From the NCBI GenBank assembly GCA_949752735.1, contig OX457051.1, positions 833,501 to 897,500 on the forward strand: 64,000 nucleotides of DNA, in the 5' to 3' direction. A program made the position numbers and the translations under genes. Within the stretch, counting starts at the first letter, position 1, and each line of letters begins with the position of its first letter. Source of the DNA: Lumbricus terrestris (Eukaryota > Annelida > Clitellata > Crassiclitellata > Lumbricidae). Positions 1 through 64,000 of the stretch are shown one piece after another. The notes below the pieces were generated by a model. That model saw nothing but the letters and a program-made list of their open reading frames with translations, made no database searches and had not been told where the DNA came from.

Positions 1-3
1 CAT

Positions 4-6
<3 letters not shown>

Positions 7-42
<36 letters not shown>
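7..42. repeat. (AT)n microsatellite
   Basis: Uninterrupted alternating AT run at the window edge. It is read through by the open frame leading into the polymerase fragment, so the apparent Tyr-Ile repeat there is not a real protein segment. Confidence 0.95.
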
Positions 43-45
<3 letters not shown>

Positions 46-71
46 CGCTCCTTCTCTTTATAGACAACATG

Positions 72-371
72 ATGGATAAGCCCTACATAGATTTCAACAC
101 AGCCAAACGACAGATGGCCGCAAACTCATTCGGAAAGGATCTCTTCAAACTAATGAACAATCCTGTGTATGGAAAATGTCTTCAAAACAACAGGAAACAT
201 TTGAACGTCAGACTTGTTACGAATGAGAGGCAAGCGAAGCGATATATCGCTCGGCCAACATTTCAGGCGTTCAACATCATAAATGAAGAATTGATGGTGA
301 TCAAACTATTTAAATCGGATGTGATGAACTGCAGTGGGTTGTGTATTGTTGATTCAAGTTTTGAATTTTAG
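72..371 (+). pseudogene. Family B DNA polymerase fragment (protein-primed/viral type)
   Basis: A frame of about 100 codons contains an FKLMNN-x2-YGK stretch, which corresponds to the family B motif K-x-x-N-S-x-Y-G that positions template and incoming nucleotide. It is followed by the basic N-x-R-K-x-L-N-V-R-L-V-T segment and P-x-F-x-A-F-x-I-x-N-E seen in DNA_pol_B_2 proteins of Polinton-like elements, adintoviruses and linear plasmids. The exonuclease domain and the YTDTDS catalytic motif are absent. The same stretch recurs, more decayed, at 38188-38790 and 59805-60407, and as a scrap near 17338, so it is a dispersed relic. Whether the source was a Polinton-like transposon or a DNA virus cannot be decided here. 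The end is set by a stop after unrelated sequence. Confidence 0.6.
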
Positions 372-725
372 TTACAACATAACATCATTTAAGGTCATTT
401 AGCATTGGCATGCTATTTCATTTAATCTCACTTGAATATCTTACTTTATACCAGGCCTATAGCAATTTTAGTCGCATACACTAACAAACGTAGTTTGTTA
501 CATTGGTACTCATAAGATTCATCAATTGGCTTTAATGTCATTTTGTTCATTATAATAATTGTATTCAGTTCAGTACAACAATGCATGAAGCTAAGTTGAC
601 AGAATTCTCTTAATTCATTTTATTTTATCAAATAATATTTATATTAGTCCACAGATTTCAAATGCATGTGTTTGTGTCTTGTGCCTTAAATCTTATGTGT
701 TTATTTTACTCGTACATGTACAAGT
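372..725. other. AT-rich spacer, nothing recognised
   Basis: I see no extended open frame and no repeat that recurs elsewhere in the window. Confidence 0.5.
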
Positions 726-1323
726 ATGTCAGTTGGAGTCCGTATGATGTTTTACAAAGGGAAGTTTCTTGCAGGTTCTAAGATCGCTCCCAAGAAGTTC
801 CTCTACGTGGTGTTCTACTGGAAGACGCCACTGAACACAACTATTCACCACCTGGACCTGTCTTCGAGAACCGGCGTCCAGTACTTCAATTACATAAGGG
901 ACATCTGTTCATGGAAGTTGCTTAACAGCCCGGTTCAACTCGGTGGACCTAAGCTTGAGGTTCAAATCGACGAATCGTTGCTTGTGAAGGCAAAATACCA
1001 CAGAGGCAGAAACGTTGGAAGGCAGCAGTGGGTGTTTGGCGCCTATGATGTCACACAGAATATTAGGCTACATCATGTTTGTACGGAAGAGGGATGCGGC
1101 AACTCTGTTGCCAATAATACAGAGAGTTGTCCTTCCCGGATCGATAATCGTATCCGACGAATGGAGAGCGTATCGAGGCATCGCCAATCTGCCTGGGAAC
1201 TACCAGCACCAGACAGTGAATCACAGCCATAATTTCGTGGATCCGGTGACTGGGGCACATACAAACCATGTGGAAGGTTTGGTGGTGGCTGGCAGTTTGC
1301 GGAGGTCGAACTGCCACCTCTGA
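726..1323 (+). pseudogene. ISXO2-like (IS1595/Merlin type) transposase fragment, frameshifted
   Basis: The first frame (to about 1065) carries a W-K-L-x4-V-Q-L-G-G-P stretch, the first catalytic Asp in QIDESL, then KYHRGR and QWVFG. The homology then jumps to another frame, with RDAATLLPI, a second catalytic Asp in SDEWRAY, the NHSHNFVDP motif and the third catalytic Glu in THVEG-like context (THNHVEG region). A small indel near 1062-1070 therefore breaks the gene. The N-terminal zinc ribbon and the C-terminal helix after the Glu are missing. Just past the Glu, the sequence passes directly into the acidic exon at 1317. This is a different subfamily from the Merlin element at 29218; a short scrap of the same subfamily lies at 49797-49850. 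Confidence 0.75.
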
Positions 1324-1580
1324 GAAGTCTTTATTTCCCAGAAGGCGCCTGGAGTTTCTTGGAAAATCCGGTAACAAGTGTGGAACTCCAGTCGATCCTG
1401 GGGGATGACGTGACAGCTTTGGAAGAAATGTCTCCCTTGTCACCGCCGTCGCCGCCTCCGCCGTCACCGCAAGAATGGCCAGCCGAGGATGATTACATGG
1501 CAGATGACGAGTGTAGTAATAGCTCGCTGTATGTGAACATTGATGAGGATGATGACTATATGTTTGGCGTTTCGCCATGA
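1317..1580 (+). CDS. Acidic, proline-rich terminal exon, copy 1
   Basis: The open frame encodes an RSLYFPE start, a V-T-S-V-E-L-Q-S-I-L-G-D-D-V helix, a run of Ser/Pro, and a very acidic end with YVNID followed by Asp/Glu and a final hydrophobic patch. It aligns with the exon at 25545-25802 almost along its length, and the Pro/acidic half also aligns with 20570-20721. Because the 5' part of the exon (the Asp-Glu-Thr start seen at 25459) is replaced by transposase sequence, this copy is probably non-functional. The layout resembles an acidic activation tail, but that is inference. Confidence 0.5.
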   Translation, partial: PLRSLYFPEGAWSFLENPVTSVELQSILGDDVTALEEMSPLSPPSPPPPSPQEWPAEDDYMADDECSNSSLYVNIDEDDDYMFGVSP

Positions 1581-1607
1581 AGACACTCAACTTTGATGAA
1601 ATAATAT

Positions 1608-1613
1608 AATAAA
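1608..1613 (+). promoter_or_regulatory. Poly(A) signal AATAAA after acidic exon copy 1
   Basis: AATAAA lies 28 bases after the stop codon. The same signal is conserved in the paralogous copy at 25823-25828, which supports both being 3' ends of transcription units. Confidence 0.5.
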
Positions 1614-2034
1614 AATTATAAAATGTTATATGGTTTCTATGTATTTTACAAAAATAAGAAGCTTGTGTGTAACAGGATGAAAACAAAATGTTTTCAGGAA
1701 ATGCTCTCTCTGCAAATATTTCCAGGCATACAAGATTCAATCCCATTCTTCTTCATCTTCTTCTTCTTCTTCTTCTACTTCTTGATGCAAAAGCCATGAT
1801 TGTCCGAATCTACATATCTGTCGATTAAGTAAAAAGTGCTCTGTCGCATGTATGTGCAGAAGAGAAGTGATCAGTTTTACAGGACGATCACAGAAGTACA
1901 CAGTTTACAGGCCAACCACACCAATAATTAATAAATCGCTGCTTGTTCACTACAGAGAGAGCACGAGAGATAGAGACTTGTGTACAGAATCAAAAGCGCT
2001 GCTATATAGGCACTCGCACTTGACACGAAAGTAA
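1614..2034. other. 3' flank of acidic exon; no gene seen
   Basis: Contains an inverted (TTC)n/(GAA)n-like tract near 1745-1780 and sequence shared with 25830-26220. No supported coding region. Confidence 0.5.
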
Positions 2035-2450
2035 TGCTGATGAGAGAGCTGGGGAGGGGGAAGTAATGCTGATGGGAGTTGGTGAGGGGAAGTAATGCTG
2101 ATGAGAGTGTTGGTGAGGGGAAGTAATGCTGTTGATGGTGATGAGAGCGCTGGGGAGGGGGAAGTAATGCTGATGAGAGCGCTGGGGAGGGGGAAGTAAT
2201 GCTGATGAGAGTGTTGGTGAGGGGAAGTAATGCTGTTGATGGTGATGAGAGAGCTGGGGAGGGGGAAGTAATGCTGATGAGAGTGTTGGTGAGGGGTAGT
2301 AATGCTGTTGATGGTGATGAGAGCGCTGGGGAGGGGGAAGTAATGCTGATGAGTGTTGGTGAGGGGAAGTAATGCTGTTGATGTGAAGAATCATAGGAGA
2401 GAATGTGATGAGAGCGTTGGTGAGAAGAAATTGCTGGGAGAAGAATCTTA
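2035..2450. repeat. Purine-rich minisatellite
   Basis: Imperfect tandem units of roughly 30-42 bp, alternating GATGAGAG-G-TTGG/CTGGGGAGG with GGAAGTAATGCTG blocks. The complementary strand reads as a His/Gln/Pro/Ser-rich open frame, which is a by-product of the repeat. The paralogous position at 26285-27060 holds a longer array with a different dominant unit. Confidence 0.9.
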
Positions 2451-3365
2451 GGTGAAGAGAAGAATCTTAGGTTGAGAATCTTAGGAAAGGATTTGGGGAG
2501 AGAGAGATAGACGATATAAATTTATCAAATCGCTGGTGGTCATATTGCTCGAGTTTTAGTACTCTTGTTCATTGCTTAAAAATATTCTGCCACCGAATCT
2601 ATAGAGCAATTGACTATGTATACTTCTGCTGTACAGCTCGACATCTGTGTAGTGCGCCACTCTTTGCGAGGCTCTGATTGGATATGTACGAAGCCTTACC
2701 ACATGACAGACAGCTATAACGCACGCTCTGTGAAGTGATGCACCCTATGAATCCCTAGTGTGTGGCCATTCTGATTGGTTATTGCTAGTACATTTGCCAA
2801 GGCCCAATCATGAAGGAGTTTCAAGAAATGTGGGTCTGTGTCAGGTGCATATAGGAAGTGATAATAAGTTTTCACACTGATCGTTAAGTTGGAAGACGTG
2901 AAACGTATTTAAAGAGCTCCTGGGTATGACAATCATGCGCACCCAAACACAATTTAAAACTATATAGGCATAATCACAAACAGAACATGTATTTCCAAAG
3001 TTGCCAAGACAAGATATAATTTATAGTTATGCTATAGCGTTTGTGCTGCAATGCATCGTCTGAGTATGTGTATAGTGTCTTCATATTTGCTAAGTAAAAA
3101 AATGTCTGGTCGAGAATTTTTAGCTAATATCACCAGAAATATTATAACAGAATTTACAACAGCTTTGCCAACGTCTTTGAATGATATGGAGAAGAAAGAA
3201 TTGCCTGTAGCGGAGAGAGTGCTGGTTAGCGAGAAGGCTGTGGATTTTTGCGTGTGATGCACACAACAGAGCATATCTGTGGCTAGGTGTCTGTCTCTCT
3301 CTCTCTACGTGCGAAGGAATATTATAATGCTGGGCTTCTAACTGCATATTCATAGCCAACTGTGA
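2451..3365. other. Non-coding part of the duplicated segment
   Basis: Sequence shared with about 27060-28009. One open frame at 3051-3257 (68 codons) includes a KKMSGREFLANITRN stretch, but it is broken in the paralogous copy by small indels, so I do not call it a gene. Confidence 0.4.
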
Positions 3366-3583
3366 GGGTTGGCGGCCGAGTGGTTAGAGCGCTCGAACTG
3401 TAAGACGGAGAGTGCGGGTTCGATCGCCGTCCGAGGCAGCCGCTGTGTATGAAGCTTGAACAAGTTCTTCACTCACAATTGCTCTGCAATACAATTGCAA
3501 TTGCTCCGTTGAGGCTTGTGTACAGTTATGAGCTTTGTAAGGATGGCAATATCAAATTTCAGTTGTAATGTATTGTATAGTCC
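3366..3583 (+). repeat. tRNA-derived SINE, copy 1
   Basis: The 5' head has a tRNA-like box A region (GAGTGGTTAGAGCGC) and a box B (GGTTCGATC), with a short D-arm pairing GAG/CTC and an acceptor-like pairing GCGGC/GCCGC. The anticodon arm does not fold well, so it is not a functional tRNA. A unique body follows, ending in TTGTA-type repeats (AATGTATTGTATAG). The copy at 28010-28226 has an extra TTGTA unit in its tail, as expected for a SINE tail. Confidence 0.6.
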
Positions 3584-4004
3584 AACAGATGCAGCAAAAG
3601 CAGAAGAGGAAAATTCGCCTCATAGTGTGTGTGGTAGGCACTGTTTGTCTGTATGTTTTCGTCTATTATAATAGCAGCTTTTCAGGCGCATGCGCGCGGC
3701 CTGACTCCTGTAACTGCAGCTGATGCAGCCGCTGCCTAAGAAGATGAAAATTCACTGTCGACTTGTGCGGGTTGGACGAGATGTGTGCCAATGCCTGCAA
3801 GAGATCTTGAGCGTGATGTTTGTCTGTGTGCTTATGTCTATTACAGCGATGGGTTTTTCAATGCATGCCCATTGACTGACTGCTGCATTAGAAGAGCGAA
3901 AAGAAATTCTTCTACAGAAAGGGCTGGGGTGGGGGAATGTTTGCCGGTGTATGCCAATCTCTGCTGCGGTTGTCCGGCTAAGTAAGCATGCTTGTCTGTG
4001 TGGA

Positions 4005-4345
4005 TATGTGTGTTGCACAATTCTTACTGTTACATGTTGCAATGGCACCGCTCGGAGAAAATACCCATGACTAAGCATCAACTGTTGCTGTTGCAGCAGA
4101 TGGCGAAAATCAGCTGAAGAAGCGTGGGGTGGGGCTGGGGGTGGGGTCTCCCATATGAGTCAATTCATAAAACGCTGTGTTATGTGTGTTGTGCAATTCT
4201 TACTGTTACATGTTGCAATGGCACCGCTCAGGGAAAATACCCATGACTAAGCATCATACGTGGCTGCAGCAGCAGATGGGGAAAATCTGCTGATGAAGCA
4301 TGCGTGGGGCTGGGGGTGGGGTCTCCCATATGAACCAATTCATAA
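4005..4345. repeat. 176-bp tandem duplication
   Basis: Two imperfect copies start at about 4005 and 4181, each running from TATGTGTGTTG through GGGGCTGGGGGTGGGGTCTC. The paralogous segment near 28646-28830 has one copy, so the duplication arose after the segments separated. Confidence 0.85.
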
Positions 4346-4433
4346 AACACACCAGTCATTTGTGGGTGGGGTATCGATTGCCGCAGGCGCTGCTGATGTC
4401 AGCCAATTAGTGATGAGTCATAAAACCATAAGT

Positions 4434-4490
4434 GTTCCAGCTTTTTCCCTTTGATGTTCCAGCTTTTTCCCTTTGATGTTCCAGCTTTTG
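4434..4490. repeat. 22-bp tandem repeat, about 2.5 copies
   Basis: The unit TGTTCCAGCTTTTTCCCTTT plus GA is repeated head to tail. The same array is present in the paralogous copy near 28907-28960. Confidence 0.85.
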
Positions 4491-4611
4491 GAACAATAGA
4501 TTTTCCCGCCGTTCTGGAAAAGCCATATCTATACTACTCACACTGTTTCTAACATATTGAGTGTTTAATTTAGATAAGAAAAGTGAAGTGGCATTCTACT
4601 GTCTTCTGGTC

Positions 4612-4845
4612 ATGCTTCGTCCACCACCAAAGCATGGTTTAAAGAAACCGCTATCGTCACCTTCTGAACTACTTGGTTCACTTTACAGGTCCTTCGAGGT
4701 AAGCCACAGTGTAGTTGATGGTTACAGAAGACAGGGGAATAGCAACCCTAAACCCAAATTTGTTTGCCCATGGCCGAGGTGTATTAGGTTTGTGGCTGAA
4801 TTGCAGACTACGTTAGACGGTTCCATAAAGAATCTCAAAGGTTAA
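4612..4845 (+). CDS. Unrecognised ORF of 77 codons
   Basis: The open frame from the first ATG has a basic Pro-rich start (RPPPKHGLKKP) and a single CPWPRC pair of cysteines. I do not recognise it. It lies just beyond the end of the duplicated segment and just before a LINE relic. It may be an exon piece or chance. Confidence 0.2.
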   Translation: MLRPPPKHGLKKPLSSPSELLGSLYRSFEVSHSVVDGYRRQGNSNPKPKFVCPWPRCIRFVAELQTTLDGSIKNLKG

Positions 4846-4914
4846 CAGTTTCTAAAGAAACTGACAAAGTCACTCCTGTTTTGCCTGTGACATAGGGAGT
4901 TTCCGACAATGAAT

Positions 4915-5044
4915 GATTCATTGAGTTTAACACTATTTCACCACAGAATGGCAATTTCGTGCCTTAACAAGATATTGAATTGGCATCATTTATTTTATAC
5001 TAAAAACGGAGCTTAATAAATAAGATAAAACATGTAAAAAGTGG
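4915..5044 (-). mobile_element. 3'-end relic of an I-group LINE
   Basis: The sequence from ATTGAGTTTAACAC to the TAAAACATG region aligns imperfectly with the 3' untranslated end of the full-length LINE at 29936-30130, including the TTTCGTGCCTTAACA block and TTTATTTTATACTAAAAACG. It is more divergent than the other LINE copies here, so it is older or from a sister family. No ORF2 sequence remains. Confidence 0.7.
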
Positions 5045-5144
5045 ATAGTATGTCTCTTGAATATTACACTGACGTAGGTCTACACCTAATGTGCATCTGA
5101 GTGTGTAAAATAATACTTGAACATAATATGATCTTCAGAAAGTG

Positions 5145-5754
5145 ATGCCCAAATATAGACACACGGCGATTTTGGATCTTGCTTCATATACAGACGAAGC
5201 AGTTTCAGATGGCGATGTATTGGAAGATTTGTTTTTGGAATGGGAGGAACAACATTGCAGAGACGCGTACTGCTCTTTACATTTCAATCCAGCGACAGAA
5301 CCAGACCAACTTCCAAATGAATTGCACCATATTTCAAACGCAAGCGATGTTGAACAAGATCAGATCGTATTCATGTACAATGTCAATGATGGGGACATTT
5401 TAATTGGAATACCAAATGGCTATTCTGCCTTCACAGACTATAAATCTATTTCTTCGAGATCAAATGGTGAGGTAACTGAAGACACCGAATCCGTGTTCAC
5501 ATCAGTCAACAACGATGGTTGACATACACATTGGATTACAAAATGATGATAATGATGACAATTCCATTTGCTCAAGTTTCAATGACGACAAAGACATTTT
5601 TATAAGCATTGACAATGTGGATGACCTTTTGTCAATTTACCAAATTCCACACAGAGTAGAAAGAATATCCATGTCCATTGATTTGTATTGTAACAAGAAC
5701 TTCACGAAGTGCATATACTTCATAAATATATATATTACACTAGCGGCCAATTGA
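5145..5754 (+). pseudogene. Acidic ORF pair separated by a frameshift
   Basis: The first frame (5145-5522, 125 codons from ATG) is rich in Asp/Glu and Ser with clusters such as SDGDVLEDLFLEWEE. At its stop the homologous style continues in an overlapping frame from 5515, with DDNDDN and FISIDNVDDLLSIY. The two overlap by 8 bases, so a single frameshift probably split one acidic protein, though two ORFs are also possible. A splice acceptor-like TCTTCAG precedes the first ATG. Its acidic/hydrophobic pattern is like the terminal exons at 25459 and 46372, but I cannot show homology. The last 17 bases run into the left end of the Tc1 element. Confidence 0.35.
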
Positions 5755-6262
5755 ATGGAAACTTTCGTGTTTGACTGTTTTTAGTTCTATGGCTGACTGT
5801 TATTAGTTCTATGGCGTTATAAATTATACAATGTCAAATCCAAATAAGTTTTAGAAACACTCCTACACATAATCAATGAACATCCGGCTGCATTTTGTTA
5901 CGAAAAAGCCGTAAACAAAGAAATATTAACTCATTTCTCAGTAATTAATTGATTCCTGAACAGGTAAAAAGTGCGTTTATTTCTACATGTATTTGTACAT
6001 TCTTCTTGTGACTATTTTGTTCGGATTTTTCGCAGTTTTTTAACAATGCGTTCGCTGAGTTCGACTACAAAACGGGTAATTTAATAAGTAAGGAAAGAAT
6101 AATAATATGGTATTTTAGAAATTTTTATTGATTATGAACAGGATAACTATCGGTTAATTTCGATTTTCGAATTTCATTTTGTTAATTGTTACATTGTACA
6201 AGTTGTAACCAATTTTCTTGTTCATTTCTTGTACATGTAGGAATACAGTTAATATTGTGAAA

Positions 6263-7294
6263 ATGCGTTCTCCAAGGCTCTGGTCGCCGAAGAAACGGGC
6301 TACGGCTATAATCTTACGCAAAGAGGGATACACGTACGAAGAAATAGCGGCCAAAATCGGAGGTGTTCGCAAAGGTTCAGTTCATAAGGTGTGCAAGAAA
6401 TTCTTGAATTTCAATACGATCAACGACCTCTCACGTGGTCACAAGAAGAAGGTGACTAGTCCAACTGATGACAGAAGAATCGTCCGTGCAGCAGTCAAGA
6501 ATCGTCGACTGTCGTCGAAGGATATCGCATCCGATATGTCCGAGGTTGGGGTATCAGTCAGCCCCAGAACAGTTCGTCGACGACTCTGTGCTGCCGGACT
6601 TAAGGCACGGATCCCTAGAAAGAAACCTTTTCTCAATGACATTCAGCGCAAGAAGAGGGTCTCGTGGTGCAAGGAGCATGCGAATTGGACCGTTGAGGAT
6701 TGGGGGAAAGTCATTTTTAGTGACGAGACCCGGATTTCACTGTTCAGCAGCGACGGAATTCGCTACGTACGACGTCGCTCCGGAGAGGCGTTCCTGCCCG
6801 AGTGCATGCTTCCCACCATGAAACATCCTGTGTCGGTTATGATATGGGCATGTATGGCGGCCAAGGGGGTTGGAAGAATGCAGGTAATGAAGGGCAACGT
6901 CAATGCGAAAATTTACATTGATGAAATTCTGAAGATGAAGGTAAAGCAGTCCGCAGTAGACATCTTCGGTCAGAACATCGACTTCATCTTTCAACAGGAC
7001 GGTGCACCGTGCCACACAGCCAAAGTTTGTCAAGCATGGTTCAAGGATAACAACGTGAAGCTGCTTTCGTGGCCAGGAAACAGCCCTGATCTGAATCCCA
7101 ATGAAAACTTGTGGGCTCGTTTGAAGATTCTCGTTTCGCAAAGACGTCCGAGCAATAAGCAGCAACTGATCGAAGCCGTAATCGCGTGCTGGCATCATGT
7201 TATAACCACACAGGAACTGGAAAACCTCGTTCAGTCGATGCCAAAACGCATCATGGCTGTAACATTTGATCGACTTTCCGCTATTACACTGTAA
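6263..7294 (+). CDS. Tc1-type transposase (DD34E), intact
   Basis: The 343-residue protein would cut and paste the surrounding element. It starts at the ATG giving MRSPRLW; an upstream in-frame ATG at 6218 would add 15 residues unlike the family. The N-terminus (about residues 8-110) has the paired helix-turn-helix DNA-binding region, including SPKKRA and the VSVSPRTVRRRL helix. Catalytic residues are visible: Asp154 in FSDET, Asp246 in QQDGAPCHTA and Glu281 in SPDLNPNENLW, with 34 residues between the last two, which is the Tc1 signature. No internal stop or frameshift is seen. Length matches the family (about 340). Expression would depend on internal promoter sequence that I cannot identify. 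Confidence 0.95.
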   Translation: MRSPRLWSPKKRATAIILRKEGYTYEEIAAKIGGVRKGSVHKVCKKFLNFNTINDLSRGHKKKVTSPTDDRRIVRAAVKNRRLSSKDIASDMSEVGVSVSPRTVRRRLCAAGLKARIPRKKPFLNDIQRKKRVSWCKEHANWTVEDWGKVIFSDETRISLFSSDGIRYVRRRSGEAFLPECMLPTMKHPVSVMIWACMAAKGVGRMQVMKGNVNAKIYIDEILKMKVKQSAVDIFGQNIDFIFQQDGAPCHTAKVCQAWFKDNNVKLLSWPGNSPDLNPNENLWARLKILVSQRRPSNKQQLIEAVIACWHHVITTQELENLVQSMPKRIMAVTFDRLSAITL

Positions 7295-7319
7295 TATCTC
7301 AAAATATCTGTTGCACTTC

Positions 7320-7421
7320 AATTTGTGGTACTGTTTTGTATGCTAACTATCTTACTTTAGTTTTATAATGAATTTGTGGTACTGTTTTGTATGCTAACTA
7401 TCTTACTTTAGTTTTATAATG
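7320..7421. repeat. 51-bp tandem duplication in the Tc1 3' region
   Basis: Two exact copies, 7320-7370 and 7371-7421, starting AATTTGTGGTACTGTTTTGT. It lies between the transposase stop and the right inverted repeat, and may be a slippage event specific to this copy. Confidence 0.9.
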
Positions 7422-7648
7422 AAGTACAAGCTCAATTTGCTCAGTTAAGATAATTTTACCACAGGAAAAGTCTTATCTTGTAGAAGTTTCCAATGAATTG
7501 GCCACAACTGTATATATGTAAATTTTTACTTATTAAGAGTATGCTAGAAATAGATTACGTGCTAACAGTTATCTGGCAAAAAAATATAGTAAATTCCAGG
7601 TCCATCATTGCAAGGAGCATCAAGGGATAGCAAATAGTTTCTTCTAAA

Positions 7649-7803
7649 ACCTGCAGTAATGGAGACAAAAGGTATTTCTCTCTTGTGTGTGAAGAAGACT
7701 ATGAGGAATCGTGGATCCAGTGAAGGAGGTGCAAAGAATGGGCACACGAGGATTGTGCATACCTAAACAAAAAGGATTACTATAACTGTAATGCTTGCAG
7801 TTC
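7649..7803 (+). pseudogene. PHD-like zinc-binding tail fragment
   Basis: One frame reads E-E-S-W-I-Q, a TGA where a Cys is expected, then C-K-E-W-A-H-E-D-C-A-Y, and Y-Y-N-C-N-A-C. The spacing (C-x2-C-x2-W-x-H-x2-C ... C-x2-C) matches the PHD-like finger found at the C-terminus of some pogo/Tigger-type transposases and host proteins. The stop replacing Cys marks it as dead. The remainder of the parent gene is not visible. Confidence 0.4.
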
Positions 7804-7810
7804 GATATCT

Positions 7811-8217
7811 AGTCTGAAGATTTTAATAGTCTGCTGGTGTTCAATATTATTTTAAGTATCGATTCTTTATATGCAATTTGTGATTGCCTACTATTATAGG
7901 GCCAGTTCAGTTTTGTGATGCAAAAGTTCTTGAAGATTTCATAGCTTTTTTGTTGACACTAGAACTAAGCTTGTTATGATCGATTTGTTACTTCAATTTA
8001 AGTAGTCACCTAATAAATTGTTGCATAAATTTACATATTGCTGTCATTTATATAAGCTATTTAGGCATTGTTTGCATTTGGTCCACGCTAGACAATGCAT
8101 GGTGATACTACTAACTAGTAAAATGCCCTGTTTTTCTTCCTGTTTGTGCTCACAATGTGTTTCTTCTGCTGGGTTACTCAAACTGGAACCAACATTAATG
8201 GTCACTGCTGTGAGAGG

Positions 8218-8253
<36 letters not shown>

Positions 8254-8591
8254 TTATTTATTTATTTATTTACGCTACAAGCTTGCTCGTCTTTCTCGTT
8301 AAGTTTTAATGAACCCAAAAGTATGCATGTAATTTAAAAATAATACATTCAGACTTTTCACAAGTGTAATTTGTTTGAAGATTTGAAGAGAATGGCTTCA
8401 CATGATGGTGGCAAAAGCTGTGGAAATCTGCGATTAGTGCAAACATAACTTCTGACATTCTATATACGACAATGACCTGCTCTGCAGGTGCATTTGTCCA
8501 TTCAAATAATCTCTCACATGCTTCTGCCTTTCAAAGCTCAAAGAAGAAAACGGTTTTGACTTTGCGGCTGCAAATATGCAACCAATAGAAA
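7811..8591. other. AT-rich spacer
   Basis: Contains an (AT)n run at 8219-8251 followed by (TTTA)n. No supported gene. Confidence 0.5.
8219..8251. repeat. (AT)n microsatellite
   Basis: About 15 AT units followed by a short TTTA tract. Confidence 0.95.
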
Positions 8592-9240
8592 GTGAAATTC
8601 GTCGGGTCCAGATTATTTCTGGCGCGGGTCGAAGAATGGCGCTCCGAGCACCCTCTACCGAGTGAAAGAGTGGTATGTGCAGGAGGCGTGACAGATCCGA
8701 ACCTCATAGAAGAACAAGCATTACAGAGATTTGCTGCCATATGTAAAAATCGCGAGTGCAGAAATATTCTTTTTTCTATTGAAATAATGTATATTATGTT
8801 CTTAGCAATGTGATGCTGTTCATTTATCATGTATTCTTTGCAAGAAGAAATTTTTTATTCTATTTTTTTAAACTATTCTGATCTTTATAAAATTTCATTC
8901 CTCAGTATTGTCACAGCGATAATGAAAATAGCGCTAACACACTCTTGAATTTCGAAATGACTCTACGTGCAAACTGTGTGCCATATTCCACCAAAGACAA
9001 CAACTATCTGGTGCTCTAAGGAGCGCACATTTGGTGTCTGAACATCCTAATTAAACTGGAAAAGGCATATTTTAACGAATACAAACTTTTCTCTGCGAAA
9101 CTGTGTACAGGTGGTCAAGGAAACAAAGTCAACCGAGAGTTTGTTAACAATTTTCACTCAATCGTTTCTCTCTTCATAATATAACTAAAGCATGCCGAAA
9201 ACGGGCAGAAGTGATGTTGCAAACGGTTAATTACCACCAG
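8592..9240. other. Unrecognised stretch with one short ORF
   Basis: The plus-strand frame 8592-8813 (73 codons) has an LFLARVEEWRSEHPLPSE stretch of ordinary composition and could be an exon remnant. I do not recognise it. The rest holds nothing I can support. Confidence 0.2.
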
Positions 9241-9252
9241 AGCCAGAGAAAT

Positions 9253-9620
9253 GATACATAGTGGCAATGTTGCACGAGGCGGTACGTGGTCCATAGAACA
9301 GTCAAGGTTCTGGGAGAAAACCGGAGACACTTTTACTCTCTTTTCGGTTGCAAACTGGCGGTGGACCGAAGAGATGACTCGCTAACTGACATGAAAACAG
9401 ATTTTGTAAGAAAAGCAGCAGAAAAGCACACCCACCTGTTCGGGGAGACGCTATCAGCAGACTGGTCACATCCAAAGTATTTCTGTCGCTGATGCTGCAT
9501 TATCCGCAGCACACGTCGTTGCCACAGTGGCACTGGCAAACCGTGTGCCTCCTTCCACCCTATGCGCCAACGATCCGGTGCCCTGTGCCTGCGGAATACG
9601 AAAATCTGACTCAAGCTGAT
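9253..9620 (+). pseudogene. Module B copy 1 (WSI-RFW alanine-rich family)
   Basis: From the ATG at 9253 the frame gives a NVARGGTWSIEQSRFW block. A one-base shift then moves the homology to the frame starting 9286, which reads RRHFYSLFG, VDRRDDSLTDMKTDF, KAA and LFGETLSAD. Another shift leads to an Ala/Val-rich segment ending PPSTLCANDPV. Copies at 10787, 18961, 19320, 44680 and 63435 share these blocks in the same order, so the original was one protein of about 130 residues. Its W-S-I-x-x-x-R-F start resembles the W-S-L-A-E-V-R-F of module A. Function unknown; this copy is broken. Confidence 0.5.
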
Positions 9621-9629
9621 AAATAACTC

Positions 9630-10239
9630 GTAATCAATGAGGAGCTTCAAAAACGCAACAGAAGTCTACATGGAGGAATGGACACTTCTGCATGCACTAC
9701 CGCTAGTTTCTTCCAAAGAGTTTCTTACAAAGTTTGCATTTCACACTCTTCTTCTACTTCTTTTATTAATGCACTCACTCGAAAACTGCATGTTCGCTCA
9801 GAGAATGAGATAATGGGTAATGTGTGGAAAATATGGTGAAAAGAAAGTGTCAAATTTCGGGCTTGGAAGAAAATGCCTTGTTGGTGCATGCTTAGCATAT
9901 AACCTATGTATTTCAATGAATTAACATGTTCGTAGTTAAATTTCTGTGTTGGCTGTCCCTGTAGAAGACAATGCTCCTGCAGGGTCTTATGATTGACAAA
10001 GCCCACTCCACACCCATACTTTCCTGTAAACATGGTTGTATATACGCATATAAACATATAGAGATGACAAAATTCGTTTGTAAAACTGATACAAAAGTAC
10101 TTCTGGTCAGAAAGCGGATGTATGACAAAGAAGGCTTGTGCAAAGATAGAGTAATGCACCCAGTCAACATCGCAGCTATAGCATAATGTGAAAAACAAAT
10201 CTGAAAGGAAATTAGTGGGCCCATGCAGTTCCGACTGTG
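9630..10239. other. Spacer with sequence shared with 10955-11025
   Basis: The part around 9840-9955 (GAAGAAAATGCCTTGTTGGT, ACATGTTCG-AGTTAAATT) repeats at 10970-11020, a piece linking modules B and C. No open frame that I can support. Confidence 0.5.
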
Positions 10240-10246
10240 TTATGAA

Positions 10247-10730
10247 ACTTTTACAGATCTGATTGCAGCTTTTAAAGATCAGACGGTCAGTGCAAAGTCA
10301 ATGAGAATAGGAGCGAGGATGCTGACAGGTGGTGGACGATGGAGGAGCTGCGCTTCCTCAACGAAGCACAGGAGCGTTTCAAAACCATGATGCAGCCTCT
10401 GTGGCGTATGCAGCAGGGACTGCGCGAGACTGTAGACGGCGCGGCTGCCACCAACGTCGTTCGTACGGCCGTCGAGGACAGCCAGGGAGCTCTGGAACGA
10501 CTCCATAACGTTTTCGAAGCCACCGTCGCCACAGACTTTCAAAGAACCTTCGGGCGTGCGTGGCCACCAACCCGCCCGCACCGTATCGACGTCGTGTTCG
10601 GAGTCCAGGATTGCCGGAGGCTGCCGCCAACGCGGAAGAAGCAGAAGATGCCGCTGCCGCCAAACGTACGGAAGAGGCATTGGAGCGCTTCAACCGTCTA
10701 TACCCGCGCATATAATGCAACACCGTAAAA
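10247..10730 (+). pseudogene. Module C copy 1 (WWT-RFL alanine-rich family)
   Basis: After an acceptor-like TTTTACAG the frame runs through DADRWWTMEELRFLNEA, then P-L-W-R-M-Q-Q-G-L-R-E-T, an Ala/Val segment, and F-x-R-T-F-G-R-A-W-P-P-T-R-P. Near 10595 the coding style changes frame into a helix-prone tail rich in Ala and Glu (PEAAANAEEAEDAAAAKRTE) ending at a stop at about 10710. One frameshift therefore separates the core from its tail. Copies 2 and 3 lie at 11005 and 11400. The plan (W-x-R-F-L core, F-x-x-x-F-x-R-x-W-P, Ala-rich tail) is the same as module A. Function unknown. Confidence 0.5.
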
Positions 10731-10786
10731 GGGGCGATTCCCCCACCACTCTTGTCTCTGCTGAAGTAGGTTATAGTAGGCAGGAA

Positions 10787-10960
10787 GAAATGATGCGTAG
10801 TGGAAATGTTGCACGAGGCGGCACTTGGTACATAGAACAGTCAAGGTTCTGGGCAAACACCCGGAGACACTTTTACTCTCTTTTCGGTTGCCAACTGTCT
10901 GTGGACCGAAGAGATGACTCGCTAACCAATATGAAGACAGATAATTACATGTCAGTCAAA
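10787..10960 (+). pseudogene. Module B copy 2
   Basis: In one frame: NVARGGTWYIEQSRFW, RRHFYSLFGCQLSVDRRDD and SLTNMKTD without the frameshift that breaks copy 1. It then diverges before the Ala-rich half. It lies between module C copies 1 and 2. Confidence 0.5.
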
Positions 10961-11004
10961 TTTAGGGCTAGGAAGAAAGTGCCTTGTTGGTGCATGCTTA
11001 CATG

Positions 11005-11331
11005 TTCGGAGTTAAATTCAGACGGTCACTCAAAAGGCAAGGAAAGGAGGAGCGAGTATGCTGACAGGTGGTGGACGCTCGAGGAGCTGCACTTCCTCAA
11101 CGAAGTGCAGGAGCATTTCAAAAACATGAAGTAGCCTCTGTGGCGTATGCAGCAGGGACTGCGCGAGACTGCTTATGCCGCCGCCACCGCCGCCGTTCGT
11201 ACGGCCGTCGACGACAGCCAGGGAGCTCTTAAGAGAGTGGAGGCAGAGTTTGACACGACGGTGGCCAGAGCGTTTGCCAGATCCTTCGGGCGTGCGTGGC
11301 CACCCACCAGCCCGCACCCTGTAGAAATTTG
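11005..11331 (+). pseudogene. Module C copy 2
   Basis: SDGHSKGKERRSEYADRWWT leads into LEELHFLNE-x-QEHF, then an in-frame TAG where copy 1 has Gln (before P-L-W). The remainder (MQQGLRET, A-rich, S-F-G-R-A-W-P-P-T) stays in frame and stops at 11331. The single stop makes it a recent pseudogene, or the stop is the true end of a short form. Confidence 0.5.
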
Positions 11332-11399
11332 AAAGGAAATCAGCCTACAGCTGTAGGTCTAATGCAGTTCCGACGAGATGCTGTCTAACGCCTGTGCTA

Positions 11400-11763
11400 T
11401 GAAGCATTTACAGATCTGATGGCAGACGGGAAGGGTGATGACAAGTGGTGGTCGATTGATGAACTGCGCTTCCTCAACGAAGCAAGACCCTGCTGCAGTC
11501 TGTGGCTAATGCAGCTGAGACTGCACGAGACTGCGGACGACGCCGCCGTTCGTATGGCCGTCGATGACAACCAGGGAGCTCATTTAGTTTTCGACATGAT
11601 GGTGTCATTTGAAAGGTCCTTCGGGCGTGCGTGGCCATTGACCCGCCCACACCGTGTCTGTATATATTTATCTTTCTGTAAGTATTCCTACATGTGTATT
11701 CCTTGCTCTGCTTCTCAATGTCGTTCCCCTATCCTTGTGGGTCCTGCACACATGAATGAATAA
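11400..11763 (+). pseudogene. Module C copy 3
   Basis: Preceded by an acceptor-like ATTTACAG plus ATCTGAT, as in copy 1. The frame gives MADGKGDDKWWSIDELRFLN, R-L-H-E-T, R-M-A-V-D-D and S-F-G-R-A-W-P, with a short deletion in the middle. It stays open for 114 codons but ends in unrelated sequence, so it is probably a partial copy. Confidence 0.45.
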
Positions 11764-13109
11764 CTGGAAGCTTATATTCTATTCATACGGCTATCGATAC
11801 TGATAAAATTATTATGCCTTCTGTCGTCGTCTGTAGCCGAGCAACGTCCGGGAAACACGCCAGCGTTACGTAAATTAAGGTAGTTAGGCATCCACAATGT
11901 CATGTCAGTTGAGATGGTGAGAGGCGAGCGCAATCTCGGTGCAGTATCGAAAAACGGACTGACTGGAAGCTCCTCAGCAATCTCTGCAGCCTTGTAACAA
12001 AAGACATACATGCACTGGTGTGAGAGTGATATGTGAGGTAGGCAAACGAGTAGATCAAGAAGGCGCTCGACGAATTAGATTTTCTTGACTATTTCTTCGT
12101 CGGTTCTGCCGACTCATCATGAAAGCTCAGTCATGAGGGAAAAATATAATTTATGCTAATGTAGTGTTACCTGCGGAGAGAGATGTCAATCAGACTATTT
12201 GCCAGCCTCCTTGGTGGGTTAACTCTTTGGGGATTCATTGCCGCTGGAGGTAGCAGACACAGAGAGCTATAATAGCGAGTGCTAAGCGGTATTCGGGAGC
12301 TCAGAAGGTATTGTGTGCATTTTAGTCTATCAACATCTGATGCGCTGGTTAACAAGAACAATCCACCGCCCGAGTTGCTAGGGGGCTACACCCTACGGTC
12401 TCTATCCTTCGTCATCCCCGTGTACTCGCACGTTCACCAGAGGGAACTGAGTGATCCGAGAAAATCGGGTCAACATGGAAATTTCTCCAGCGTTCAAGAC
12501 TGCCTCATGCCTTCCTGGAAGTCGTCTTCCACTGTGAGCATCAGAATACACGACTTGATGATCGCTAAGTTCTAAGAGCCTCTCCGCGGCATGCAGCATC
12601 TTCGTGCGCTCTCTGTGTTCGGGAAACGTCTGACAGTCAGGAAAGATGGGATTGCTTTCATTCATGCAACCGAGTGCAACCGTCCTACTTAAAGTCTTCA
12701 GTCATGCCTACTTACCGAACGCTCCTATTCCCTGGAATGTCTATTGCATGGAATGAATCGGCGATGAAAGCAATTATGTCATGCAGTTATGACAGATATA
12801 TATATATATATGTATAAATACAAATTTTAAAATTATATTGCAAAGGAACTCTATAATTAGAGATGGCATTATAGATGTTTGCTGATATTTTTTCAGCTGG
12901 ATTTTTGAATACGTTATTTTTTTTCCGTTCAGGTATCATGTATGTAGCTTGCAACAGAGCATTCTAACTACAGATTTTTTATGATTTTTCTGATATCATT
13001 TTTCTGATATCATTTTTGTCCGATTTTATGAATGTCATATCGCGTGTATATGCAAAATTGATTATTCAGATCACTACAGTGATTGTTTTTAAATGCATTA
13101 TTCAGAAGT
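11764..13109. other. Unassigned stretch before the RTE insertion
   Basis: Short open frames exist on both strands: 12279-12575 plus, and 12402-12665 minus with an IFPDCQTFPEHRERTKMLHA stretch. None is recognised or repeated in the window. An (AT)n run lies at 12798-12812. I see nothing else. Confidence 0.3.
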
Positions 13110-13120
13110 AATTATGCAAG

Positions 13121-14668
13121 ACTGAAGACAGAGAATAACAACCAGGATAAACTAGGTCACACACTCAGAGGAGAAATTGAAGAAGCGATCAAAAACCAAA
13201 AAAAGAGGAAAGCACCGGGGGAAGACAACATCACATCAGAAATGATAAGGGAAGGAGATGAGTGCTCAGTGGAAATGATGCACACCCTGTGCAACAGGAT
13301 ATACCAAGAAAAGAAATGCTGGACTGGGGAAAGGCTATCATAGTCCCCATACACAAGAAAAAGGACAAAACCATCTGCAGCAACTACAGAGGAATCAGCC
13401 TTCTAAGCGTGCCTGGGAAGGTGTACACCAGAGTCCTGCAACAACAACTACGGAAGTATGTGGAGGAAATAGTAGGGGAGGAACAAGCAGGTTTCAGAAG
13501 AGGAAGGGGAACAGTGGACCAAATATTCACAATCAGGCAACTAGCGGAGAAATACTACGAAAAGAACAAGGTGATATATAACAACTTTATAGACTTCAGA
13601 CAGGCTTTCGACAGCGTTTGGCAGCAGGGGCTATGGAGAGTGATGTGGAACTACGGAATACCAGAGGAGCTAGTGGAACTACTGGAGGACCTGTATAGTA
13701 AGACGATAAGCGCAGTGAGAGTAGACGGGGAACTAACGGAATGGTTCAGAGTGCATGTTGGAGTAAGACAAGGCTGTGGTCTATCCCCATACCTATTCAA
13801 CCTGATACTGGAGGCAATGATGGACATAGCGCTGGCAGATACAGAAATAGGAGTGAGAATAAATGGAGAAGTAGTCAACAACCTAAGATTCGCAGACGAT
13901 ATTGATCTGATGGCGGAAAGCGAAAGCCAACTGCAGGAGCTAACGACCAGGGTACACGAAAGTAGTAAAAGATTCGGGCTCAGGATCAATGGAGAGAAGA
14001 CCAAAACAATGACAATTAGTAAGAAAAAAGAGAAGATAACCATCAACTTGGAAGGAGAGGAGCTGGAGCAGGTGACGGAATTTGTGTACCTGGGGGGTGT
14101 AATTACGGAAGACGCAGAGTCGACAAGGGACATAAGGAAAAGAATTGGGCTGGCGTCAGCAATGTTTGGAAAGCTGAGGAAACTATGGAAATCAGGCAAC
14201 ATCTCAACAAGAACAAAAACCAAGCTATATGAAACACTGGTGTTACCGGTACTCATGTATGGAGCAGAGTCTTGGTGCGTGAAAAAGGAGGACAAGAGAA
14301 GACTGCTGGTGGCGGAGATGGGATGGCTACGAGGTCTACTGAATAGATCACGAAGAGAAAAGATACGAAATGAGGTAACACGAGAAGAACTAGGACAGAC
14401 GGAAACAGTAGTGGAAAGAATAAAGAAAAGAAGACTAACATGGTATGGACATGTGATCAGGATGGAGAGCGGAAGAATGCCGGCAAAGGCGCTGCACGGA
14501 GAAGTGGAAGGAACGAGGAGCAGAGGACGGCCAAAGAAGAAATGGATAGATAACGTACTGGAGGACATAGAAGACAGAGGATTGGAGCTAAGAAAGGCAA
14601 TAGAACTCGCAAGAGACCGGCCGAAATGGAGAAGTTTTGTTAGAGCCTCATCGTCGGTGAACACTTGA
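13121..14668 (+). pseudogene. RTE-like reverse transcriptase, truncated and frameshifted
   Basis: It lacks the N-terminal endonuclease. The fingers start with KKRKAPGEDNITSEM, then a one-base shift near 13316 moves into the long frame ending 14668. There the RT motifs follow in order: NYRGISLL, GFRRGRGTVDQIF, motif A F-I-D-F-x-x-A-F-D, motif B QGCGLSPYLFN, and the catalytic FADD of motif C, then YLGG. The C-terminus (WYGHVIRM, RGRPKKKW, DRPKWR) is typical of RTE-type elements. All core catalytic residues remain. The long minus-strand frame in the same place is a shadow. Confidence 0.9.
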
Positions 14669-14690
14669 CGGAGGAGAAAGAAAGAGAAAA
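13121..14690 (+). mobile_element. 5'-truncated RTE-like LINE with target duplication
   Basis: The element is bounded by an 11-bp direct repeat AATTATGCAAG at 13110-13120 and 14691-14701, the hallmark of target-primed insertion. It begins inside the reverse transcriptase linker and ends in a purine tail (GAAAGAAAGAGAAAA), both typical of 5' truncation. Length is 1570 bp, against over 3 kb for complete relatives. Confidence 0.9.
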
Positions 14691-14762
14691 AATTATGCAA
14701 GTGTTTTTTCCCATGTGTTTTAATTATGCATACTTCATTGTTCACAGTGTATTTATGCGTGT

Positions 14763-15090
14763 CAGAGAAATAAAAAAATTATTAATGAAAAACAATACGA
14801 TTTTTTGGGAGCTAACGACTCTTGATAAAAACAGGCATTTTTATTTACTTCCAAAAAATCACAAACCCATGGAGAAATAGCCCCATATAGACATGTCAGA
14901 AGGCAGACCTATTGTGGGCGACTGCGCCACTGAATCTCGTAGAATAAGTGACCTTATAGATTATTTTTTAAAACCGCTTGCCACCAAACACAGATCCTAC
15001 CTTAAGGATACATATGATTTTTTCCCAAAATAAAAAAATTGTTTGTTGGTCGCAGCCCTTTACACCAATATGAATATTAACCTTTACCAA
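14763..15090 (+). pseudogene. Penelope-like reverse transcriptase fragment
   Basis: One frame reads F-Y-L-L-P-K-N-H-K-P, a TAG where Trp is expected, then EGRPIVGDCATES, a hydrophobic linker, SYLKDTYDFF, a stop, and LLVAALYTNM. These are the ordered blocks of Penelope-like RT (YLLPKIHK, GRPIVS, S-Y-x-K-D-T, ALYTNI). Two stops show it is dead. Only the N-terminal third is present; no GIY-YIG endonuclease is visible. Confidence 0.7.
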
Positions 15091-15472
15091 TCCAATAAAA
15101 TTTTTATAACAGCACCTCCAGATCCAATATAACTGACCGCTTGACCGTCTTCTGACCGTCCAACTTCTCTATTGTTGTCCGAGGTACAGAACGGAATGGG
15201 ATTTGAATAATGTGACAAGTGACACTTGCAGCCTATCTACCGCGTGAATGAGACTTGTATGAAGCTGCCCAGGAGGAGCAAATTAGCTGACGGCTCTCGT
15301 GCGATACATGTTTACCGATCTATGGGATAATTCACAAGCTACCGTCAGTGACCACTGGGTCACTTTGGTGGCCAATATTGATCATAAAATTTCTATGCCA
15401 TACCCCGCCCAAATCCAATAAAATTTAGGTAATATGGGCCTTTGCATATGTACACAATTCATTACATATATA

Positions 15473-15474
15473 TA

Positions 15475-15512
<38 letters not shown>

Positions 15513-15592
15513 TGTGCCTGGCGAAAATGAAAAGAGATAGATGATACAGACAGGAATACATATACAGACAGACAGATAGACAGATAGATAGT
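15473..15592. repeat. (AT)n and (GACA/GATA)n microsatellites
   Basis: Two simple-sequence tracts separated by about 45 bp. Confidence 0.9.
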
Positions 15593-16213
15593 AAGGTTGA
15601 GTGATTGAAACCTGGGCCAAGTCGACAGACACGACATTCCTTCCCATCATTTTGTGGCTCTGAAAAGAGCCGTTTGTTATGAGCTGTCCAATGCCCATCC
15701 TACTTCAATTTTGCTTGAGTGTGCCACAGCTATATATGCAGAATGCAGCAAGCAGCAGATGGTCTCATAGTGTTTAGCTAATTAGTTGCAAATGAACAGA
15801 TAAGCTAGCCTTTGAAATGCCAGTATGACTGGTCTATTCAAGACTTACGGATGGCCCTTTTAGCTAATTAGGACTGAGCTATGTCTACTACCTGTACAAG
15901 GCAGCCCATGCAATAACTAATGAGCCGATAGTGTGTCCTTTGAAATATAGATACAGGCACTGTTCTATGCAAGACCTATGCAGCAGCCAAGCGGATCGGC
16001 TTGGTCAGCTAATTGGAAGTGAATGCTCAGGGTAAACAAATGTCGCCGAACGACCTCAACAGTCGGTATCTGACATTTGAGATACATTTGACGCCAGGAA
16101 TACTGCCTGTATAGCTTCATCCATTGAAATGGTAATGAAGCAGAATAGTTAATAAGGCATCGAAATGCATTGGGCAGTATAGTGGCCTGAGGAGCGGAAC
16201 GACATATTTGAAC

Positions 16214-16231
16214 GGGCCACTATAGTGGCCC
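16214..16231. repeat. 18-bp perfect palindrome with flanking half copies
   Basis: GGGCCACTATAGTGGCCC is its own reverse complement. Its core TATAGTGGCC plus a similar right flank (AAGGAGTGGAA / GAGGAGCGGAA) occurs also at 16179-16202, and CACTATAGTGG again at 16252-16262. It could be a protein-binding site or a chance duplication. Confidence 0.6.
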
Positions 16232-16389
16232 AAGGAGTGGAAAAGGTTAATCGCACTATAGTGGTGGTAAAACGCCCATTTAAACGCAACCCATCTTCTA
16301 ACAGACCTGACAAACAAATTATTGAACTCCTAGAATTGATTAAATGAAAAGTAATGATTTCTCCTTTAATATAGAGTTCTTTCATCAAA

Positions 16390-16555
16390 TTTTTGGGAGC
16401 CTCACTTCAAATGCCAGCATTTATGAAAGGAAGGCATCAGCTGACAGCCTTAGAAGTTGACAAAAGTAGGTCAATTTCAAACGTTCGCATACACGCTGAG
16501 AGAGTAATTGGATCAGGGCGGCAGAAGTACACTAATCTGGAAGGTTCTTTACACC
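16390..16555 (+). pseudogene. DDE_Tnp_4-type transposase C-terminal fragment
   Basis: The frame reads L-Q-M-P-A-F-M-K-G-R-H-Q-L, then V-D-K-S-R-S-I-S-N-V-R-I-H-A-E-R-V-I-G. This is the end of the catalytic domain of the DDE_Tnp_4 family (Harbinger/ISL2EU-type and THAP-associated transposases), where R-I-H-x-E-R holds the third catalytic acid. The first two catalytic residues are missing. The open frame passes straight into module A copy 1. A matching N-terminal helix-turn-helix piece of such a transposase lies at 45406-45630. Confidence 0.65.
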
Positions 16556-16599
16556 TTGATTTTGGTTCAAAGACGTCCTATGACATTGAACCATTGCTG

Positions 16600-16775
16600 G
16601 ATAAGTTCAGATGGGGAGACACCGAGTCGAGCCGAGCCTGGTCGCTTGCGGAAGTGCGCTTCCTGCATCAGGCGCAGGAGACATTTTACCGGGAGTTAGG
16701 CCCTCTGTGTGCAATGAGCAGAGCCGTGGGCCAGCATGCCACGGACATTGAGACTTCGACATTACGTTCACCTCC
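16600..16775 (+). pseudogene. Module A copy 1 (WSL-RFL alanine-rich family)
   Basis: The block SRAWSLAEVRFLHQAQETF is followed by YRELGPLCAMSRAVGQHA. Nine or more other copies in the window repeat this pattern: W-[ST]-[LI]-A-E-V-x-[FL]-L-H, then A, then F, then P-L, then V. In fuller copies (23489, 48061) the module continues with a Leu/Ala helix, K-S-S-[VF]-A-x-x-A-A-K, a Phe-rich helix, a C-V-A-A-A-D-E-A segment and an Ala-rich end of about 30 residues. I do not recognise the family. Here it is fused in frame to transposase sequence and loses homology after about 16775. Confidence 0.45.
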
Positions 16776-17159
16776 GCATGCGTCCCTACTTCACATCGGA
16801 GCGCGAGCACCATGCACCAGCAGGCCAGTAGCGCGTATACTTGTACAACGTGGGAGATTATATATTCGACCAGTATCTGCAGAGTCGATGTGGTGGAGCG
16901 TGTGCGGTTGGCGGTGGAGTTCTGCACAGGAGCAAAGATCTTTGGTTCCACTGTCGTCAGGAGCAGGCGGCTGGCTCCTCCAATACTACAGCCTCGACGG
17001 ACAGGTGCAGGACGACTGTAACAGCCGACTGTTCCTGGCGGCATTCGAGGAGACAAGAGAATAGATGTCGTAACTCGTCCGTCATGTGTACGTCGTAGGG
17101 TGTTATACATTTTAAACGCTTCTTCTTCTGTTTAGACAGTGCGCTGTCTTTTTTTCAAA

Positions 17160-17372
17160 TAATATTATGACCGATGGATTCGTTCGTGGATGCCTGTGTC
17201 TGTTGCTGGAAGCCATGCAGCGATGGAACACGGTTGGAGGGATGCGATACAGGTGCTCTCTGCCTGGTTGATGAATCGGGAGCAACTTTTCCATGGAATT
17301 TGACGCGTCTCAATGGTTGAGTTCAACACATCCAAGCGACAGATGGCCGCAAACTCCTTGGAAAAGGATCTG
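17160..17372 (+). pseudogene. Piece of the SVAGSYAAM exon plus a polymerase scrap
   Basis: The region around 17200-17250 matches 22620-22680 and 37275-37320 (S-V-A-G-S-x-A-A-M-E-H-x-W-x-D). After it, 17333-17372 carries FNTSKRQMAANS-x-EKDLF, a short piece of the family B polymerase relic at position 72. Two unrelated relics are therefore joined. Confidence 0.45.
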
Positions 17373-17539
17373 TTCAGCAGTGGAGTGCACCTGGTCGGTG
17401 CTGCAGGATGAAGTTATGAATATGGTGAAGAGGGACTTTGAACGTCAAAGATGCCATCGTGCACATATATAGGCCAAAATACAAACAAGTTTTAAAAAAT
17501 GTATTCGATGTGTTTGACAACTCTACTTCATGGAAGGTT

Positions 17540-17940
17540 AAGCCTGGAAATACCGAGACTCGGTTCGAGGCTCTGTTAGCTCTTCGTGACAGAGTTCTGG
17601 AAGGGGTGAGGGCCTTGCACGGTATAGCACAGACAGTGAATTTTGACAAATCTTCAGCCAAGCTTGGCCAGGGCCCGTTCCGAACTGGGACAACATTGCC
17701 GAATGCGTTGCGGCAGAGGATGAGGCAGACGAAAGGTTTTGAACCAAGACACACACCCTCTTCGTGAACTGTACGCAGCTGTGCGTGAACTTGCAGCGAA
17801 AGCTGCAAGCTATGATGGAAAGTTGGAAAGAGCTCTCACCGACTTCGCCAAAATGAGTTCGGTCGCAGCAACAGCTGCCAAAGACGCCTTCCTCCGTAGC
17901 TTGGGTTTTGAGAAGTGTCTACAGTTTGGGTTACTTTACC
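17540..17940 (+). pseudogene. Module A copy 2, frameshifted
   Basis: Pieces in different frames: S-Q-A-W-P-G-P-V-P-N-W-D-N-I-A-E-C-V-A-A-E-D-E-A-D (about 17650-17735), then from 17745 PLRELYAAVRELAAKAAS, E-R-A-L-T-D-F, S-S-V-A-A-T-A-A-K-D-A-F-L-R-S. It is collinear with copy 3 at 23489, which is the cleanest of this subtype. The last block (K-E-F-F-E-T-F in copy 3) seems to be continued by V-K-E-F-L-E-R-Y at about 18006, after an AG and before a GTAAGT. Confidence 0.45.
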
Positions 17941-18336
17941 GAGTACGTTAGAGTTGATGTGTTTTATGATTATACGCCTGTGTTTTAGTTCACTTAATTA
18001 CAGAGTGAAGGAGTTTTTGGAGAGATATGTAAGTGACTCTGATTTCAGGTCATGGAATGTATTTTTATACATGTGTGTGTGGCTTCCAGTCATACACGTG
18101 TTTATTATATATTTAGAGTAGACAAGTAAATATACTTAGTTGTATACTATAGTATAGCTGACATTTGTCATGTGCTTTATGCATGTTGTGTTGGCTTAAG
18201 TTAAGCTAGTAATGGACATCAGTGTCAAGTAGCATGGATCGAAATGAACAATATCATGACAGAGCTGATAGAGTTAATGTACGCTATTTTTCAAGTGAAA
18301 GCAAGAAGTTATAGGACATTATTGCAATATTTTTAG

Positions 18337-18672
18337 GTGACTCAGGGTGTTTCAGCAGTCAAATCGAATCAACACGATGACTACTATCAACACGACGGAA
18401 GTCGCTACTACGTTTCCATCAACAAGCGTTTCAAATGCGTAAACATCCATCGTTATTTCCTTCCGCCAAACTGCGATAAGGAGATACCGTCGAGGAGTGG
18501 CATAGCTCTCCGTCTGGATGAATGGTCTCTTCTGCTCCAAAAAATCCCATCCCTACATGAACGCATACCAGAATTGAAAGGCGCTACATCATGCAATGGA
18601 GCATTGGATCATTTCAACCATCAGGATTATTTCAACTGTAAGCAGTGTAACCCATTCCAAATGAAATCATAA
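18337..18672 (+). CDS. PC4/p15-like domain, terminal exon
   Basis: After a TTTTTAG acceptor the frame runs 111 codons to a stop. The segment RYYVSINKRFKCVNIHRYFL, then P-x-x-x-G-I-A-L-R-L-D-E-W-x-x-L, matches the pattern of the PC4/p15 (Sub1) single-strand-DNA-binding domain: strand, 'V-x-I-R-x-Y', then 'K-G-I-x-L-x-x-x-x-W'. A C-terminal C-x-...-C-K-Q-C segment follows, as in several invertebrate single-domain relatives. No ATG starts the frame, so it needs an upstream exon; a possible one ends with GTAAGT at 18029. AATAAA at 18681-18686 could be its poly(A) signal. It may be a live gene or element-borne. Confidence 0.55.
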   Translation: MTQGVSAVKSNQHDDYYQHDGSRYYVSINKRFKCVNIHRYFLPPNCDKEIPSRSGIALRLDEWSLLLQKIPSLHERIPELKGATSCNGALDHFNHQDYFNCKQCNPFQMKS

Positions 18673-18680
18673 AATTTCTG

Positions 18681-18686
18681 AATAAA
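18681..18686 (+). promoter_or_regulatory. Poly(A) signal after PC4-like exon
   Basis: AATAAA lies 9 bases downstream of the PC4-like stop codon, the right order for a 3' end. Confidence 0.5.
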
Positions 18687-18951
18687 GAGACATTTTTCAC
18701 TTCATGAACAATTTTCAGAAATGAAGTTTGCAAAACCATATTATTTAGACTTAAATAAAAGAAATGTTGTCGTATAACTGTGGAGCATAGTTGTGTGAGT
18801 CATTTTTCTTTATAATTAATTTTAGGTTTTAGCCTGAGTAAATTTTATAAATAAATGCATTCTCTTTTGCTTTTTTATCTTGTATAATGCTTGATGATGG
18901 AGTACATGCGATTAATTACAACCACAGCATGCAGTTACAAAACTCTCAATA

Positions 18952-19247
18952 TTGCTTCGATTATTATTAATAACAGAAAGACTCTTACGCACTGTTAGGT
19001 CACAAAATTTCATAAGGACAGCAACAGACGAGCACACCAGTCTGTTCGGGGAGACGTCATCGGCAGACACTTACATACGAAGTGTTTCCATCGTTGACAC
19101 TGCTGTGGATGCAGCCGATGCTGCTGAAAAGGCCGTCATGGTTGCAGAAAAAGCTGTTGCTGCCTTGTGCGCAGTTGCTGCAGCGGCACTGCCATGGGCA
19201 AACAGCGTGCCTACTTCCACCCTATGTGCCAACAATCCTGTGCTCTA
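18952..19247 (+). CDS. Module B copy 3, Ala-rich half
   Basis: The open frame covers EHTSLFGETSSAD, then a helix-forming run rich in Ala, Val, Asp and Glu (VDTAVDAADAAEKAVMVAEK) and ends with S-V-P-T-S-T-L-C-A. It equals the second half of the module seen in 9253 and 44680. The WSI-RFW half is missing here but appears, separately, just downstream at 19350. A GTTAG-like boundary near 18995 may be a splice site. Function unknown. Confidence 0.4.
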
Positions 19248-19319
19248 AGAATCGCGTACACTTACGCTATAACTGAAATGCCAAGAATGCATATATTTTA
19301 AAAACAGGCAAATGATATT

Positions 19320-19765
19320 GTGCATGGACAAGTTGCGCGCAGAGCCAGAGACATAGAAATGAGACGTCGTTGCAATGCCGCACGGGGCGACAATTGGTCC
19401 ATAGAACAGTAGAGGTTCTGGGGGAAAATCCGGAAAGACTTTTAGGCTCTCTTCGGTCGTAAACTGTTCTTGCAATGAAGAAATGACTTGTTAACCGATC
19501 CGAAGGTGATTTTGTAAAAAAAACAGCAGCAGAAGTGCACACCTGTTTGTTCGGGGAGACGCTGTCTGCAAAGATTCACATCCTAGCGTCTCCGTTGTTG
19601 ATGCCATTGCTGCCCCATCTGCAGTCACAATGGCACAAGCAAACCGCATATCTCCTTCCACCCAAGGCACCAACCATCTTGTGCCACGCACCTGTTGAAT
19701 ACGACAATCTGACTCAACATGTGAATGAAGCTGGAAAACAATTCGTAACTGACAAGGAACTTTGA
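19320..19765 (+). pseudogene. Module B copy 4, full length but decayed
   Basis: The DNA aligns end to end with copies 1 and 3 (GGGGCGACAATTGGTCCATA ... GTTCGGGGAGACGCTGTC), but stops and frameshifts interrupt it, for example a TAG in the S-R-F-W block. The last part stays open as HTCLFGETLSA. Confidence 0.55.
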
Positions 19766-19857
19766 AAACGCAACAGATGTCTCGAGAGAGGGTATAGATG
19801 TAGGCAGCGATCATATTCCAGCAGCAGGCTGTGCACCCGTTTTCTCCATAACCTGAC

Positions 19858-20435
19858 GTGGATGAGATCGAACATCAACGACAGATGCCACTTTCAGCGA
19901 ACCACAATGTCTGCGGTTGTGAATGCGCGGCGTTGCACAATGAACTTGTCTTTGGCAGAGGAGGAGAAAAGACCAACCTGCCTGGCCCAACCGACCTAGC
20001 AGAAGTGTTTGTCAGAGAAAAGTCTTGCGGATGGCCGCTCTTGGTCGCTTCAAACACAGCATGGTATGCAGCTCCAAAGCAACAGAACTTTTGAGGATGT
20101 GTCGTCCTGCTTGGGAGCCAATACAGAGATGCTGGACAATTAGAGCAATTCTTTGGAGAATTGGCAAAATTTTCCAAATCCAATACAAGCGTCGTAGGTT
20201 GCATATGATGACATGTACTAAGCAGACAATGAGCAACAGCGACGCAGACGCATATTGCCACCATTGCGAGAGGGATCAGTCTGCGGGCTGTGGATCAGCG
20301 GACCATCGTGCGTTGAAGCTCAGCGAATGCTATGCGTGTATGTCAAAGATCATAGAAAATGGCGGGTCGGATATGACAACGAACCCGTCGTGCTCCAAAT
20401 ATAACAGACCGTACCTGGAGATCTGGGCAGACTGA
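19858..20435 (+). CDS. Cysteine-bearing ORF pair, unrecognised
   Basis: The frame 19858-20094 (78 codons) has C-G-C-E-C near its middle. An overlapping frame, most plausible from the ATG near 20210, encodes C-x2-C-x6-C, then C-x2-C and a final C, a possible small zinc-binding domain (YCHHCERDQSAGC, ECYACM). The two are in different phases. I do not recognise either and cannot tell if a splice or a frameshift links them. Confidence 0.25.
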
Positions 20436-20496
20436 TTTCTCTTCCTCGGCGAACGATTCAAGTCATAGTTACGTCATTGTTTGATCTGCAGCACCT

Positions 20497-20721
20497 GTGG
20501 TGGGACAACCCGTGTCTGCTGGCTGCCATGAAAGCAGCCGGGAACTTTGGATCAGCACGATGCTGGAAGGCGCACCATTGTCGCCGCCGCCGCCGCCACC
20601 ACCACCATCTCCACAATCGTCGCCATCTTCAGAAGGGTACTTCGCTGATGATGAAGTGAGCGGCGACTCCATGTATGTGAACGTAGACGAATCAGAATTC
20701 GTGAAGAATTTTTCCCAGTGA
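20497..20721 (+). CDS. Acidic, proline-rich terminal exon, copy 2
   Basis: A Ser/Pro run (S-P-P-P-P-P-P-P-P-S-P) is followed by EGYFADDEVSGDSMYVNVDE and a hydrophobic end. It aligns with the last half of the exons at 1317 and 25545. The front half (LYFPE...AELQ) is not conserved. It is followed 67 bp later by the first of the 245-bp ORF units. Confidence 0.45.
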   Translation: MVGQPVSAGCHESSRELWISTMLEGAPLSPPPPPPPPSPQSSPSSEGYFADDEVSGDSMYVNVDESEFVKNFSQ

Positions 20722-20787
20722 AGACAACAATCTTTTGCACTTTATAAGAAAAGCCAATTAAACTTCTTATATCTTAAATAGGTAAAC

Positions 20788-20955
20788 ATGCCCTTCGAAT
20801 ACCACATGACGTGCAAAGAGTCAGGATCAAAGAAAAAAATTGATGTCGATTCAAAGGTGGGTCTTATTGCTGTAATTCAACATCGTTTCGATGTGCAGTA
20901 TGACATACTTGTCCAGCAACCATATGAAGATGATTGGCTAGATGTTACGAATTGA
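20788..20955 (+). CDS. 55-aa repeat ORF, unit 1
   Basis: Encodes a 55-residue protein starting MPFEYHMTC, with S-K-K-K-I-D-V-D-S-K-V, then IQHRFDVQYDILVQQPYEDD and stop. It looks like a small alpha/beta fold but matches no family I know. The frame is kept intact in three adjacent units, with changes mostly conservative, which argues that it is or recently was coding. It could be an exon, since the unit has an AG-like boundary before the ATG. Confidence 0.4.
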   Translation: MPFEYHMTCKESGSKKKIDVDSKVGLIAVIQHRFDVQYDILVQQPYEDDWLDVTN

Positions 20956-21032
20956 AAGACCTGAACGAGAGTGGAGAAACTGCACTTTATAAGAAAACCT
21001 AACTCATTTTCTTATATCTTAAAAAGGTAAAC

Positions 21033-21200
21033 ATGCCCTTCAAATACCACATGACGTGCAAAGAGTCAGGATCAAAGAAAAAAATTGATGTCGATTCAAA
21101 GGTGGGTCTTATTGCTGCAATTCAACATCGTTTCGATGTGCAGTATGACATACTTGTCCAGCAACCATATGAAGATGATTGGCTAGATGTTACGAATTGA
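21033..21200 (+). CDS. 55-aa repeat ORF, unit 2
   Basis: Same length and stop as unit 1, with Glu4 changed to Lys and Val29 to Ala. No frame-breaking change is seen. Confidence 0.4.
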   Translation: MPFKYHMTCKESGSKKKIDVDSKVGLIAAIQHRFDVQYDILVQQPYEDDWLDVTN

Positions 21201-21277
21201 AAGACCTGAACGAGAGTGGAGAAACTGCACTTTATAAGAAAAGCTAACTCATTTTCTTATATCTTAAAAAGGTAAAC

Positions 21278-21406
21278 ATGCCCTTCGAATACCACGTGAC
21301 GTGCAAAGAGTCAGGATCAAAGATAAAAATTGATGTCGATTCAAAGGTGGGTCTTATTGCTGCTATTCAACATCGTTTCGATGTGCAGTATGACATGCAA
21401 GCATAG
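21278..21406 (+). CDS. Repeat ORF, unit 3, truncated to 42 aa
   Basis: Identical frame for the first 39 residues except His7 to Val and Lys16 to Ile, then the repeat ends and a short unrelated tail (M-Q-A) reaches a stop. Confidence 0.35.
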   Translation: MPFEYHVTCKESGSKIKIDVDSKVGLIAAIQHRFDVQYDMQA

Positions 21407-21410
21407 AAAG

Positions 21411-22432
21411 CAGCGGCAGGGGAAAGCACTGTGGTTAAGCATACCCTTGTTTGTCTGCCTAGGTGTATGCGTGAATATTAGAGTGCTTTGTACAATGCCT
21501 GTAGAGTGAACGAGATGCTCTATAAATTTATGCGATTTATAATGAGAATTTCAAAAATTGATCTTTGAAATGCAAGTCTTACATATTTAAAGATTCTGTC
21601 ATATACTTTGCAGAAAGCGAATTCACAGTGTATATTAATTTGGGCAACTGCTCAATGGCAGATGCTATGGCAATGATATGGATCGCAGCAGACTTGATTT
21701 GCGGACATAATTGGAGACGTGTCACAAGACGATGAGGCGAGTTTGGAAGAACTAAACTTTCAGTGCTATGTCAGTGGAGGACCATTCGAGTCTCAAGAAG
21801 AAGACTCAAATACGGAGGATGAGGCCAAAGAAGAATATTCTTCAGCAAACAAATACACTTATGATATCTACAATGAACTTCTTTTTATATAAATAATTTT
21901 TGAACTTTCAAGAAATAGAACATTTCGAATTATCAATTTGGTCAACTACACATGCTGTGGCAATGGTATGATTCGCTTCAAACTTGACTGCAAACATAGT
22001 TGGAGACGTGTCACAAGATGAAAGTGTGGAGGTGATAGTGGAAGAAGTGAACCTTCAGTAACCTACGTTACTGGAGAACCATTCGACCCACAAAAAGAAG
22101 AAATCATAGAAGAAAATTCTTCAGCGGAACTTCTTTTTTATACAATTTCATAGCAGTGAAAAGAAGTAGAATGTAATTGGTGTAGAATTAAAATAAAATT
22201 TTCCTCACATGATGTCTGTCAATGTAGACTACTTGTAAGTTTTAAAATAAAGCTCTCATATATAGAAATTGTATGGAAATATCTTATTTGCATCGCTAGA
22301 TAAATGAATCCATTGGCAAGTCGTTCATTCAAAGTATGGTGTTCGAGCGCTTCAGTTTAAATACACATATAAAATAATTGTCATGTGCATAGTAAGTCAT
22401 ATGAGTAGCTCATATGCGTGTGGAAGATTCCG
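21411..22432 (+). pseudogene. Two tandem, decayed acidic segments
   Basis: The stretches about 21640-21892 and 21945-22153 align: GGAGACGTGTCACAAGA, then an acidic region, then AATTCTTCAGC and a CTTCTTTTTATA end. The first can be read as D-V-S-Q-D-D-E-A-S-L-E-E-L ... E-D-E-A-K-E-E-Y without a start codon; the second has an early stop. They look like two copies of another acidic terminal exon. The rest of the interval is AT-rich spacer. Confidence 0.35.
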
Positions 22433-22800
22433 GAGTCACTTAGCAATGGCTAGCTTTAACCCTGGTAGTTAGGTGCTACAGCCATTTCACAAGTGCTGTA
22501 AACCATATTCTCTGCATTGTCAATAATTCTTAGTGGCAACACATGAACGAGTGCCTTTGCCGTTGCAGATTATGTGCTCCTGCCCGATCGATTACAACCG
22601 TTGGAGTCGTTCGTGGACGCTGGCGTCTGTTGCTGGAAGCTATGCAGCGATTGATAACGGTTGGAGGGATGCAATAGAGGTGCTCGGCCTGGTTGACGAA
22701 TCGAGAGCACCTTTTCGAAGAGGTTTCGACATTACTTTCACCTACGCATGTATCCTAAGTCTATATATCTATATAAAGACGTTGGTGAATGCGGTTCATA
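22433..22800 (+). other. SVAGSYAAI exon copy with upstream intron-like sequence
   Basis: The part from GGCTAGCTTTAACCCTGGTA to GCCGTTGCAG aligns with 37143-37258, including its non-coding part, and ends in an acceptor-like TTGCAG at about 22568. The following frame reads A-S-V-A-G-S-Y-A-A-I-D-N-G-W-R-D. In the 37 kb copy the exon continues into an Ala-rich end like module A, here it does not. Confidence 0.4.
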
Positions 22801-22813
22801 AACAGTCGGCAAC

Positions 22814-23178
22814 ATGGAGAAGCACGTCGTCTGCTGTTGTCCTGGGTGTGGACAAGTCTACGTGGGAGTCCAAGCGCAAAGCCGCCTGTGGCGTCACGAA
22901 CAACGCTGTCACAGTCCCAAGATTCGTCGGGTCGAAAGCGTCTCGACCGCCCCTGCAGCACTGGGGTCGGCGGTCTTTTCCTCTACCTTGGGATCCGGAA
23001 CTCTGCCTGCAGTCCTGCCCGCCAGCGACGCCGTGACCATTCCGGATGCGCTCGAAACAATCGAGTTTCCGGACAAAACTCCGCTGGGCTTCGACGAAAC
23101 CTTCTGATAGACGTTCCTGACCCGGTCTTGGACGAGATTTTGGGTCTGACCTCGTCCGATGTATATGAAATTAGATAA
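22814..23178 (+). CDS. Small C2HC zinc-finger protein with acidic tail
   Basis: From the ATG at 22814 the frame encodes 97 residues. Residues 5-30 contain C-P-G-C ... R-H-E-Q-R-C, i.e. C-x2-C-x15-H-x3-C, a C2HC-like finger. The middle is Ser/Ala/Pro-rich. The end (DALETIEFPDKTPLGFDETF) is acidic with spaced hydrophobics. The frame stops at 23107, but an overlapping frame continues the same style (LIDVPDPVLDEILGL, then SSDVYEI) to 23178, so a one-base shift may have shortened it. A short finger plus acidic/hydrophobic tail suggests a transcription regulator; this is inference. Not recognised as a named family. Confidence 0.4.
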
Positions 23179-23480
23179 TTCAGAATGGGATGATACGATG
23201 GAGTGATTTAGTATGTTTTCGCTGATGAACTTCTTTGCACCATAACATATATATTTCTAAATAAAAAGACAAATATAAATTTTTGTCATCGTAAGCTTAG
23301 ATTGTTTAGAGCATTCTATACACAGAAATATCATGTTATAGGTACGAATACAAGCACACATTGCGACATCTTGTGAGCTGAAAATTGTATGTGAATTATT
23401 TGGACTTGGACGCATGAGAAAGGTCGTGCGTATATATATACTTAAGACTTTACGCGCACATTAAAGCTACGTATAGGCAT
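23179..23480. other. AT-rich spacer
   Basis: No gene or repeat seen. Confidence 0.5.
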
Positions 23481-23488
23481 ATTGGACG

Positions 23489-23917
23489 ATGACTCCATTT
23501 ACTGGAAGGTTCAGCCTGGAAGTACGAGACTTGGTTCGCTCTTCGTGGCAGAGTCCTGGAAGAGATGAGGGCCTTGCATGGCATAGAAAAGAGAGTGAAT
23601 TTTGCAAAACCTTCAGCCAAGCTTGGCCAGCGCCCATTCCAAACTGGGACGACGTTGCCGCATGCATTGCGGCAGGGAATGAGGCAGACAATAGGTTTTG
23701 GACGAAGATACATCCTCTTCGTGAACTGTACGCACCTGTGCGTGAACTTGCAGAGAAAGCTCCAAGCTATTCGATGGAGAGAGCTCTCACCGATTACACT
23801 AGCAAGAGCTCGGTCGCAGGAACAGCTGCCAAAGACGCCTTCCTCCGTAGCTCGGAGAAGGAATTCTTTGAAACGTTTCGGCATAATTGTCAGGTATGTA
23901 GAGTTGTACAAACATAG
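23489..23917 (+). CDS. Module A copy 3, longest open copy of the PLRELY subtype
   Basis: A single 142-codon frame runs F-C-K-T-F-S-Q-A-W-P-A-P-I-P-N-W-D-D-V-A-A-C-I-A-A, then HPLRELYAPVRELAEKA, S-M-E-R-A-L-T-D-Y, KSSVAGTAAKDAFLRSSEK, E-F-F-E-T-F. Thus the C-terminal part of one module is followed directly by the N-terminal part of the next, which indicates the parent protein held modules in tandem. The frame ends at a stop after an intron-like GGTATGTA. Function unknown; predicted mainly helical from its Ala/Leu/Glu content. Confidence 0.45.
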   Translation: MTPFTGRFSLEVRDLVRSSWQSPGRDEGLAWHRKESEFCKTFSQAWPAPIPNWDDVAACIAAGNEADNRFWTKIHPLRELYAPVRELAEKAPSYSMERALTDYTSKSSVAGTAAKDAFLRSSEKEFFETFRHNCQVCRVVQT

Positions 23918-23929
23918 CTTTTGCACCAA

Positions 23930-24746
23930 GAAGTAGAAGACGAAGAATAAGATTGAGTATATTCGCTAAAGCAATTGCTACGACATATTCAGAACCTATG
24001 AGGTATACTGCAATATTATTGACAATTTAAAGCTCTTTGAAATTTTACTCTAATTAATGCCAATCGCAGAGTTCGATATTCAGACAGCAGTGCACTCAAT
24101 GATCCCACTTTGAGCGGATGTCAAAGAGAGCATGCTCTGAGAAGCAGGACCTTTCAAGGAAGTAAACAGTTTTCCGTTAAATTCGCCTGCATGTGGTTGG
24201 ATATAGATGTAAAAGAGGGCTCAAGGATATGCACTATGGACCACATAATGACACTATAGATCGACTAAAATGGTGATAATTATCTCTTGTCCTAATAGAA
24301 TAACCGTGATATGGAGCAGATATGCATAGCCCGAAAAGGACAGTGTGGGAAATAGTTTCGCAGAAACGAGCTCGGAAGTCATAGGGTCATTGCACCAAAG
24401 GGTCTTCATATCCTCTTCATTCAGTTCATTCTGCACAGCCGCATCATGATCTTAATGATGCATGACAGACCGCGCATCAGGAACGGGTGAAGCCGGATAA
24501 TATGCCACTAGCCAGGCTCAGACAGAGAGAGAGAGAGAGAGAGACCCCTCGAAATCCTTCAGTCTCTGAGCATGAGGATATTGATAGTGATGGCATATTA
24601 CAATGCTGGACCTTATGAAGAAATTTTGTTTGATGGCAATTCAAAGGGGACCCAATTTTCAAAGCCGCTGCCCCCACACACACAATCGTGCATAAATACT
24701 GGTGAGTATACTTTAGAATAGCATATGAAATTTTTCGTTACACATC
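23930..24746. other. Spacer
   Basis: Contains a (GA)n run at 24521-24542. Short minus-strand frames have no recognisable content. Confidence 0.5.
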
Positions 24747-25802
24747 ATGTCTGACTCTGAAAATGTTGTGCTATGCGAGGCTGATACTACAGAAGACGCG
24801 TTTCATATTGAAACTGCGACGCCGCGTCACATGGCGATGCAAGCTGCTGAATGGGCGAGTATTACTGAAGAGGACGATTGCATGGACTGCGACCAAGAAA
24901 TGCCGGCCAGTCAAAATTATGCAAATACAGAAGTGGCGAGTGCGTCAGCTGCGAGAGGTGCATGTGTAGTGTGTGGTTAGTGAAATAATATTTCTTTTAA
25001 AATGGTCATTAATTTTTTTTTCTACAAAATGTAATTGAATTATTGTAAAAAGATAGAATGAGAAAATTCATAAATCTATAACATATGTTGTCGCGCGTAT
25101 ACATTATTTTAGCGCACATGGGAAATAATTGATATTCTGTGCATTTATTGAAAAGGATGGTAAAATCTTAAAATCAATTCATAAAGAAGATCTATAATCA
25201 TATAAAATGTTGACTTACATTCATATAAAATTTTGACTTACATTCTTTCTATAATGATTATGCGACTGAGACGTATTGCCAATATCTTTTTGGGTTGTCT
25301 TTATTGCATCTAGCAGAAATCTTTTCTCGGCCACCATCATCTGCAGATCCTAGATCATAACATGCCTGGTCCAAATAATTCATACACTTCATTAGATTTG
25401 TAATAGCATAATTATTTCACACTTTTTATTTTTGTTTGGTAATGCTTTTACACTGCAGATGAGACAAGAGAAGCCGTGACCTCATCGACTGACATGCTGT
25501 GGAGCAGTGCGTGGACCTGTGTGAATCATGATGTGGATGGCGTGCTTCTACGAAGTCTCTACTTCCCAGAACATGCCTGGACCTTCCTCCAAAATCCATT
25601 AACAAGTGCGGAACTCCAGGCTATTCTGGACGAGGACGTGGCATCTTTGGAGGCTCTGGCGCTGACGACGCCGCCGCCTCCACCAAATTCACCTCAAGGA
25701 TGGGTTTCAGAGGATGATTATATGGGTGATGATGAATGTAGTGACAATTCATTATATGTGAATGTTGGTGATGATGAATATATTTTTGATGCATCACCAT
25801 GA
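24747..25802 (+). CDS. Probable two-exon gene for an acidic protein (exons 24747-24957, 25459-25802)
   Basis: Exon 1 starts at an ATG (M-S-D-S-E-N-V-V) and is acidic. A candidate donor GAG|GTGCAT follows at 24957/24958. Exon 2 starts after CACTGCAG at 25459 and joins in frame (phase 1) to give A-R-D-E-T-R-E-A. It carries LLRSLYFPEHAW, a P-L-T-S-A-E-L-Q-A-I-L-D-E-D-V helix, a Pro run and a final acidic/aromatic stretch with D-D-Y-M and Y-V-N-V-x-D-D-E-Y-I-F. The joined frame is 184 residues with no stop. AATAAA lies at 25823. Exon 2 has relatives at 1317 and 20497, and the phase and Asp-Glu-Thr start match the exon at 46372. The donor is my choice among several GTs. Function unknown; the tail resembles an activation domain. 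Confidence 0.5.
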
Positions 25803-25822
25803 AGACAATGAAGAAATAATAT

Positions 25823-25828
25823 AATAAA
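25823..25828 (+). promoter_or_regulatory. Poly(A) signal of the acidic two-exon gene
   Basis: AATAAA 20 bases after the stop, conserved with the copy at 1608. Confidence 0.55.
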
Positions 25829-26284
25829 AAGTATAAAATATCATTTGTTTTCTATATTTACAATATTCAGAAGTGGATGATAATTTGTGTTCAAAACATA
25901 TTCTCTGTAATATTTCTCATGCATTGATAGAATGAGGCTTCTTCTTCATGCAAATGCTATGATTGTGCAGTTGCTTTAGCGAATATACTCAATCTTATTC
26001 TTCGTCTTCTACTTCTTGGTGCAAAAGCTATGTTTGTACAACTCTACATACCTGACAATTATGTAAAAAGTGCTCTGTCGCATGTACGTGCAGAAGAGAA
26101 TTACACAGTTTACAGGCCAACCACATCAATAATTAATAAATCGCTTGCTTGTTCACTACAGAGAGATAGAGACTTGTGTGCAGAAGCAAAAGCGCTGCTA
26201 TAGGTATTCAGACTTGCCATGCAAATTATAACTTCGGTAAAGAAGGTGACAATGAAATTTACAAAATATCTTTTGAATCTGCAG

Positions 26285-27060
26285 GCTGGAGAGAAGAATA
26301 TAGCAAGGGAGAAGAAGATGGAGAGAAGAATATGATGAGAAGATGGTGAGGGAGAAGGAATTGGTGAGAAGATGGTGAGGGAGAAGGAGTTGGTGAGGGA
26401 GAAGGGGTTGGTGAGAAGATGGGGAGAAGGAGTTGGTGATGGAGAAGGAGCTGGTGAGAAGATGGTGAGAAGGTGTTGGTGAGAAGAATATGATGAGAAG
26501 ATGGCGAGGGAGAAGGAGTTGGTGAGGGAGAAGGAGCTGGTGAGAAGGTGTTGGTGAGAAGAATATGATGAGAAGATGGCGAGGGGGAAGGAGCTGGTGA
26601 GGGAGAAGGAGCTGGTGAGAAGGTGTTGGTGAGAAGAATATGATGAGAAGATGGCTAGGGAGAAGGAGTTGGTGAGGGAGAAGGACTTGGTGAGAAGATG
26701 GTGAGAAGATGGTGAGGGAGAAGGAGTTGGTGAGAAGATGGGGAGAAGGAGTTGGTGAAGGAGAAGGAGCTGGTGAGAAGATGGTGAGTAGGCGTTGGTG
26801 AGAAGAATATGATGAGAAGATGGCGAGGGAGAAGGAGTTGGTGAGGGAGAAGGAATTGGTGAGAAGATGGTGAGGGAGAAGAATATGATGAGAAGATGCT
26901 GAGGGAGTTGGTGAGAAGATGGTGAGGGAGAAGAATATGATGAGAAGATGGCGAGGGAGAAGGGGTTGGTGAGAAGATGGGGAGAAGGCGTTGGTGATGG
27001 AGAAGGAGCTGGTGAGAAGATGGTGAGAAGGCGTTGGTGAGAAGGAGTTGGTGAGAAGAA
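26285..27060. repeat. Long purine-only minisatellite
   Basis: About 775 bp of GAGAAGATGGTGAGGGAGAA and GGAGTTGGTGAG-type units combined into higher-order blocks of roughly 70-100 bp, often ending AGAATATGATGAGAAGATGG. One strand is almost free of C. It occupies the same place as the shorter 2035-2450 array. Confidence 0.95.
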
Positions 27061-28009
27061 ATTGCTGGGTGAAGAATCTTAGGTGAAGAGAAGAATCTTA
27101 GGCTGAGAATCTTAGGAAAGGATTTGGGGAGAGATAGATAGACGATATAAATTTATCAAATCGCTGGTGGTCATATTGCTCGAGTTTTAGTACTCTTGTT
27201 CATTGCTTAAAAATATTCTGCCACCGAATCTATAGAGCAATTGACTATGTATACTTCTGCTGTACAGCTCGACATCTGTGTAGTGCGCCACTCTTTGCGA
27301 GGCTCTGATTGGATATGTATGAAGCCTTACCACATGACAGACAGCTATAGCGCACGCTCTGTGAAGTGATGCACCCTATGAGTCCCTAGTGTGTGTGGCC
27401 ATTCTGATTGGTTATTGATAGTACATTTGCAGTAATTTTGGCTAGGACCAATCACGAAGGAGTTTCAAGAAATGCTGGTCTGTGTCAGGTGCATATAGGA
27501 AGTGATAATAAGTTTTCACACTGATCGTTAAGTTGGAAGACGTGAAACGCATTTAAAGAACTCCTGGGTATGACAATCGTGCGCACCCAAACACAATTTA
27601 AAACTATATAGGCCTAATCACAAACAGAGCATGTATTTCCAAAGTTGCCAAGACAAGATATAATTTATAGTTATGCTATAGCGTTTGTGCTGCAATGCAT
27701 CGTCTGAGTATGTGTATAGCGGCTTCATATTTGCTAAGTAAAAATGCCTGGTCGAGAATTTTTAGCTAATATCACCAGAAATATTATAACAGAATTTACA
27801 ACAACTTTGCCAACGTCTTTGAATGATATGGAGAAGAAAGAATTGTCTGTAACGGAGAGAGTGCTGCATGGTTAGCGAGAATGCTGTGGATTTTTTGCGT
27901 GTGTTGCACACAACAGAGCATATCTGTGGCTAGGTGTCTGTCTCTCTACGTGCGAACGAATATTATAATGCTGGGCTTCTAACTGCATATTCATAGCCAA
28001 CTGTGTGGG
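27061..28009. other. Non-coding part of duplicated segment, copy 2
   Basis: Aligns with 2440-3365. Small indels break the short frame seen in copy 1. Nothing else supported. Confidence 0.5.
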
Positions 28010-28226
28010 TTGGCGGCCGAGTGGTTAGAGCGCTCGAACTGTAAGACGGAGAGTGCGGGTTCGATCGCCGTCCGAGGCAGCCGCTGTGTATGAAGCTTGA
28101 ACAAGTTCTTCACTCACAATTGCTCTGCAATACAATTGCAATTGCTCCGTTGAGGCTTGTGTATAGTTATGAGCTTTGTAAGGATGGCAATATCAAATTT
28201 CAGTTGTAATGTATTGTATTGTATAG
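28010..28226 (+). repeat. tRNA-derived SINE, copy 2
   Basis: Near-identical head and body to 3366-3583, with tail TTGTATTGTATTGTATAG one unit longer. It lies at the same place in the duplicated segment, so it was present before the duplication. Confidence 0.6.
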
Positions 28227-30188
28227 TCCAACAGATGCAGCAAAAGCAGAAGAAGAAAATTCGCCTCATAGTGTGTGTGGTAGGCACTGTTTGTCTGTAT
28301 GTTTTCGTCTATTATAATAGCAGCTTTTCAGGCGCGCGGCCTGACTCCTGTAACTGCAGCTGATGCTGCCGCTGCCTAAGAAGATGAAAATTCCCTGTCG
28401 ACTTGTGTGGGTTGGTCGAGATGTGTGCCAATGTCTGCAAGAGATCTTGAGTGTGATGTTTGTCTGTGTGCTCATATCTATTACAGTGATGGGTTTTTCA
28501 ATGCATGCCCATTGACTGACTGCTGCATTAGAAGAGCGAAAAGAAATTCTTCTACAGAAAGGGCTGGGGTGGGGGAATGTTTGCCGGTGTATGCCAATCT
28601 CTGCTGCGGTTGGCCGGCTAAGTAAGCTTGCTTGTCTGTGTGCATATGTGCGTTGCACAATTCTTACTGTTACATGTCGCAATGGCACCGCTCGGGGAAA
28701 ATACCCATGACTAAGCATCATACGTGGCCGCAGCAGCCGCAGATGGCGAAAATCAGCTGATGAAGCGTGCGTGGGGCTGGGGGTGGGGGTCTCCCATATG
28801 AGTCAATTCATAAAACACGCCAGTCATTTGTGGGTGGGGTAGGGATTGGCGCAGGCGCTGCTGATGTCAGCCAATTAGTGATGAGTCATAAAACCATAAG
28901 TGTTCCAGCTTTTTCCCTTTGATGTTCCAGCTTTTCCCTTTGATGTTCCAGGTTTTGGAACAATAGATTTTTCCCGCCGTTTTGGAAAAGCCATATGTAT
29001 ACTACTAATGAAGTATCATCAACAAGCGATGGTTATAATATAACACCTAGTACATATAGCAGTGGAAATGTACATACTGAAGAAGAATTAGATGTAGAAC
29101 AAGAAGAACGTGAAGATGTTGACGTTGGAAAAGAAGAGATCAAGCATGGTGCATCGCTGTTTGGATTGGATAAACTAATGAAACTGTACTTCATAATGCA
29201 GATGGCATACCCAATTGGGTAATCCTGTAGTTTAGCGTCGTTATTTTTTTTCAAGTAATTTCCCCCCGATAATCCCGCACTTTCAATATGACGTCAACGC
29301 ATGACGTAAATCAGCCATTTTGTTTGAATAACTTCATTACAAAACTTACTTCAGTGTTAGCCTATAACATGGCAGGACCACAACGGCGTAATAGAAATGT
29401 GGTAAATATTGTGCCGAACAACGAAGTTATGACTTCCTTCGACATTCGGAACGAGGAAGTGTGGCGTTTAGCAACGTTGCTTCCGGAAATATCGGACACG
29501 GAGTCAGCCCTTCAATGGTGTGCACGACGCCGTCTAATCAAGAATGGCATGTCGTGTGGCGTGTGTCAGCAGCAATGCAAACTGCACCTGTACAGCCATG
29601 GTGTTGACGGCTGCAGATGGGCCTGCGAAGGATGTGGATTTCGTAAATCAGTACGTGAAGGTTCTTTTTTCGCCCGTAGTCATCTGCGTTTGGAACAAAT
29701 TCTTATAATGATTTACTGCTGGTGTTGTGACATGCCGCAGTCGCAGATGATGCGTGAATCAAAGGCGAATGAGAAAACTGCGGTTGACTGGAGCAATTTT
29801 ATGCGCGAGGAGTGCGAGAAATGGATCGAAGGTCATTCCGGAGAAATCGGCGGCATGGATGATAACGGCGACCCAATAGTAGTGGAAATTGATGAATCAA
29901 AATACTTTCATAGGAAATTTCATCGTGGCCAATGGTTGATTGATTGATTGAGTTTAACGGCACTTCAGCACATAATTGGCTATTTCGTGCCTTAACATGA
30001 TTTTGAAACTGCTTTGTTTATTTTATACTGAAAACGTTTGGAGTCGATAAATAGGATAAACTTTAAAAAAAAGAGCAATCTGAGCATCACAAGTAAAATT
30101 AATAAATTAGGTTAAAACACGTTAAAGTTTAGGTCACCATTAAATATTTCATAAACTAGAAATCATATCTATTTAAAATCTTCCAACA

Positions 30189-33100
30189 TTACACTTTGTT
30201 GTACAGTTGTATTTCTTTCAAATACAGCAAAATATTCTTTGGAGGAACATGTTCAAAAATATCAGAAAGGGATTGTTCCATATAATATTTTTGTCTTGTC
30301 GTTGTAAAATCAACACATGACACCAGTATGTGTTCCACTGTGAGAGGGCAACTGCACCCCACACACTGCGGCGCATCTTCTTTCTTAAGCAAATGAACAT
30401 GCGTAAGATAAGTATGACCTATTCTTAGCCGTGCTAAGACTACTTCATCTCTACGGTTGTCTTGGGAGGCATGGTGCCATCTTTCTATATTGGGATTAAT
30501 AGTATGGAGTTTATTACGATCCATGATACTCCACTTTAACTTCCATTGATCATATACATAAGCATCTATGTATTGTTTGGCATCAGAATATGGCACTTTG
30601 CAGTATGACACTGCATCTGAAAGGGCTGCTTTGGCAGCTGCGTCTGCAGCCTCATTGCCTCTAATGCCAACATGACCTGGCACCCAGCAAAATTTAACCA
30701 TTTTGCCAGACATTGTAATCCGGTGGTACTTGGATACTACATCTACCACAAGCGAGTGGTTTAGATTATAACCTGCGACAGCTTGCAAAGATGACAGTGA
30801 ATCACTAATTATTAAAAACTGTTTCCTTCTGGATTTACTTGTAATATCCAGAGCTAGAAGGAGACCTGTAAGTTCAGCTGTGTAGATAGAAGTTTTATTT
30901 GGGAGTCGTACTGATAAAGAACTGTCCCCTGCAAATGCACTTGCGGCTACTGTGTCACCTTCTTTTGAGCCATCAGTATATATTTTTATGTATGATGTAT
31001 AGTTTGATAGTAGCTCTTGAAACATACATTTATATATATCTGGACTAGTGTCAGACTTCTTATGTTCATGCAATTCAAGCAGTACCTGAGGTCTACAAAG
31101 AGACCATGGCGGAAGAGCACCAATGTTCTGTTCTGCTATACAACTCATGTCAAAGTCCAGATCTTCTAGATGGGGTTGTAGGCGAATACCTAGTGGTGGT
31201 ATAGCAGTTGGCTTGTTGTTAAATAGCTGCCGATTGTCTGGTTGAAATACACACCGGTATGTTGGATTCCTTGGGTTACTCTTAAGTCTAGATACATACT
31301 GAAGCTCCAGTTTTGTTCTTCGTAAAGATAAGGGGGTGACGTCAGCCTCCACCTCAAGACTAGCAACTGGTGATGTGCGAAAAGCACCTAGACAAAGGCG
31401 TAGAGCCTGATTCTGAATAGGATCAAGAACTTTCAAATAAGATGGTCGTGCACTGCCATAAACCACTGATCCATACTCTAGCTTTGATCTTATAACTGCA
31501 TTGTACAGTCGAAGTAAGATGACTCTATCAGCTCCCCAGTCAGTATGTGCTACAACCTTAAGAAGGTTCAAGGCTTTTATTCCCTTTTTCTTCAGATACT
31601 GTATGTGCAGTTTGAAAGTAAGTTTTCTATCAAATACGATTCCCAAGAACTTATACTCCCTGACCACCGGGATCCTACATCCTGAGATCGTTAGTTCTGG
31701 TTCTGGATGGACTCCTCGCTTATTGCAGAAGTGCATACATACAGTTTTAGATTTTGAAAATTTAAAACCATTTTCATTACACCAGCCCTCCATTTTATTC
31801 AGACATCTTTGAAGCTGTCTTTCAATAGATGCCATACTGGACGAGGTATAGCAGATGAGTAGGTCGTCGACATACAAAGAGCAGTCAACTCCTGTGCCCA
31901 GACATTTAACAATACTATTTATCTTTAATATAAATAATGTGGTAGACAGGATGCTACCTTGTGGTACTCCAGCTTCTTGATCATATGCACTAGAGAGACA
32001 ATTTCCGATGCGTACTTTAAAAGTACGATCGGTTAAGAAGCCAGATATAAAGTCAGGCAGTCTTCCACGAAGACCAGCCTCGTGCAGGTCTTTCATTATA
32101 CCATACTTCCACGTAGTATCATATGCCTTTTCGATATCGAAAAAGATAGCGACGGCATGATGTTTTCGTATGAATGCCTGGCGTACTATAGATTCAAGAC
32201 GGACAACTTGATCTATAGTACTTCGCTGACGACGGAAGCCACTCTGGTCTTCAGTTAAGATATTATTCGCCTCCAAATACCACATTAATCTCGTATTGAC
32301 CATTCGTTCCATGGTTTTGCATAAACAGCTAGTAAGAGCTATTGGTCGGTAGTTTGATGGGTTTGTGTCATCTTTACCGGGTTTAGGTATTGGGATCACC
32401 GTTGCATCTCTCCATAGAGAAGGGAATGCCCCAGAATCCCAAATTCTATTGAAAATGTTGAGCAGTGTCATCAGGCTGGACTCAGGGAGGTGTTTAAGTA
32501 ATTGATAATGGATGTTATCTGGGCCAGGAGAGGAGTCATGTGCCTTGTTTAATGAATCTTGAAGCTCAGCACTGGTGAAGGATTCATTATAAATTTCATT
32601 GTTATTAGAAGAAAACTTTAATGGAATCTTTTCCATTTTAGTTTTATACACATTAAAAGATTCGTTATAGTGTGCAGATGATGAGTTCTCTGCAAAAGCT
32701 TCACCTAATGTGTTTGCAATATCCTGAATTTCAGTGACAGTATTTCCATCAGTATGAAGGTGCTTTATTGGTGATGACTTAGCCTTCCCATCAATTTTTC
32801 TAACCATATTCCAAATCTTTTTCATTGGAGTATGGTGATTGAGTTTGGACACATAGCTTCTCCAGCTTATACGTTTCGAGGAACGGATGGTTCGTCTGGC
32901 TGTGGCTCGTGAAATTCGGTATTTGGCAAGATTTTGAGCATCAGGATGTTTCTGCAGATGTCTCAAATCGTGTTTTCGTTGATAGACAGCGGATCTACAG
33001 TTGTCATCAAACCAGGGTTTATTAATACGTCTTGGATTTGTCGAGGTTGTGGGAATAGATGATTTCGCGGCCTTGATTACATATCCTGTAAATTTGCTAA

Positions 33101-33881
33101 TTGGATCCTCGTCTTCCATCATCTCAGACTCTTCGATGTATGTACTACATAGATGTTGGAATTCTTCCCAATTAGCTCTGCTCATAGCCCATCTATTAGG
33201 TTGTTCACTTGGTGGAGTCGCTGCGGACTTTAGAACAACAGGGATGTGATCACTACCATGAGCATCACTATCAACGATCCACTGAAAGTCCAAGAAAACA
33301 TCTGGATCGCACAATGAGAGATCAAGAGCTGATTGTTCACCAGATGCTGGATGTACATATGTATATGACTTGTCATTTAGCAAGCATATATCTAGTTCCA
33401 TAAGGATATTTTCTAGCCGTTTTCCTTTAGAGTCCAATTTCTTGCAACCCCAAATTGGGCTGTGTGCATTAAAGTCGCCAAGTAATAAAAATGGTTTGGG
33501 CAGCTGAGAAATTAAATCCTTAAGGTCTTGCTCTGTCCATTTGGTATGAGGCGGAAGATAGATGGAGCATATAGTAAGAGCTTTTGGTACAGACACCCGT
33601 ATTGCTATTGCTTGCAGGGATGTTCTTAGTTGTAACTGGCTATGCGGTGTGATGTTGCTGACCAGTATCCCAACTCCTCCTGAGTGGTTCCCATTCACCT
33701 CAGATCCAGGACAGTAATAACATGAAAAATGCTTTACTGCAAGATCCTTATCACCCAGCATCGTCTCTTGGAGGCATAAAGCAACTGGATTATATTGATG
33801 AATTAACAGTTGTAATTCATCGAAGTTGGATCGCAAACCTCGACAATTCCATTGTAAAATATTAATATTTTTTGTAGCCAT
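30189..33881 (-). CDS. LINE ORF2: endonuclease, reverse transcriptase, RNase H
   Basis: The 1230-residue protein nicks target DNA, primes and copies the LINE RNA. The N-terminal AP-type endonuclease shows WNCRG (about 11-15), QET (39-41), GDFNAH (134-139) and SDH (208). The RT spans about 450-740, with KPGKD, NYRPIALTS, SGFRRQRST, motif A F-F-D-I-E-K-A-Y-D, PQGSILS, and catalytic YVDD near 669. RNase H lies at about 960-1090, with TDGS, AELTG, SDS and GNEAAD giving the D-E-D-D set. A C-terminal C-x-C-x-H-x4-C zinc motif follows. The ATG overlaps the ORF1 stop by one base (TAATG), suggesting reinitiation. Intact. Confidence 0.95.
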   Translation of the reverse strand: MATKNINILQWNCRGLRSNFDELQLLIHQYNPVALCLQETMLGDKDLAVKHFSCYYCPGSEVNGNHSGGVGILVSNITPHSQLQLRTSLQAIAIRVSVPKALTICSIYLPPHTKWTEQDLKDLISQLPKPFLLLGDFNAHSPIWGCKKLDSKGKRLENILMELDICLLNDKSYTYVHPASGEQSALDLSLCDPDVFLDFQWIVDSDAHGSDHIPVVLKSAATPPSEQPNRWAMSRANWEEFQHLCSTYIEESEMMEDEDPISKFTGYVIKAAKSSIPTTSTNPRRINKPWFDDNCRSAVYQRKHDLRHLQKHPDAQNLAKYRISRATARRTIRSSKRISWRSYVSKLNHHTPMKKIWNMVRKIDGKAKSSPIKHLHTDGNTVTEIQDIANTLGEAFAENSSSAHYNESFNVYKTKMEKIPLKFSSNNNEIYNESFTSAELQDSLNKAHDSSPGPDNIHYQLLKHLPESSLMTLLNIFNRIWDSGAFPSLWRDATVIPIPKPGKDDTNPSNYRPIALTSCLCKTMERMVNTRLMWYLEANNILTEDQSGFRRQRSTIDQVVRLESIVRQAFIRKHHAVAIFFDIEKAYDTTWKYGIMKDLHEAGLRGRLPDFISGFLTDRTFKVRIGNCLSSAYDQEAGVPQGSILSTTLFILKINSIVKCLGTGVDCSLYVDDLLICYTSSSMASIERQLQRCLNKMEGWCNENGFKFSKSKTVCMHFCNKRGVHPEPELTISGCRIPVVREYKFLGIVFDRKLTFKLHIQYLKKKGIKALNLLKVVAHTDWGADRVILLRLYNAVIRSKLEYGSVVYGSARPSYLKVLDPIQNQALRLCLGAFRTSPVASLEVEADVTPLSLRRTKLELQYVSRLKSNPRNPTYRCVFQPDNRQLFNNKPTAIPPLGIRLQPHLEDLDFDMSCIAEQNIGALPPWSLCRPQVLLELHEHKKSDTSPDIYKCMFQELLSNYTSYIKIYTDGSKEGDTVAASAFAGDSSLSVRLPNKTSIYTAELTGLLLALDITSKSRRKQFLIISDSLSSLQAVAGYNLNHSLVVDVVSKYHRITMSGKMVKFCWVPGHVGIRGNEAADAAAKAALSDAVSYCKVPYSDAKQYIDAYVYDQWKLKWSIMDRNKLHTINPNIERWHHASQDNRRDEVVLARLRIGHTYLTHVHLLKKEDAPQCVGCSCPLTVEHILVSCVDFTTTRQKYYMEQSLSDIFEHVPPKNILLYLKEIQLYNKV

Positions 33882-35170
33882 TATGGGGGTAAAATAGGTT
33901 TAAAATCTTTTTTACCCTTGATTGATGTAGGAGGCTGGCCTCCTTCCACCTCCATTTCATCAATTTCATCCAGGCTACCATACTTGTTGTAGCCCTGGAT
34001 TGGATCCTCAGATCCCTTTGAAACCCTGTTAGAAGCAGCCTTCTTTCCAGGAGGAATTTTACGTGTAGGTAAGTTTGTGGAACTAGTTTCTCCTTTGTCG
34101 GACTTAGCACCAGAAGTTTTCAGCATTGGTTTTTCGCTAGGATAAACAGGGCTTGGAGTTATCATCATCGTGTTGAAGTCATCCGTTCCATCTGTGGAAG
34201 TTGCAGTGCTTTTATGGGTGGTCAGAGAAATGTCTAGAGGAGCATTCTGCTTAATCCAAGTGATATCAGTCTGAGTTGATATTGATGTTGTTTTCTTGGA
34301 TGCTTTAACAGAGTTTGCATAGGAAGGAATTGAGGGATTTGATGTTCTATCTACAATAGTCCTTGCCTCAGCAAATGAAACTGACTGTGTCACCTTGACT
34401 TTTTGTATCTCTCGCTCTCTCTTCCATTTAGGACATTCCTTTGAATATGCTGGGTGATTCTCTCCACAGTTAACACACTTAGGGGTCTTCTGGCAATGGA
34501 TCTCACGTGTTTCTGTGTGTCCTTCCTCACCACATCGCGGACAGGTGTCTTCTCTTTTGCAATTGGCTCTGTGATGTCCAAACCGCTGACATTTAAAACA
34601 CCGCATTGGCTGGGGGATGAAAATATCCACTTTCAGGTTGATGTATCCTGCTTTGATGACCTTTGGGGGCACATGGTTTTCGAATGTTAGGATAATAGTG
34701 TCAGTTGGTCTAACTTGTCCGTCTCTTTTTATGGTCATTCTTTTTGCTTTTGAGACACCCTGCTCCCTCAGTCCATCTACAATCTCTTCCTCAGAACAAT
34801 CTCTCAAGTCAGGTGCTCTTACAACTCCCTGGCTCGAGTTTAGGCTACGATGGCCCGAAACCTTAACTGGGATGTTGACGAAACTTTTGATTTTTAACAA
34901 ATTGTCAGCCTGTGATTTGCGTTCTACTTCAATCATAATACTTCCTGAGCGCATACGCTGGGCTGCTGGCTGCTGGTCTCCAAGCAAGCCTGTCAGTGCT
35001 TTACCTATTATGAAAGGTGAAAGTTTAGAAAGCTGTTGGTGTGCTTCGTCATCTTCCCCAGAGATAACGAGAAATCTTGGGAACATGACAATAGCCTCCT
35101 CGTCCGAAAAGTCTTCCTTTGCTCTTTTTTTATTATTTTGTGAACCCATATGTGTGAAGTTAATATTCAT
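33881..35170 (-). CDS. LINE ORF1: zinc-knuckle RNA-binding protein
   Basis: The 429-residue protein would coat LINE RNA in the ribonucleoprotein particle. It has three consecutive zinc knuckles at about residues 190-250 (C-F-K-C-x4-G-H-x4-C, C-P-R-C-x3-G-H, C-V-N-C-x4-H-x5-C). The N-terminal half has no signature I can name; the C-terminus is Ser/Thr/Lys-rich and probably disordered. It precedes ORF2 with the TAATG overlap. The second copy at 55504 differs by a net 6-base loss giving two fewer residues. Confidence 0.9.
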   Translation of the reverse strand: MNINFTHMGSQNNKKRAKEDFSDEEAIVMFPRFLVISGEDDEAHQQLSKLSPFIIGKALTGLLGDQQPAAQRMRSGSIMIEVERKSQADNLLKIKSFVNIPVKVSGHRSLNSSQGVVRAPDLRDCSEEEIVDGLREQGVSKAKRMTIKRDGQVRPTDTIILTFENHVPPKVIKAGYINLKVDIFIPQPMRCFKCQRFGHHRANCKREDTCPRCGEEGHTETREIHCQKTPKCVNCGENHPAYSKECPKWKREREIQKVKVTQSVSFAEARTIVDRTSNPSIPSYANSVKASKKTTSISTQTDITWIKQNAPLDISLTTHKSTATSTDGTDDFNTMMITPSPVYPSEKPMLKTSGAKSDKGETSSTNLPTRKIPPGKKAASNRVSKGSEDPIQGYNKYGSLDEIDEMEVEGGQPPTSIKGKKDFKPILPP

Positions 35171-35680
35171 CTCCCGTGGTCCCCACCCACCACGGAGCCC
35201 AACATGGGAACATCTGGAGGCACGAGCGGAGCTCTAGTGCACAGACGTTAGGGCTGCACAGGAGATATACTCAGAGGTGACCCCGATTGACCCATAAGCC
35301 ACCGCCTTCTACAGTCTCCTGTCACCATAGAAACTGCCAGATGTTTACAAGTGTCCACATTCTTTAAAAAAAAGTCCATTAATCATTTTAAACGCTGACT
35401 ACTTTGCAAGACTAGATAGAGAGACTGTAGGGCATGGCGTGACCAGCCGATTAGTCGAACCGGGCCCATCCGACTTCCCGTCTAGGTGAATCCGAGGCCA
35501 AAGCGACGTGTTGCAGCTAACCATGCCGCAGCATGGCAGCCACTCAGTAACCAGAATCCTCTTCTCCACCGACACGGGATCGCAGCCCACGGCAAACAGG
35601 CTGCCTCCTTTTAGTCGCCTCTTACGACATGCAGGAGGATACAGCGGACCAATTCTGACCCCGGACCCGCAGGGGGGAAT
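35171..35680 (-). promoter_or_regulatory. 5' untranslated leader of the LINE
   Basis: About 510 bp with no supported ORF. The family normally starts transcription at the first base from an internal promoter; no specific box is visible. The start CCCCCCTGCGGGTCCGGGG is GC-rich. Confidence 0.4.
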
Positions 35681-36213
35681 GTGGCCAATGGAGAGAGGGG
35701 CACTGGGTTTTCGGCGGCATAGAGAGGGAAAGTGGGCGCTGCTTTCTCGTGGAAGTGCCGAATCGTCGAGCTGACACGCTTGCAGCATGCATCGAACAAC
35801 ATATTTTACCCGGGTCACATATAGTGTCAGACGGATGGGCTGCTTACGCCAACATCGAGCGGATACAGAACGGGATTTACCAGCATTCTGTGGTCGTGCA
35901 TCAGCACAACTTTGTCAACCCCGATGACGACAGTGTCCATACGCAGAACATAGAAAATTTATGGATGCGCGCGAAGCGCAAGCTTAAACGACAATTTGGC
36001 ACCAGTCGGGCACTTTTCCCCTCATATTTACATGAGTTCGTTTACCGTAATTGCTTTCGTGCAGACGATATGCATAAGAGCTTTTTGGTCACTTTGGGCG
36101 AAAACTACGCATAAAGACATTTCGCGTCATGAGAGTTGCGTAATGACACGTTTCTACTATCATCATGTTGAAAAAAAAATAACGACGCTAAACTACAGGA
36201 TTACCCCCAATTG

Positions 36214-36650
36214 AATGCTTTCATGTTCTCAAGTTCCTACAGCATGCTGTCCTTGTTGTTAAAGATGAAATTAAAATGACATATCGCTCTACTCCTGATT
36301 TGGCGCAATGTCAAATCTAATAGATAATATCTTGAGCACATTTTAAAAAGGTTATGCCATGCACTTTTTCAGTGTTGCAATACATCTGACAGAGGAAATT
36401 TTATTGTTTCTATTACTGTTTTAAGGTTGAAACACCTGTCATTCTGTCAGGATTCAATTATACTAGCATGTACAATATGGAACTATGGGCCTAACCTAAC
36501 CCATAATAGATAGTCACTTTGAGCACATTTCTAGATGCCATGCATCAATGATTAAATATGCATTAAAATTTAAATATTAAAAAAGTCAATATATCCGGTC
36601 TTCACTTTTGCTACGAGCTGTTAAGGATAACTTTTTGCAAAGCATCGCAG
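36214..36650. other. AT-rich sequence past the Merlin element
   Basis: The first 107 bases continue the interrupted acidic ORF. The rest shows no gene. Confidence 0.4.
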
Positions 36651-37130
36651 ACGACTTAAACGTAATTTTCAGTCGCTCCTGGTCAAAGCGCATCCCTGAC
36701 CGGGACGATGTTGCCGCATGCGTTGTGACAGCGGACGAGGCAGATGATGCTGCGCTGCATAAGTGCTAAGGCTAAAATTTGGCAGAAGGTGCTGCAGCTG
36801 TCCTTGCACATGTAAACTGCAGATCGGACTGAACAAGTCACTCACGAGTAGAGATCTACAAGCTTACGTCCTAATTGTTAAGTATGAAATTTTCAATATT
36901 ATGTCTTTATCGCATATGCAGATCGAGTGTAGGGCAGTACAGATTAGACAATTTACATTAGATTATGTTTATTGCTTTTGAATTCGACAAAGGCGCAAAG
37001 CATAGCCTGGTCTCTTGCCTAGGTGCGCTTCGTCCACTCAGCGCAGGAGAAGTTAGTGGACGGATGGTGTGTGCATCCTTGGAGGAGTGGCAAAGATTGT
37101 GTGGTAAGGAGTGTAGGCGGGCATTAGTCA
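36651..37130 (+). pseudogene. Module A copy 4, decayed
   Basis: First F-S-R-S-W-S-K-R-I-P-D-R-D-D-V-A-A-C-V-V-T-A-D-E-A-D (36670-36750), the C-terminal block of a module. Then from about 36978 GAATTCGACAAAGGCGCA and a region that reads, with a frame change, V-R-F-V-H-S-A-Q-E-K. This repeats the order C-terminal block then next N-terminal block as in copy 3. Duplicated at 58268-58747. Confidence 0.45.
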
Positions 37131-37136
37131 GATGAT

Positions 37137-37753
37137 TGTTTATGGCTAGCTTTAACCCTGGTAATTAGATGCTACAGCAATTTCACACTTTAAACCTCAT
37201 TCTCTGCATTGACAATTCTTAGTGGCAACACATGAACGCGTGTCTTCGCCGTTGCAGGTATATATATGGGCTCCGGCATCTGTTGCTGGAAGCTATGCAG
37301 CGATGGAACACCGTTGGTGGGATCCAAGATGCGTTGCGGCAGTGGCAAAAGCGGGTGCTGCTGCTGACGCTGCAAAAGCTTCTAGAGAAAAAGCAGCGTA
37401 CCTCGCACAATTTGCGCAGTCTGCGTATGCGTACGCTAACCGTCATTCCGACTGAGTATACAACAGCGTTTACCAAAGTGGGCGCAGGGGTTCCGCGAAA
37501 AGAATTAAGAAATATACACGATGAGGAGGAGGTAGCGCAAAGTAGAGCTTGGTCGCTTGCGGAAGTGCTCTTGCTGCACCAGTCGCAGGAGACATTTTAC
37601 CGGGAGTTATGCCCTCTGCGTACAATGAGCAGAGCGGTGGGTCAGCATGCCGCGGACATTCTTCGGCTGACAAATAAAACTACCTGTAGATACGTCTGCA
37701 TAATTCAATGTAATGGTCCGTCTGTGATTATGGGAAGCAACCTCGCGACGTAA
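37137..37753 (+). CDS. SVAGSYAAM exon with Ala-rich end, plus module A copy 5
   Basis: After an acceptor-like CGCCGTTGCAG at 37258 one frame reads A-P-A-S-V-A-G-S-Y-A-A-M-E-H-R-W-W-D, then VAAVAKAGAAADAAKASREK and AAYLAQFAQSAYAYANR to a stop at 37455, the Ala-rich terminal region of the module. In a second frame from about 37490, SRAWSLAEVLLLHQSQETF, Y-R-E-L-C-P-L-R-T-M-S-R-A-V-G-Q-H-A-A-D-I continues as in copy 1. Two phases mean either splicing or decay. Identical copy at 58754-59370. Confidence 0.45.
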
Positions 37754-37780
37754 CACTGTAGTTCATGAACACATTGTTTA

Positions 37781-38104
37781 TTAATGTTGATATGTCTTTT
37801 TGGTCATCAGCCTGACAAAGAAAACAGGTTCCTGAGTCATGGCCGAAGCTAATTTACCGACAAGCCTACATGCATACATGTTGGAAGTAAATACGTGCCT
37901 TTCAATATTAGAGAAAGATGCAGTCGAAAGTGTTAGGGGTAACTGGTTTCTGAAGGTGATATCCCTTATGCTATGGACGATGGACTTTCCATGTTCCTCG
38001 CAGAGAGATGCAATAATTAAGCATGAACATTGATCAACATAAAATTCTTGAAAACCAGCCAGAAAACCAGCGCAGTCTCTACCCCAGTTCATCCCCCTTT
38101 TCAA
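37781..38104 (-). CDS. Unrecognised minus-strand ORF, 107 codons
   Basis: Reads FQEFYVDQCSCLIIASLCEE, G-K-S-I-V-H-S-I-R, QLPLTLSTASFSNIERHVF and ends after a K-rich tail. The composition is protein-like, and the Leu-Pro-Leu-Thr...I-x-R-H pattern is like a block common after transposase-type regions in uncharacterised invertebrate proteins, but I cannot name it. A shorter plus frame overlaps. Identical copy at 59398-59721. Confidence 0.3.
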   Translation of the reverse strand: MKRGMNWGRDCAGFLAGFQEFYVDQCSCLIIASLCEEHGKSIVHSIRDITFRNQLPLTLSTASFSNIERHVFTSNMYACRLVGKLASAMTQEPVFFVRLMTKKTYQH

Positions 38105-38187
38105 ATGACGTCCGTCTCAATTTTACATGGCAATGGGGTTGAAAGTGACCAAAATTCACAATGTCATGAAATTTGGCCAGTCTTGAT

Positions 38188-38790
38188 GGATAAAGCCCTA
38201 CATAGATTTCAACACAGCCAAATGACAGATGGCCGCAAACTCATTCGAAAAGGATCTCTTCAAACTAATGAACAATTCTGTGTACGGTAAATGCCTTCAG
38301 AACAACAGGAAACATTTGAACGTCAGACTTGTTACGAATGAGAGGCAAGCGAAGTGATATATCGCTCAGCCAACATTTCAGGCGTTCAACATCATAAATG
38401 AAGACTTGATGGTGATCAAAATGTTAGTCGGATATCACATCCGACTAACAAGTCGGATGTGTTGGACAAGCCGATGTAGGTTGGCATGAGCATATTGGAT
38501 ATCACTAAGCTGCACATGTATCGCTTTCACTACGATCATGTGCAGAAGATGGACGAAGAAAGAGTCAAATTACTTTTCACGAACAGTTTGTGTTATCACA
38601 TTCGCACTGACGATGTGTATTTTTGGACATGCGTCAGAACATGACCGACTACCCCGCCAATCACTTTCTGCAAGCATTGTGGATACCGATACTGGGAACC
38701 TTAGCCTACTCTGGGCCAGATTCCACTGAAAACATATGTCGCTGACAGATATGTCAAAGCCGGAGTAGAGGTGGTCTGAGGAGGAATGTG
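38188..38790 (+). pseudogene. Family B DNA polymerase relic, longer copy
   Basis: The first 240 bp match 72-320 closely but contain stops (for example TGA after the AKR-equivalent codons and in QAKR). It then continues beyond that fragment with VGMSILDISKLHMYRFHYDH, a basic helix, and L-L-F-T-N-S-L, where the family B catalytic YTDTDS motif should be; both catalytic Asp residues are lost. A short direct/inverted repeat of TCGGATGT interrupts it near 38430-38460. Repeated at 59805-60407. Origin Polinton-like or viral; not decidable. Confidence 0.6.
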
Positions 38791-39299
38791 ACGACTAGTT
38801 TATCAGACTGGCACATTAAGTGTTAGGCGATAGGAAAATTGATTAAGACAGCTGGATATATAACGTGTTGGATATTATATAAACATATATTATTATATAT
38901 TTGTGCATCAGTAGGTTACATAATATTCTGTGTGATCTTTGAGAGTAGACTCCTAAGAATAGTTATATAGTAATCAGTTCATTTCGAGACCTGATATTGA
39001 GGTGTCTATAGAGGATTATTAGTGAATGTCAAATAAGTTAAATTGATAAATCATAGCCTACAGAGAGTGCTCTGCTTTGCCTTTAAAGTTCTTTTCTGCT
39101 TGTTTCCAAGTCACAGTAGGCCTAGCAGCTGTGTAAAGGTGTGATGGTATGTACAAGTTACTCTATTTTTTTCGCATGGCATGAATCGGGACCGTTTCCG
39201 AGTATGAATCTTGAATCTCTCACTCCCCCCTCCACCAATCAGGAAGCCTCCCCAATTTGAAAAGTTTTAATCTTCAAATTCTATCAAGCGTTTCAACAC
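38791..39299. other. AT-rich spacer
   Basis: No gene seen. Duplicated at 60408-60916. Confidence 0.5.
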
Positions 39300-39559
39300 A
39301 AAGAGAAGCAACCTATTACAGTGACAGCGTCCGTCCACTTCTCCAATACAATTCTGAAGAGAAATCCAAAGATCGACTGTGCATGAAACTCGCCAAGACC
39401 AGTGGAGAAAGCCATTCTGCACTTATTCACGGACACAATTGATTCAACCAACTGGCTGGGAGTTACATCAATTTGACTTGAAAGACATTACAGCAAATCA
39501 ATCATAATAGTAGTACTGTTCTAGCGGAGGAATGGACAACACAGGCAGAAATGGTGGTG
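39300..39559. repeat. 260-bp segment also present at 49430-49689
   Basis: From AAAGAGAAGCAACCTATTAC to ATGGTGGTG the two copies appear identical by eye, while both flanks differ. A short frame (R-E-A-T-Y-Y-S-D-S-V-R-P-L-L-Q-Y) is open in each. Another copy at 60917-61176 comes from the unit duplication. Confidence 0.85.
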
Positions 39560-40130
39560 CTCCGGCATGTGAACACCGACTCAACATGGCTGCAGCATTT
39601 CCATCGATGCCGCCAACCTCGCCGCAGCCGACTTAACATCCGAGCGAGGAGCCTCATCCGAACAACTGCACCGCAGCCTTCTTCGGCAAAAAGTGGTTAT
39701 TCACTTCCAATCACAGGCACCGACTCCAACCTCATGTCGACGTATAATTACTGTTGCAGAAGAACAGCAGAGCGACAGCGGCATGGCTTTGCTTTTTTCA
39801 CGGACCACGCCCATCTCTCCGTCATAAGAACGAATGGGCGTTCGAGGGAGGCAAGCTTCCGGCAGAAGAATACATAAATCCGCCTCAGACGACACGTTCC
39901 ACGAGTTCGGAAGTCTTCCTTCGACCAAGCACCGCCCGCCGTCTCAGCACGTCTCACGCCGCCGCAGACGCTTTGCTAGCCACGATGAACGCAGCAACCT
40001 CGGCGACGAAACTACAAAGGATGTAATAGTGGTCGGCTGCACGGTGGGACTTTGGATAGCCAGCCCGTCCGGAACAGGGAAACAGAGAGGACATACGAAC
40101 TTGGCCTACCACCCAAAGACGTGAATAGGA
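39560..40130 (+). pseudogene. Unrecognised Pro/Ser- and Ala-rich relic, copy 1 (module D)
   Basis: One frame gives M-A-A-A-F-P-S-M-P-P-T-S-P-Q-P and another, from 39754, has a 90-codon run with GGKLPAEEYINPP and DALLATMNAATSATKLQ. The first block recurs at 45121 (SMPPTSPQSPQHSSEAPRPK). It is broken by frame changes. Function unknown. Confidence 0.35.
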
Positions 40131-40545
40131 CAGCTGGTGGGACGGGTACCGTGAGGAGAACGTTGCGGTCGTCGACAAACTCGACATTGACGACTGCGCA
40201 GTCGTTCCCTATCTTAAGAAGTGGTTGATTGATTGATTGAGTTTAACGGCACTTCAGCACATAATTGGCTATTTCGTGCCTTAACATGATTATTGAAACT
40301 GCATTGTTTATTTTATACTAAAAACGTTTGCAATCGATAAATAGGATAAACTTTTTTTTTAAAAAGAGCAATCTGAACATCGCACAAGTAAAATTAATAA
40401 ATTAGGTTAAAACATGTTAAAGCTTAGGTCAACATTAGACATTTCATAAACTAGAAATCATATCTATTTAAAATCTTCCAACATTACACTTTGTTGTACA
40501 GTTGTATTTCTTTCAAATACAGCAAAATATTCTTTGGAGGAACAT

Positions 40546-43399
40546 TAGGGTGCTTTTAAGGTACATGTGAAATCTTAAACTCGAATATTTTTTAACGACC
40601 AAGTCAGATTATCGTGACAGATCATGAATAACCTCCATATCCAAAATTATATCTTAATAGCTCAACATTTAGGACTTGCGCAAAGCGACCAAAGTTAGGA
40701 ACCAGGTTGGATTATAGGCAATATTTTCATGATTCCCATTCTTGCCAGCCTTTGACCCCTTCTGAATGGCCGCTTCCCAACTAATCAATATTCGTGACAA
40801 TGACAGCTTATCTTTTGCTTATGTCATGGGTGTCGTGCTGCAAATGGCGGACAGTGTTTGTTTTAATTAATATATCATATCGCACTTGGGATGGCTAAAT
40901 CTACTAGAAAAAAGGCTGAAATCTGGTTGATAGGCAGTACGGAAGATCATTTCAGTTATGCGAAATTACCTACACGAGGACAGGTTCTGAAGGTGCTTTT
41001 TAATTTCCATACACTAAGAAATCAGAGTCTGGATGATAGCGTAAAAGAAACGGCAGCTATGGTACTCCCAATTTGGGAAAGAGCCCGCATTCCAACGAAG
41101 GCTAGGAATCACGTTTGGGATCGGCTACGACATCTCCATAAGGAATGGCAAAACCTTAAGAAAAGTATTTCTAGGACGTCAGAAACCGAAGATGGCAAGC
41201 GTGAGGCTTTCAAGGATTCCCTGGAGGATCTGTTTGATATTGCCCACAGTGATGCCATGACAATAATCAAGATAGAAGAGGATCGACAGTTTTTGAAAGC
41301 ACAGCGTGAGAGAGGACGACGTGGTTCAATGGCAGGTATTGATGTCAAACTTTCAAAGCAAGAAACGAGAGTGGCAGCAAGATCAGCAGCACTTGCAGAG
41401 CGTATGGAACGCTATCGTGCTAGCACAGCTGCTGCAGCGACAGAAGTTTCTGTGTTGGAAAAGTCATCCGAAGAAGAGGCGTCATCCAGTAGCTCAGAAA
41501 AAGAACCAGAACCTTCGACGTCTGCTTGGCCACCAAAACGGCGAAGGGGGACAATCTCTGTCGTTACTCGTGATGTTGCTGCTGCTCTAGATCGTACCAA
41601 AACCAGCAGCAGGAAGGCCTCTCACATTTTGACTGCTCTCGCTGTATCCAATCTTTGTGCAGCACCAGCTGGCGAGCTGATTATCAGTCCTTCTGCGATT
41701 CATCGAGCAAGGAAGGATAGCCGTGCAGCCCTAGCAGCAGAGATTCATGAATCTTTCGATCCGAAAGTTCCTCTTACTATTCACTGGGATGGCAAGATCA
41801 TGCCAGATGCTACAGGAACAGGACGAGGGTGTGTTGATCGCCTTCCGATAATGGTATCTGGTAAGGAGGTGACCAAGCTATTGGCCATCCCCAAACTCCA
41901 ATCTGGTACAGCTGCCGTCATGTCAGATGCGTGTTTGGTCGAGATCAGACGTTGGGGATTGGAAGACAGAATCGTGGCCATGTGTTTCGATACAACAGCG
42001 AGCAACACGGGTTGCAAGGGCGGCGTATGCATCAGGCTGGAAACAGAATTAGGAAAGGACCTATTGAACCTTGCTTGCCGACATCATATTTCTGAAATTG
42101 TTCTGGAAAAGGTGTTTTCACTGCATGATTCTGCAAGGTCTCCAAAATTGGAACTCTTTGTTCATTTCCGAGACTTCTGGCCACAAATCGATCAGACCAA
42201 GTATCGCACAGCAATGGAGGATAAAGATGCAGTACAGCATATCACAGAAATTCGAGATAATGTCATCAGCTTCGCATTGCAGCAACTGAGTACTGATCAT
42301 TACAGAGATGACTACAAAGAGCTACTTGAGCTGACAGTAATTTTCTTAGGAGGAATTCCGCCAAAAGGAATAAAGTTCAGGTACCCAGGGGCAGTTCATA
42401 GAGCACGCTGGATGGCACGTGCGATCTATGCTATCAAAATGTGGCTTTTCAGAGATCAATATCCCATTCAACAACGTCAGAGCTCAGAGAGGGCATCACG
42501 AACATCCTACTCTCAAAAGGTGTGGAATCATTTAGTTCGAGTGTCCCTTTTTGTGACAACAATTTATGTGAAGTACTGGTTCACATGTGTCTCACCTAAA
42601 GAGGCCCCAAGGAACGATCTTGAATTCTTGAAGGCAATCCACACTTATCAAGACAAGGAAGTCTCACAGGTCGCCTCAACAGCATTTTCGCGACACCTTT
42701 GGTATTTATCAGAGACCCTGGTTGGCCTCAGCCTTTTTGATGATTCAGTCACCGTCAATGAGAAGCAGCGCATGGTCTACAACATGCAGAACAATCAGGG
42801 ATCTGATGATCCTCCAAAGAGGATTCCTCCGATACATGATCCACTTACAAAAGCACTGCCCGATTTCGTCTCCACTTCAACCTCAAAAATATTCAGGATC
42901 CTCGGATTGGATGACTCTTTTCTTGAACGAGATCCGCAACAGTGGGAGTCAGAGCAATCATACAATGAGGCAAAAGACATCATATCTGCCCTAAGAGTGA
43001 CGAATGATTTGGCAGAGAAAGGAGTGGCTCTTATGCAGACCTTCAATGAAGCGCTGGTAAGAAATGAGGAAGAGAAACAATTTGTTCTGCAAATGGTTGA
43101 GTACCATCGAGATAAATTCCCGAAAGCACTAAAGGGAATAAATTATGACGAATAACTGACAGTATTTCCTTTGATTATGACATATATCTAATGTTCAAGG
43201 TTCTAAAATTGTTTGGATCTCTGAAAATAACAATGAATCACATTGATGACAAAGTCACAAATCTTAAAGGGCTTTGCGCAAGTCCTAAATTTATTTCGAT
43301 TTTCACATAATTTGGCAGATAATAATTACTATCATGATGGAACAGAAAACCAACTTGGTCGATGTTTAATTCGAGACTTTAATATTTAGACACACCCTA
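40546..43399 (+). mobile_element. hAT-like DNA transposon, complete, 2854 bp
   Basis: Comparison with the empty site at 62153-62166 gives exact ends. An 8-bp duplication AGGAACAT lies at 40538-40545 and 43400-43407. The ends read TAGGGTGCTTTTAAGG and, reversed, TAGGGTGTGTCTAAAT. Inverted similarity extends inward for about 140 bp, including ACGACCAAGT and ATTTAGGACTTGCGCAAAGC blocks near both ends. TAGGG ends and 8-bp target copies are typical of hAT; the P superfamily also gives 8 bp, but the ORF lacks a THAP finger. Confidence 0.9.
40891..43155 (+). CDS. Transposase of the hAT-like element, 754 aa, intact
   Basis: Encodes the only gene of the element. No BED zinc finger is visible; the first 150 residues are helical and basic, followed by a Ser/Glu-rich linker (about 190-215) and KRRRG. 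A probable RNase H-like core follows: Asp near 300 in IHWDGK, Asp near 367 in MCFDTTASNTG (recalling the hAT D-x-A-x-N block), CRHHISE at about 394, Glu candidates in LLELTVIFLGG (about 478), HRARWMARAIY (about 503), HLWYLSE (about 602), and a C-terminal L-x-x-K-G-V-A-L-M-Q-T-F-N motif. Similar proteins of unassigned name occur in many invertebrates. Intact frame plus intact ends suggest recent mobility. Confidence 0.7.
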   Translation: MAKSTRKKAEIWLIGSTEDHFSYAKLPTRGQVLKVLFNFHTLRNQSLDDSVKETAAMVLPIWERARIPTKARNHVWDRLRHLHKEWQNLKKSISRTSETEDGKREAFKDSLEDLFDIAHSDAMTIIKIEEDRQFLKAQRERGRRGSMAGIDVKLSKQETRVAARSAALAERMERYRASTAAAATEVSVLEKSSEEEASSSSSEKEPEPSTSAWPPKRRRGTISVVTRDVAAALDRTKTSSRKASHILTALAVSNLCAAPAGELIISPSAIHRARKDSRAALAAEIHESFDPKVPLTIHWDGKIMPDATGTGRGCVDRLPIMVSGKEVTKLLAIPKLQSGTAAVMSDACLVEIRRWGLEDRIVAMCFDTTASNTGCKGGVCIRLETELGKDLLNLACRHHISEIVLEKVFSLHDSARSPKLELFVHFRDFWPQIDQTKYRTAMEDKDAVQHITEIRDNVISFALQQLSTDHYRDDYKELLELTVIFLGGIPPKGIKFRYPGAVHRARWMARAIYAIKMWLFRDQYPIQQRQSSERASRTSYSQKVWNHLVRVSLFVTTIYVKYWFTCVSPKEAPRNDLEFLKAIHTYQDKEVSQVASTAFSRHLWYLSETLVGLSLFDDSVTVNEKQRMVYNMQNNQGSDDPPKRIPPIHDPLTKALPDFVSTSTSKIFRILGLDDSFLERDPQQWESEQSYNEAKDIISALRVTNDLAEKGVALMQTFNEALVRNEEEKQFVLQMVEYHRDKFPKALKGINYDE

Positions 43400-43858
43400 A
43401 GGAACATGTTCAAAAATATCAGAAAGGGATTGTTCCATATAATATTTTTGCCTTGTCGTTGTAAAATCAACACATGACACCAGTATGTGTTCCACTGTGA
43501 GAGGGCAATTGCATCCCACACATTGTGGTGCATCTTCTTTCTTAAGCAAATGAACATGCGTAAGATAAGTATGACCTATTCTTAGCCGTGCTAAGACTAC
43601 TTCATCTCTACGGCTGTCTTGCGAGGCATGGTGCCACCTTTCTATATTGGGATTAATAGTATGCAGTTTATTATGATCCATGCTACTCCACTTTAACTTC
43701 CATTGATCATATACATAAGCATCTATGTATTGCTTGGCATCAGAATATGGCACCTTGCAGTATGACACTGCATCTGAAAGGGCTGCTTTGGCAGCTGCGT
43801 CTGCAGCCTCATTGCCTCGAATGCCAACATGACCTGGTACCCAGCAAAATTTAACCAT
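43397..43858 (-). pseudogene. LINE ORF2 C-terminal fragment (RNase H end)
   Basis: Starts M-V-K-F-C-W-V-P-G-H-V-G and covers GNEAADAAAK through the C-terminal zinc motif, but an extra T just upstream breaks the frame, and the hAT-like element cuts its end. Residue choices (Ser, His, Ser, Asn at four places) match the copy at 51881, not the one at 30189. Confidence 0.85.
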
Positions 43859-43980
43859 TTTTGTCAGACATTGTAATCCGGTGGTACTTGGATACTACAT
43901 CTACCACAAGTGAGTGGTTTAGATTACAACCTGCGACAGCTTGCAAGGATGACAATGAATCACTAATTATTAAGAAGTGG

Positions 43981-44600
43981 GGCGACCGGTTCTCCTTCAG
44001 AGCGGAGGCGATGAGCGCCAGCGGCTCCGTCGTGATACGGCCACAGAATGTCGTGGTGACATCGAATTACGAACCGCACGAGATCTAAACTTTGCGCATG
44101 CGGTAGTGGACGAGGTAGCTGCTGCTGCCGACACTGCAGAAAGTGGTAGGTGCTAATGCAGCATATCTGGCAGGGTTTTCCGCATCTGCATATGAATTCG
44201 ACTTAGGCGCAAATTAAATCATGGACCATTGCTGAGGTGCGCTTCATGCACTCAGCAAATGAAAAGTTTAGGAGAGAGGTACAGCATCTCAGTCACCTGC
44301 ACATAAACTTGGAACGAATAGTAGATTTACAGCTGGCTCAATGAATACGGGGATAAGAGCGCTTTCTTGGACAAGACGAAGAACAAATTATTCCAAACGT
44401 TTGGGGGGACGAGGAGGCGGTGGTGGAGGAGAGGGATGAGGAAGCCAATGACGCCGAAGATTCGGAAAGGGACGAGCACTGCAGCGGCAGTATTACCTTG
44501 TTTTGCAACAAAGCAGACTTAAGCAAATCGTTTTGCTTAGTACCTTATTCGTATGGATGCGACTCCACAGACGTGAAAGAAGACACCTATATATATACAT
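43981..44600 (+). pseudogene. Module A copy 6 with an acidic, Cys-containing end
   Basis: After the LINE a 43981-44088 frame is unrecognised. A decayed Ala segment (44110-44190) and GAATTCGAC follow, then T-I-A-E-V-R-F-M-H-S-A-N-E-K-F-R-R-E-V (44222-44280). Further on, a frame at 44420 with E-E-R-D-E-E-A-N-D-A-E-D-S-E-R leads to SGSITLFCNKADLSKSFCLV and P-Y-S-Y-G. The same end is found at 48640-48760. Identical copy at 62736-63355. Confidence 0.45.
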
Positions 44601-44679
44601 ATATATAATTATATATTTATATATGTCACACAAACACACACGCAAGCTACATGTACAATTGGACATAAAGGGTTGAAAA

Positions 44680-44956
44680 TATAGTCAAGAAATCTCTGTC
44701 CTTGAACACTGGACAGCAACAGATGAGCACACTAGTCTGTTCGGAGAGACGCCATCGGCAGACACTTACATATGAAGTTGTTTCCATCATCGACACTGCT
44801 GTGGATGCAGCCGATGCTGCTGAAAAGACCGTCGTGGTGGTTGCAGAAAAAGATGCTGCTGCTTTGTGCGCAGAACGCGCCGTTGTTGCAGAGGCACTGC
44901 CACGGGCAAACAGCGTGTTTACTTCCACGCTATGCGCCAAAGAACCTGTACTCTAA
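44680..44956 (+). CDS. Module B copy 5, Ala-rich half
   Basis: Frame from 44702 with S-L-V-C-S-E or, in the aligned frame, T-S-L-F-G-E, then SIIDTAVDAADAAEKTVVVV, A-E-K-D-A-A-A-L-C-A and S-V-F-T-S-T-L-C-A. Nearly identical in layout to 18952-19247. Second copy at 63435-63711. Confidence 0.45.
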
Positions 44957-45009
44957 GAATCGCGTACACTTACGTGTATGAACTGAAATGCCAAAAATAT
45001 ATATTTATA

Positions 45010-45340
45010 TATTAAAACAGGCAGTGATGATGCGCACGGACAAGTTGCGCGCAGAGCCAGAAACATAGAAATAAGACGTCGCAGTAATGTCGCAAGGGGC
45101 GACAATTGCTCCATAGAGAAGGTCTTCTAATACAGCATTTCTATCAATGCCGCCAACCTCGCCGCAGTCCCCTCAACATTCGAGCGAGGCGCCTCGTCCG
45201 AAGAATCACGCCGCCACGCAGCCTTCTTCAGCAAAAAAACTGGGTATTCACTCCCAATCAGAGGCACATGCATGCGATAGACTCCAAAATCAGGAACTCA
45301 AATATAAAAGTTGATTGCCAAGATGTAGCGACTATATAGA
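45010..45340 (+). pseudogene. Module B scrap joined to module D copy 2
   Basis: The part 45030-45118 repeats the start of module B (GACAAGTTGCGCGCAGAGCC ... GGGGCGACAATTGCTCCATA as at 19330-19400). It then switches to FLSMPPTSPQSPQHSSEAPR, then NHAATQPSSAKKLG, matching 39590-39720. Two module types are thus fused. Confidence 0.4.
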
Positions 45341-45405
45341 CTTAATACACGTTTCACAGTACATTTAAATTGCAGCCAAAGTTCCATGTGGCAAATCATT
45401 GGAAC

Positions 45406-45630
45406 CGTTTCAGGAAATCAGGCTTGTTTGAAAAAGTTGCGCTTAAATCTTGGTTTGCAGGATTTAGCATATAGGTGTGGTATTCATGAGGGAACTGTGT
45501 CTAGGATTTTGCACAAGTGGATTTCCATAACGTGAACCAAACTTGAACCATGCTGCATAATATGACCTGACAGAGATGATTTACGTAAGATTATGCCACT
45601 TTGTTTCAATGCTTTTCATTGAGCAAAGGC
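45406..45630 (+). pseudogene. DDE_Tnp_4-type transposase, N-terminal helix-turn-helix fragment
   Basis: One frame reads L-R-L-N-L-G-L-Q-D-L-A-Y-R-C-G-I, then EGTVSRILHKWIS, P-D-R-D-D-L-R-K-I-M-P. This is the HTH region that precedes the DDE_Tnp_4 catalytic domain (motif L-x-x-D-L-A-x-R-F-x-[IV]-S-x-x-T-V-S-R-I-x-x-x-W, then W-P). Three TGA stops, one in place of Trp before P-D-R, show decay. It complements the C-terminal piece at 16390. Confidence 0.7.
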
Positions 45631-45635
45631 TCTTG

Positions 45636-46138
45636 CCCAGGTGTGCTTTGTCCATTCGGCGCATGAAAGATTTCGGAGGAAGATACACCCTCTCCGTGAA
45701 CTGTACGCACCTGTGCGTGAACTGGCAGTGACAGCTGAAAGCTATTCGATGGAGAGAGCACTCACCAATTACGCTACGCTAACAAGAGCTTGGTTGCAGC
45801 AACTGCTGCGAAAGACGCCTTCCTTCGAAGCACGGAGAAGGAATAATTCTTTGAAACGTTTGGCTGCGTGTGTCAAGCGCAATTTCCAAACCCGGCTGAC
45901 GTTGCAGCATGCTCACGCTGCAGAAGCAGCAAGAGTATGTGCGGCGCATCTTGCGGGATTTGCCGCATCTGCGCATGCATATGTGAATCGGCCATATTAT
46001 TTTGTAACTGTAAAAGTCTCTTTTTTTTGTGTGTGTGTGCAAATTGAATTTCAGCGACGGAAATATTTGGGAGAGCGATTGTATAGATGCTATAACAAGT
46101 ATACATTAGAAATCCTTTATCGTGTCTGTATCTTTTAA
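45636..46138 (+). CDS. Module A copy 7, near-full length with one shift
   Basis: Starts C-F-V-H-S-A-H-E-R-F-R-R-K, then HPLRELYAPVRELAVTAES, S-M-E-R-A-L-T-N-Y-A. The K-S-S-V-A-A-T-A-A-K block is in another frame, after which the first frame again gives AEAARVCAAHLAGFAASAHA, Y-V-N-R. A pair of compensating indels is likely. An acidic exon follows at 46372. Confidence 0.45.
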
Positions 46139-46371
46139 CATTGTATATTATCTTCGTCACTTCACAGATCTAAGTCTTTCTTATCTCGACTACATATATA
46201 TAAGCCATAGCATAAACAAACATTATAGAGATTGAACTTTCGTTGTAGCACTTCTCGATTAATGTAAAACTTTATGTATTCATATACTATACTATGACAG
46301 TTAAATGTTGCATTTATTTATATAGAAAGTAAATTCAATTGTTTATTAATACAATGTATATTTGTATGCAG

Positions 46372-46949
46372 ATGAAACATACCGCTGTACGTTTGTGTTT
46401 CCACCTGCAACGGTTTTGTCAATAATCGTGCAATATGACACGTTAACTGGATTGGTGCATGACTATGTATGCATTACATCATGCCATATAACATACCTAG
46501 CTGTGGATGACACACCATTGAGCATTCTCCCAGTCTTGCACTATCCGGATCTGTGGAGCAAAGCAAAGCTACTAGACCTGAATTTGGAATGGCTAGATTT
46601 TGACACTTGGAGCGACTTCACAGATGAAGATACGATGTGGAGCATTGAACCAAACTCGGATGCAGATTCGATTCAAATTATAACAGATGAAGACACTCGG
46701 GAAGCAACAAAATGGATGGATGATTGTGCATGGCTATGTATGCATTACATCATGCAACATAACATACATAGCCGTAGACGGTACGCCATTGAGAACTCTC
46801 ACAGCCTTGATCTATCCAGATCTATCCGGAGCTGCTGGACTTCGATATGTGGAGCGACTTCACGGATGTGGATGAAGACACGCGATGGAGCAACGTGCCA
46901 AATTCAGATGTGGATTCCATTCAAATTGGTCAATAATAAGTTTTCTTAA
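46372..46949 (+). CDS. Acidic terminal exon with internal duplication
   Basis: Begins after TTTGTATGCAG and reads, in phase 1, D-E-T-Y-R-C, then a hydrophobic part and L-E-W-L-D-F-D-T-W-S-D-F-T-D-E-D, a dense acidic/aromatic block. The segment 46458-46690 is repeated with changes at 46725-46935; in the second copy the acidic block is in another frame. Start residues and phase equal those of the exon at 25459, suggesting related gene structure. Function unknown; the acidic/aromatic pattern resembles activation regions. Confidence 0.4.
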
Positions 46950-47700
46950 ATTGAGTTATTGAGACAGGAATGAAATCCTTCTTGTTTGTTTATGATATAT
47001 AAGGATCTACATAGTCATTAAAGGCTATTGCTCTTTTCAAATGCTTAATTATAATGATATTGTTGCCGGCTGTCGAGGTAAGGGAAAGATGGTATGGATC
47101 TATGTGTGGAGGATGGTCAGAGTTGGTGTGGTAAGGTTGGGTGGTGAAGGGCAGTCTGGATCCATTCTTCATTACAGTGGGTCGTGTTCCTCTGACATTG
47201 AACTTTTCGTTAAAGTCGACAATTTGATGCAGCATTTAGTCAACTCGTGTTCTACATTTGAGAAAGGATAAGGAAAGGGGCAGAGGCTACAGGGGTACAA
47301 GGTGGCAGTTTGTGGTCAAACAATTAAGCGCAAATATGTTCGACCTCTGTAGCTGCTTCTAACTATGCTGGTACAATAATAGAGCGGCAAATCGCATATT
47401 GGAAAAGGTTTTGGAACATGATCCGCCAGAAGGAATCTCAGCGGACGAGCAGCTCTAAAGCCTGGTCCTACGTTCAAAGATTTAAGTCACACAATTCAAG
47501 CTATTTATGATCTCTTGCCAAACTCACCAATTTCACCAGAGTCTGGTAAGCAAAAAAGGTCGTTGCTTCCATTCATTGGTACTTTGTCTAAATCTCTCTT
47601 TAGAACTGCATCTGAGGAAGATGTGCAAATCGTAGCTGCACATGTACAGTCTTTTTAATACACTATCAAACTTATTCATTCTTTCTTTGGAAAGAGACAT
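46950..47700. other. Spacer
   Basis: One 76-codon plus frame (47041-47271) is of ordinary composition and not recognised. No repeat link seen. Confidence 0.3.
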
Positions 47701-48330
47701 AAATGATGGCATATGTTCCAACTGCAACTGAAATCCTTTTAAAAGTTGTGGTTGCAATTTATTCAATGAATTTGACAAAGGCGCATGGCAGAGCCTGGAC
47801 TATAGCCGAAGTGCGCTTTCTGCACGGAGCACAAAAGAAATTTAAGAGAGAGGTGCAGCCTCTGTGTCCCCTGCACGCGCAGGTGCGTACACTGATAACA
47901 AATTCACGGAATTTGGAGCTGGCGCTGAAAGAATACGTGGATAAGAGCTAACGTGTCACCTGCACGCGCAGGTGCGTACACTGATAACAAATTCACGGGA
48001 TTTGGAGCTGGCGCTGAAAGAATACGTGGATAAGAGCTAACGTGTCACCTGCACGCGCAGGTGCGTACACTGATAACAAATTCACGGGATTTGGAGCTGA
48101 CGCTGAAAGAATACGTGGATAAGAGCTCTTTCGCGGCTGTTGCTGCGAAAGAGTTCTTCTTGGAAGAGACCAAGACCGAATTTCGCCAAACGTTTGTCCG
48201 ACCATGTCCGGCGCTGCTGCCAAAACTGGAGGACCTGGCCGTGTGCGTTGCGGCAGCGGACGAGGCAGCTGCTGCTGCTGACACTGCAGAAGCGGCACGT
48301 GATAATGCAGCGTATCTGGCATGAATTCGA
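47701..48330 (+). pseudogene. Module A copy 8, with 89-bp triplication
   Basis: The start RAWTIAEVRFLHGAQKKFKR, E-V-Q-P-L is followed by H-A-Q-V-R-T-L ... L-E-L-A-L-K-E-Y-V-D-K-S and a stop. The 89-bp stretch ending there is repeated twice more; the third copy avoids the stop and continues KSSFAAVAAKEFFLEETKTE, F-R-Q-T-F, P-A-L-L-P, then VCVAAADEAAAAADTAEAAR, N-A-A-Y-L-A. Because 89 is not a multiple of 3, the triplication breaks the frame. The third copy shows best what the complete module is like. Confidence 0.55.
47871..48137. repeat. 89-bp tandem repeat, three copies
   Basis: Copies start at 47871, 47960 and 48049 with CTGCACGCGCAGGTGCGTAC. They differ at one or two bases (GGAATTT/GGGATTT, GGCGCTG/GACGCTG), so expansion was recent. 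Confidence 0.95.
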
Positions 48331-48760
48331 CAAAGGCGCACAGCAGAGCTTCCTGCACTCAGCAAATGAAAAGTTTAGGAAAGAGGTACACCCTCTCAGT
48401 CACATGCACGCGCAGGTGCGTGAACTTGAACAATTGTAGAGATCCACAGCTGGCTCTAAACGATTTCGTTAGGAAGAGCTCTTTCACAGCAGAGCCTGGA
48501 CTATAGCCGAGGTGCACATCCTGCACTCAGCAAATGAAAAGTTTTGGAGGGACGTGCACCCTCTTCGTCAACTGCGCATGCAGGTGCGTGAACTTTCTTT
48601 CGAAGATGCCTTCTTGTACGAGACAAAGATTTGAAAAGGGACGAGCACTTCAGTGGCAGCATTACCCTGTTTTGCAACGAAGCAGACTTAAGCAAATCGT
48701 TTTGCTTAGTACTGTATTCGTATGGACGCGACTTCACAGACGCTGAAGAAGACGACTAAC
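48316..48760 (+). pseudogene. Module A copies 9 and 10 with Cys-containing end
   Basis: Copy 9: Q-S-F-L-H-S-A-N-E-K-F-R-K-E-V-H-P-L ... V-R-E-L, then decay. Copy 10 from 48495: S-R-A-W-T-I-A-E-V-H-I-L-H-S-A-N-E-K-F, P-L-R-Q-L. It ends in the frame S-G-S-I-T-L-F-C-N-E-A-D-L-S-K-S-F-C, equal to 44470-44580. Frames change several times. Confidence 0.45.
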
Positions 48761-49429
48761 TTGTCAAACCTTCATTTACATGTAGTTTGCGTATGTGTGT
48801 ATATATATATATACCAGGTATTGCTTTTTTGAGAGCTTAGAAATATCTATGTCCTTGAACACTGTCCACCAAAAACGGGCAATACGATTTGTTGCTAAAA
48901 TTCCTTATGGAGAAGAGCTAAAAATAAATAAACTGCAATTATTAGATTATTTTTTTTGAAATTGTGAAATTACTCGAATTGTCCGAAATTTATTTAAATT
49001 TCTGTCCCAATATTTAAAATTTTTAAATAAATTAACATACCTTGTTTTAACTTGCCAGATGGCCAATTCAAACAATTCAAGCTTATTTATGTTGATCTAT
49101 TCTATGGTTCTACTAATACTACAATGATTAGCAAATGCCGATTTGTCAGAATTTTACCTACCAGCCAAATCAGCATAGGCCCTATCAATTGATAAAATGC
49201 CTATTGAAACAACAGAATCCAGGTAAATAGTTATCGAGCATAATGTAAAAAATGGTATGCAGACTTTCTTTCACCCATGGGCCATTCATCTTGGACGATT
49301 AATTCAGTGGACTGTTCAATGTTTATCCCCAGCTGTTCATCCTAAGCACACCTACATTACACGTTGATGACCCCGTGGCAAATGTCTGCATCACTGACCA
49401 AGCAAATCAGGAAAGTTTCCCCACTTTGA
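48761..49429. other. Spacer with a possible LINE RT tail
   Basis: The frame near 48860-48960 reads H-Q-K-R-A-I-R-F-V-A-K-I-P-Y, then L-Q-L-L-D-Y, recalling the conserved 'Q-[KN]-R-A-[IL]-R' end of some LINE reverse transcriptases. The rest is AT-rich. Confidence 0.3.
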
Positions 49430-49689
49430 AAAGAGAAGCAACCTATTACAGTGACAGCGTCCGTCCACTTCTCCAATACAATTCTGAAGAGAAATCCAAA
49501 GATCGACTGTGCATGAAACTCGCCAAGACCAGTGGAGAAAGCCATTCTGCACTTATTCACGGACACAATTGATTCAACCAACTGGCTGGGAGTTACATCA
49601 ATTTGACTTGAAAGACATTACAGCAAATCAATCATAATAGTAGTACTGTTCTAGCGGAGGAATGGACAACACAGGCAGAAATGGTGGTG
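49430..49689. repeat. Second copy of the 260-bp segment (see 39300)
   Basis: Appears identical to 39300-39559. It is followed by a diverged partial repeat of its own end (49705-49795, ACATTACAACAAACCAATCA vs ACATTACAGCAAATCAATCA). Confidence 0.85.
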
Positions 49690-49796
49690 ATTCATCCATC
49701 TATCTGGCTGCTTGGGACTTACATCGATTTGGTTTGGAAGACATTACAACAAACCAATCATAATAGTAGTAGAGCCATACAGCAATGGACAACACA

Positions 49797-49850
49797 GGCT
49801 ACATCATGTTTGTACGGAAGAGGGATGTGGCAACTCTGTTGCCAATGTTG
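49797..49850 (+). pseudogene. ISXO2-type transposase scrap
   Basis: About 50 bp nearly identical to 1068-1120 (CTACATCATGTTTGTACGGA, then GAGGGATG). It marks a second insertion or transfer of that transposase family. Confidence 0.6.
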
Positions 49851-50192
49851 CATGTTGGTGAATTCTGTAGCGCTGGTAGATTCGTTAGAGGGAGTAAGTA
49901 GTAGTGTGATGCTTGAGAGGAGAGGTAGAAGGGATGGAAGCCAGTTTGTGTCAGGTGGAGTGAACTGGAAAGACTGGAAATACTGGTTTGGTCGTGTCAC
50001 GTGGTGGTAGAAGGTGTGGTAGATTAAGAGAGGGTTTGTAGTCAGTCGACGTTCTTTGCTTAGAGAGATCACATGTTCGGTCACTATTCTACTATTGTTG
50101 TAAAACTTTGGGCGATGAAAATAACTTTGAACTGAATTCGACGTGTTGTGCTGACTGGAATCAAGTCAACTTCTCGTACCCCTAGTCAACGG
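49848..50192 (+). mobile_element. Possible long terminal repeat of an LTR retrotransposon
   Basis: The stretch begins TGTTGCATGTTGG and ends AACGGGTTACA, so TG...CA ends about 345 bp apart are possible. Two bases later lies a primer-binding-like site. No second LTR is in the window, because the LINE at 50548 cuts the element. The left boundary is a guess. Confidence 0.4.
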
Positions 50193-50194
50193 GT

Positions 50195-50212
50195 TACAAA
50201 TGGGGGCCCGTC
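50195..50212 (+). promoter_or_regulatory. Candidate primer-binding site
   Basis: ATGGGGGCCCGTC agrees at 11 of 12 bases (TGGGGGCCCGTC) with the known tRNA-Pro type primer site start TGGGGGCTCGTC, directly after a CA-ended block, as in gypsy-type and retroviral elements. The match fails further on. Confidence 0.4.
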
Positions 50213-50547
50213 AATGGTGTGAACTGGCGGGGTGGAACGTGGCGAAGGAAGGCGTTGAAGACGTGCGTGTGGAACAGGAGGATGGACGATGGCGATATGT
50301 CATGCAATATACTCGCAATTGGTCGCGTATGATGGTTCCTCATGCAATGGATGGAACGTGGTGGTGGACAAATGGGCGTCTGCAGCAGTGGGTGAAGCGA
50401 CGACGTCCGTGTCCAGTATTCAGTGCAACCGATATTCCGTCACGGTCAAGTGGTATTTCGCCGCGACAAGGATTCAGTGTCGCCGATAGTTTGTCACGTG
50501 GGTGTTCGTCACGTCAGGTCGACAGTGCAGCCAGTGGTCGTTCAAGG
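50200..50547 (+). other. Leader/gag-side stretch of the putative LTR element
   Basis: Open for about 116 codons from 50200 until the LINE, rich in Trp and Arg, with no gag motif such as a zinc knuckle visible. It ends abruptly at the LINE 3' end at 50548. Confidence 0.3.
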
Positions 50548-50901
50548 TTGATTGATTGATTGATTGAGTTTAACGGCACTTCAGCACATAATTGGCTATT
50601 TCGTGCCTTAACATGATTATTGAAACTGCTTTGTTTACTTTATACTAAAAACGTTTGGAGTCGATAAATAGGATAAACTTAAAAGCAAGAGCAATCGGAA
50701 CATCACACAAGAAAAATTAATAAATTAGGTTAAAACACGTCAAAGCTTAGGTCAACATTAAACATTTCATAAACTATAAATCATATCTATTTAAAATCTT
50801 CCAACATTACACTTTGTTGTACAGTTGTAATTCTTTCAAATACAGCAAAATATTCTTTGGAGGAACATGTTCAAAAATATCAGAAAGGGATTGTTCCATA
50901 T

Positions 50902-51898
50902 ATATTGCTCTGATATACAGCATATTGGCCCAGTAGTAGTCTACTTGTTCACATACATTTAAACTATTGCCATGACAGACACAAATTAACCCAGTAGTAG
51001 TCAAATAGTTCACATACATATGAAGTATTGCCATGACTGACACAAATTGGCCCAGTAGTAGTCGATTTGTTCACATACATTTGAGGTATTGCCGTTTTAT
51101 TGCTTAAACAGCATCCGGGCCAATCGCACAACAGTAATGCGCTTTTATCTTGGATTTTATATGTGCAGGATCGGCACCGCAAGAAATTCCACCTATGAGG
51201 CTTTCTCCTCATGCTGGGCCCTCTCGAGTGACCAAAGAGATTGTAAAACGGCATCTTAGAGTACGACGTTTGAAGATTGTCCTCCAAGGTTTGTTTTCGT
51301 TGTATTACTCTCAAAAACGATGTGATATCCAGTTTTTAATCGGATTAATCCTGTCACAAACAATTTTACTCCAAGTTTCTTCATTTGAAATATCTTTAAG
51401 ACAGTCTATGTGTAAAATCTGGTGCAAATAAACTCTTGTTCATGGAACATCACACAAGCAAGTGGAGAGTTTATTTTTAAATGGGATTCTAAGGACATTA
51501 CTTATTCCCGATAAAAAAAATTTCGCCTGTGATTAGATATCCTGAAGAGGCGCTATATAAATTTTGACTGATTGATTGACTTATTTCTATGCTCATTGCT
51601 TAATTATCGTTGCATCTTTGCCCATGTGATAAGATTTTCCAATCTATATTGCTTTTATTTGGTAATCAGACATCATCATGACAGCTGTAGTACGCATTTG
51701 TGCATTAGATCAGGGTGGAGATGATTTAAATCAATGATTCGCATCAAAGGGAGACTACTACTGGACCAAGAACATTTGAAATATTACAATGAAATGGAAG
51801 AAATTGTCCTTCTGAGTAGTAGGCTATTTTTTCACATACAGTTGAAGTTGTGCTATGACAGTTTAGCCAATATGGGTCTTTCATAGCAAAACTGCTGC
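50902..51898. mobile_element. 997-bp non-autonomous insertion in the LINE
   Basis: Exact ends come from comparison with 30277-30285. The 8-bp duplication TTCCATAT (or 9 bp with the next A) lies at 50894-50901 and 51899-51906. The left end carries three tandem units of about 67 bp with GTTCACATACAT, TATTGCCATGAC and CCAGTAGTAGTC; the right end has one more unit in the same orientation (TTCACATACAGTTGAAGTTG). Inside, 51550-51572 has GGCGCTATATAAATTTTGAC, like the 3' tails of some LINE/SINE families. No transposase ORF is present. Ends do not form a clear inverted repeat. Confidence 0.85.
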
Positions 51899-54800
51899 TT
51901 CCATATAATATTTTTGCCTTGTCGTTGTAAAATCAACACATGACACCAGTATGTGTTCCACTGTGAGAGGGCAATTGCATCCCACACATTGTGGTGCATC
52001 TTCTTTCTTAAGCAAATGAACATGCGTAAGATAAGTATGGCCTATTCTTAGCCGTGCTAAGACTACTTCATCTCTACGGCTGTCTTGCGAGGCATGGTGC
52101 CACCTTTCTATATTGGGATTAATAGTATGCAGTTTATTATGATCCATGCTACTCCACTTTAACTTCCATTGATCATATACATAAGCATTTATGTATTGCT
52201 TGGCATCAGAATATGGCACTTTGCAGTATGACACTGCATCTGAAAGGGCTGCTTTGGCAGCTGCGTCTGCAGCCTCATTGCCTCGAATGCCAACATGACC
52301 TGGCACCCAGCAAAATTTAACCATTTTGCCAGACATTGTAATCCGGTGGTACTTGGATACTACATCTACCACAAGTGAGTGGTTTAGATTACAACCTGCG
52401 ACAGCTTGCAAGGATGACAGTGAATCACTAATTATTAAAAACTGTTTCCTTCTGGATTTACTTGTAATATCCAGAGCTAGAAGGAGACCTGTAAGTTCAG
52501 CTGTGTAGATAGAAGTTTTATTTGGGAGTCGTACTGATAAAGAACTGTCCCCTGCAAATGCACTTGCGGCTACTGTGTCACCTTCTTTTGAGCCATCAGT
52601 ATATATTTTTATGTATGATGTATAGTTTGATAGTAGCTCTTGAAACATACATTTATATATATCTGGACTAGTGTCAGACTTCTTATGTTCATGCAATTCA
52701 AGCAGTACCTGAGGTCTACAAAGAGACCATGGCGGAAGAGCACCAATGTTCTGTTCTGCTATACAACTCATGTCAAAGTCCAGATCTTCTAGATGGGGTT
52801 GTAGGCGAATACCTAGTGGTGGTATAGCAGTTGGCTTGTTGTTAAATAGCTGCCGATTGTCTGGTTGAAATACACACCGGTATGTTGGATTCCTTGGGTT
52901 ACTCTTAAGTCTAGATACATACTGAAGCTCCAGTTTTGTTCTTCGTAAAGATAAGGGGGTGACGTCAGCCTCCACCTCAAGACTAGCAACTGGTGATGTG
53001 CGAAAAGCACCTAGACAAAGGCGTAGAGCCTGATTCTGAATAGGATCAAGAACTTTCAAATAAGATGGTCGTGCACTGCCATAAACCACTGATCCATACT
53101 CTAGCTTTGATCTTATAACTGCATTGTACAGTCGAAGTAAGATGACTCTATCAGCTCCCCAGTCAGTATGTGCTACAACCTTAAGAAGGTTCAAGGCTTT
53201 TATTCCCTTTTTCTTCAGATACTGTATGTGCAGTTTGAAAGTAAGTTTTCTATCAAATACGATTCCCAAGAACTTATACTCCCTGACCACCGGGATCCTA
53301 CATCCTGAGATCGTTAGTTCTGGTTCTGGATGGACTCCTCGCTTATTGCAGAAGTGCATACATACAGTTTTAGATTTTGAAAATTTAAAACCATTTTCAT
53401 TACACCAGCCCTCCATTTTATTCAGACATCTTTGAAGCTGTCTTTCAATAGATGCCATACTGGACGAGGTATAGCAGATGAGTAGGTCGTCGACATACAA
53501 AGAGCAGTCAACTCCTGTGCCCAGACATTTAACAATACTATTTATCTTTAATATAAATAATGTGGTAGACAGGATGCTACCTTGTGGTACTCCAGCTTCT
53601 TGATCATATGCACTAGAGAGACAATTTCCGATGCGTACTTTAAAAGTACGATCGGTTAAGAAGCCAGATATAAAGTCAGGCAGTCTTCCACGAAGACCAG
53701 CCTCGTGCAGGTCTTTCATTATACCATACTTCCACGTAGTATCATATGCCTTTTCGATATCGAAAAAGATAGCGACGGCATGATGTTTTCGTATGAATGC
53801 CTGGCGTACTATAGATTCAAGACGGACAACTTGATCTATAGTACTTCGCTGACGACGGAAGCCACTCTGGTCTTCAGTTAAGATATTATTCGCCTCCAAA
53901 TACCACATTAATCTCGTATTGACCATTCGTTCCATGGTTTTGCATAAACAGCTAGTAAGAGCTATTGGTCGGTAGTTTGATGGGTTTGTGTCATCTTTAC
54001 CGGGTTTAGGTATTGGGATCACCGTTGCATCTCTCCATAGAGAAGGGAATGCCCCAGAATCCCAAATTCTATTGAAAATGTTGAGCAGTGTCATCAGGCT
54101 GGACTCAGGGAGGTGTTTAAGTAATTGATAATGGATGTTATCTGGGCCAGGAGAGGAGTCATGTGCCTTGTTTAATGAATCTTGAAGCTCAGCACTGGTG
54201 AAGGATTCATTATAAATTTCATTGTTATTAGAAGAAAACTTTAATGGAATCTTTTCCATTTTAGTTTTATACACATTAAAAGATTCGTTATAGTGTGCAG
54301 ATGATGAGTTCTCTGCAAAAGCTTCACCTAATGTGTTTGCAATATCCTGAATTTCAGTGACAGTATTTCCATCAGTATGAAGGTGCTTTATTGGTGATGA
54401 CTTAGCCTTCCCATCAATTTTTCTAACCATATTCCAAATCTTTTTCATTGGAGTATGGTGATTGAGTTTGGACACATAGCTTCTCCAGCTTATACGTTTC
54501 GAGGAACGGATGGTTCGTCTGGCTGTGGCTCGTGAAATTCGGTATTTGGCAAGATTTTGAGCATCAGGATGTTTCTGCAGATGTCTCAAATCGTGTTTTC
54601 GTTGATAGACAGCGGATCTACAGTTGTCATCAAACCAGGGTTTATTAATACGTCTTGGATTTGTCGAGGTTGTGGGAATAGATGATTTCGCGGCCTTGAT
54701 TACATATCCTGTAAATTTGCTAATTGGATCCTCGTCTTCCATCATCTCAGACTCTTCGATGTATGTACTACATAGATGTTGGAATTCTTCCCAATTAGCT

Positions 54801-55504
54801 CTGCTCATAGCCCATCTATTAGGTTGTTCACTTGGTGGAGTCGCTGCGGACTTTAGAACAACAGGGATGTGATCACTACCATGAGCATCACTATCAACGA
54901 TCCACTGAAAGTCCAAGAAAACATCTGGATCGCACAATGAGAGATCAAGAGCTGATTGTTCACCAGATGCTGGATGTACATATGTATATGACTTGTCATT
55001 TAGCAAGCATATATCTAGTTCCATAAGGATATTTTCTAGCCGTTTTCCTTTAGAGTCCAATTTCTTGCAACCCCAAATTGGGCTGTGTGCATTAAAGTCG
55101 CCAAGTAATAAAAATGGTTTGGGCAGCTGAGAAATTAAATCCTTAAGGTCTTGCTCTGTCCATTTGGTATGAGGCGGAAGATAGATGGAGCATATAGTAA
55201 GAGCTTTTGGTACAGACACCCGTATTGCTATTGCTTGCAGGGATGTTCTTAGTTGTAACTGGCTATGCGGTGTGATGTTGCTGACCAGTATCCCAACTCC
55301 TCCTGAGTGGTTCCCATTCACCTCAGATCCAGGACAGTAATAACATGAAAAATGCTTTACTGCAAGATCCTTATCACCCAGCATCGTCTCTTGGAGGCAT
55401 AAAGCAACTGGATTATATTGATGAATTAACAGTTGTAATTCATCGAAGTTGGATCGCAAACCTCGACAATTCCATTGTAAAATATTAATATTTTTTGTAG
55501 CCAT
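51881..55504 (-). pseudogene. LINE ORF2, copy 2, C-terminus cut by insertion
   Basis: Endonuclease, RT and RNase H are as in copy 1, with identical residues through about position 1036. Then six substitutions (Tyr to Cys, Asp to Asn, Ile to Ser, Arg to His, Asn to Ser, Ser to Asn) occur within the last 170 residues. The frame ends in the 997-bp insertion after the Q-K-Y-Y-M-E stretch, losing the last 27 residues and adding A-A-V-L-L. All catalytic residues remain, so it may be partly functional. Confidence 0.9.
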
Positions 55505-56787
55505 TATGGGGGTAAAATAGGTTTAAAATCTTTTTTACCCTTGATTGATGTAGGAGGCTGGCCTCCTTCCACCTCCATTTCATCAATTTCATCCAGGCTA
55601 CCATACTTGTTGTAGCCCTGGATTGGATCCTCAGATCCCTTTGAAACCCTGTTAGAAGCAGCCTTCTTTCCAGGAGGAATTTTACGTGTAGGTAAGTTTG
55701 TGGAACTAGTTTCTCCTTTGTCGGACTTAGCACCAGAAGTTTTCAGCATTGGTTTTTCGCTAGGATAAACAGGGCTTGGAGTTATCATCATCGTGTTGAA
55801 GTCATCCGTTCCATCTGTGGAAGTTGCAGTGCTTTTATGGGTGGTCAGAGAAATGTCTAGAGGAGCATTCTGCTTAATCCAAGTGATATCAGTCTGAGTT
55901 GATATTGATGTTGTTTTCTTGGATGCTTTAACAGAGTTTGCATAGGAAGGAATTGAGGGATTTGATGTTCTATCTACAATAGTCCTTGCCTCAGCAAATG
56001 AAACTGACTGTGTCACCTTGACTTTTTGTATCTCTCGCTCTCTCTTCCATTTAGGACATTCCTTTGAATATGCTGGGTGATTCTCTCCACAGTTAACACA
56101 CTTAGGGGTCTTCTGGCAATGGATCTCACGTGTTTCTGTGTGTCCTTCCTCACCACATCGCGGACAGGTGTCTTCTCTTTTGCAATTGGCTCTGTGATGT
56201 CCAAACCGCTGACATTTAAAACACCGCATTGGCTGGGGGATGAAAATATCCACTTTCAGGTTGATGTATCCTGCTTTGATGACCTTTGGGGGCACATGGT
56301 TTTCGAATGTTAGGATAATAGTGTCAGTTGGTCTAACTTGTCCGTCTCTTTTTATGGTCATTCTTTTTGCTTTTGAGACACCCTGCTCCCTCAGTCCATC
56401 TACAATCTCTTCCTCAGAACAATCTCTCAAGTCAGGTGCTCTTACAACTCCCTGGCTCGAGTTTAGGCTACGATGGCCCGAAACCTTAACTGGGATGTTG
56501 ACGAAACTTTTGATTTTTAACAAATTGTCAGCCTGTGATTTGCGTTCTACTTCAATCATAATACTTCCTGAGCGCATACGCTGGGCTGCTGGTCTCCCAA
56601 GCAAGCCTGTCAGTGCTTTACCTATTATGAAAGGTGAAAGTTTAGAAAGCTGTTGGTGTGCTTCGTCATCTTCCCCAGAGATAACGAGAAATCTTGGGAA
56701 CATGACAATAGCCTCCTCGTCCGAAAAGTCTTCCTTTGCTCTTTTTTTATTATTTTGTGAACCCATATGTGTGAAGTTAATATTCAT
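55504..56787 (-). CDS. LINE ORF1, copy 2
   Basis: 427 residues, equal to the copy at 33881 except near residue 64, where G-D-Q-Q-P is replaced by G-R-P through a net 6-base loss. Three zinc knuckles are kept, and the TAATG overlap with ORF2 as well. Confidence 0.9.
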   Translation of the reverse strand: MNINFTHMGSQNNKKRAKEDFSDEEAIVMFPRFLVISGEDDEAHQQLSKLSPFIIGKALTGLLGRPAAQRMRSGSIMIEVERKSQADNLLKIKSFVNIPVKVSGHRSLNSSQGVVRAPDLRDCSEEEIVDGLREQGVSKAKRMTIKRDGQVRPTDTIILTFENHVPPKVIKAGYINLKVDIFIPQPMRCFKCQRFGHHRANCKREDTCPRCGEEGHTETREIHCQKTPKCVNCGENHPAYSKECPKWKREREIQKVKVTQSVSFAEARTIVDRTSNPSIPSYANSVKASKKTTSISTQTDITWIKQNAPLDISLTTHKSTATSTDGTDDFNTMMITPSPVYPSEKPMLKTSGAKSDKGETSSTNLPTRKIPPGKKAASNRVSKGSEDPIQGYNKYGSLDEIDEMEVEGGQPPTSIKGKKDFKPILPP

Positions 56788-57308
56788 CTCCCGTGGTCCC
56801 CACCCACCACGGAGCCCAACATGGGAACATCTGGAGGCACGAGCGGAGCTCTAGTGCACAGACGTTAGGGCTGCACAGGAGATATACTCAGAGGTGACCC
56901 CGATTGACCCATAAGCCACCGCCTTCTACAGTCTCCTGTCACCATAGAAACTGCCAGATGTTTACAAGTGTCCACATTCTTTAAAAAAAAGTCCATTAAT
57001 CATTTTAAACGCTGACTACTTTGCAAGACTAGATAGAGAGACTGTAGGGCATGGCGTGACCAGCCGATTAGTCGAACCGGGCCCATCCGACTTCCCGTCT
57101 AGGTGAATCCGAGGCCAAAGCGACGTGTTGCAGCTAACCATGCCGCAGCATGGCAGCCACTCAGTAACCAGAATCCTCTTCTCCACCGACACGGGATCGC
57201 AGCCCACGGCAAACAGGCTGCCTCCTTTTAGTCGCCTCTTACGACATGCAGGAGGATACAGCGGACCAATTCTGACCCCGGACCCGCAGGGGGGAATGTG
57301 GCCAATGG

Positions 57309-57822
57309 AGAGAGGGGCACTGGGTTTTCGGCGGCATAGAGAGGGAAAGTGGGCGCTGCTTTCTCGTGGAAGTGCCGAATCGTCGAGCTGACACGCTTGC
57401 AGCATGCATCGAACAACATATTTTACCCGGGTCACATATAGTGTCAGACGGATGGGCTGCTTACGCCAACATCGAGCGGATACAGAACGGGATTTACCAG
57501 CATTCTGTGGTCGTGCATCAGCACAACTTTGTCAACCCCGATGACGACAGTGTCCATACGCAGAACATAGAAAATTTATGGATGCGCGCGAAGCGCAAGC
57601 TTAAACGACAATTTGGCACCAGTCGGGCACTTTTCCCCTCATATTTACATGAGTTCGTTTACCGTAATTGCTTTCGTGCAGACGATATGCATAAGAGCTT
57701 TTTGGTCACTTTGGGCGAAAACTACGCATAAAGACATTTCGCGTCATGAGAGTTGCGTAATGACACGTTTCTACTATCATCATGTTGAAAAAAAAATAAC
57801 GACGCTAAACTACAGGATTACC
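57309..57822 (+). mobile_element. Right part of the Merlin element, copy 2
   Basis: Equal to 35692-36205: it has the second half of the transposase (57309-57731) with the second Asp and the Glu, and the right inverted repeat. No left half exists next to this LINE copy, so this cannot be an independent Merlin insertion. Confidence 0.95.
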
Positions 57823-57829
57823 CCCAATT

Positions 57830-57937
57830 GAATGCTTTCATGTTCTCAAGTTCCTACAGCATGCTGTCCTTGTTGTTAAAGATGAAATTAAAATGACATA
57901 TCGCTCTACTCCTGATTTGGCGCAATGTCAAATCTAA
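57830..57937 (+). pseudogene. 3' end of the interrupted acidic ORF, copy 2
   Basis: Same 36 codons including the stop as 36213-36320, here without any 5' part. Confidence 0.4.
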
Positions 57938-58267
57938 TAGATAATATCTTGAGCACATTTTAAAAAGGTTATGCCATGCACTTTTTCAGTGTTGCAATAC
58001 ATCTGACAGAGGAAATTTTATTGTTTCTATTACTGTTTTAAGGTTGAAACACCTGTCATTCTGTCAGGATTCAATTATACTAGCATGTACAATATGGAAC
58101 TATGGGCCTAACCTAACCCATAATAGATAGTCACTTTGAGCACATTTCTAGATGCCATGCATCAATGATTAAATATGCATTAAAATTTAAATATTAAAAA
58201 AGTCAATATATCCGGTCTTCACTTTTGCTACGAGCTGTTAAGGATAACTTTTTGCAAAGCATCGCAG

Positions 58268-59370
58268 ACGACTTAAACGTAATTTTCAGTCGCTCCTGGT
58301 CAAAGCGCATCCCTGACCGGGACGATGTTGCCGCATGCGTTGTGACAGCGGACGAGGCAGATGATGCTGCGCTGCATAAGTGCTAAGGCTAAAATTTGGC
58401 AGAAGGTGCTGCAGCTGTCCTTGCACATGTAAACTGCAGATCGGACTGAACAAGTCACTCACGAGTAGAGATCTACAAGCTTACGTCCTAATTGTTAAGT
58501 ATGAAATTTTCAATATTATGTCTTTATCGCATATGCAGATCGAGTGTAGGGCAGTACAGATTAGACAATTTACATTAGATTATGTTTATTGCTTTTGAAT
58601 TCGACAAAGGCGCAAAGCATAGCCTGGTCTCTTGCCTAGGTGCGCTTCGTCCACTCAGCGCAGGAGAAGTTAGTGGACGGATGGTGTGTGCATCCTTGGA
58701 GGAGTGGCAAAGATTGTGTGGTAAGGAGTGTAGGCGGGCATTAGTCAGATGATTGTTTATGGCTAGCTTTAACCCTGGTAATTAGATGCTACAGCAATTT
58801 CACACTTTAAACCTCATTCTCTGCATTGACAATTCTTAGTGGCAACACATGAACGCGTGTCTTCGCCGTTGCAGGTATATATATGGGCTCCGGCATCTGT
58901 TGCTGGAAGCTATGCAGCGATGGAACACCGTTGGTGGGATCCAAGATGCGTTGCGGCAGTGGCAAAAGCGGGTGCTGCTGCTGACGCTGCAAAAGCTTCT
59001 AGAGAAAAAGCAGCGTACCTCGCACAATTTGCGCAGTCTGCGTATGCGTACGCTAACCGTCATTCCGACTGAGTATACAACAGCGTTTACCAAAGTGGGC
59101 GCAGGGGTTCCGCGAAAAGAATTAAGAAATATACACGATGAGGAGGAGGTAGCGCAAAGTAGAGCTTGGTCGCTTGCGGAAGTGCTCTTGCTGCACCAGT
59201 CGCAGGAGACATTTTACCGGGAGTTATGCCCTCTGCGTACAATGAGCAGAGCGGTGGGTCAGCATGCCGCGGACATTCTTCGGCTGACAAATAAAACTAC
59301 CTGTAGATACGTCTGCATAATTCAATGTAATGGTCCGTCTGTGATTATGGGAAGCAACCTCGCGACGTAA
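58268..59370 (+). pseudogene. Module A copies 4' and 5' and SVAGSYAAM exon
   Basis: Second-unit copy of 36651-37753 with no difference noticed. See those entries. Confidence 0.45.
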
Positions 59371-59397
59371 CACTGTAGTTCATGAACACATTGTTTA

Positions 59398-59721
59398 TTA
59401 ATGTTGATATGTCTTTTTGGTCATCAGCCTGACAAAGAAAACAGGTTCCTGAGTCATGGCCGAAGCTAATTTACCGACAAGCCTACATGCATACATGTTG
59501 GAAGTAAATACGTGCCTTTCAATATTAGAGAAAGATGCAGTCGAAAGTGTTAGGGGTAACTGGTTTCTGAAGGTGATATCCCTTATGCTATGGACGATGG
59601 ACTTTCCATGTTCCTCGCAGAGAGATGCAATAATTAAGCATGAACATTGATCAACATAAAATTCTTGAAAACCAGCCAGAAAACCAGCGCAGTCTCTACC
59701 CCAGTTCATCCCCCTTTTCAA
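59398..59721 (-). CDS. Unrecognised minus-strand ORF, second-unit copy
   Basis: Same 107 codons as 37781-38104. Confidence 0.3.
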   Translation of the reverse strand: MKRGMNWGRDCAGFLAGFQEFYVDQCSCLIIASLCEEHGKSIVHSIRDITFRNQLPLTLSTASFSNIERHVFTSNMYACRLVGKLASAMTQEPVFFVRLMTKKTYQH

Positions 59722-59804
59722 ATGACGTCCGTCTCAATTTTACATGGCAATGGGGTTGAAAGTGACCAAAATTCACAATGTCATGAAATTTGGCCAGTCT
59801 TGAT

Positions 59805-60407
59805 GGATAAAGCCCTACATAGATTTCAACACAGCCAAATGACAGATGGCCGCAAACTCATTCGAAAAGGATCTCTTCAAACTAATGAACAATTCTGTGT
59901 ACGGTAAATGCCTTCAGAACAACAGGAAACATTTGAACGTCAGACTTGTTACGAATGAGAGGCAAGCGAAGTGATATATCGCTCAGCCAACATTTCAGGC
60001 GTTCAACATCATAAATGAAGACTTGATGGTGATCAAAATGTTAGTCGGATATCACATCCGACTAACAAGTCGGATGTGTTGGACAAGCCGATGTAGGTTG
60101 GCATGAGCATATTGGATATCACTAAGCTGCACATGTATCGCTTTCACTACGATCATGTGCAGAAGATGGACGAAGAAAGAGTCAAATTACTTTTCACGAA
60201 CAGTTTGTGTTATCACATTCGCACTGACGATGTGTATTTTTGGACATGCGTCAGAACATGACCGACTACCCCGCCAATCACTTTCTGCAAGCATTGTGGA
60301 TACCGATACTGGGAACCTTAGCCTACTCTGGGCCAGATTCCACTGAAAACATATGTCGCTGACAGATATGTCAAAGCCGGAGTAGAGGTGGTCTGAGGAG
60401 GAATGTG
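59805..60407 (+). pseudogene. Family B polymerase relic, second-unit copy
   Basis: Same stops and lost catalytic motif as 38188-38790. Confidence 0.6.
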
Positions 60408-60916
60408 ACGACTAGTTTATCAGACTGGCACATTAAGTGTTAGGCGATAGGAAAATTGATTAAGACAGCTGGATATATAACGTGTTGGATATTATATAAA
60501 CATATATTATTATATATTTGTGCATCAGTAGGTTACATAATATTCTGTGTGATCTTTGAGAGTAGACTCCTAAGAATAGTTATATAGTAATCAGTTCATT
60601 TCGAGACCTGATATTGAGGTGTCTATAGAGGATTATTAGTGAATGTCAAATAAGTTAAATTGATAAATCATAGCCTACAGAGAGTGCTCTGCTTTGCCTT
60701 TAAAGTTCTTTTCTGCTTGTTTCCAAGTCACAGTAGGCCTAGCAGCTGTGTAAAGGTGTGATGGTATGTACAAGTTACTCTATTTTTTTCGCATGGCATG
60801 AATCGGGACCGTTTCCGAGTATGAATCTTGAATCTCTCACTCCCCCCTCCACCAATCAGGAAGCCTCCCCAATTTGAAAAGTTTTAATCTTCAAATTCTA
60901 TCAAGCGTTTCAACAC

Positions 60917-61747
60917 AAAGAGAAGCAACCTATTACAGTGACAGCGTCCGTCCACTTCTCCAATACAATTCTGAAGAGAAATCCAAAGATCGACTGTGCA
61001 TGAAACTCGCCAAGACCAGTGGAGAAAGCCATTCTGCACTTATTCACGGACACAATTGATTCAACCAACTGGCTGGGAGTTACATCAATTTGACTTGAAA
61101 GACATTACAGCAAATCAATCATAATAGTAGTACTGTTCTAGCGGAGGAATGGACAACACAGGCAGAAATGGTGGTGCTCCGGCATGTGAACACCGACTCA
61201 ACATGGCTGCAGCATTTCCATCGATGCCGCCAACCTCGCCGCAGCCGACTTAACATCCGAGCGAGGAGCCTCATCCGAACAACTGCACCGCAGCCTTCTT
61301 CGGCAAAAAGTGGTTATTCACTTCCAATCACAGGCACCGACTCCAACCTCATGTCGACGTATAATTACTGTTGCAGAAGAACAGCAGAGCGACAGCGGCA
61401 TGGCTTTGCTTTTTTCACGGACCACGCCCATCTCTCCGTCATAAGAACGAATGGGCGTTCGAGGGAGGCAAGCTTCCGGCAGAAGAATACATAAATCCGC
61501 CTCAGACGACACGTTCCACGAGTTCGGAAGTCTTCCTTCGACCAAGCACCGCCCGCCGTCTCAGCACGTCTCACGCCGCCGCAGACGCTTTGCTAGCCAC
61601 GATGAACGCAGCAACCTCGGCGACGAAACTACAAAGGATGTAATAGTGGTCGGCTGCACGGTGGGACTTTGGATAGCCAGCCCGTCCGGAACAGGGAAAC
61701 AGAGAGGACATACGAACTTGGCCTACCACCCAAAGACGTGAATAGGA
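60917..61747 (+). repeat. 260-bp segment and module D, second-unit copies
   Basis: Copies of 39300-39559 and 39560-40130 at the constant offset of 21617. The stretch 60408-60916 before it is the AT-rich spacer again. Confidence 0.85.
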
Positions 61748-61841
61748 CAGCTGGTGGGACGGGTACCGTGAGGAGAACGTTGCGGTCGTCGACAAACTCG
61801 ACATTGACGACTGCGCAGTCGTTCCCTATCTTAAGAAGTGG

Positions 61842-62724
61842 TTGATTGATTGATTGAGTTTAACGGCACTTCAGCACATAATTGGCTATTTCGTGCCTTA
61901 ACATGATTATTGAAACTGCATTGTTTATTTTATACTAAAAACGTTTGCAATCGATAAATAGGATAAACTTTTTTTTTAAAAAGAGCAATCTGAACATCGC
62001 ACAAGTAAAATTAATAAATTAGGTTAAAACATGTTAAAGCTTAGGTCAACATTAGACATTTCATAAACTAGAAATCATATCTATTTAAAATCTTCCAACA
62101 TTACACTTTGTTGTACAGTTGTATTTCTTTCAAATACAGCAAAATATTCTTTGGAGGAACATGTTCAAAAATATCAGAAAGGGATTGTTCCATATAATAT
62201 TTTTGCCTTGTCGTTGTAAAATCAACACATGACACCAGTATGTGTTCCACTGTGAGAGGGCAATTGCATCCCACACATTGTGGTGCATCTTCTTTCTTAA
62301 GCAAATGAACATGCGTAAGATAAGTATGACCTATTCTTAGCCGTGCTAAGACTACTTCATCTCTACGGCTGTCTTGCGAGGCATGGTGCCACCTTTCTAT
62401 ATTGGGATTAATAGTATGCAGTTTATTATGATCCATGCTACTCCACTTTAACTTCCATTGATCATATACATAAGCATCTATGTATTGCTTGGCATCAGAA
62501 TATGGCACCTTGCAGTATGACACTGCATCTGAAAGGGCTGCTTTGGCAGCTGCGTCTGCAGCCTCATTGCCTCGAATGCCAACATGACCTGGTACCCAGC
62601 AAAATTTAACCATTTTTGTCAGACATTGTAATCCGGTGGTACTTGGATACTACATCTACCACAAGTGAGTGGTTTAGATTACAACCTGCGACAGCTTGCA
62701 AGGATGACAATGAATCACTAATTA
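61842..62724 (-). mobile_element. 5'-truncated I-group LINE without the hAT-like insertion
   Basis: 883 bp, flanked by TTAAGAAGTGG at 61831-61841 and 62725-62735. It shows the empty site GGAGGAACATGTTC near 62153-62166. The ORF2 end (62101-62613) reads to the natural stop, but an extra T upstream of M-V-K-F breaks it from the RNase H start. Confidence 0.95.
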
Positions 62725-62735
62725 TTAAGAAGTGG

Positions 62736-63355
62736 GGCGACCGGCTCTCCTTCAGAGCGGAGGCGATGAGCGCCAGCGGCTCCGTCGTGATACGGCCACA
62801 GAATGTCGTGGTGACATCGAATTACGAACCGCACGAGATCTAAACTTTGCGCATGCGGTAGTGGACGAGGTAGCTGCTGCTGCCGACACTGCAGAAAGTG
62901 GTAGGTGCTAATGCAGCATATCTGGCAGGGTTTTCCGCATCTGCATATGAATTCGACTTAGGCGCAAATTAAATCATGGACCATTGCTGAGGTGCGCTTC
63001 ATGCACTCAGCAAATGAAAAGTTTAGGAGAGAGGTACAGCATCTCAGTCACCTGCACATAAACTTGGAACGAATAGTAGATTTACAGCTGGCTCAATGAA
63101 TACGGGGATAAGAGCGCTTTCTTGGACAAGACGAAGAACAAATTATTCCAAACGTTTGGGGGGACGAGGAGGCGGTGGTGGAGGAGAGGGATGAGGAAGC
63201 CAATGACGCCGAAGATTCGGAAAGGGACGAGCACTGCAGCGGCAGTATTACCTTGTTTTGCAACAAAGCAGACTTAAGCAAATCGTTTTGCTTAGTACCT
63301 TATTCGTATGGATGCGACTCCACAGACGTGAAAGAAGACACCTATATATATACAT
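62736..63355 (+). pseudogene. Module A copy 6 and Cys-containing end, second-unit copy
   Basis: Same as 43981-44600 with one visible base change (GGCTCTCC for GGTTCTCC near 62746). Confidence 0.45.
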
Positions 63356-63434
63356 ATATATAATTATATATTTATATATGTCACACAAACACACACGCAA
63401 GCTACATGTACAATTGGACATAAAGGGTTGAAAA

Positions 63435-63711
63435 TATAGTCAAGAAATCTCTGTCCTTGAACACTGGACAGCAACAGATGAGCACACTAGTCTGTTCGGA
63501 GAGACGCCATCGGCAGACACTTACATATGAAGTTGTTTCCATCATCGACACTGCTGTGGATGCAGCCGATGCTGCTGAAAAGACCGTCGTGGTGGTTGCA
63601 GAAAAAGATGCTGCTGCTTTGTGCGCAGAACGCGCCGTTGTTGCAGAGGCACTGCCACGGGCAAACAGCGTGTTTACTTCCACGCTATGCGCCAAAGAAC
63701 CTGTACTCTAA
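63435..63711 (+). CDS. Module B copy 5, second-unit copy
   Basis: Same frame and sequence as 44680-44956. Confidence 0.45.
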
Positions 63712-63764
63712 GAATCGCGTACACTTACGTGTATGAACTGAAATGCCAAAAATATATATTTATA

Positions 63765-64000
63765 TATTAAAACAGGCAGTGATGATGCGCACGGACAAGT
63801 TGCGCGCAGAGCCAGAAACATAGAAATAAGACGTCGCAGTAATGTCGCAAGGGGCGACAATTGCTCCATAGAGAAGGTCTTCTAATACAGCATTTCTATC
63901 AATGCCGCCAACCTCGCCGCAGTCCCCTCAACATTCGAGCGAGGCGCCTCGTCCGAAGAATCACGCCGCCACGCAGCCTTCTTCAGCAAAAAAACTGGGT
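63765..64000 (+). pseudogene. Module B scrap and module D copy 2, second-unit copy, cut by window end
   Basis: Equals 45010-45245; the window ends inside the P-S-S-A-K-K block. Confidence 0.4.

What the first reader, a model, noticed from the sequence alone, without database searches (positions are those of the whole stretch)
16600..48620. Recurrent alanine-rich module family A/B/C with a shared W-x-E-x-R-F core
At least ten module A, five module B and three module C copies lie scattered among unrelated elements. All start W-[ST]-[LIM]-x-x-x-R-F, have a Phe and Pro-Leu soon after, and end in 20-40 residues of Ala-rich helix. In copies 3 and 4 the end of one module is followed by the start of the next, so the parent protein was a tandem array. 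Several copies have acceptor-like AG before them and stay open despite heavy duplication. I know no family like it. The copies are often fused with transposase or polymerase relics, which hints at a mobile or viral carrier.
Basis: partly seen in the sequence, partly recalled or inferred. Interest (0 to 1): 0.75.

Follow-up and report, generated by a model that had tools for sequence, protein, structure and literature searches.

The report
Decayed cluster of unknown helical genes
The repeated "modules" are mostly broken copies of an apparently undescribed family of small, alanine-rich helical genes that multiplied side by side on one animal chromosome, with three unbroken-looking relatives on a second chromosome.

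Summary
The repeat is real and larger than reported. Module-like stretches form 22 clusters in the window, 41 from C17:827027 to 928224, all 123 HSPs on one strand. Modules A, B, C and an X type are one family: W-[ST]-x4-[RL]-F in helix 1, a second helix, an Ala-rich third helix. The parent was mostly not a tandem-array protein: the A type is one coding exon with CTAAC, CTTTTACAG, a start codon within 0-11 bases, about 140 codons and a stop. In the 1.06-Gb genome, A and C queries hit only C17 and C13; C13 holds three open start-to-stop relatives (137, 223, 289 aa). Many window copies are frameshifted, stopped or truncated, and A exons are no better conserved than the bases just upstream. Library, PDB, IMG/VR and prokaryote searches found no relative above cut-off; the 5.8-billion-protein search was run with window-derived queries only. 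A viral or mobile carrier is not supported: low copy number, one orientation, two loci. I read the window as a decaying, transposon-riddled duplicate gene cluster. The role is unknown; a soluble self-associating helical protein is inference. Boldest reading: alternative coding exons chosen by splicing.

The parts
9266..9571 (+). X-type copy (W at 9287), frameshifted; Ala-rich helix-3 part in another frame
10225..10256 (+). 3'-splice-site-like signature upstream of A1; the ATG found in other copies is lost here
   Evidence: 9 mismatches to the 32-mer
10300..10593 (+). A1: helix 1 and helix 2 open; frameshift before helix 3
10805..11326 (+). X-type head (10805-10942) followed by A2 (11042-11326, one TAG)
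11382..11413 (+). 3'-splice-site-like signature, ATG 5 bases further (A3)
   Evidence: 5 mismatches
11440..11658 (+). A3, open but shortened by deletions
16624..16749 (+). B1 head, reading on from a DDE_Tnp_4 fragment in one stop-to-stop frame
17629..17930 (+). E-type copy with tail-to-head junction, stops and a frameshift
19006..19233 (+). X-type helix 2 and helix 3
19374..19684 (+). X-type copy, broken
23591..23878 (+). E-type copy, open (in a 146-codon stop-to-stop frame), same tail-to-head junction
36596..36754 (+). helix 2 / helix 3 piece
36981..37085 (+). B0 head with one stop
37279..37660 (+). Ala-rich helix 3 (to about 37443) then B2 head (37529-37660)
44082..44338 (+). helix-3 tail abutting C1 head, frames broken
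44716..44938 (+). X-type helix-3 region
45623..45991 (+). D copy (E-like), frameshift and stop
47769..48598 (+). C2 (with an 89-bp tandem repeat, 3 copies), C3 and C4 in succession
58213..63693 (+). five clusters that repeat 36596-44938 through the segmental duplication

Best explanation
The modules are copies and fragments of a lineage-restricted multigene family that multiplied by tandem and segmental duplication on chromosome contig C17. Each gene of the A type is a short coding exon behind a conserved 3' splice site (so with an upstream non-coding exon, or trans-splicing): start codon, a helix with the W-[ST]-x4-[RL]-F signature, a second helix ending near A-W-P, an Ala-rich third helix, stop. 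Other types keep the same core with other ends. Steps shown: homology, single orientation, the signature, conserved start and stop of the A type, three open members on C13, decay of many C17 copies. Steps inferred: that the C13 members are expressed and functional, that they are soluble three-helix proteins whose Ala-rich helix mediates self-association, and that the C17 cluster is a decaying duplicate shaped by unequal crossing-over and transposon insertion.
For: One strand: 0 of 123 HSPs minus; 53 direct against 1 inverted match in masked self-comparison. Two loci only: A query 12 hits C17 + and 1 C13 -; C/E query 34 C17 + and 2 C13 -; upstream block 9 C17 + and 1 C13 -; these are lower bounds by the tool's own statement. 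Signature TGTCTAACGCCTGTGTTCTGCAACTTTTACAG at <=9 mismatches: 11 on C17 +, 0 on C17 -, 2 on C13 -, reversed motif 0; 12 of 13 end in AG; ATG within 0-11 bases in 12 of 13. It precedes both A-type exons and a C/T-like 111-codon frame at C17:826982. Open relatives: C13:46534276-46534686 (137 aa), 46463849-46464715 (289 aa), 46558670-46559338 (223 aa), all minus. C13 and C17 share flanking DNA too (893 columns at 75 percent; 531 at 80 percent), so the spread was by DNA duplication, not retrocopying. Codon positions of C13 A gene against A1, C17:911, 922, 910: 72/94/140 changes, p 7e-6 treating them as independent, which they are not. Structure: helices 14-47 and 52-84 in A1 (pLDDT 76.4, pTM 0.60); three helices in 48043-48315 (pLDDT 74.6, pTM 0.37).
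Against: No transcript data. The C13 A gene lacks the signature Trp (KCLS for KWWS). Exons are no better conserved than the adjacent upstream bases: in 13 of 17 usable pairs the upstream is more alike, significantly in one (84/88 against 295/383, p 2e-5), which coding constraint alone does not explain. pN/pS for the C13 A gene ranges from 0.41 to 1.24 over seven copies. G30 and F21 share only 25-27 percent with the C13 A gene, and in nucleotide terms their acceptors differ from the A signature. In-frame tail-to-head reading in two copies leaves room for multi-module proteins. Single-strand orientation is also what one very large gene would show.
Confidence: 0.72

Rival explanations
1. A single very large gene whose tandem domain repeats are encoded by many exons, now broken up by transposons.
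For: All copies on one strand; tail-to-head adjacency, one junction shared by three copies and open through 23591-23878; T tail followed by B head about 90 bases later at C17:827 and 870.9 kb.
Against: A-type copies have ATG 0-11 bases after an acceptor-like site and a stop at the homology's end; the C13 relatives are separate single frames tens of kb apart; tail and head frames do not match at C1 and C3.
Confidence: 0.12
2. The modules belong to a mobile element or an endogenous virus.
For: GC-rich frames (0.60-0.66) in 0.40-0.43 flanks; transposon and polymerase-like fragments nearby; no cellular relative found.
Against: Ten copies of the upstream block and about 50 module hits in 1.06 Gb, at two loci only, one orientation each; upstream splice-site-like signature; none of 4 IMG/VR scans found a relative; Foldseek against viral models 0 of 304 at E<=0.001.
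Confidence: 0.06
3. A non-coding local repeat in which open frames are accidental.
For: Nearby C17 copies diverge about as much in the exon as upstream; several pairs have pN/pS near or above 1 (C3/C4 0.99, C1/C3 1.46).
Against: Three open start-to-stop members with 25-27 percent identity keep the core; distant pairs have pN/pS 0.25-0.41 (B1/C2, A1/C2, C1/C2, protein-guided and so biased low); third-position excess without protein guidance.
Confidence: 0.08

Closest known systems
Birth-and-death tandem multigene clusters (general kind; recalled)
   Same: Local direct duplication, diverged subtypes, many pseudogenes, a duplicate cluster on a second chromosome.
   Different: The protein family itself matches no curated family; the conserved unit includes the 3' splice site and ends at the stop codon.
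Alanine_zipper / Lpp-OprI lipoproteins (PF11839, NF040598)
   Same: Ala-rich helix: 20.4 bits against cut-off 23.1, and 19.6 against 43, over residues 97-133 of the C13 A gene.
   Different: Below both cut-offs; composition-driven; no lipoprotein context; eukaryotic.
WXG100 / ESAT-6 family (TIGR03930)
   Same: Two-helix hairpin with Trp; 15 bits for A1.
   Different: Cut-off 44.85; animal genome; a weak chance-level match.
SesA domain of NACHT proteins (PF17107)
   Same: 15.1 bits over residues 29-87 of the A1 frame.
   Different: Cut-off 26.3; no NACHT domain seen.

Membership tests
Tandem multigene cluster with pseudogene decay | Several related copies in direct orientation at one locus | tested here: met
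   41 clusters over 101 kb, 0 of 123 HSPs minus
Tandem multigene cluster with pseudogene decay | At least one unbroken member | tested here: met
   three start-to-stop frames on C13; one 111-codon frame lacking helix 1 on C17
Tandem multigene cluster with pseudogene decay | Members are transcribed genes | not testable with these tools
   no RNA data held
Mobile element or virus | Dispersed copies with element ends in both orientations | tested here: not met
   C17 and C13 only, one strand each; no terminal repeats were looked for at the copies outside the window
Mobile element or virus | Relatives in viral collections | tested here: not met
   four IMG/VR scans without a relative; PHROGs none for 11 window pieces
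Tandem-repeat protein | Modules joined in one reading frame | tested here: inconclusive
   one junction shared by three copies, in frame in two, open in one; C1 and C3 joins out of frame
Alanine_zipper PF11839 | Score above gathering cut-off | tested here: not met
   20.4 against 23.1 bits
WXG100 TIGR03930 | Score above curated cut-off | tested here: not met
   15 against 44.85 bits

The most novel reading that the evidence does not exclude
The cluster is one transcription unit with many alternative coding terminal exons: a shared 5' exon is spliced to one of an array of cassettes, each consisting of a branch point, acceptor, start codon, three-helix open frame and stop. Cassette number and sequence turn over quickly, while the splice signal is kept even in front of different protein subtypes and broken frames, and small tandem repeats at C17:911.9-912.5 kb amplify just the acceptor and the first 31 codons.
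Probability: 0.1. Interest if true: 0.75.

Novelty: new member of a known kind. Interest (0 to 1): 0.4.

Why it matters
It adds an apparently undescribed protein family, with open members to test, and a dated-looking series from intact to broken copies. It also shows how raw-sequence reading can mistake a decayed gene cluster for a modular giant protein or a viral carrier. If the splice-selected array were true it would be an unusual way of choosing between small proteins.

Tried and rejected
Rejected: one tandem-array parent as the main model; viral or mobile carrier; DDE fusion as biology (neighbouring relic read through). A stronger claim that exons evolve faster than their upstream bases was dropped: it came; in 83 and 85 the A2 row aligned onto A3 and the 912a/912b rows overlap, so those rows are unusable; the pairwise repeat left one significant pair, and there the acceptor chosen for A1, A3, 911, 922, 926 and 927 was a CAGA a little further down, so their upstream piece includes leader or early coding bases. 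A CpG effect did not explain the difference. A PDB match of the 223-aa gene to the V-type ATPase A subunit (E 0.03) and of the A1 profile to an exonuclease (E 0.57) were judged chance. Foldseek against PDB: 0 of 165 matches at E<=0.001. First fuzzy scan of the splice signature returned only best matches and was replaced. Literature: four searches, listings only, no paper opened; the peptide-letter search found 0 papers.
Full report
What was given. The finding describes recurrent alanine-rich modules A, B and C at 16600-48620 that share a W-[ST]-x-x-x-x-R-F start, sees a tandem-array parent and guesses a mobile or viral carrier.

Setting. The window is G000:C17:833501-897500, + strand, of an assembly of 1,056,305,194 bases in 331 contigs. 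It is animal-like: a histone 3' stem-loop (36.6 bits, gathering 34), LINE proteins with endonuclease, RT and RNase H, a Tc1-type transposase (PF01498, PF13358), an IS1595-type transposase (PF12762) and a 762-codon frame with 335 relatives, among them Eriocheir, Artemia and Schizaphis records. The species is not known to me. A 10.3-kb stretch (30276-40545) recurs at 51899-62162 at 99.7 percent and 43400-45245 at 62155-64000 at 99.9 percent.

The observation. The strict motif occurs 10 times, all on +, against 0.18 expected from 60 Markov sequences. Six queries give 123 HSPs in C17:813501-947500, 0 on minus, in 41 clusters between 827027 and 928224, 22 in the window; reversed queries give 3 HSPs. 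Five of the 22 are copies made by the segmental duplication. Forty kb further out on each side (L022-L029) showed none at E<=0.01 for the queries. In a masked self-comparison 53 matches are direct and 1 is inverted.

One family, several types. A1 and C2 match at E 8.5e-6 and the types align over helix 1 and helix 2. An X type (W-S-I-E-Q-x-R-F-W) belongs too: the X query finds the C13 289-aa gene at 2.6e-12. The Ala-rich tail is helix 3: the C13 A gene continues in frame from the W-P region through CLAASRIAAEAEDKAQEAEGAACDAAKRAEEALERF to a stop. AlphaFold2 gives two long antiparallel-looking helices for A1 (14-47, 52-84; pLDDT 76.4, pTM 0.60) and three helices for 48043-48315 (pLDDT 74.6, pTM 0.37); the second has low pTM, so packing is not established.

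Gene form. Reading out the A copies showed that homology begins about 100 bases before an ATG and stops at the stop codon. The 32 bases before the start hold CTAAC and CTTTTACAG, which I read (from general knowledge) as branch point, pyrimidine tract and acceptor. At <=9 mismatches this signature occurs 11 times on C17 + (2 of them in the window), 0 on C17 -, and twice on C13 -, with 0 for the reversed motif; 12 of 13 end in AG and 12 of 13 have ATG within 0-11 bases; in A1 the ATG is lost. A 120-base block holding it finds 9 places on C17 and 1 on C13 in the whole genome (lower bound). The same signature stands before a 111-codon frame at C17:826982 that has helices 2 and 3 of the C type but no helix 1. 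So the duplicated unit is acceptor plus coding exon, for at least two types. For C, B and D heads in the window the signature is not recognisable at that threshold, though C2 and C3 keep an ATG.

Open relatives. On C13, minus strand: 46534276-46534686 (137 aa, A type), 46463849-46464715 (289 aa, nearest X) and 46558670-46559338 (223 aa, nearest E) run from ATG to stop. Each has an acceptor-like AG upstream. A further C13 start of the same kind runs into unread bases. Frames are 60-66 percent GC against 40-43 in flanks. Against my reading: the 137-aa gene lacks the Trp of the signature.

Decay and constraint. Many C17 copies are broken (see parts). The C13 A gene against seven C17 A copies gives pN/pS 0.41, 0.47, 0.48, 0.52, 0.65, 1.01 and 1.24. 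Codon-position counts against four of the seven (those without in-frame stops) are 72, 94, 140, p 7e-6 if independent, which they are not; singly the four have p 0.02-0.13. Among 20 in-window pairs the ratio runs from 0.18 to 2.23 (protein-guided, short). Exon identity is not above that of the bases upstream: upstream is higher in 13 of 17 usable pairs, significantly in one. I take this as old constraint and recent near-neutrality on C17; the upstream similarity may reflect recent amplification or selection on splicing and is not explained.

Spread. C13 and C17 share flanking DNA (893 columns at 75 percent, 531 at 80 percent), so copying was at DNA level. A query: 12 hits on C17, 1 on C13. C/E query: 34 and 2. 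The 289-aa gene finds only itself; the 223-aa gene finds itself and a weak C17 piece (E 0.016). The X-type genome search did not complete. These numbers, orientation and two loci speak against a mobile carrier. The transposase fusion is a DDE_Tnp_4 relic beside B1.

Relatives elsewhere. Pfam: no family above cut-off for any family frame tried, apart from the DDE part beside B1. NCBIfam: none above cut-off for five proteins. PHROGs: none for 11 window pieces. PDB: nothing significant. IMG/VR: none in four scans. GTDB: none for the 223-aa gene. The large protein collection: none for the window alignment (7994 candidates scored) or my consensus (757 candidates, none at E<=1); both are limited by length and shared words, and the C13 genes were not searched there. 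So 'no known relative' is a statement about these searches.

How it may work. Inference: the proteins are small, helical, without an obvious hydrophobic signal by eye, with Ala-rich helices that could zip together and charged or low-complexity tails; a self-associating scaffold or binding protein is the simplest guess, with low confidence. The cluster evolves by unequal crossing-over: the 179-base tandem units at C17:911.9-912.5 kb repeat the acceptor plus the first 31 codons.

Verdict. A real, apparently undescribed family, seen in the window as a mostly decayed cluster. The surprising parts (orphan family, conserved acceptor-ATG cassette) deserve RNA evidence; the giant modular protein and the viral carrier are not supported.

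Noticed in passing
30276-45245 and 51899-64000: A segmental duplication of about 20 kb at 99.7-99.9 percent; the second copy lacks the stretch 40546-43399 that holds the 762-codon frame.
   Followed up: partly
40867-43155: An open 762-codon frame without Pfam match but 335 relatives in the protein collection, transposon-like by its spread.
   Followed up: partly
15631-15676 (-): A histone 3' stem-loop above Rfam's cut-off with no histone reading frame recognised by eye beside it.
   Followed up: partly
78-310, 38193-38425, 59810-60042, 17316-17375: Repeated fragments that resemble a protein-primed type-B DNA polymerase of Polinton elements; the name is recalled, not from a family search.
   Followed up: partly
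L011:105-530 (C17:917605-918030): A RING-finger frame (PF13920, 1e-8) between A-type copies.
   Followed up: no
44477-44584 and 48646-48753: A shared ending (HxSGSITLFCNxADLSKSFCLV) after C1 and C4, 80.6 percent alike, possibly a common C-terminal or 3' exon.
   Followed up: partly
46450-46927: An acidic reading frame with an internal duplication about 270 bases apart, unrelated to the module by the searches made.
   Followed up: no
20736-21396 and 26313-27044: A 245-base tandem repeat (2.7 copies) and a GA-rich minisatellite.
   Followed up: no
C17:911.9-912.5 kb: Tandem 179-base units, each with the acceptor signature, ATG and 31 codons; in one of them the AG is changed.
   Followed up: partly
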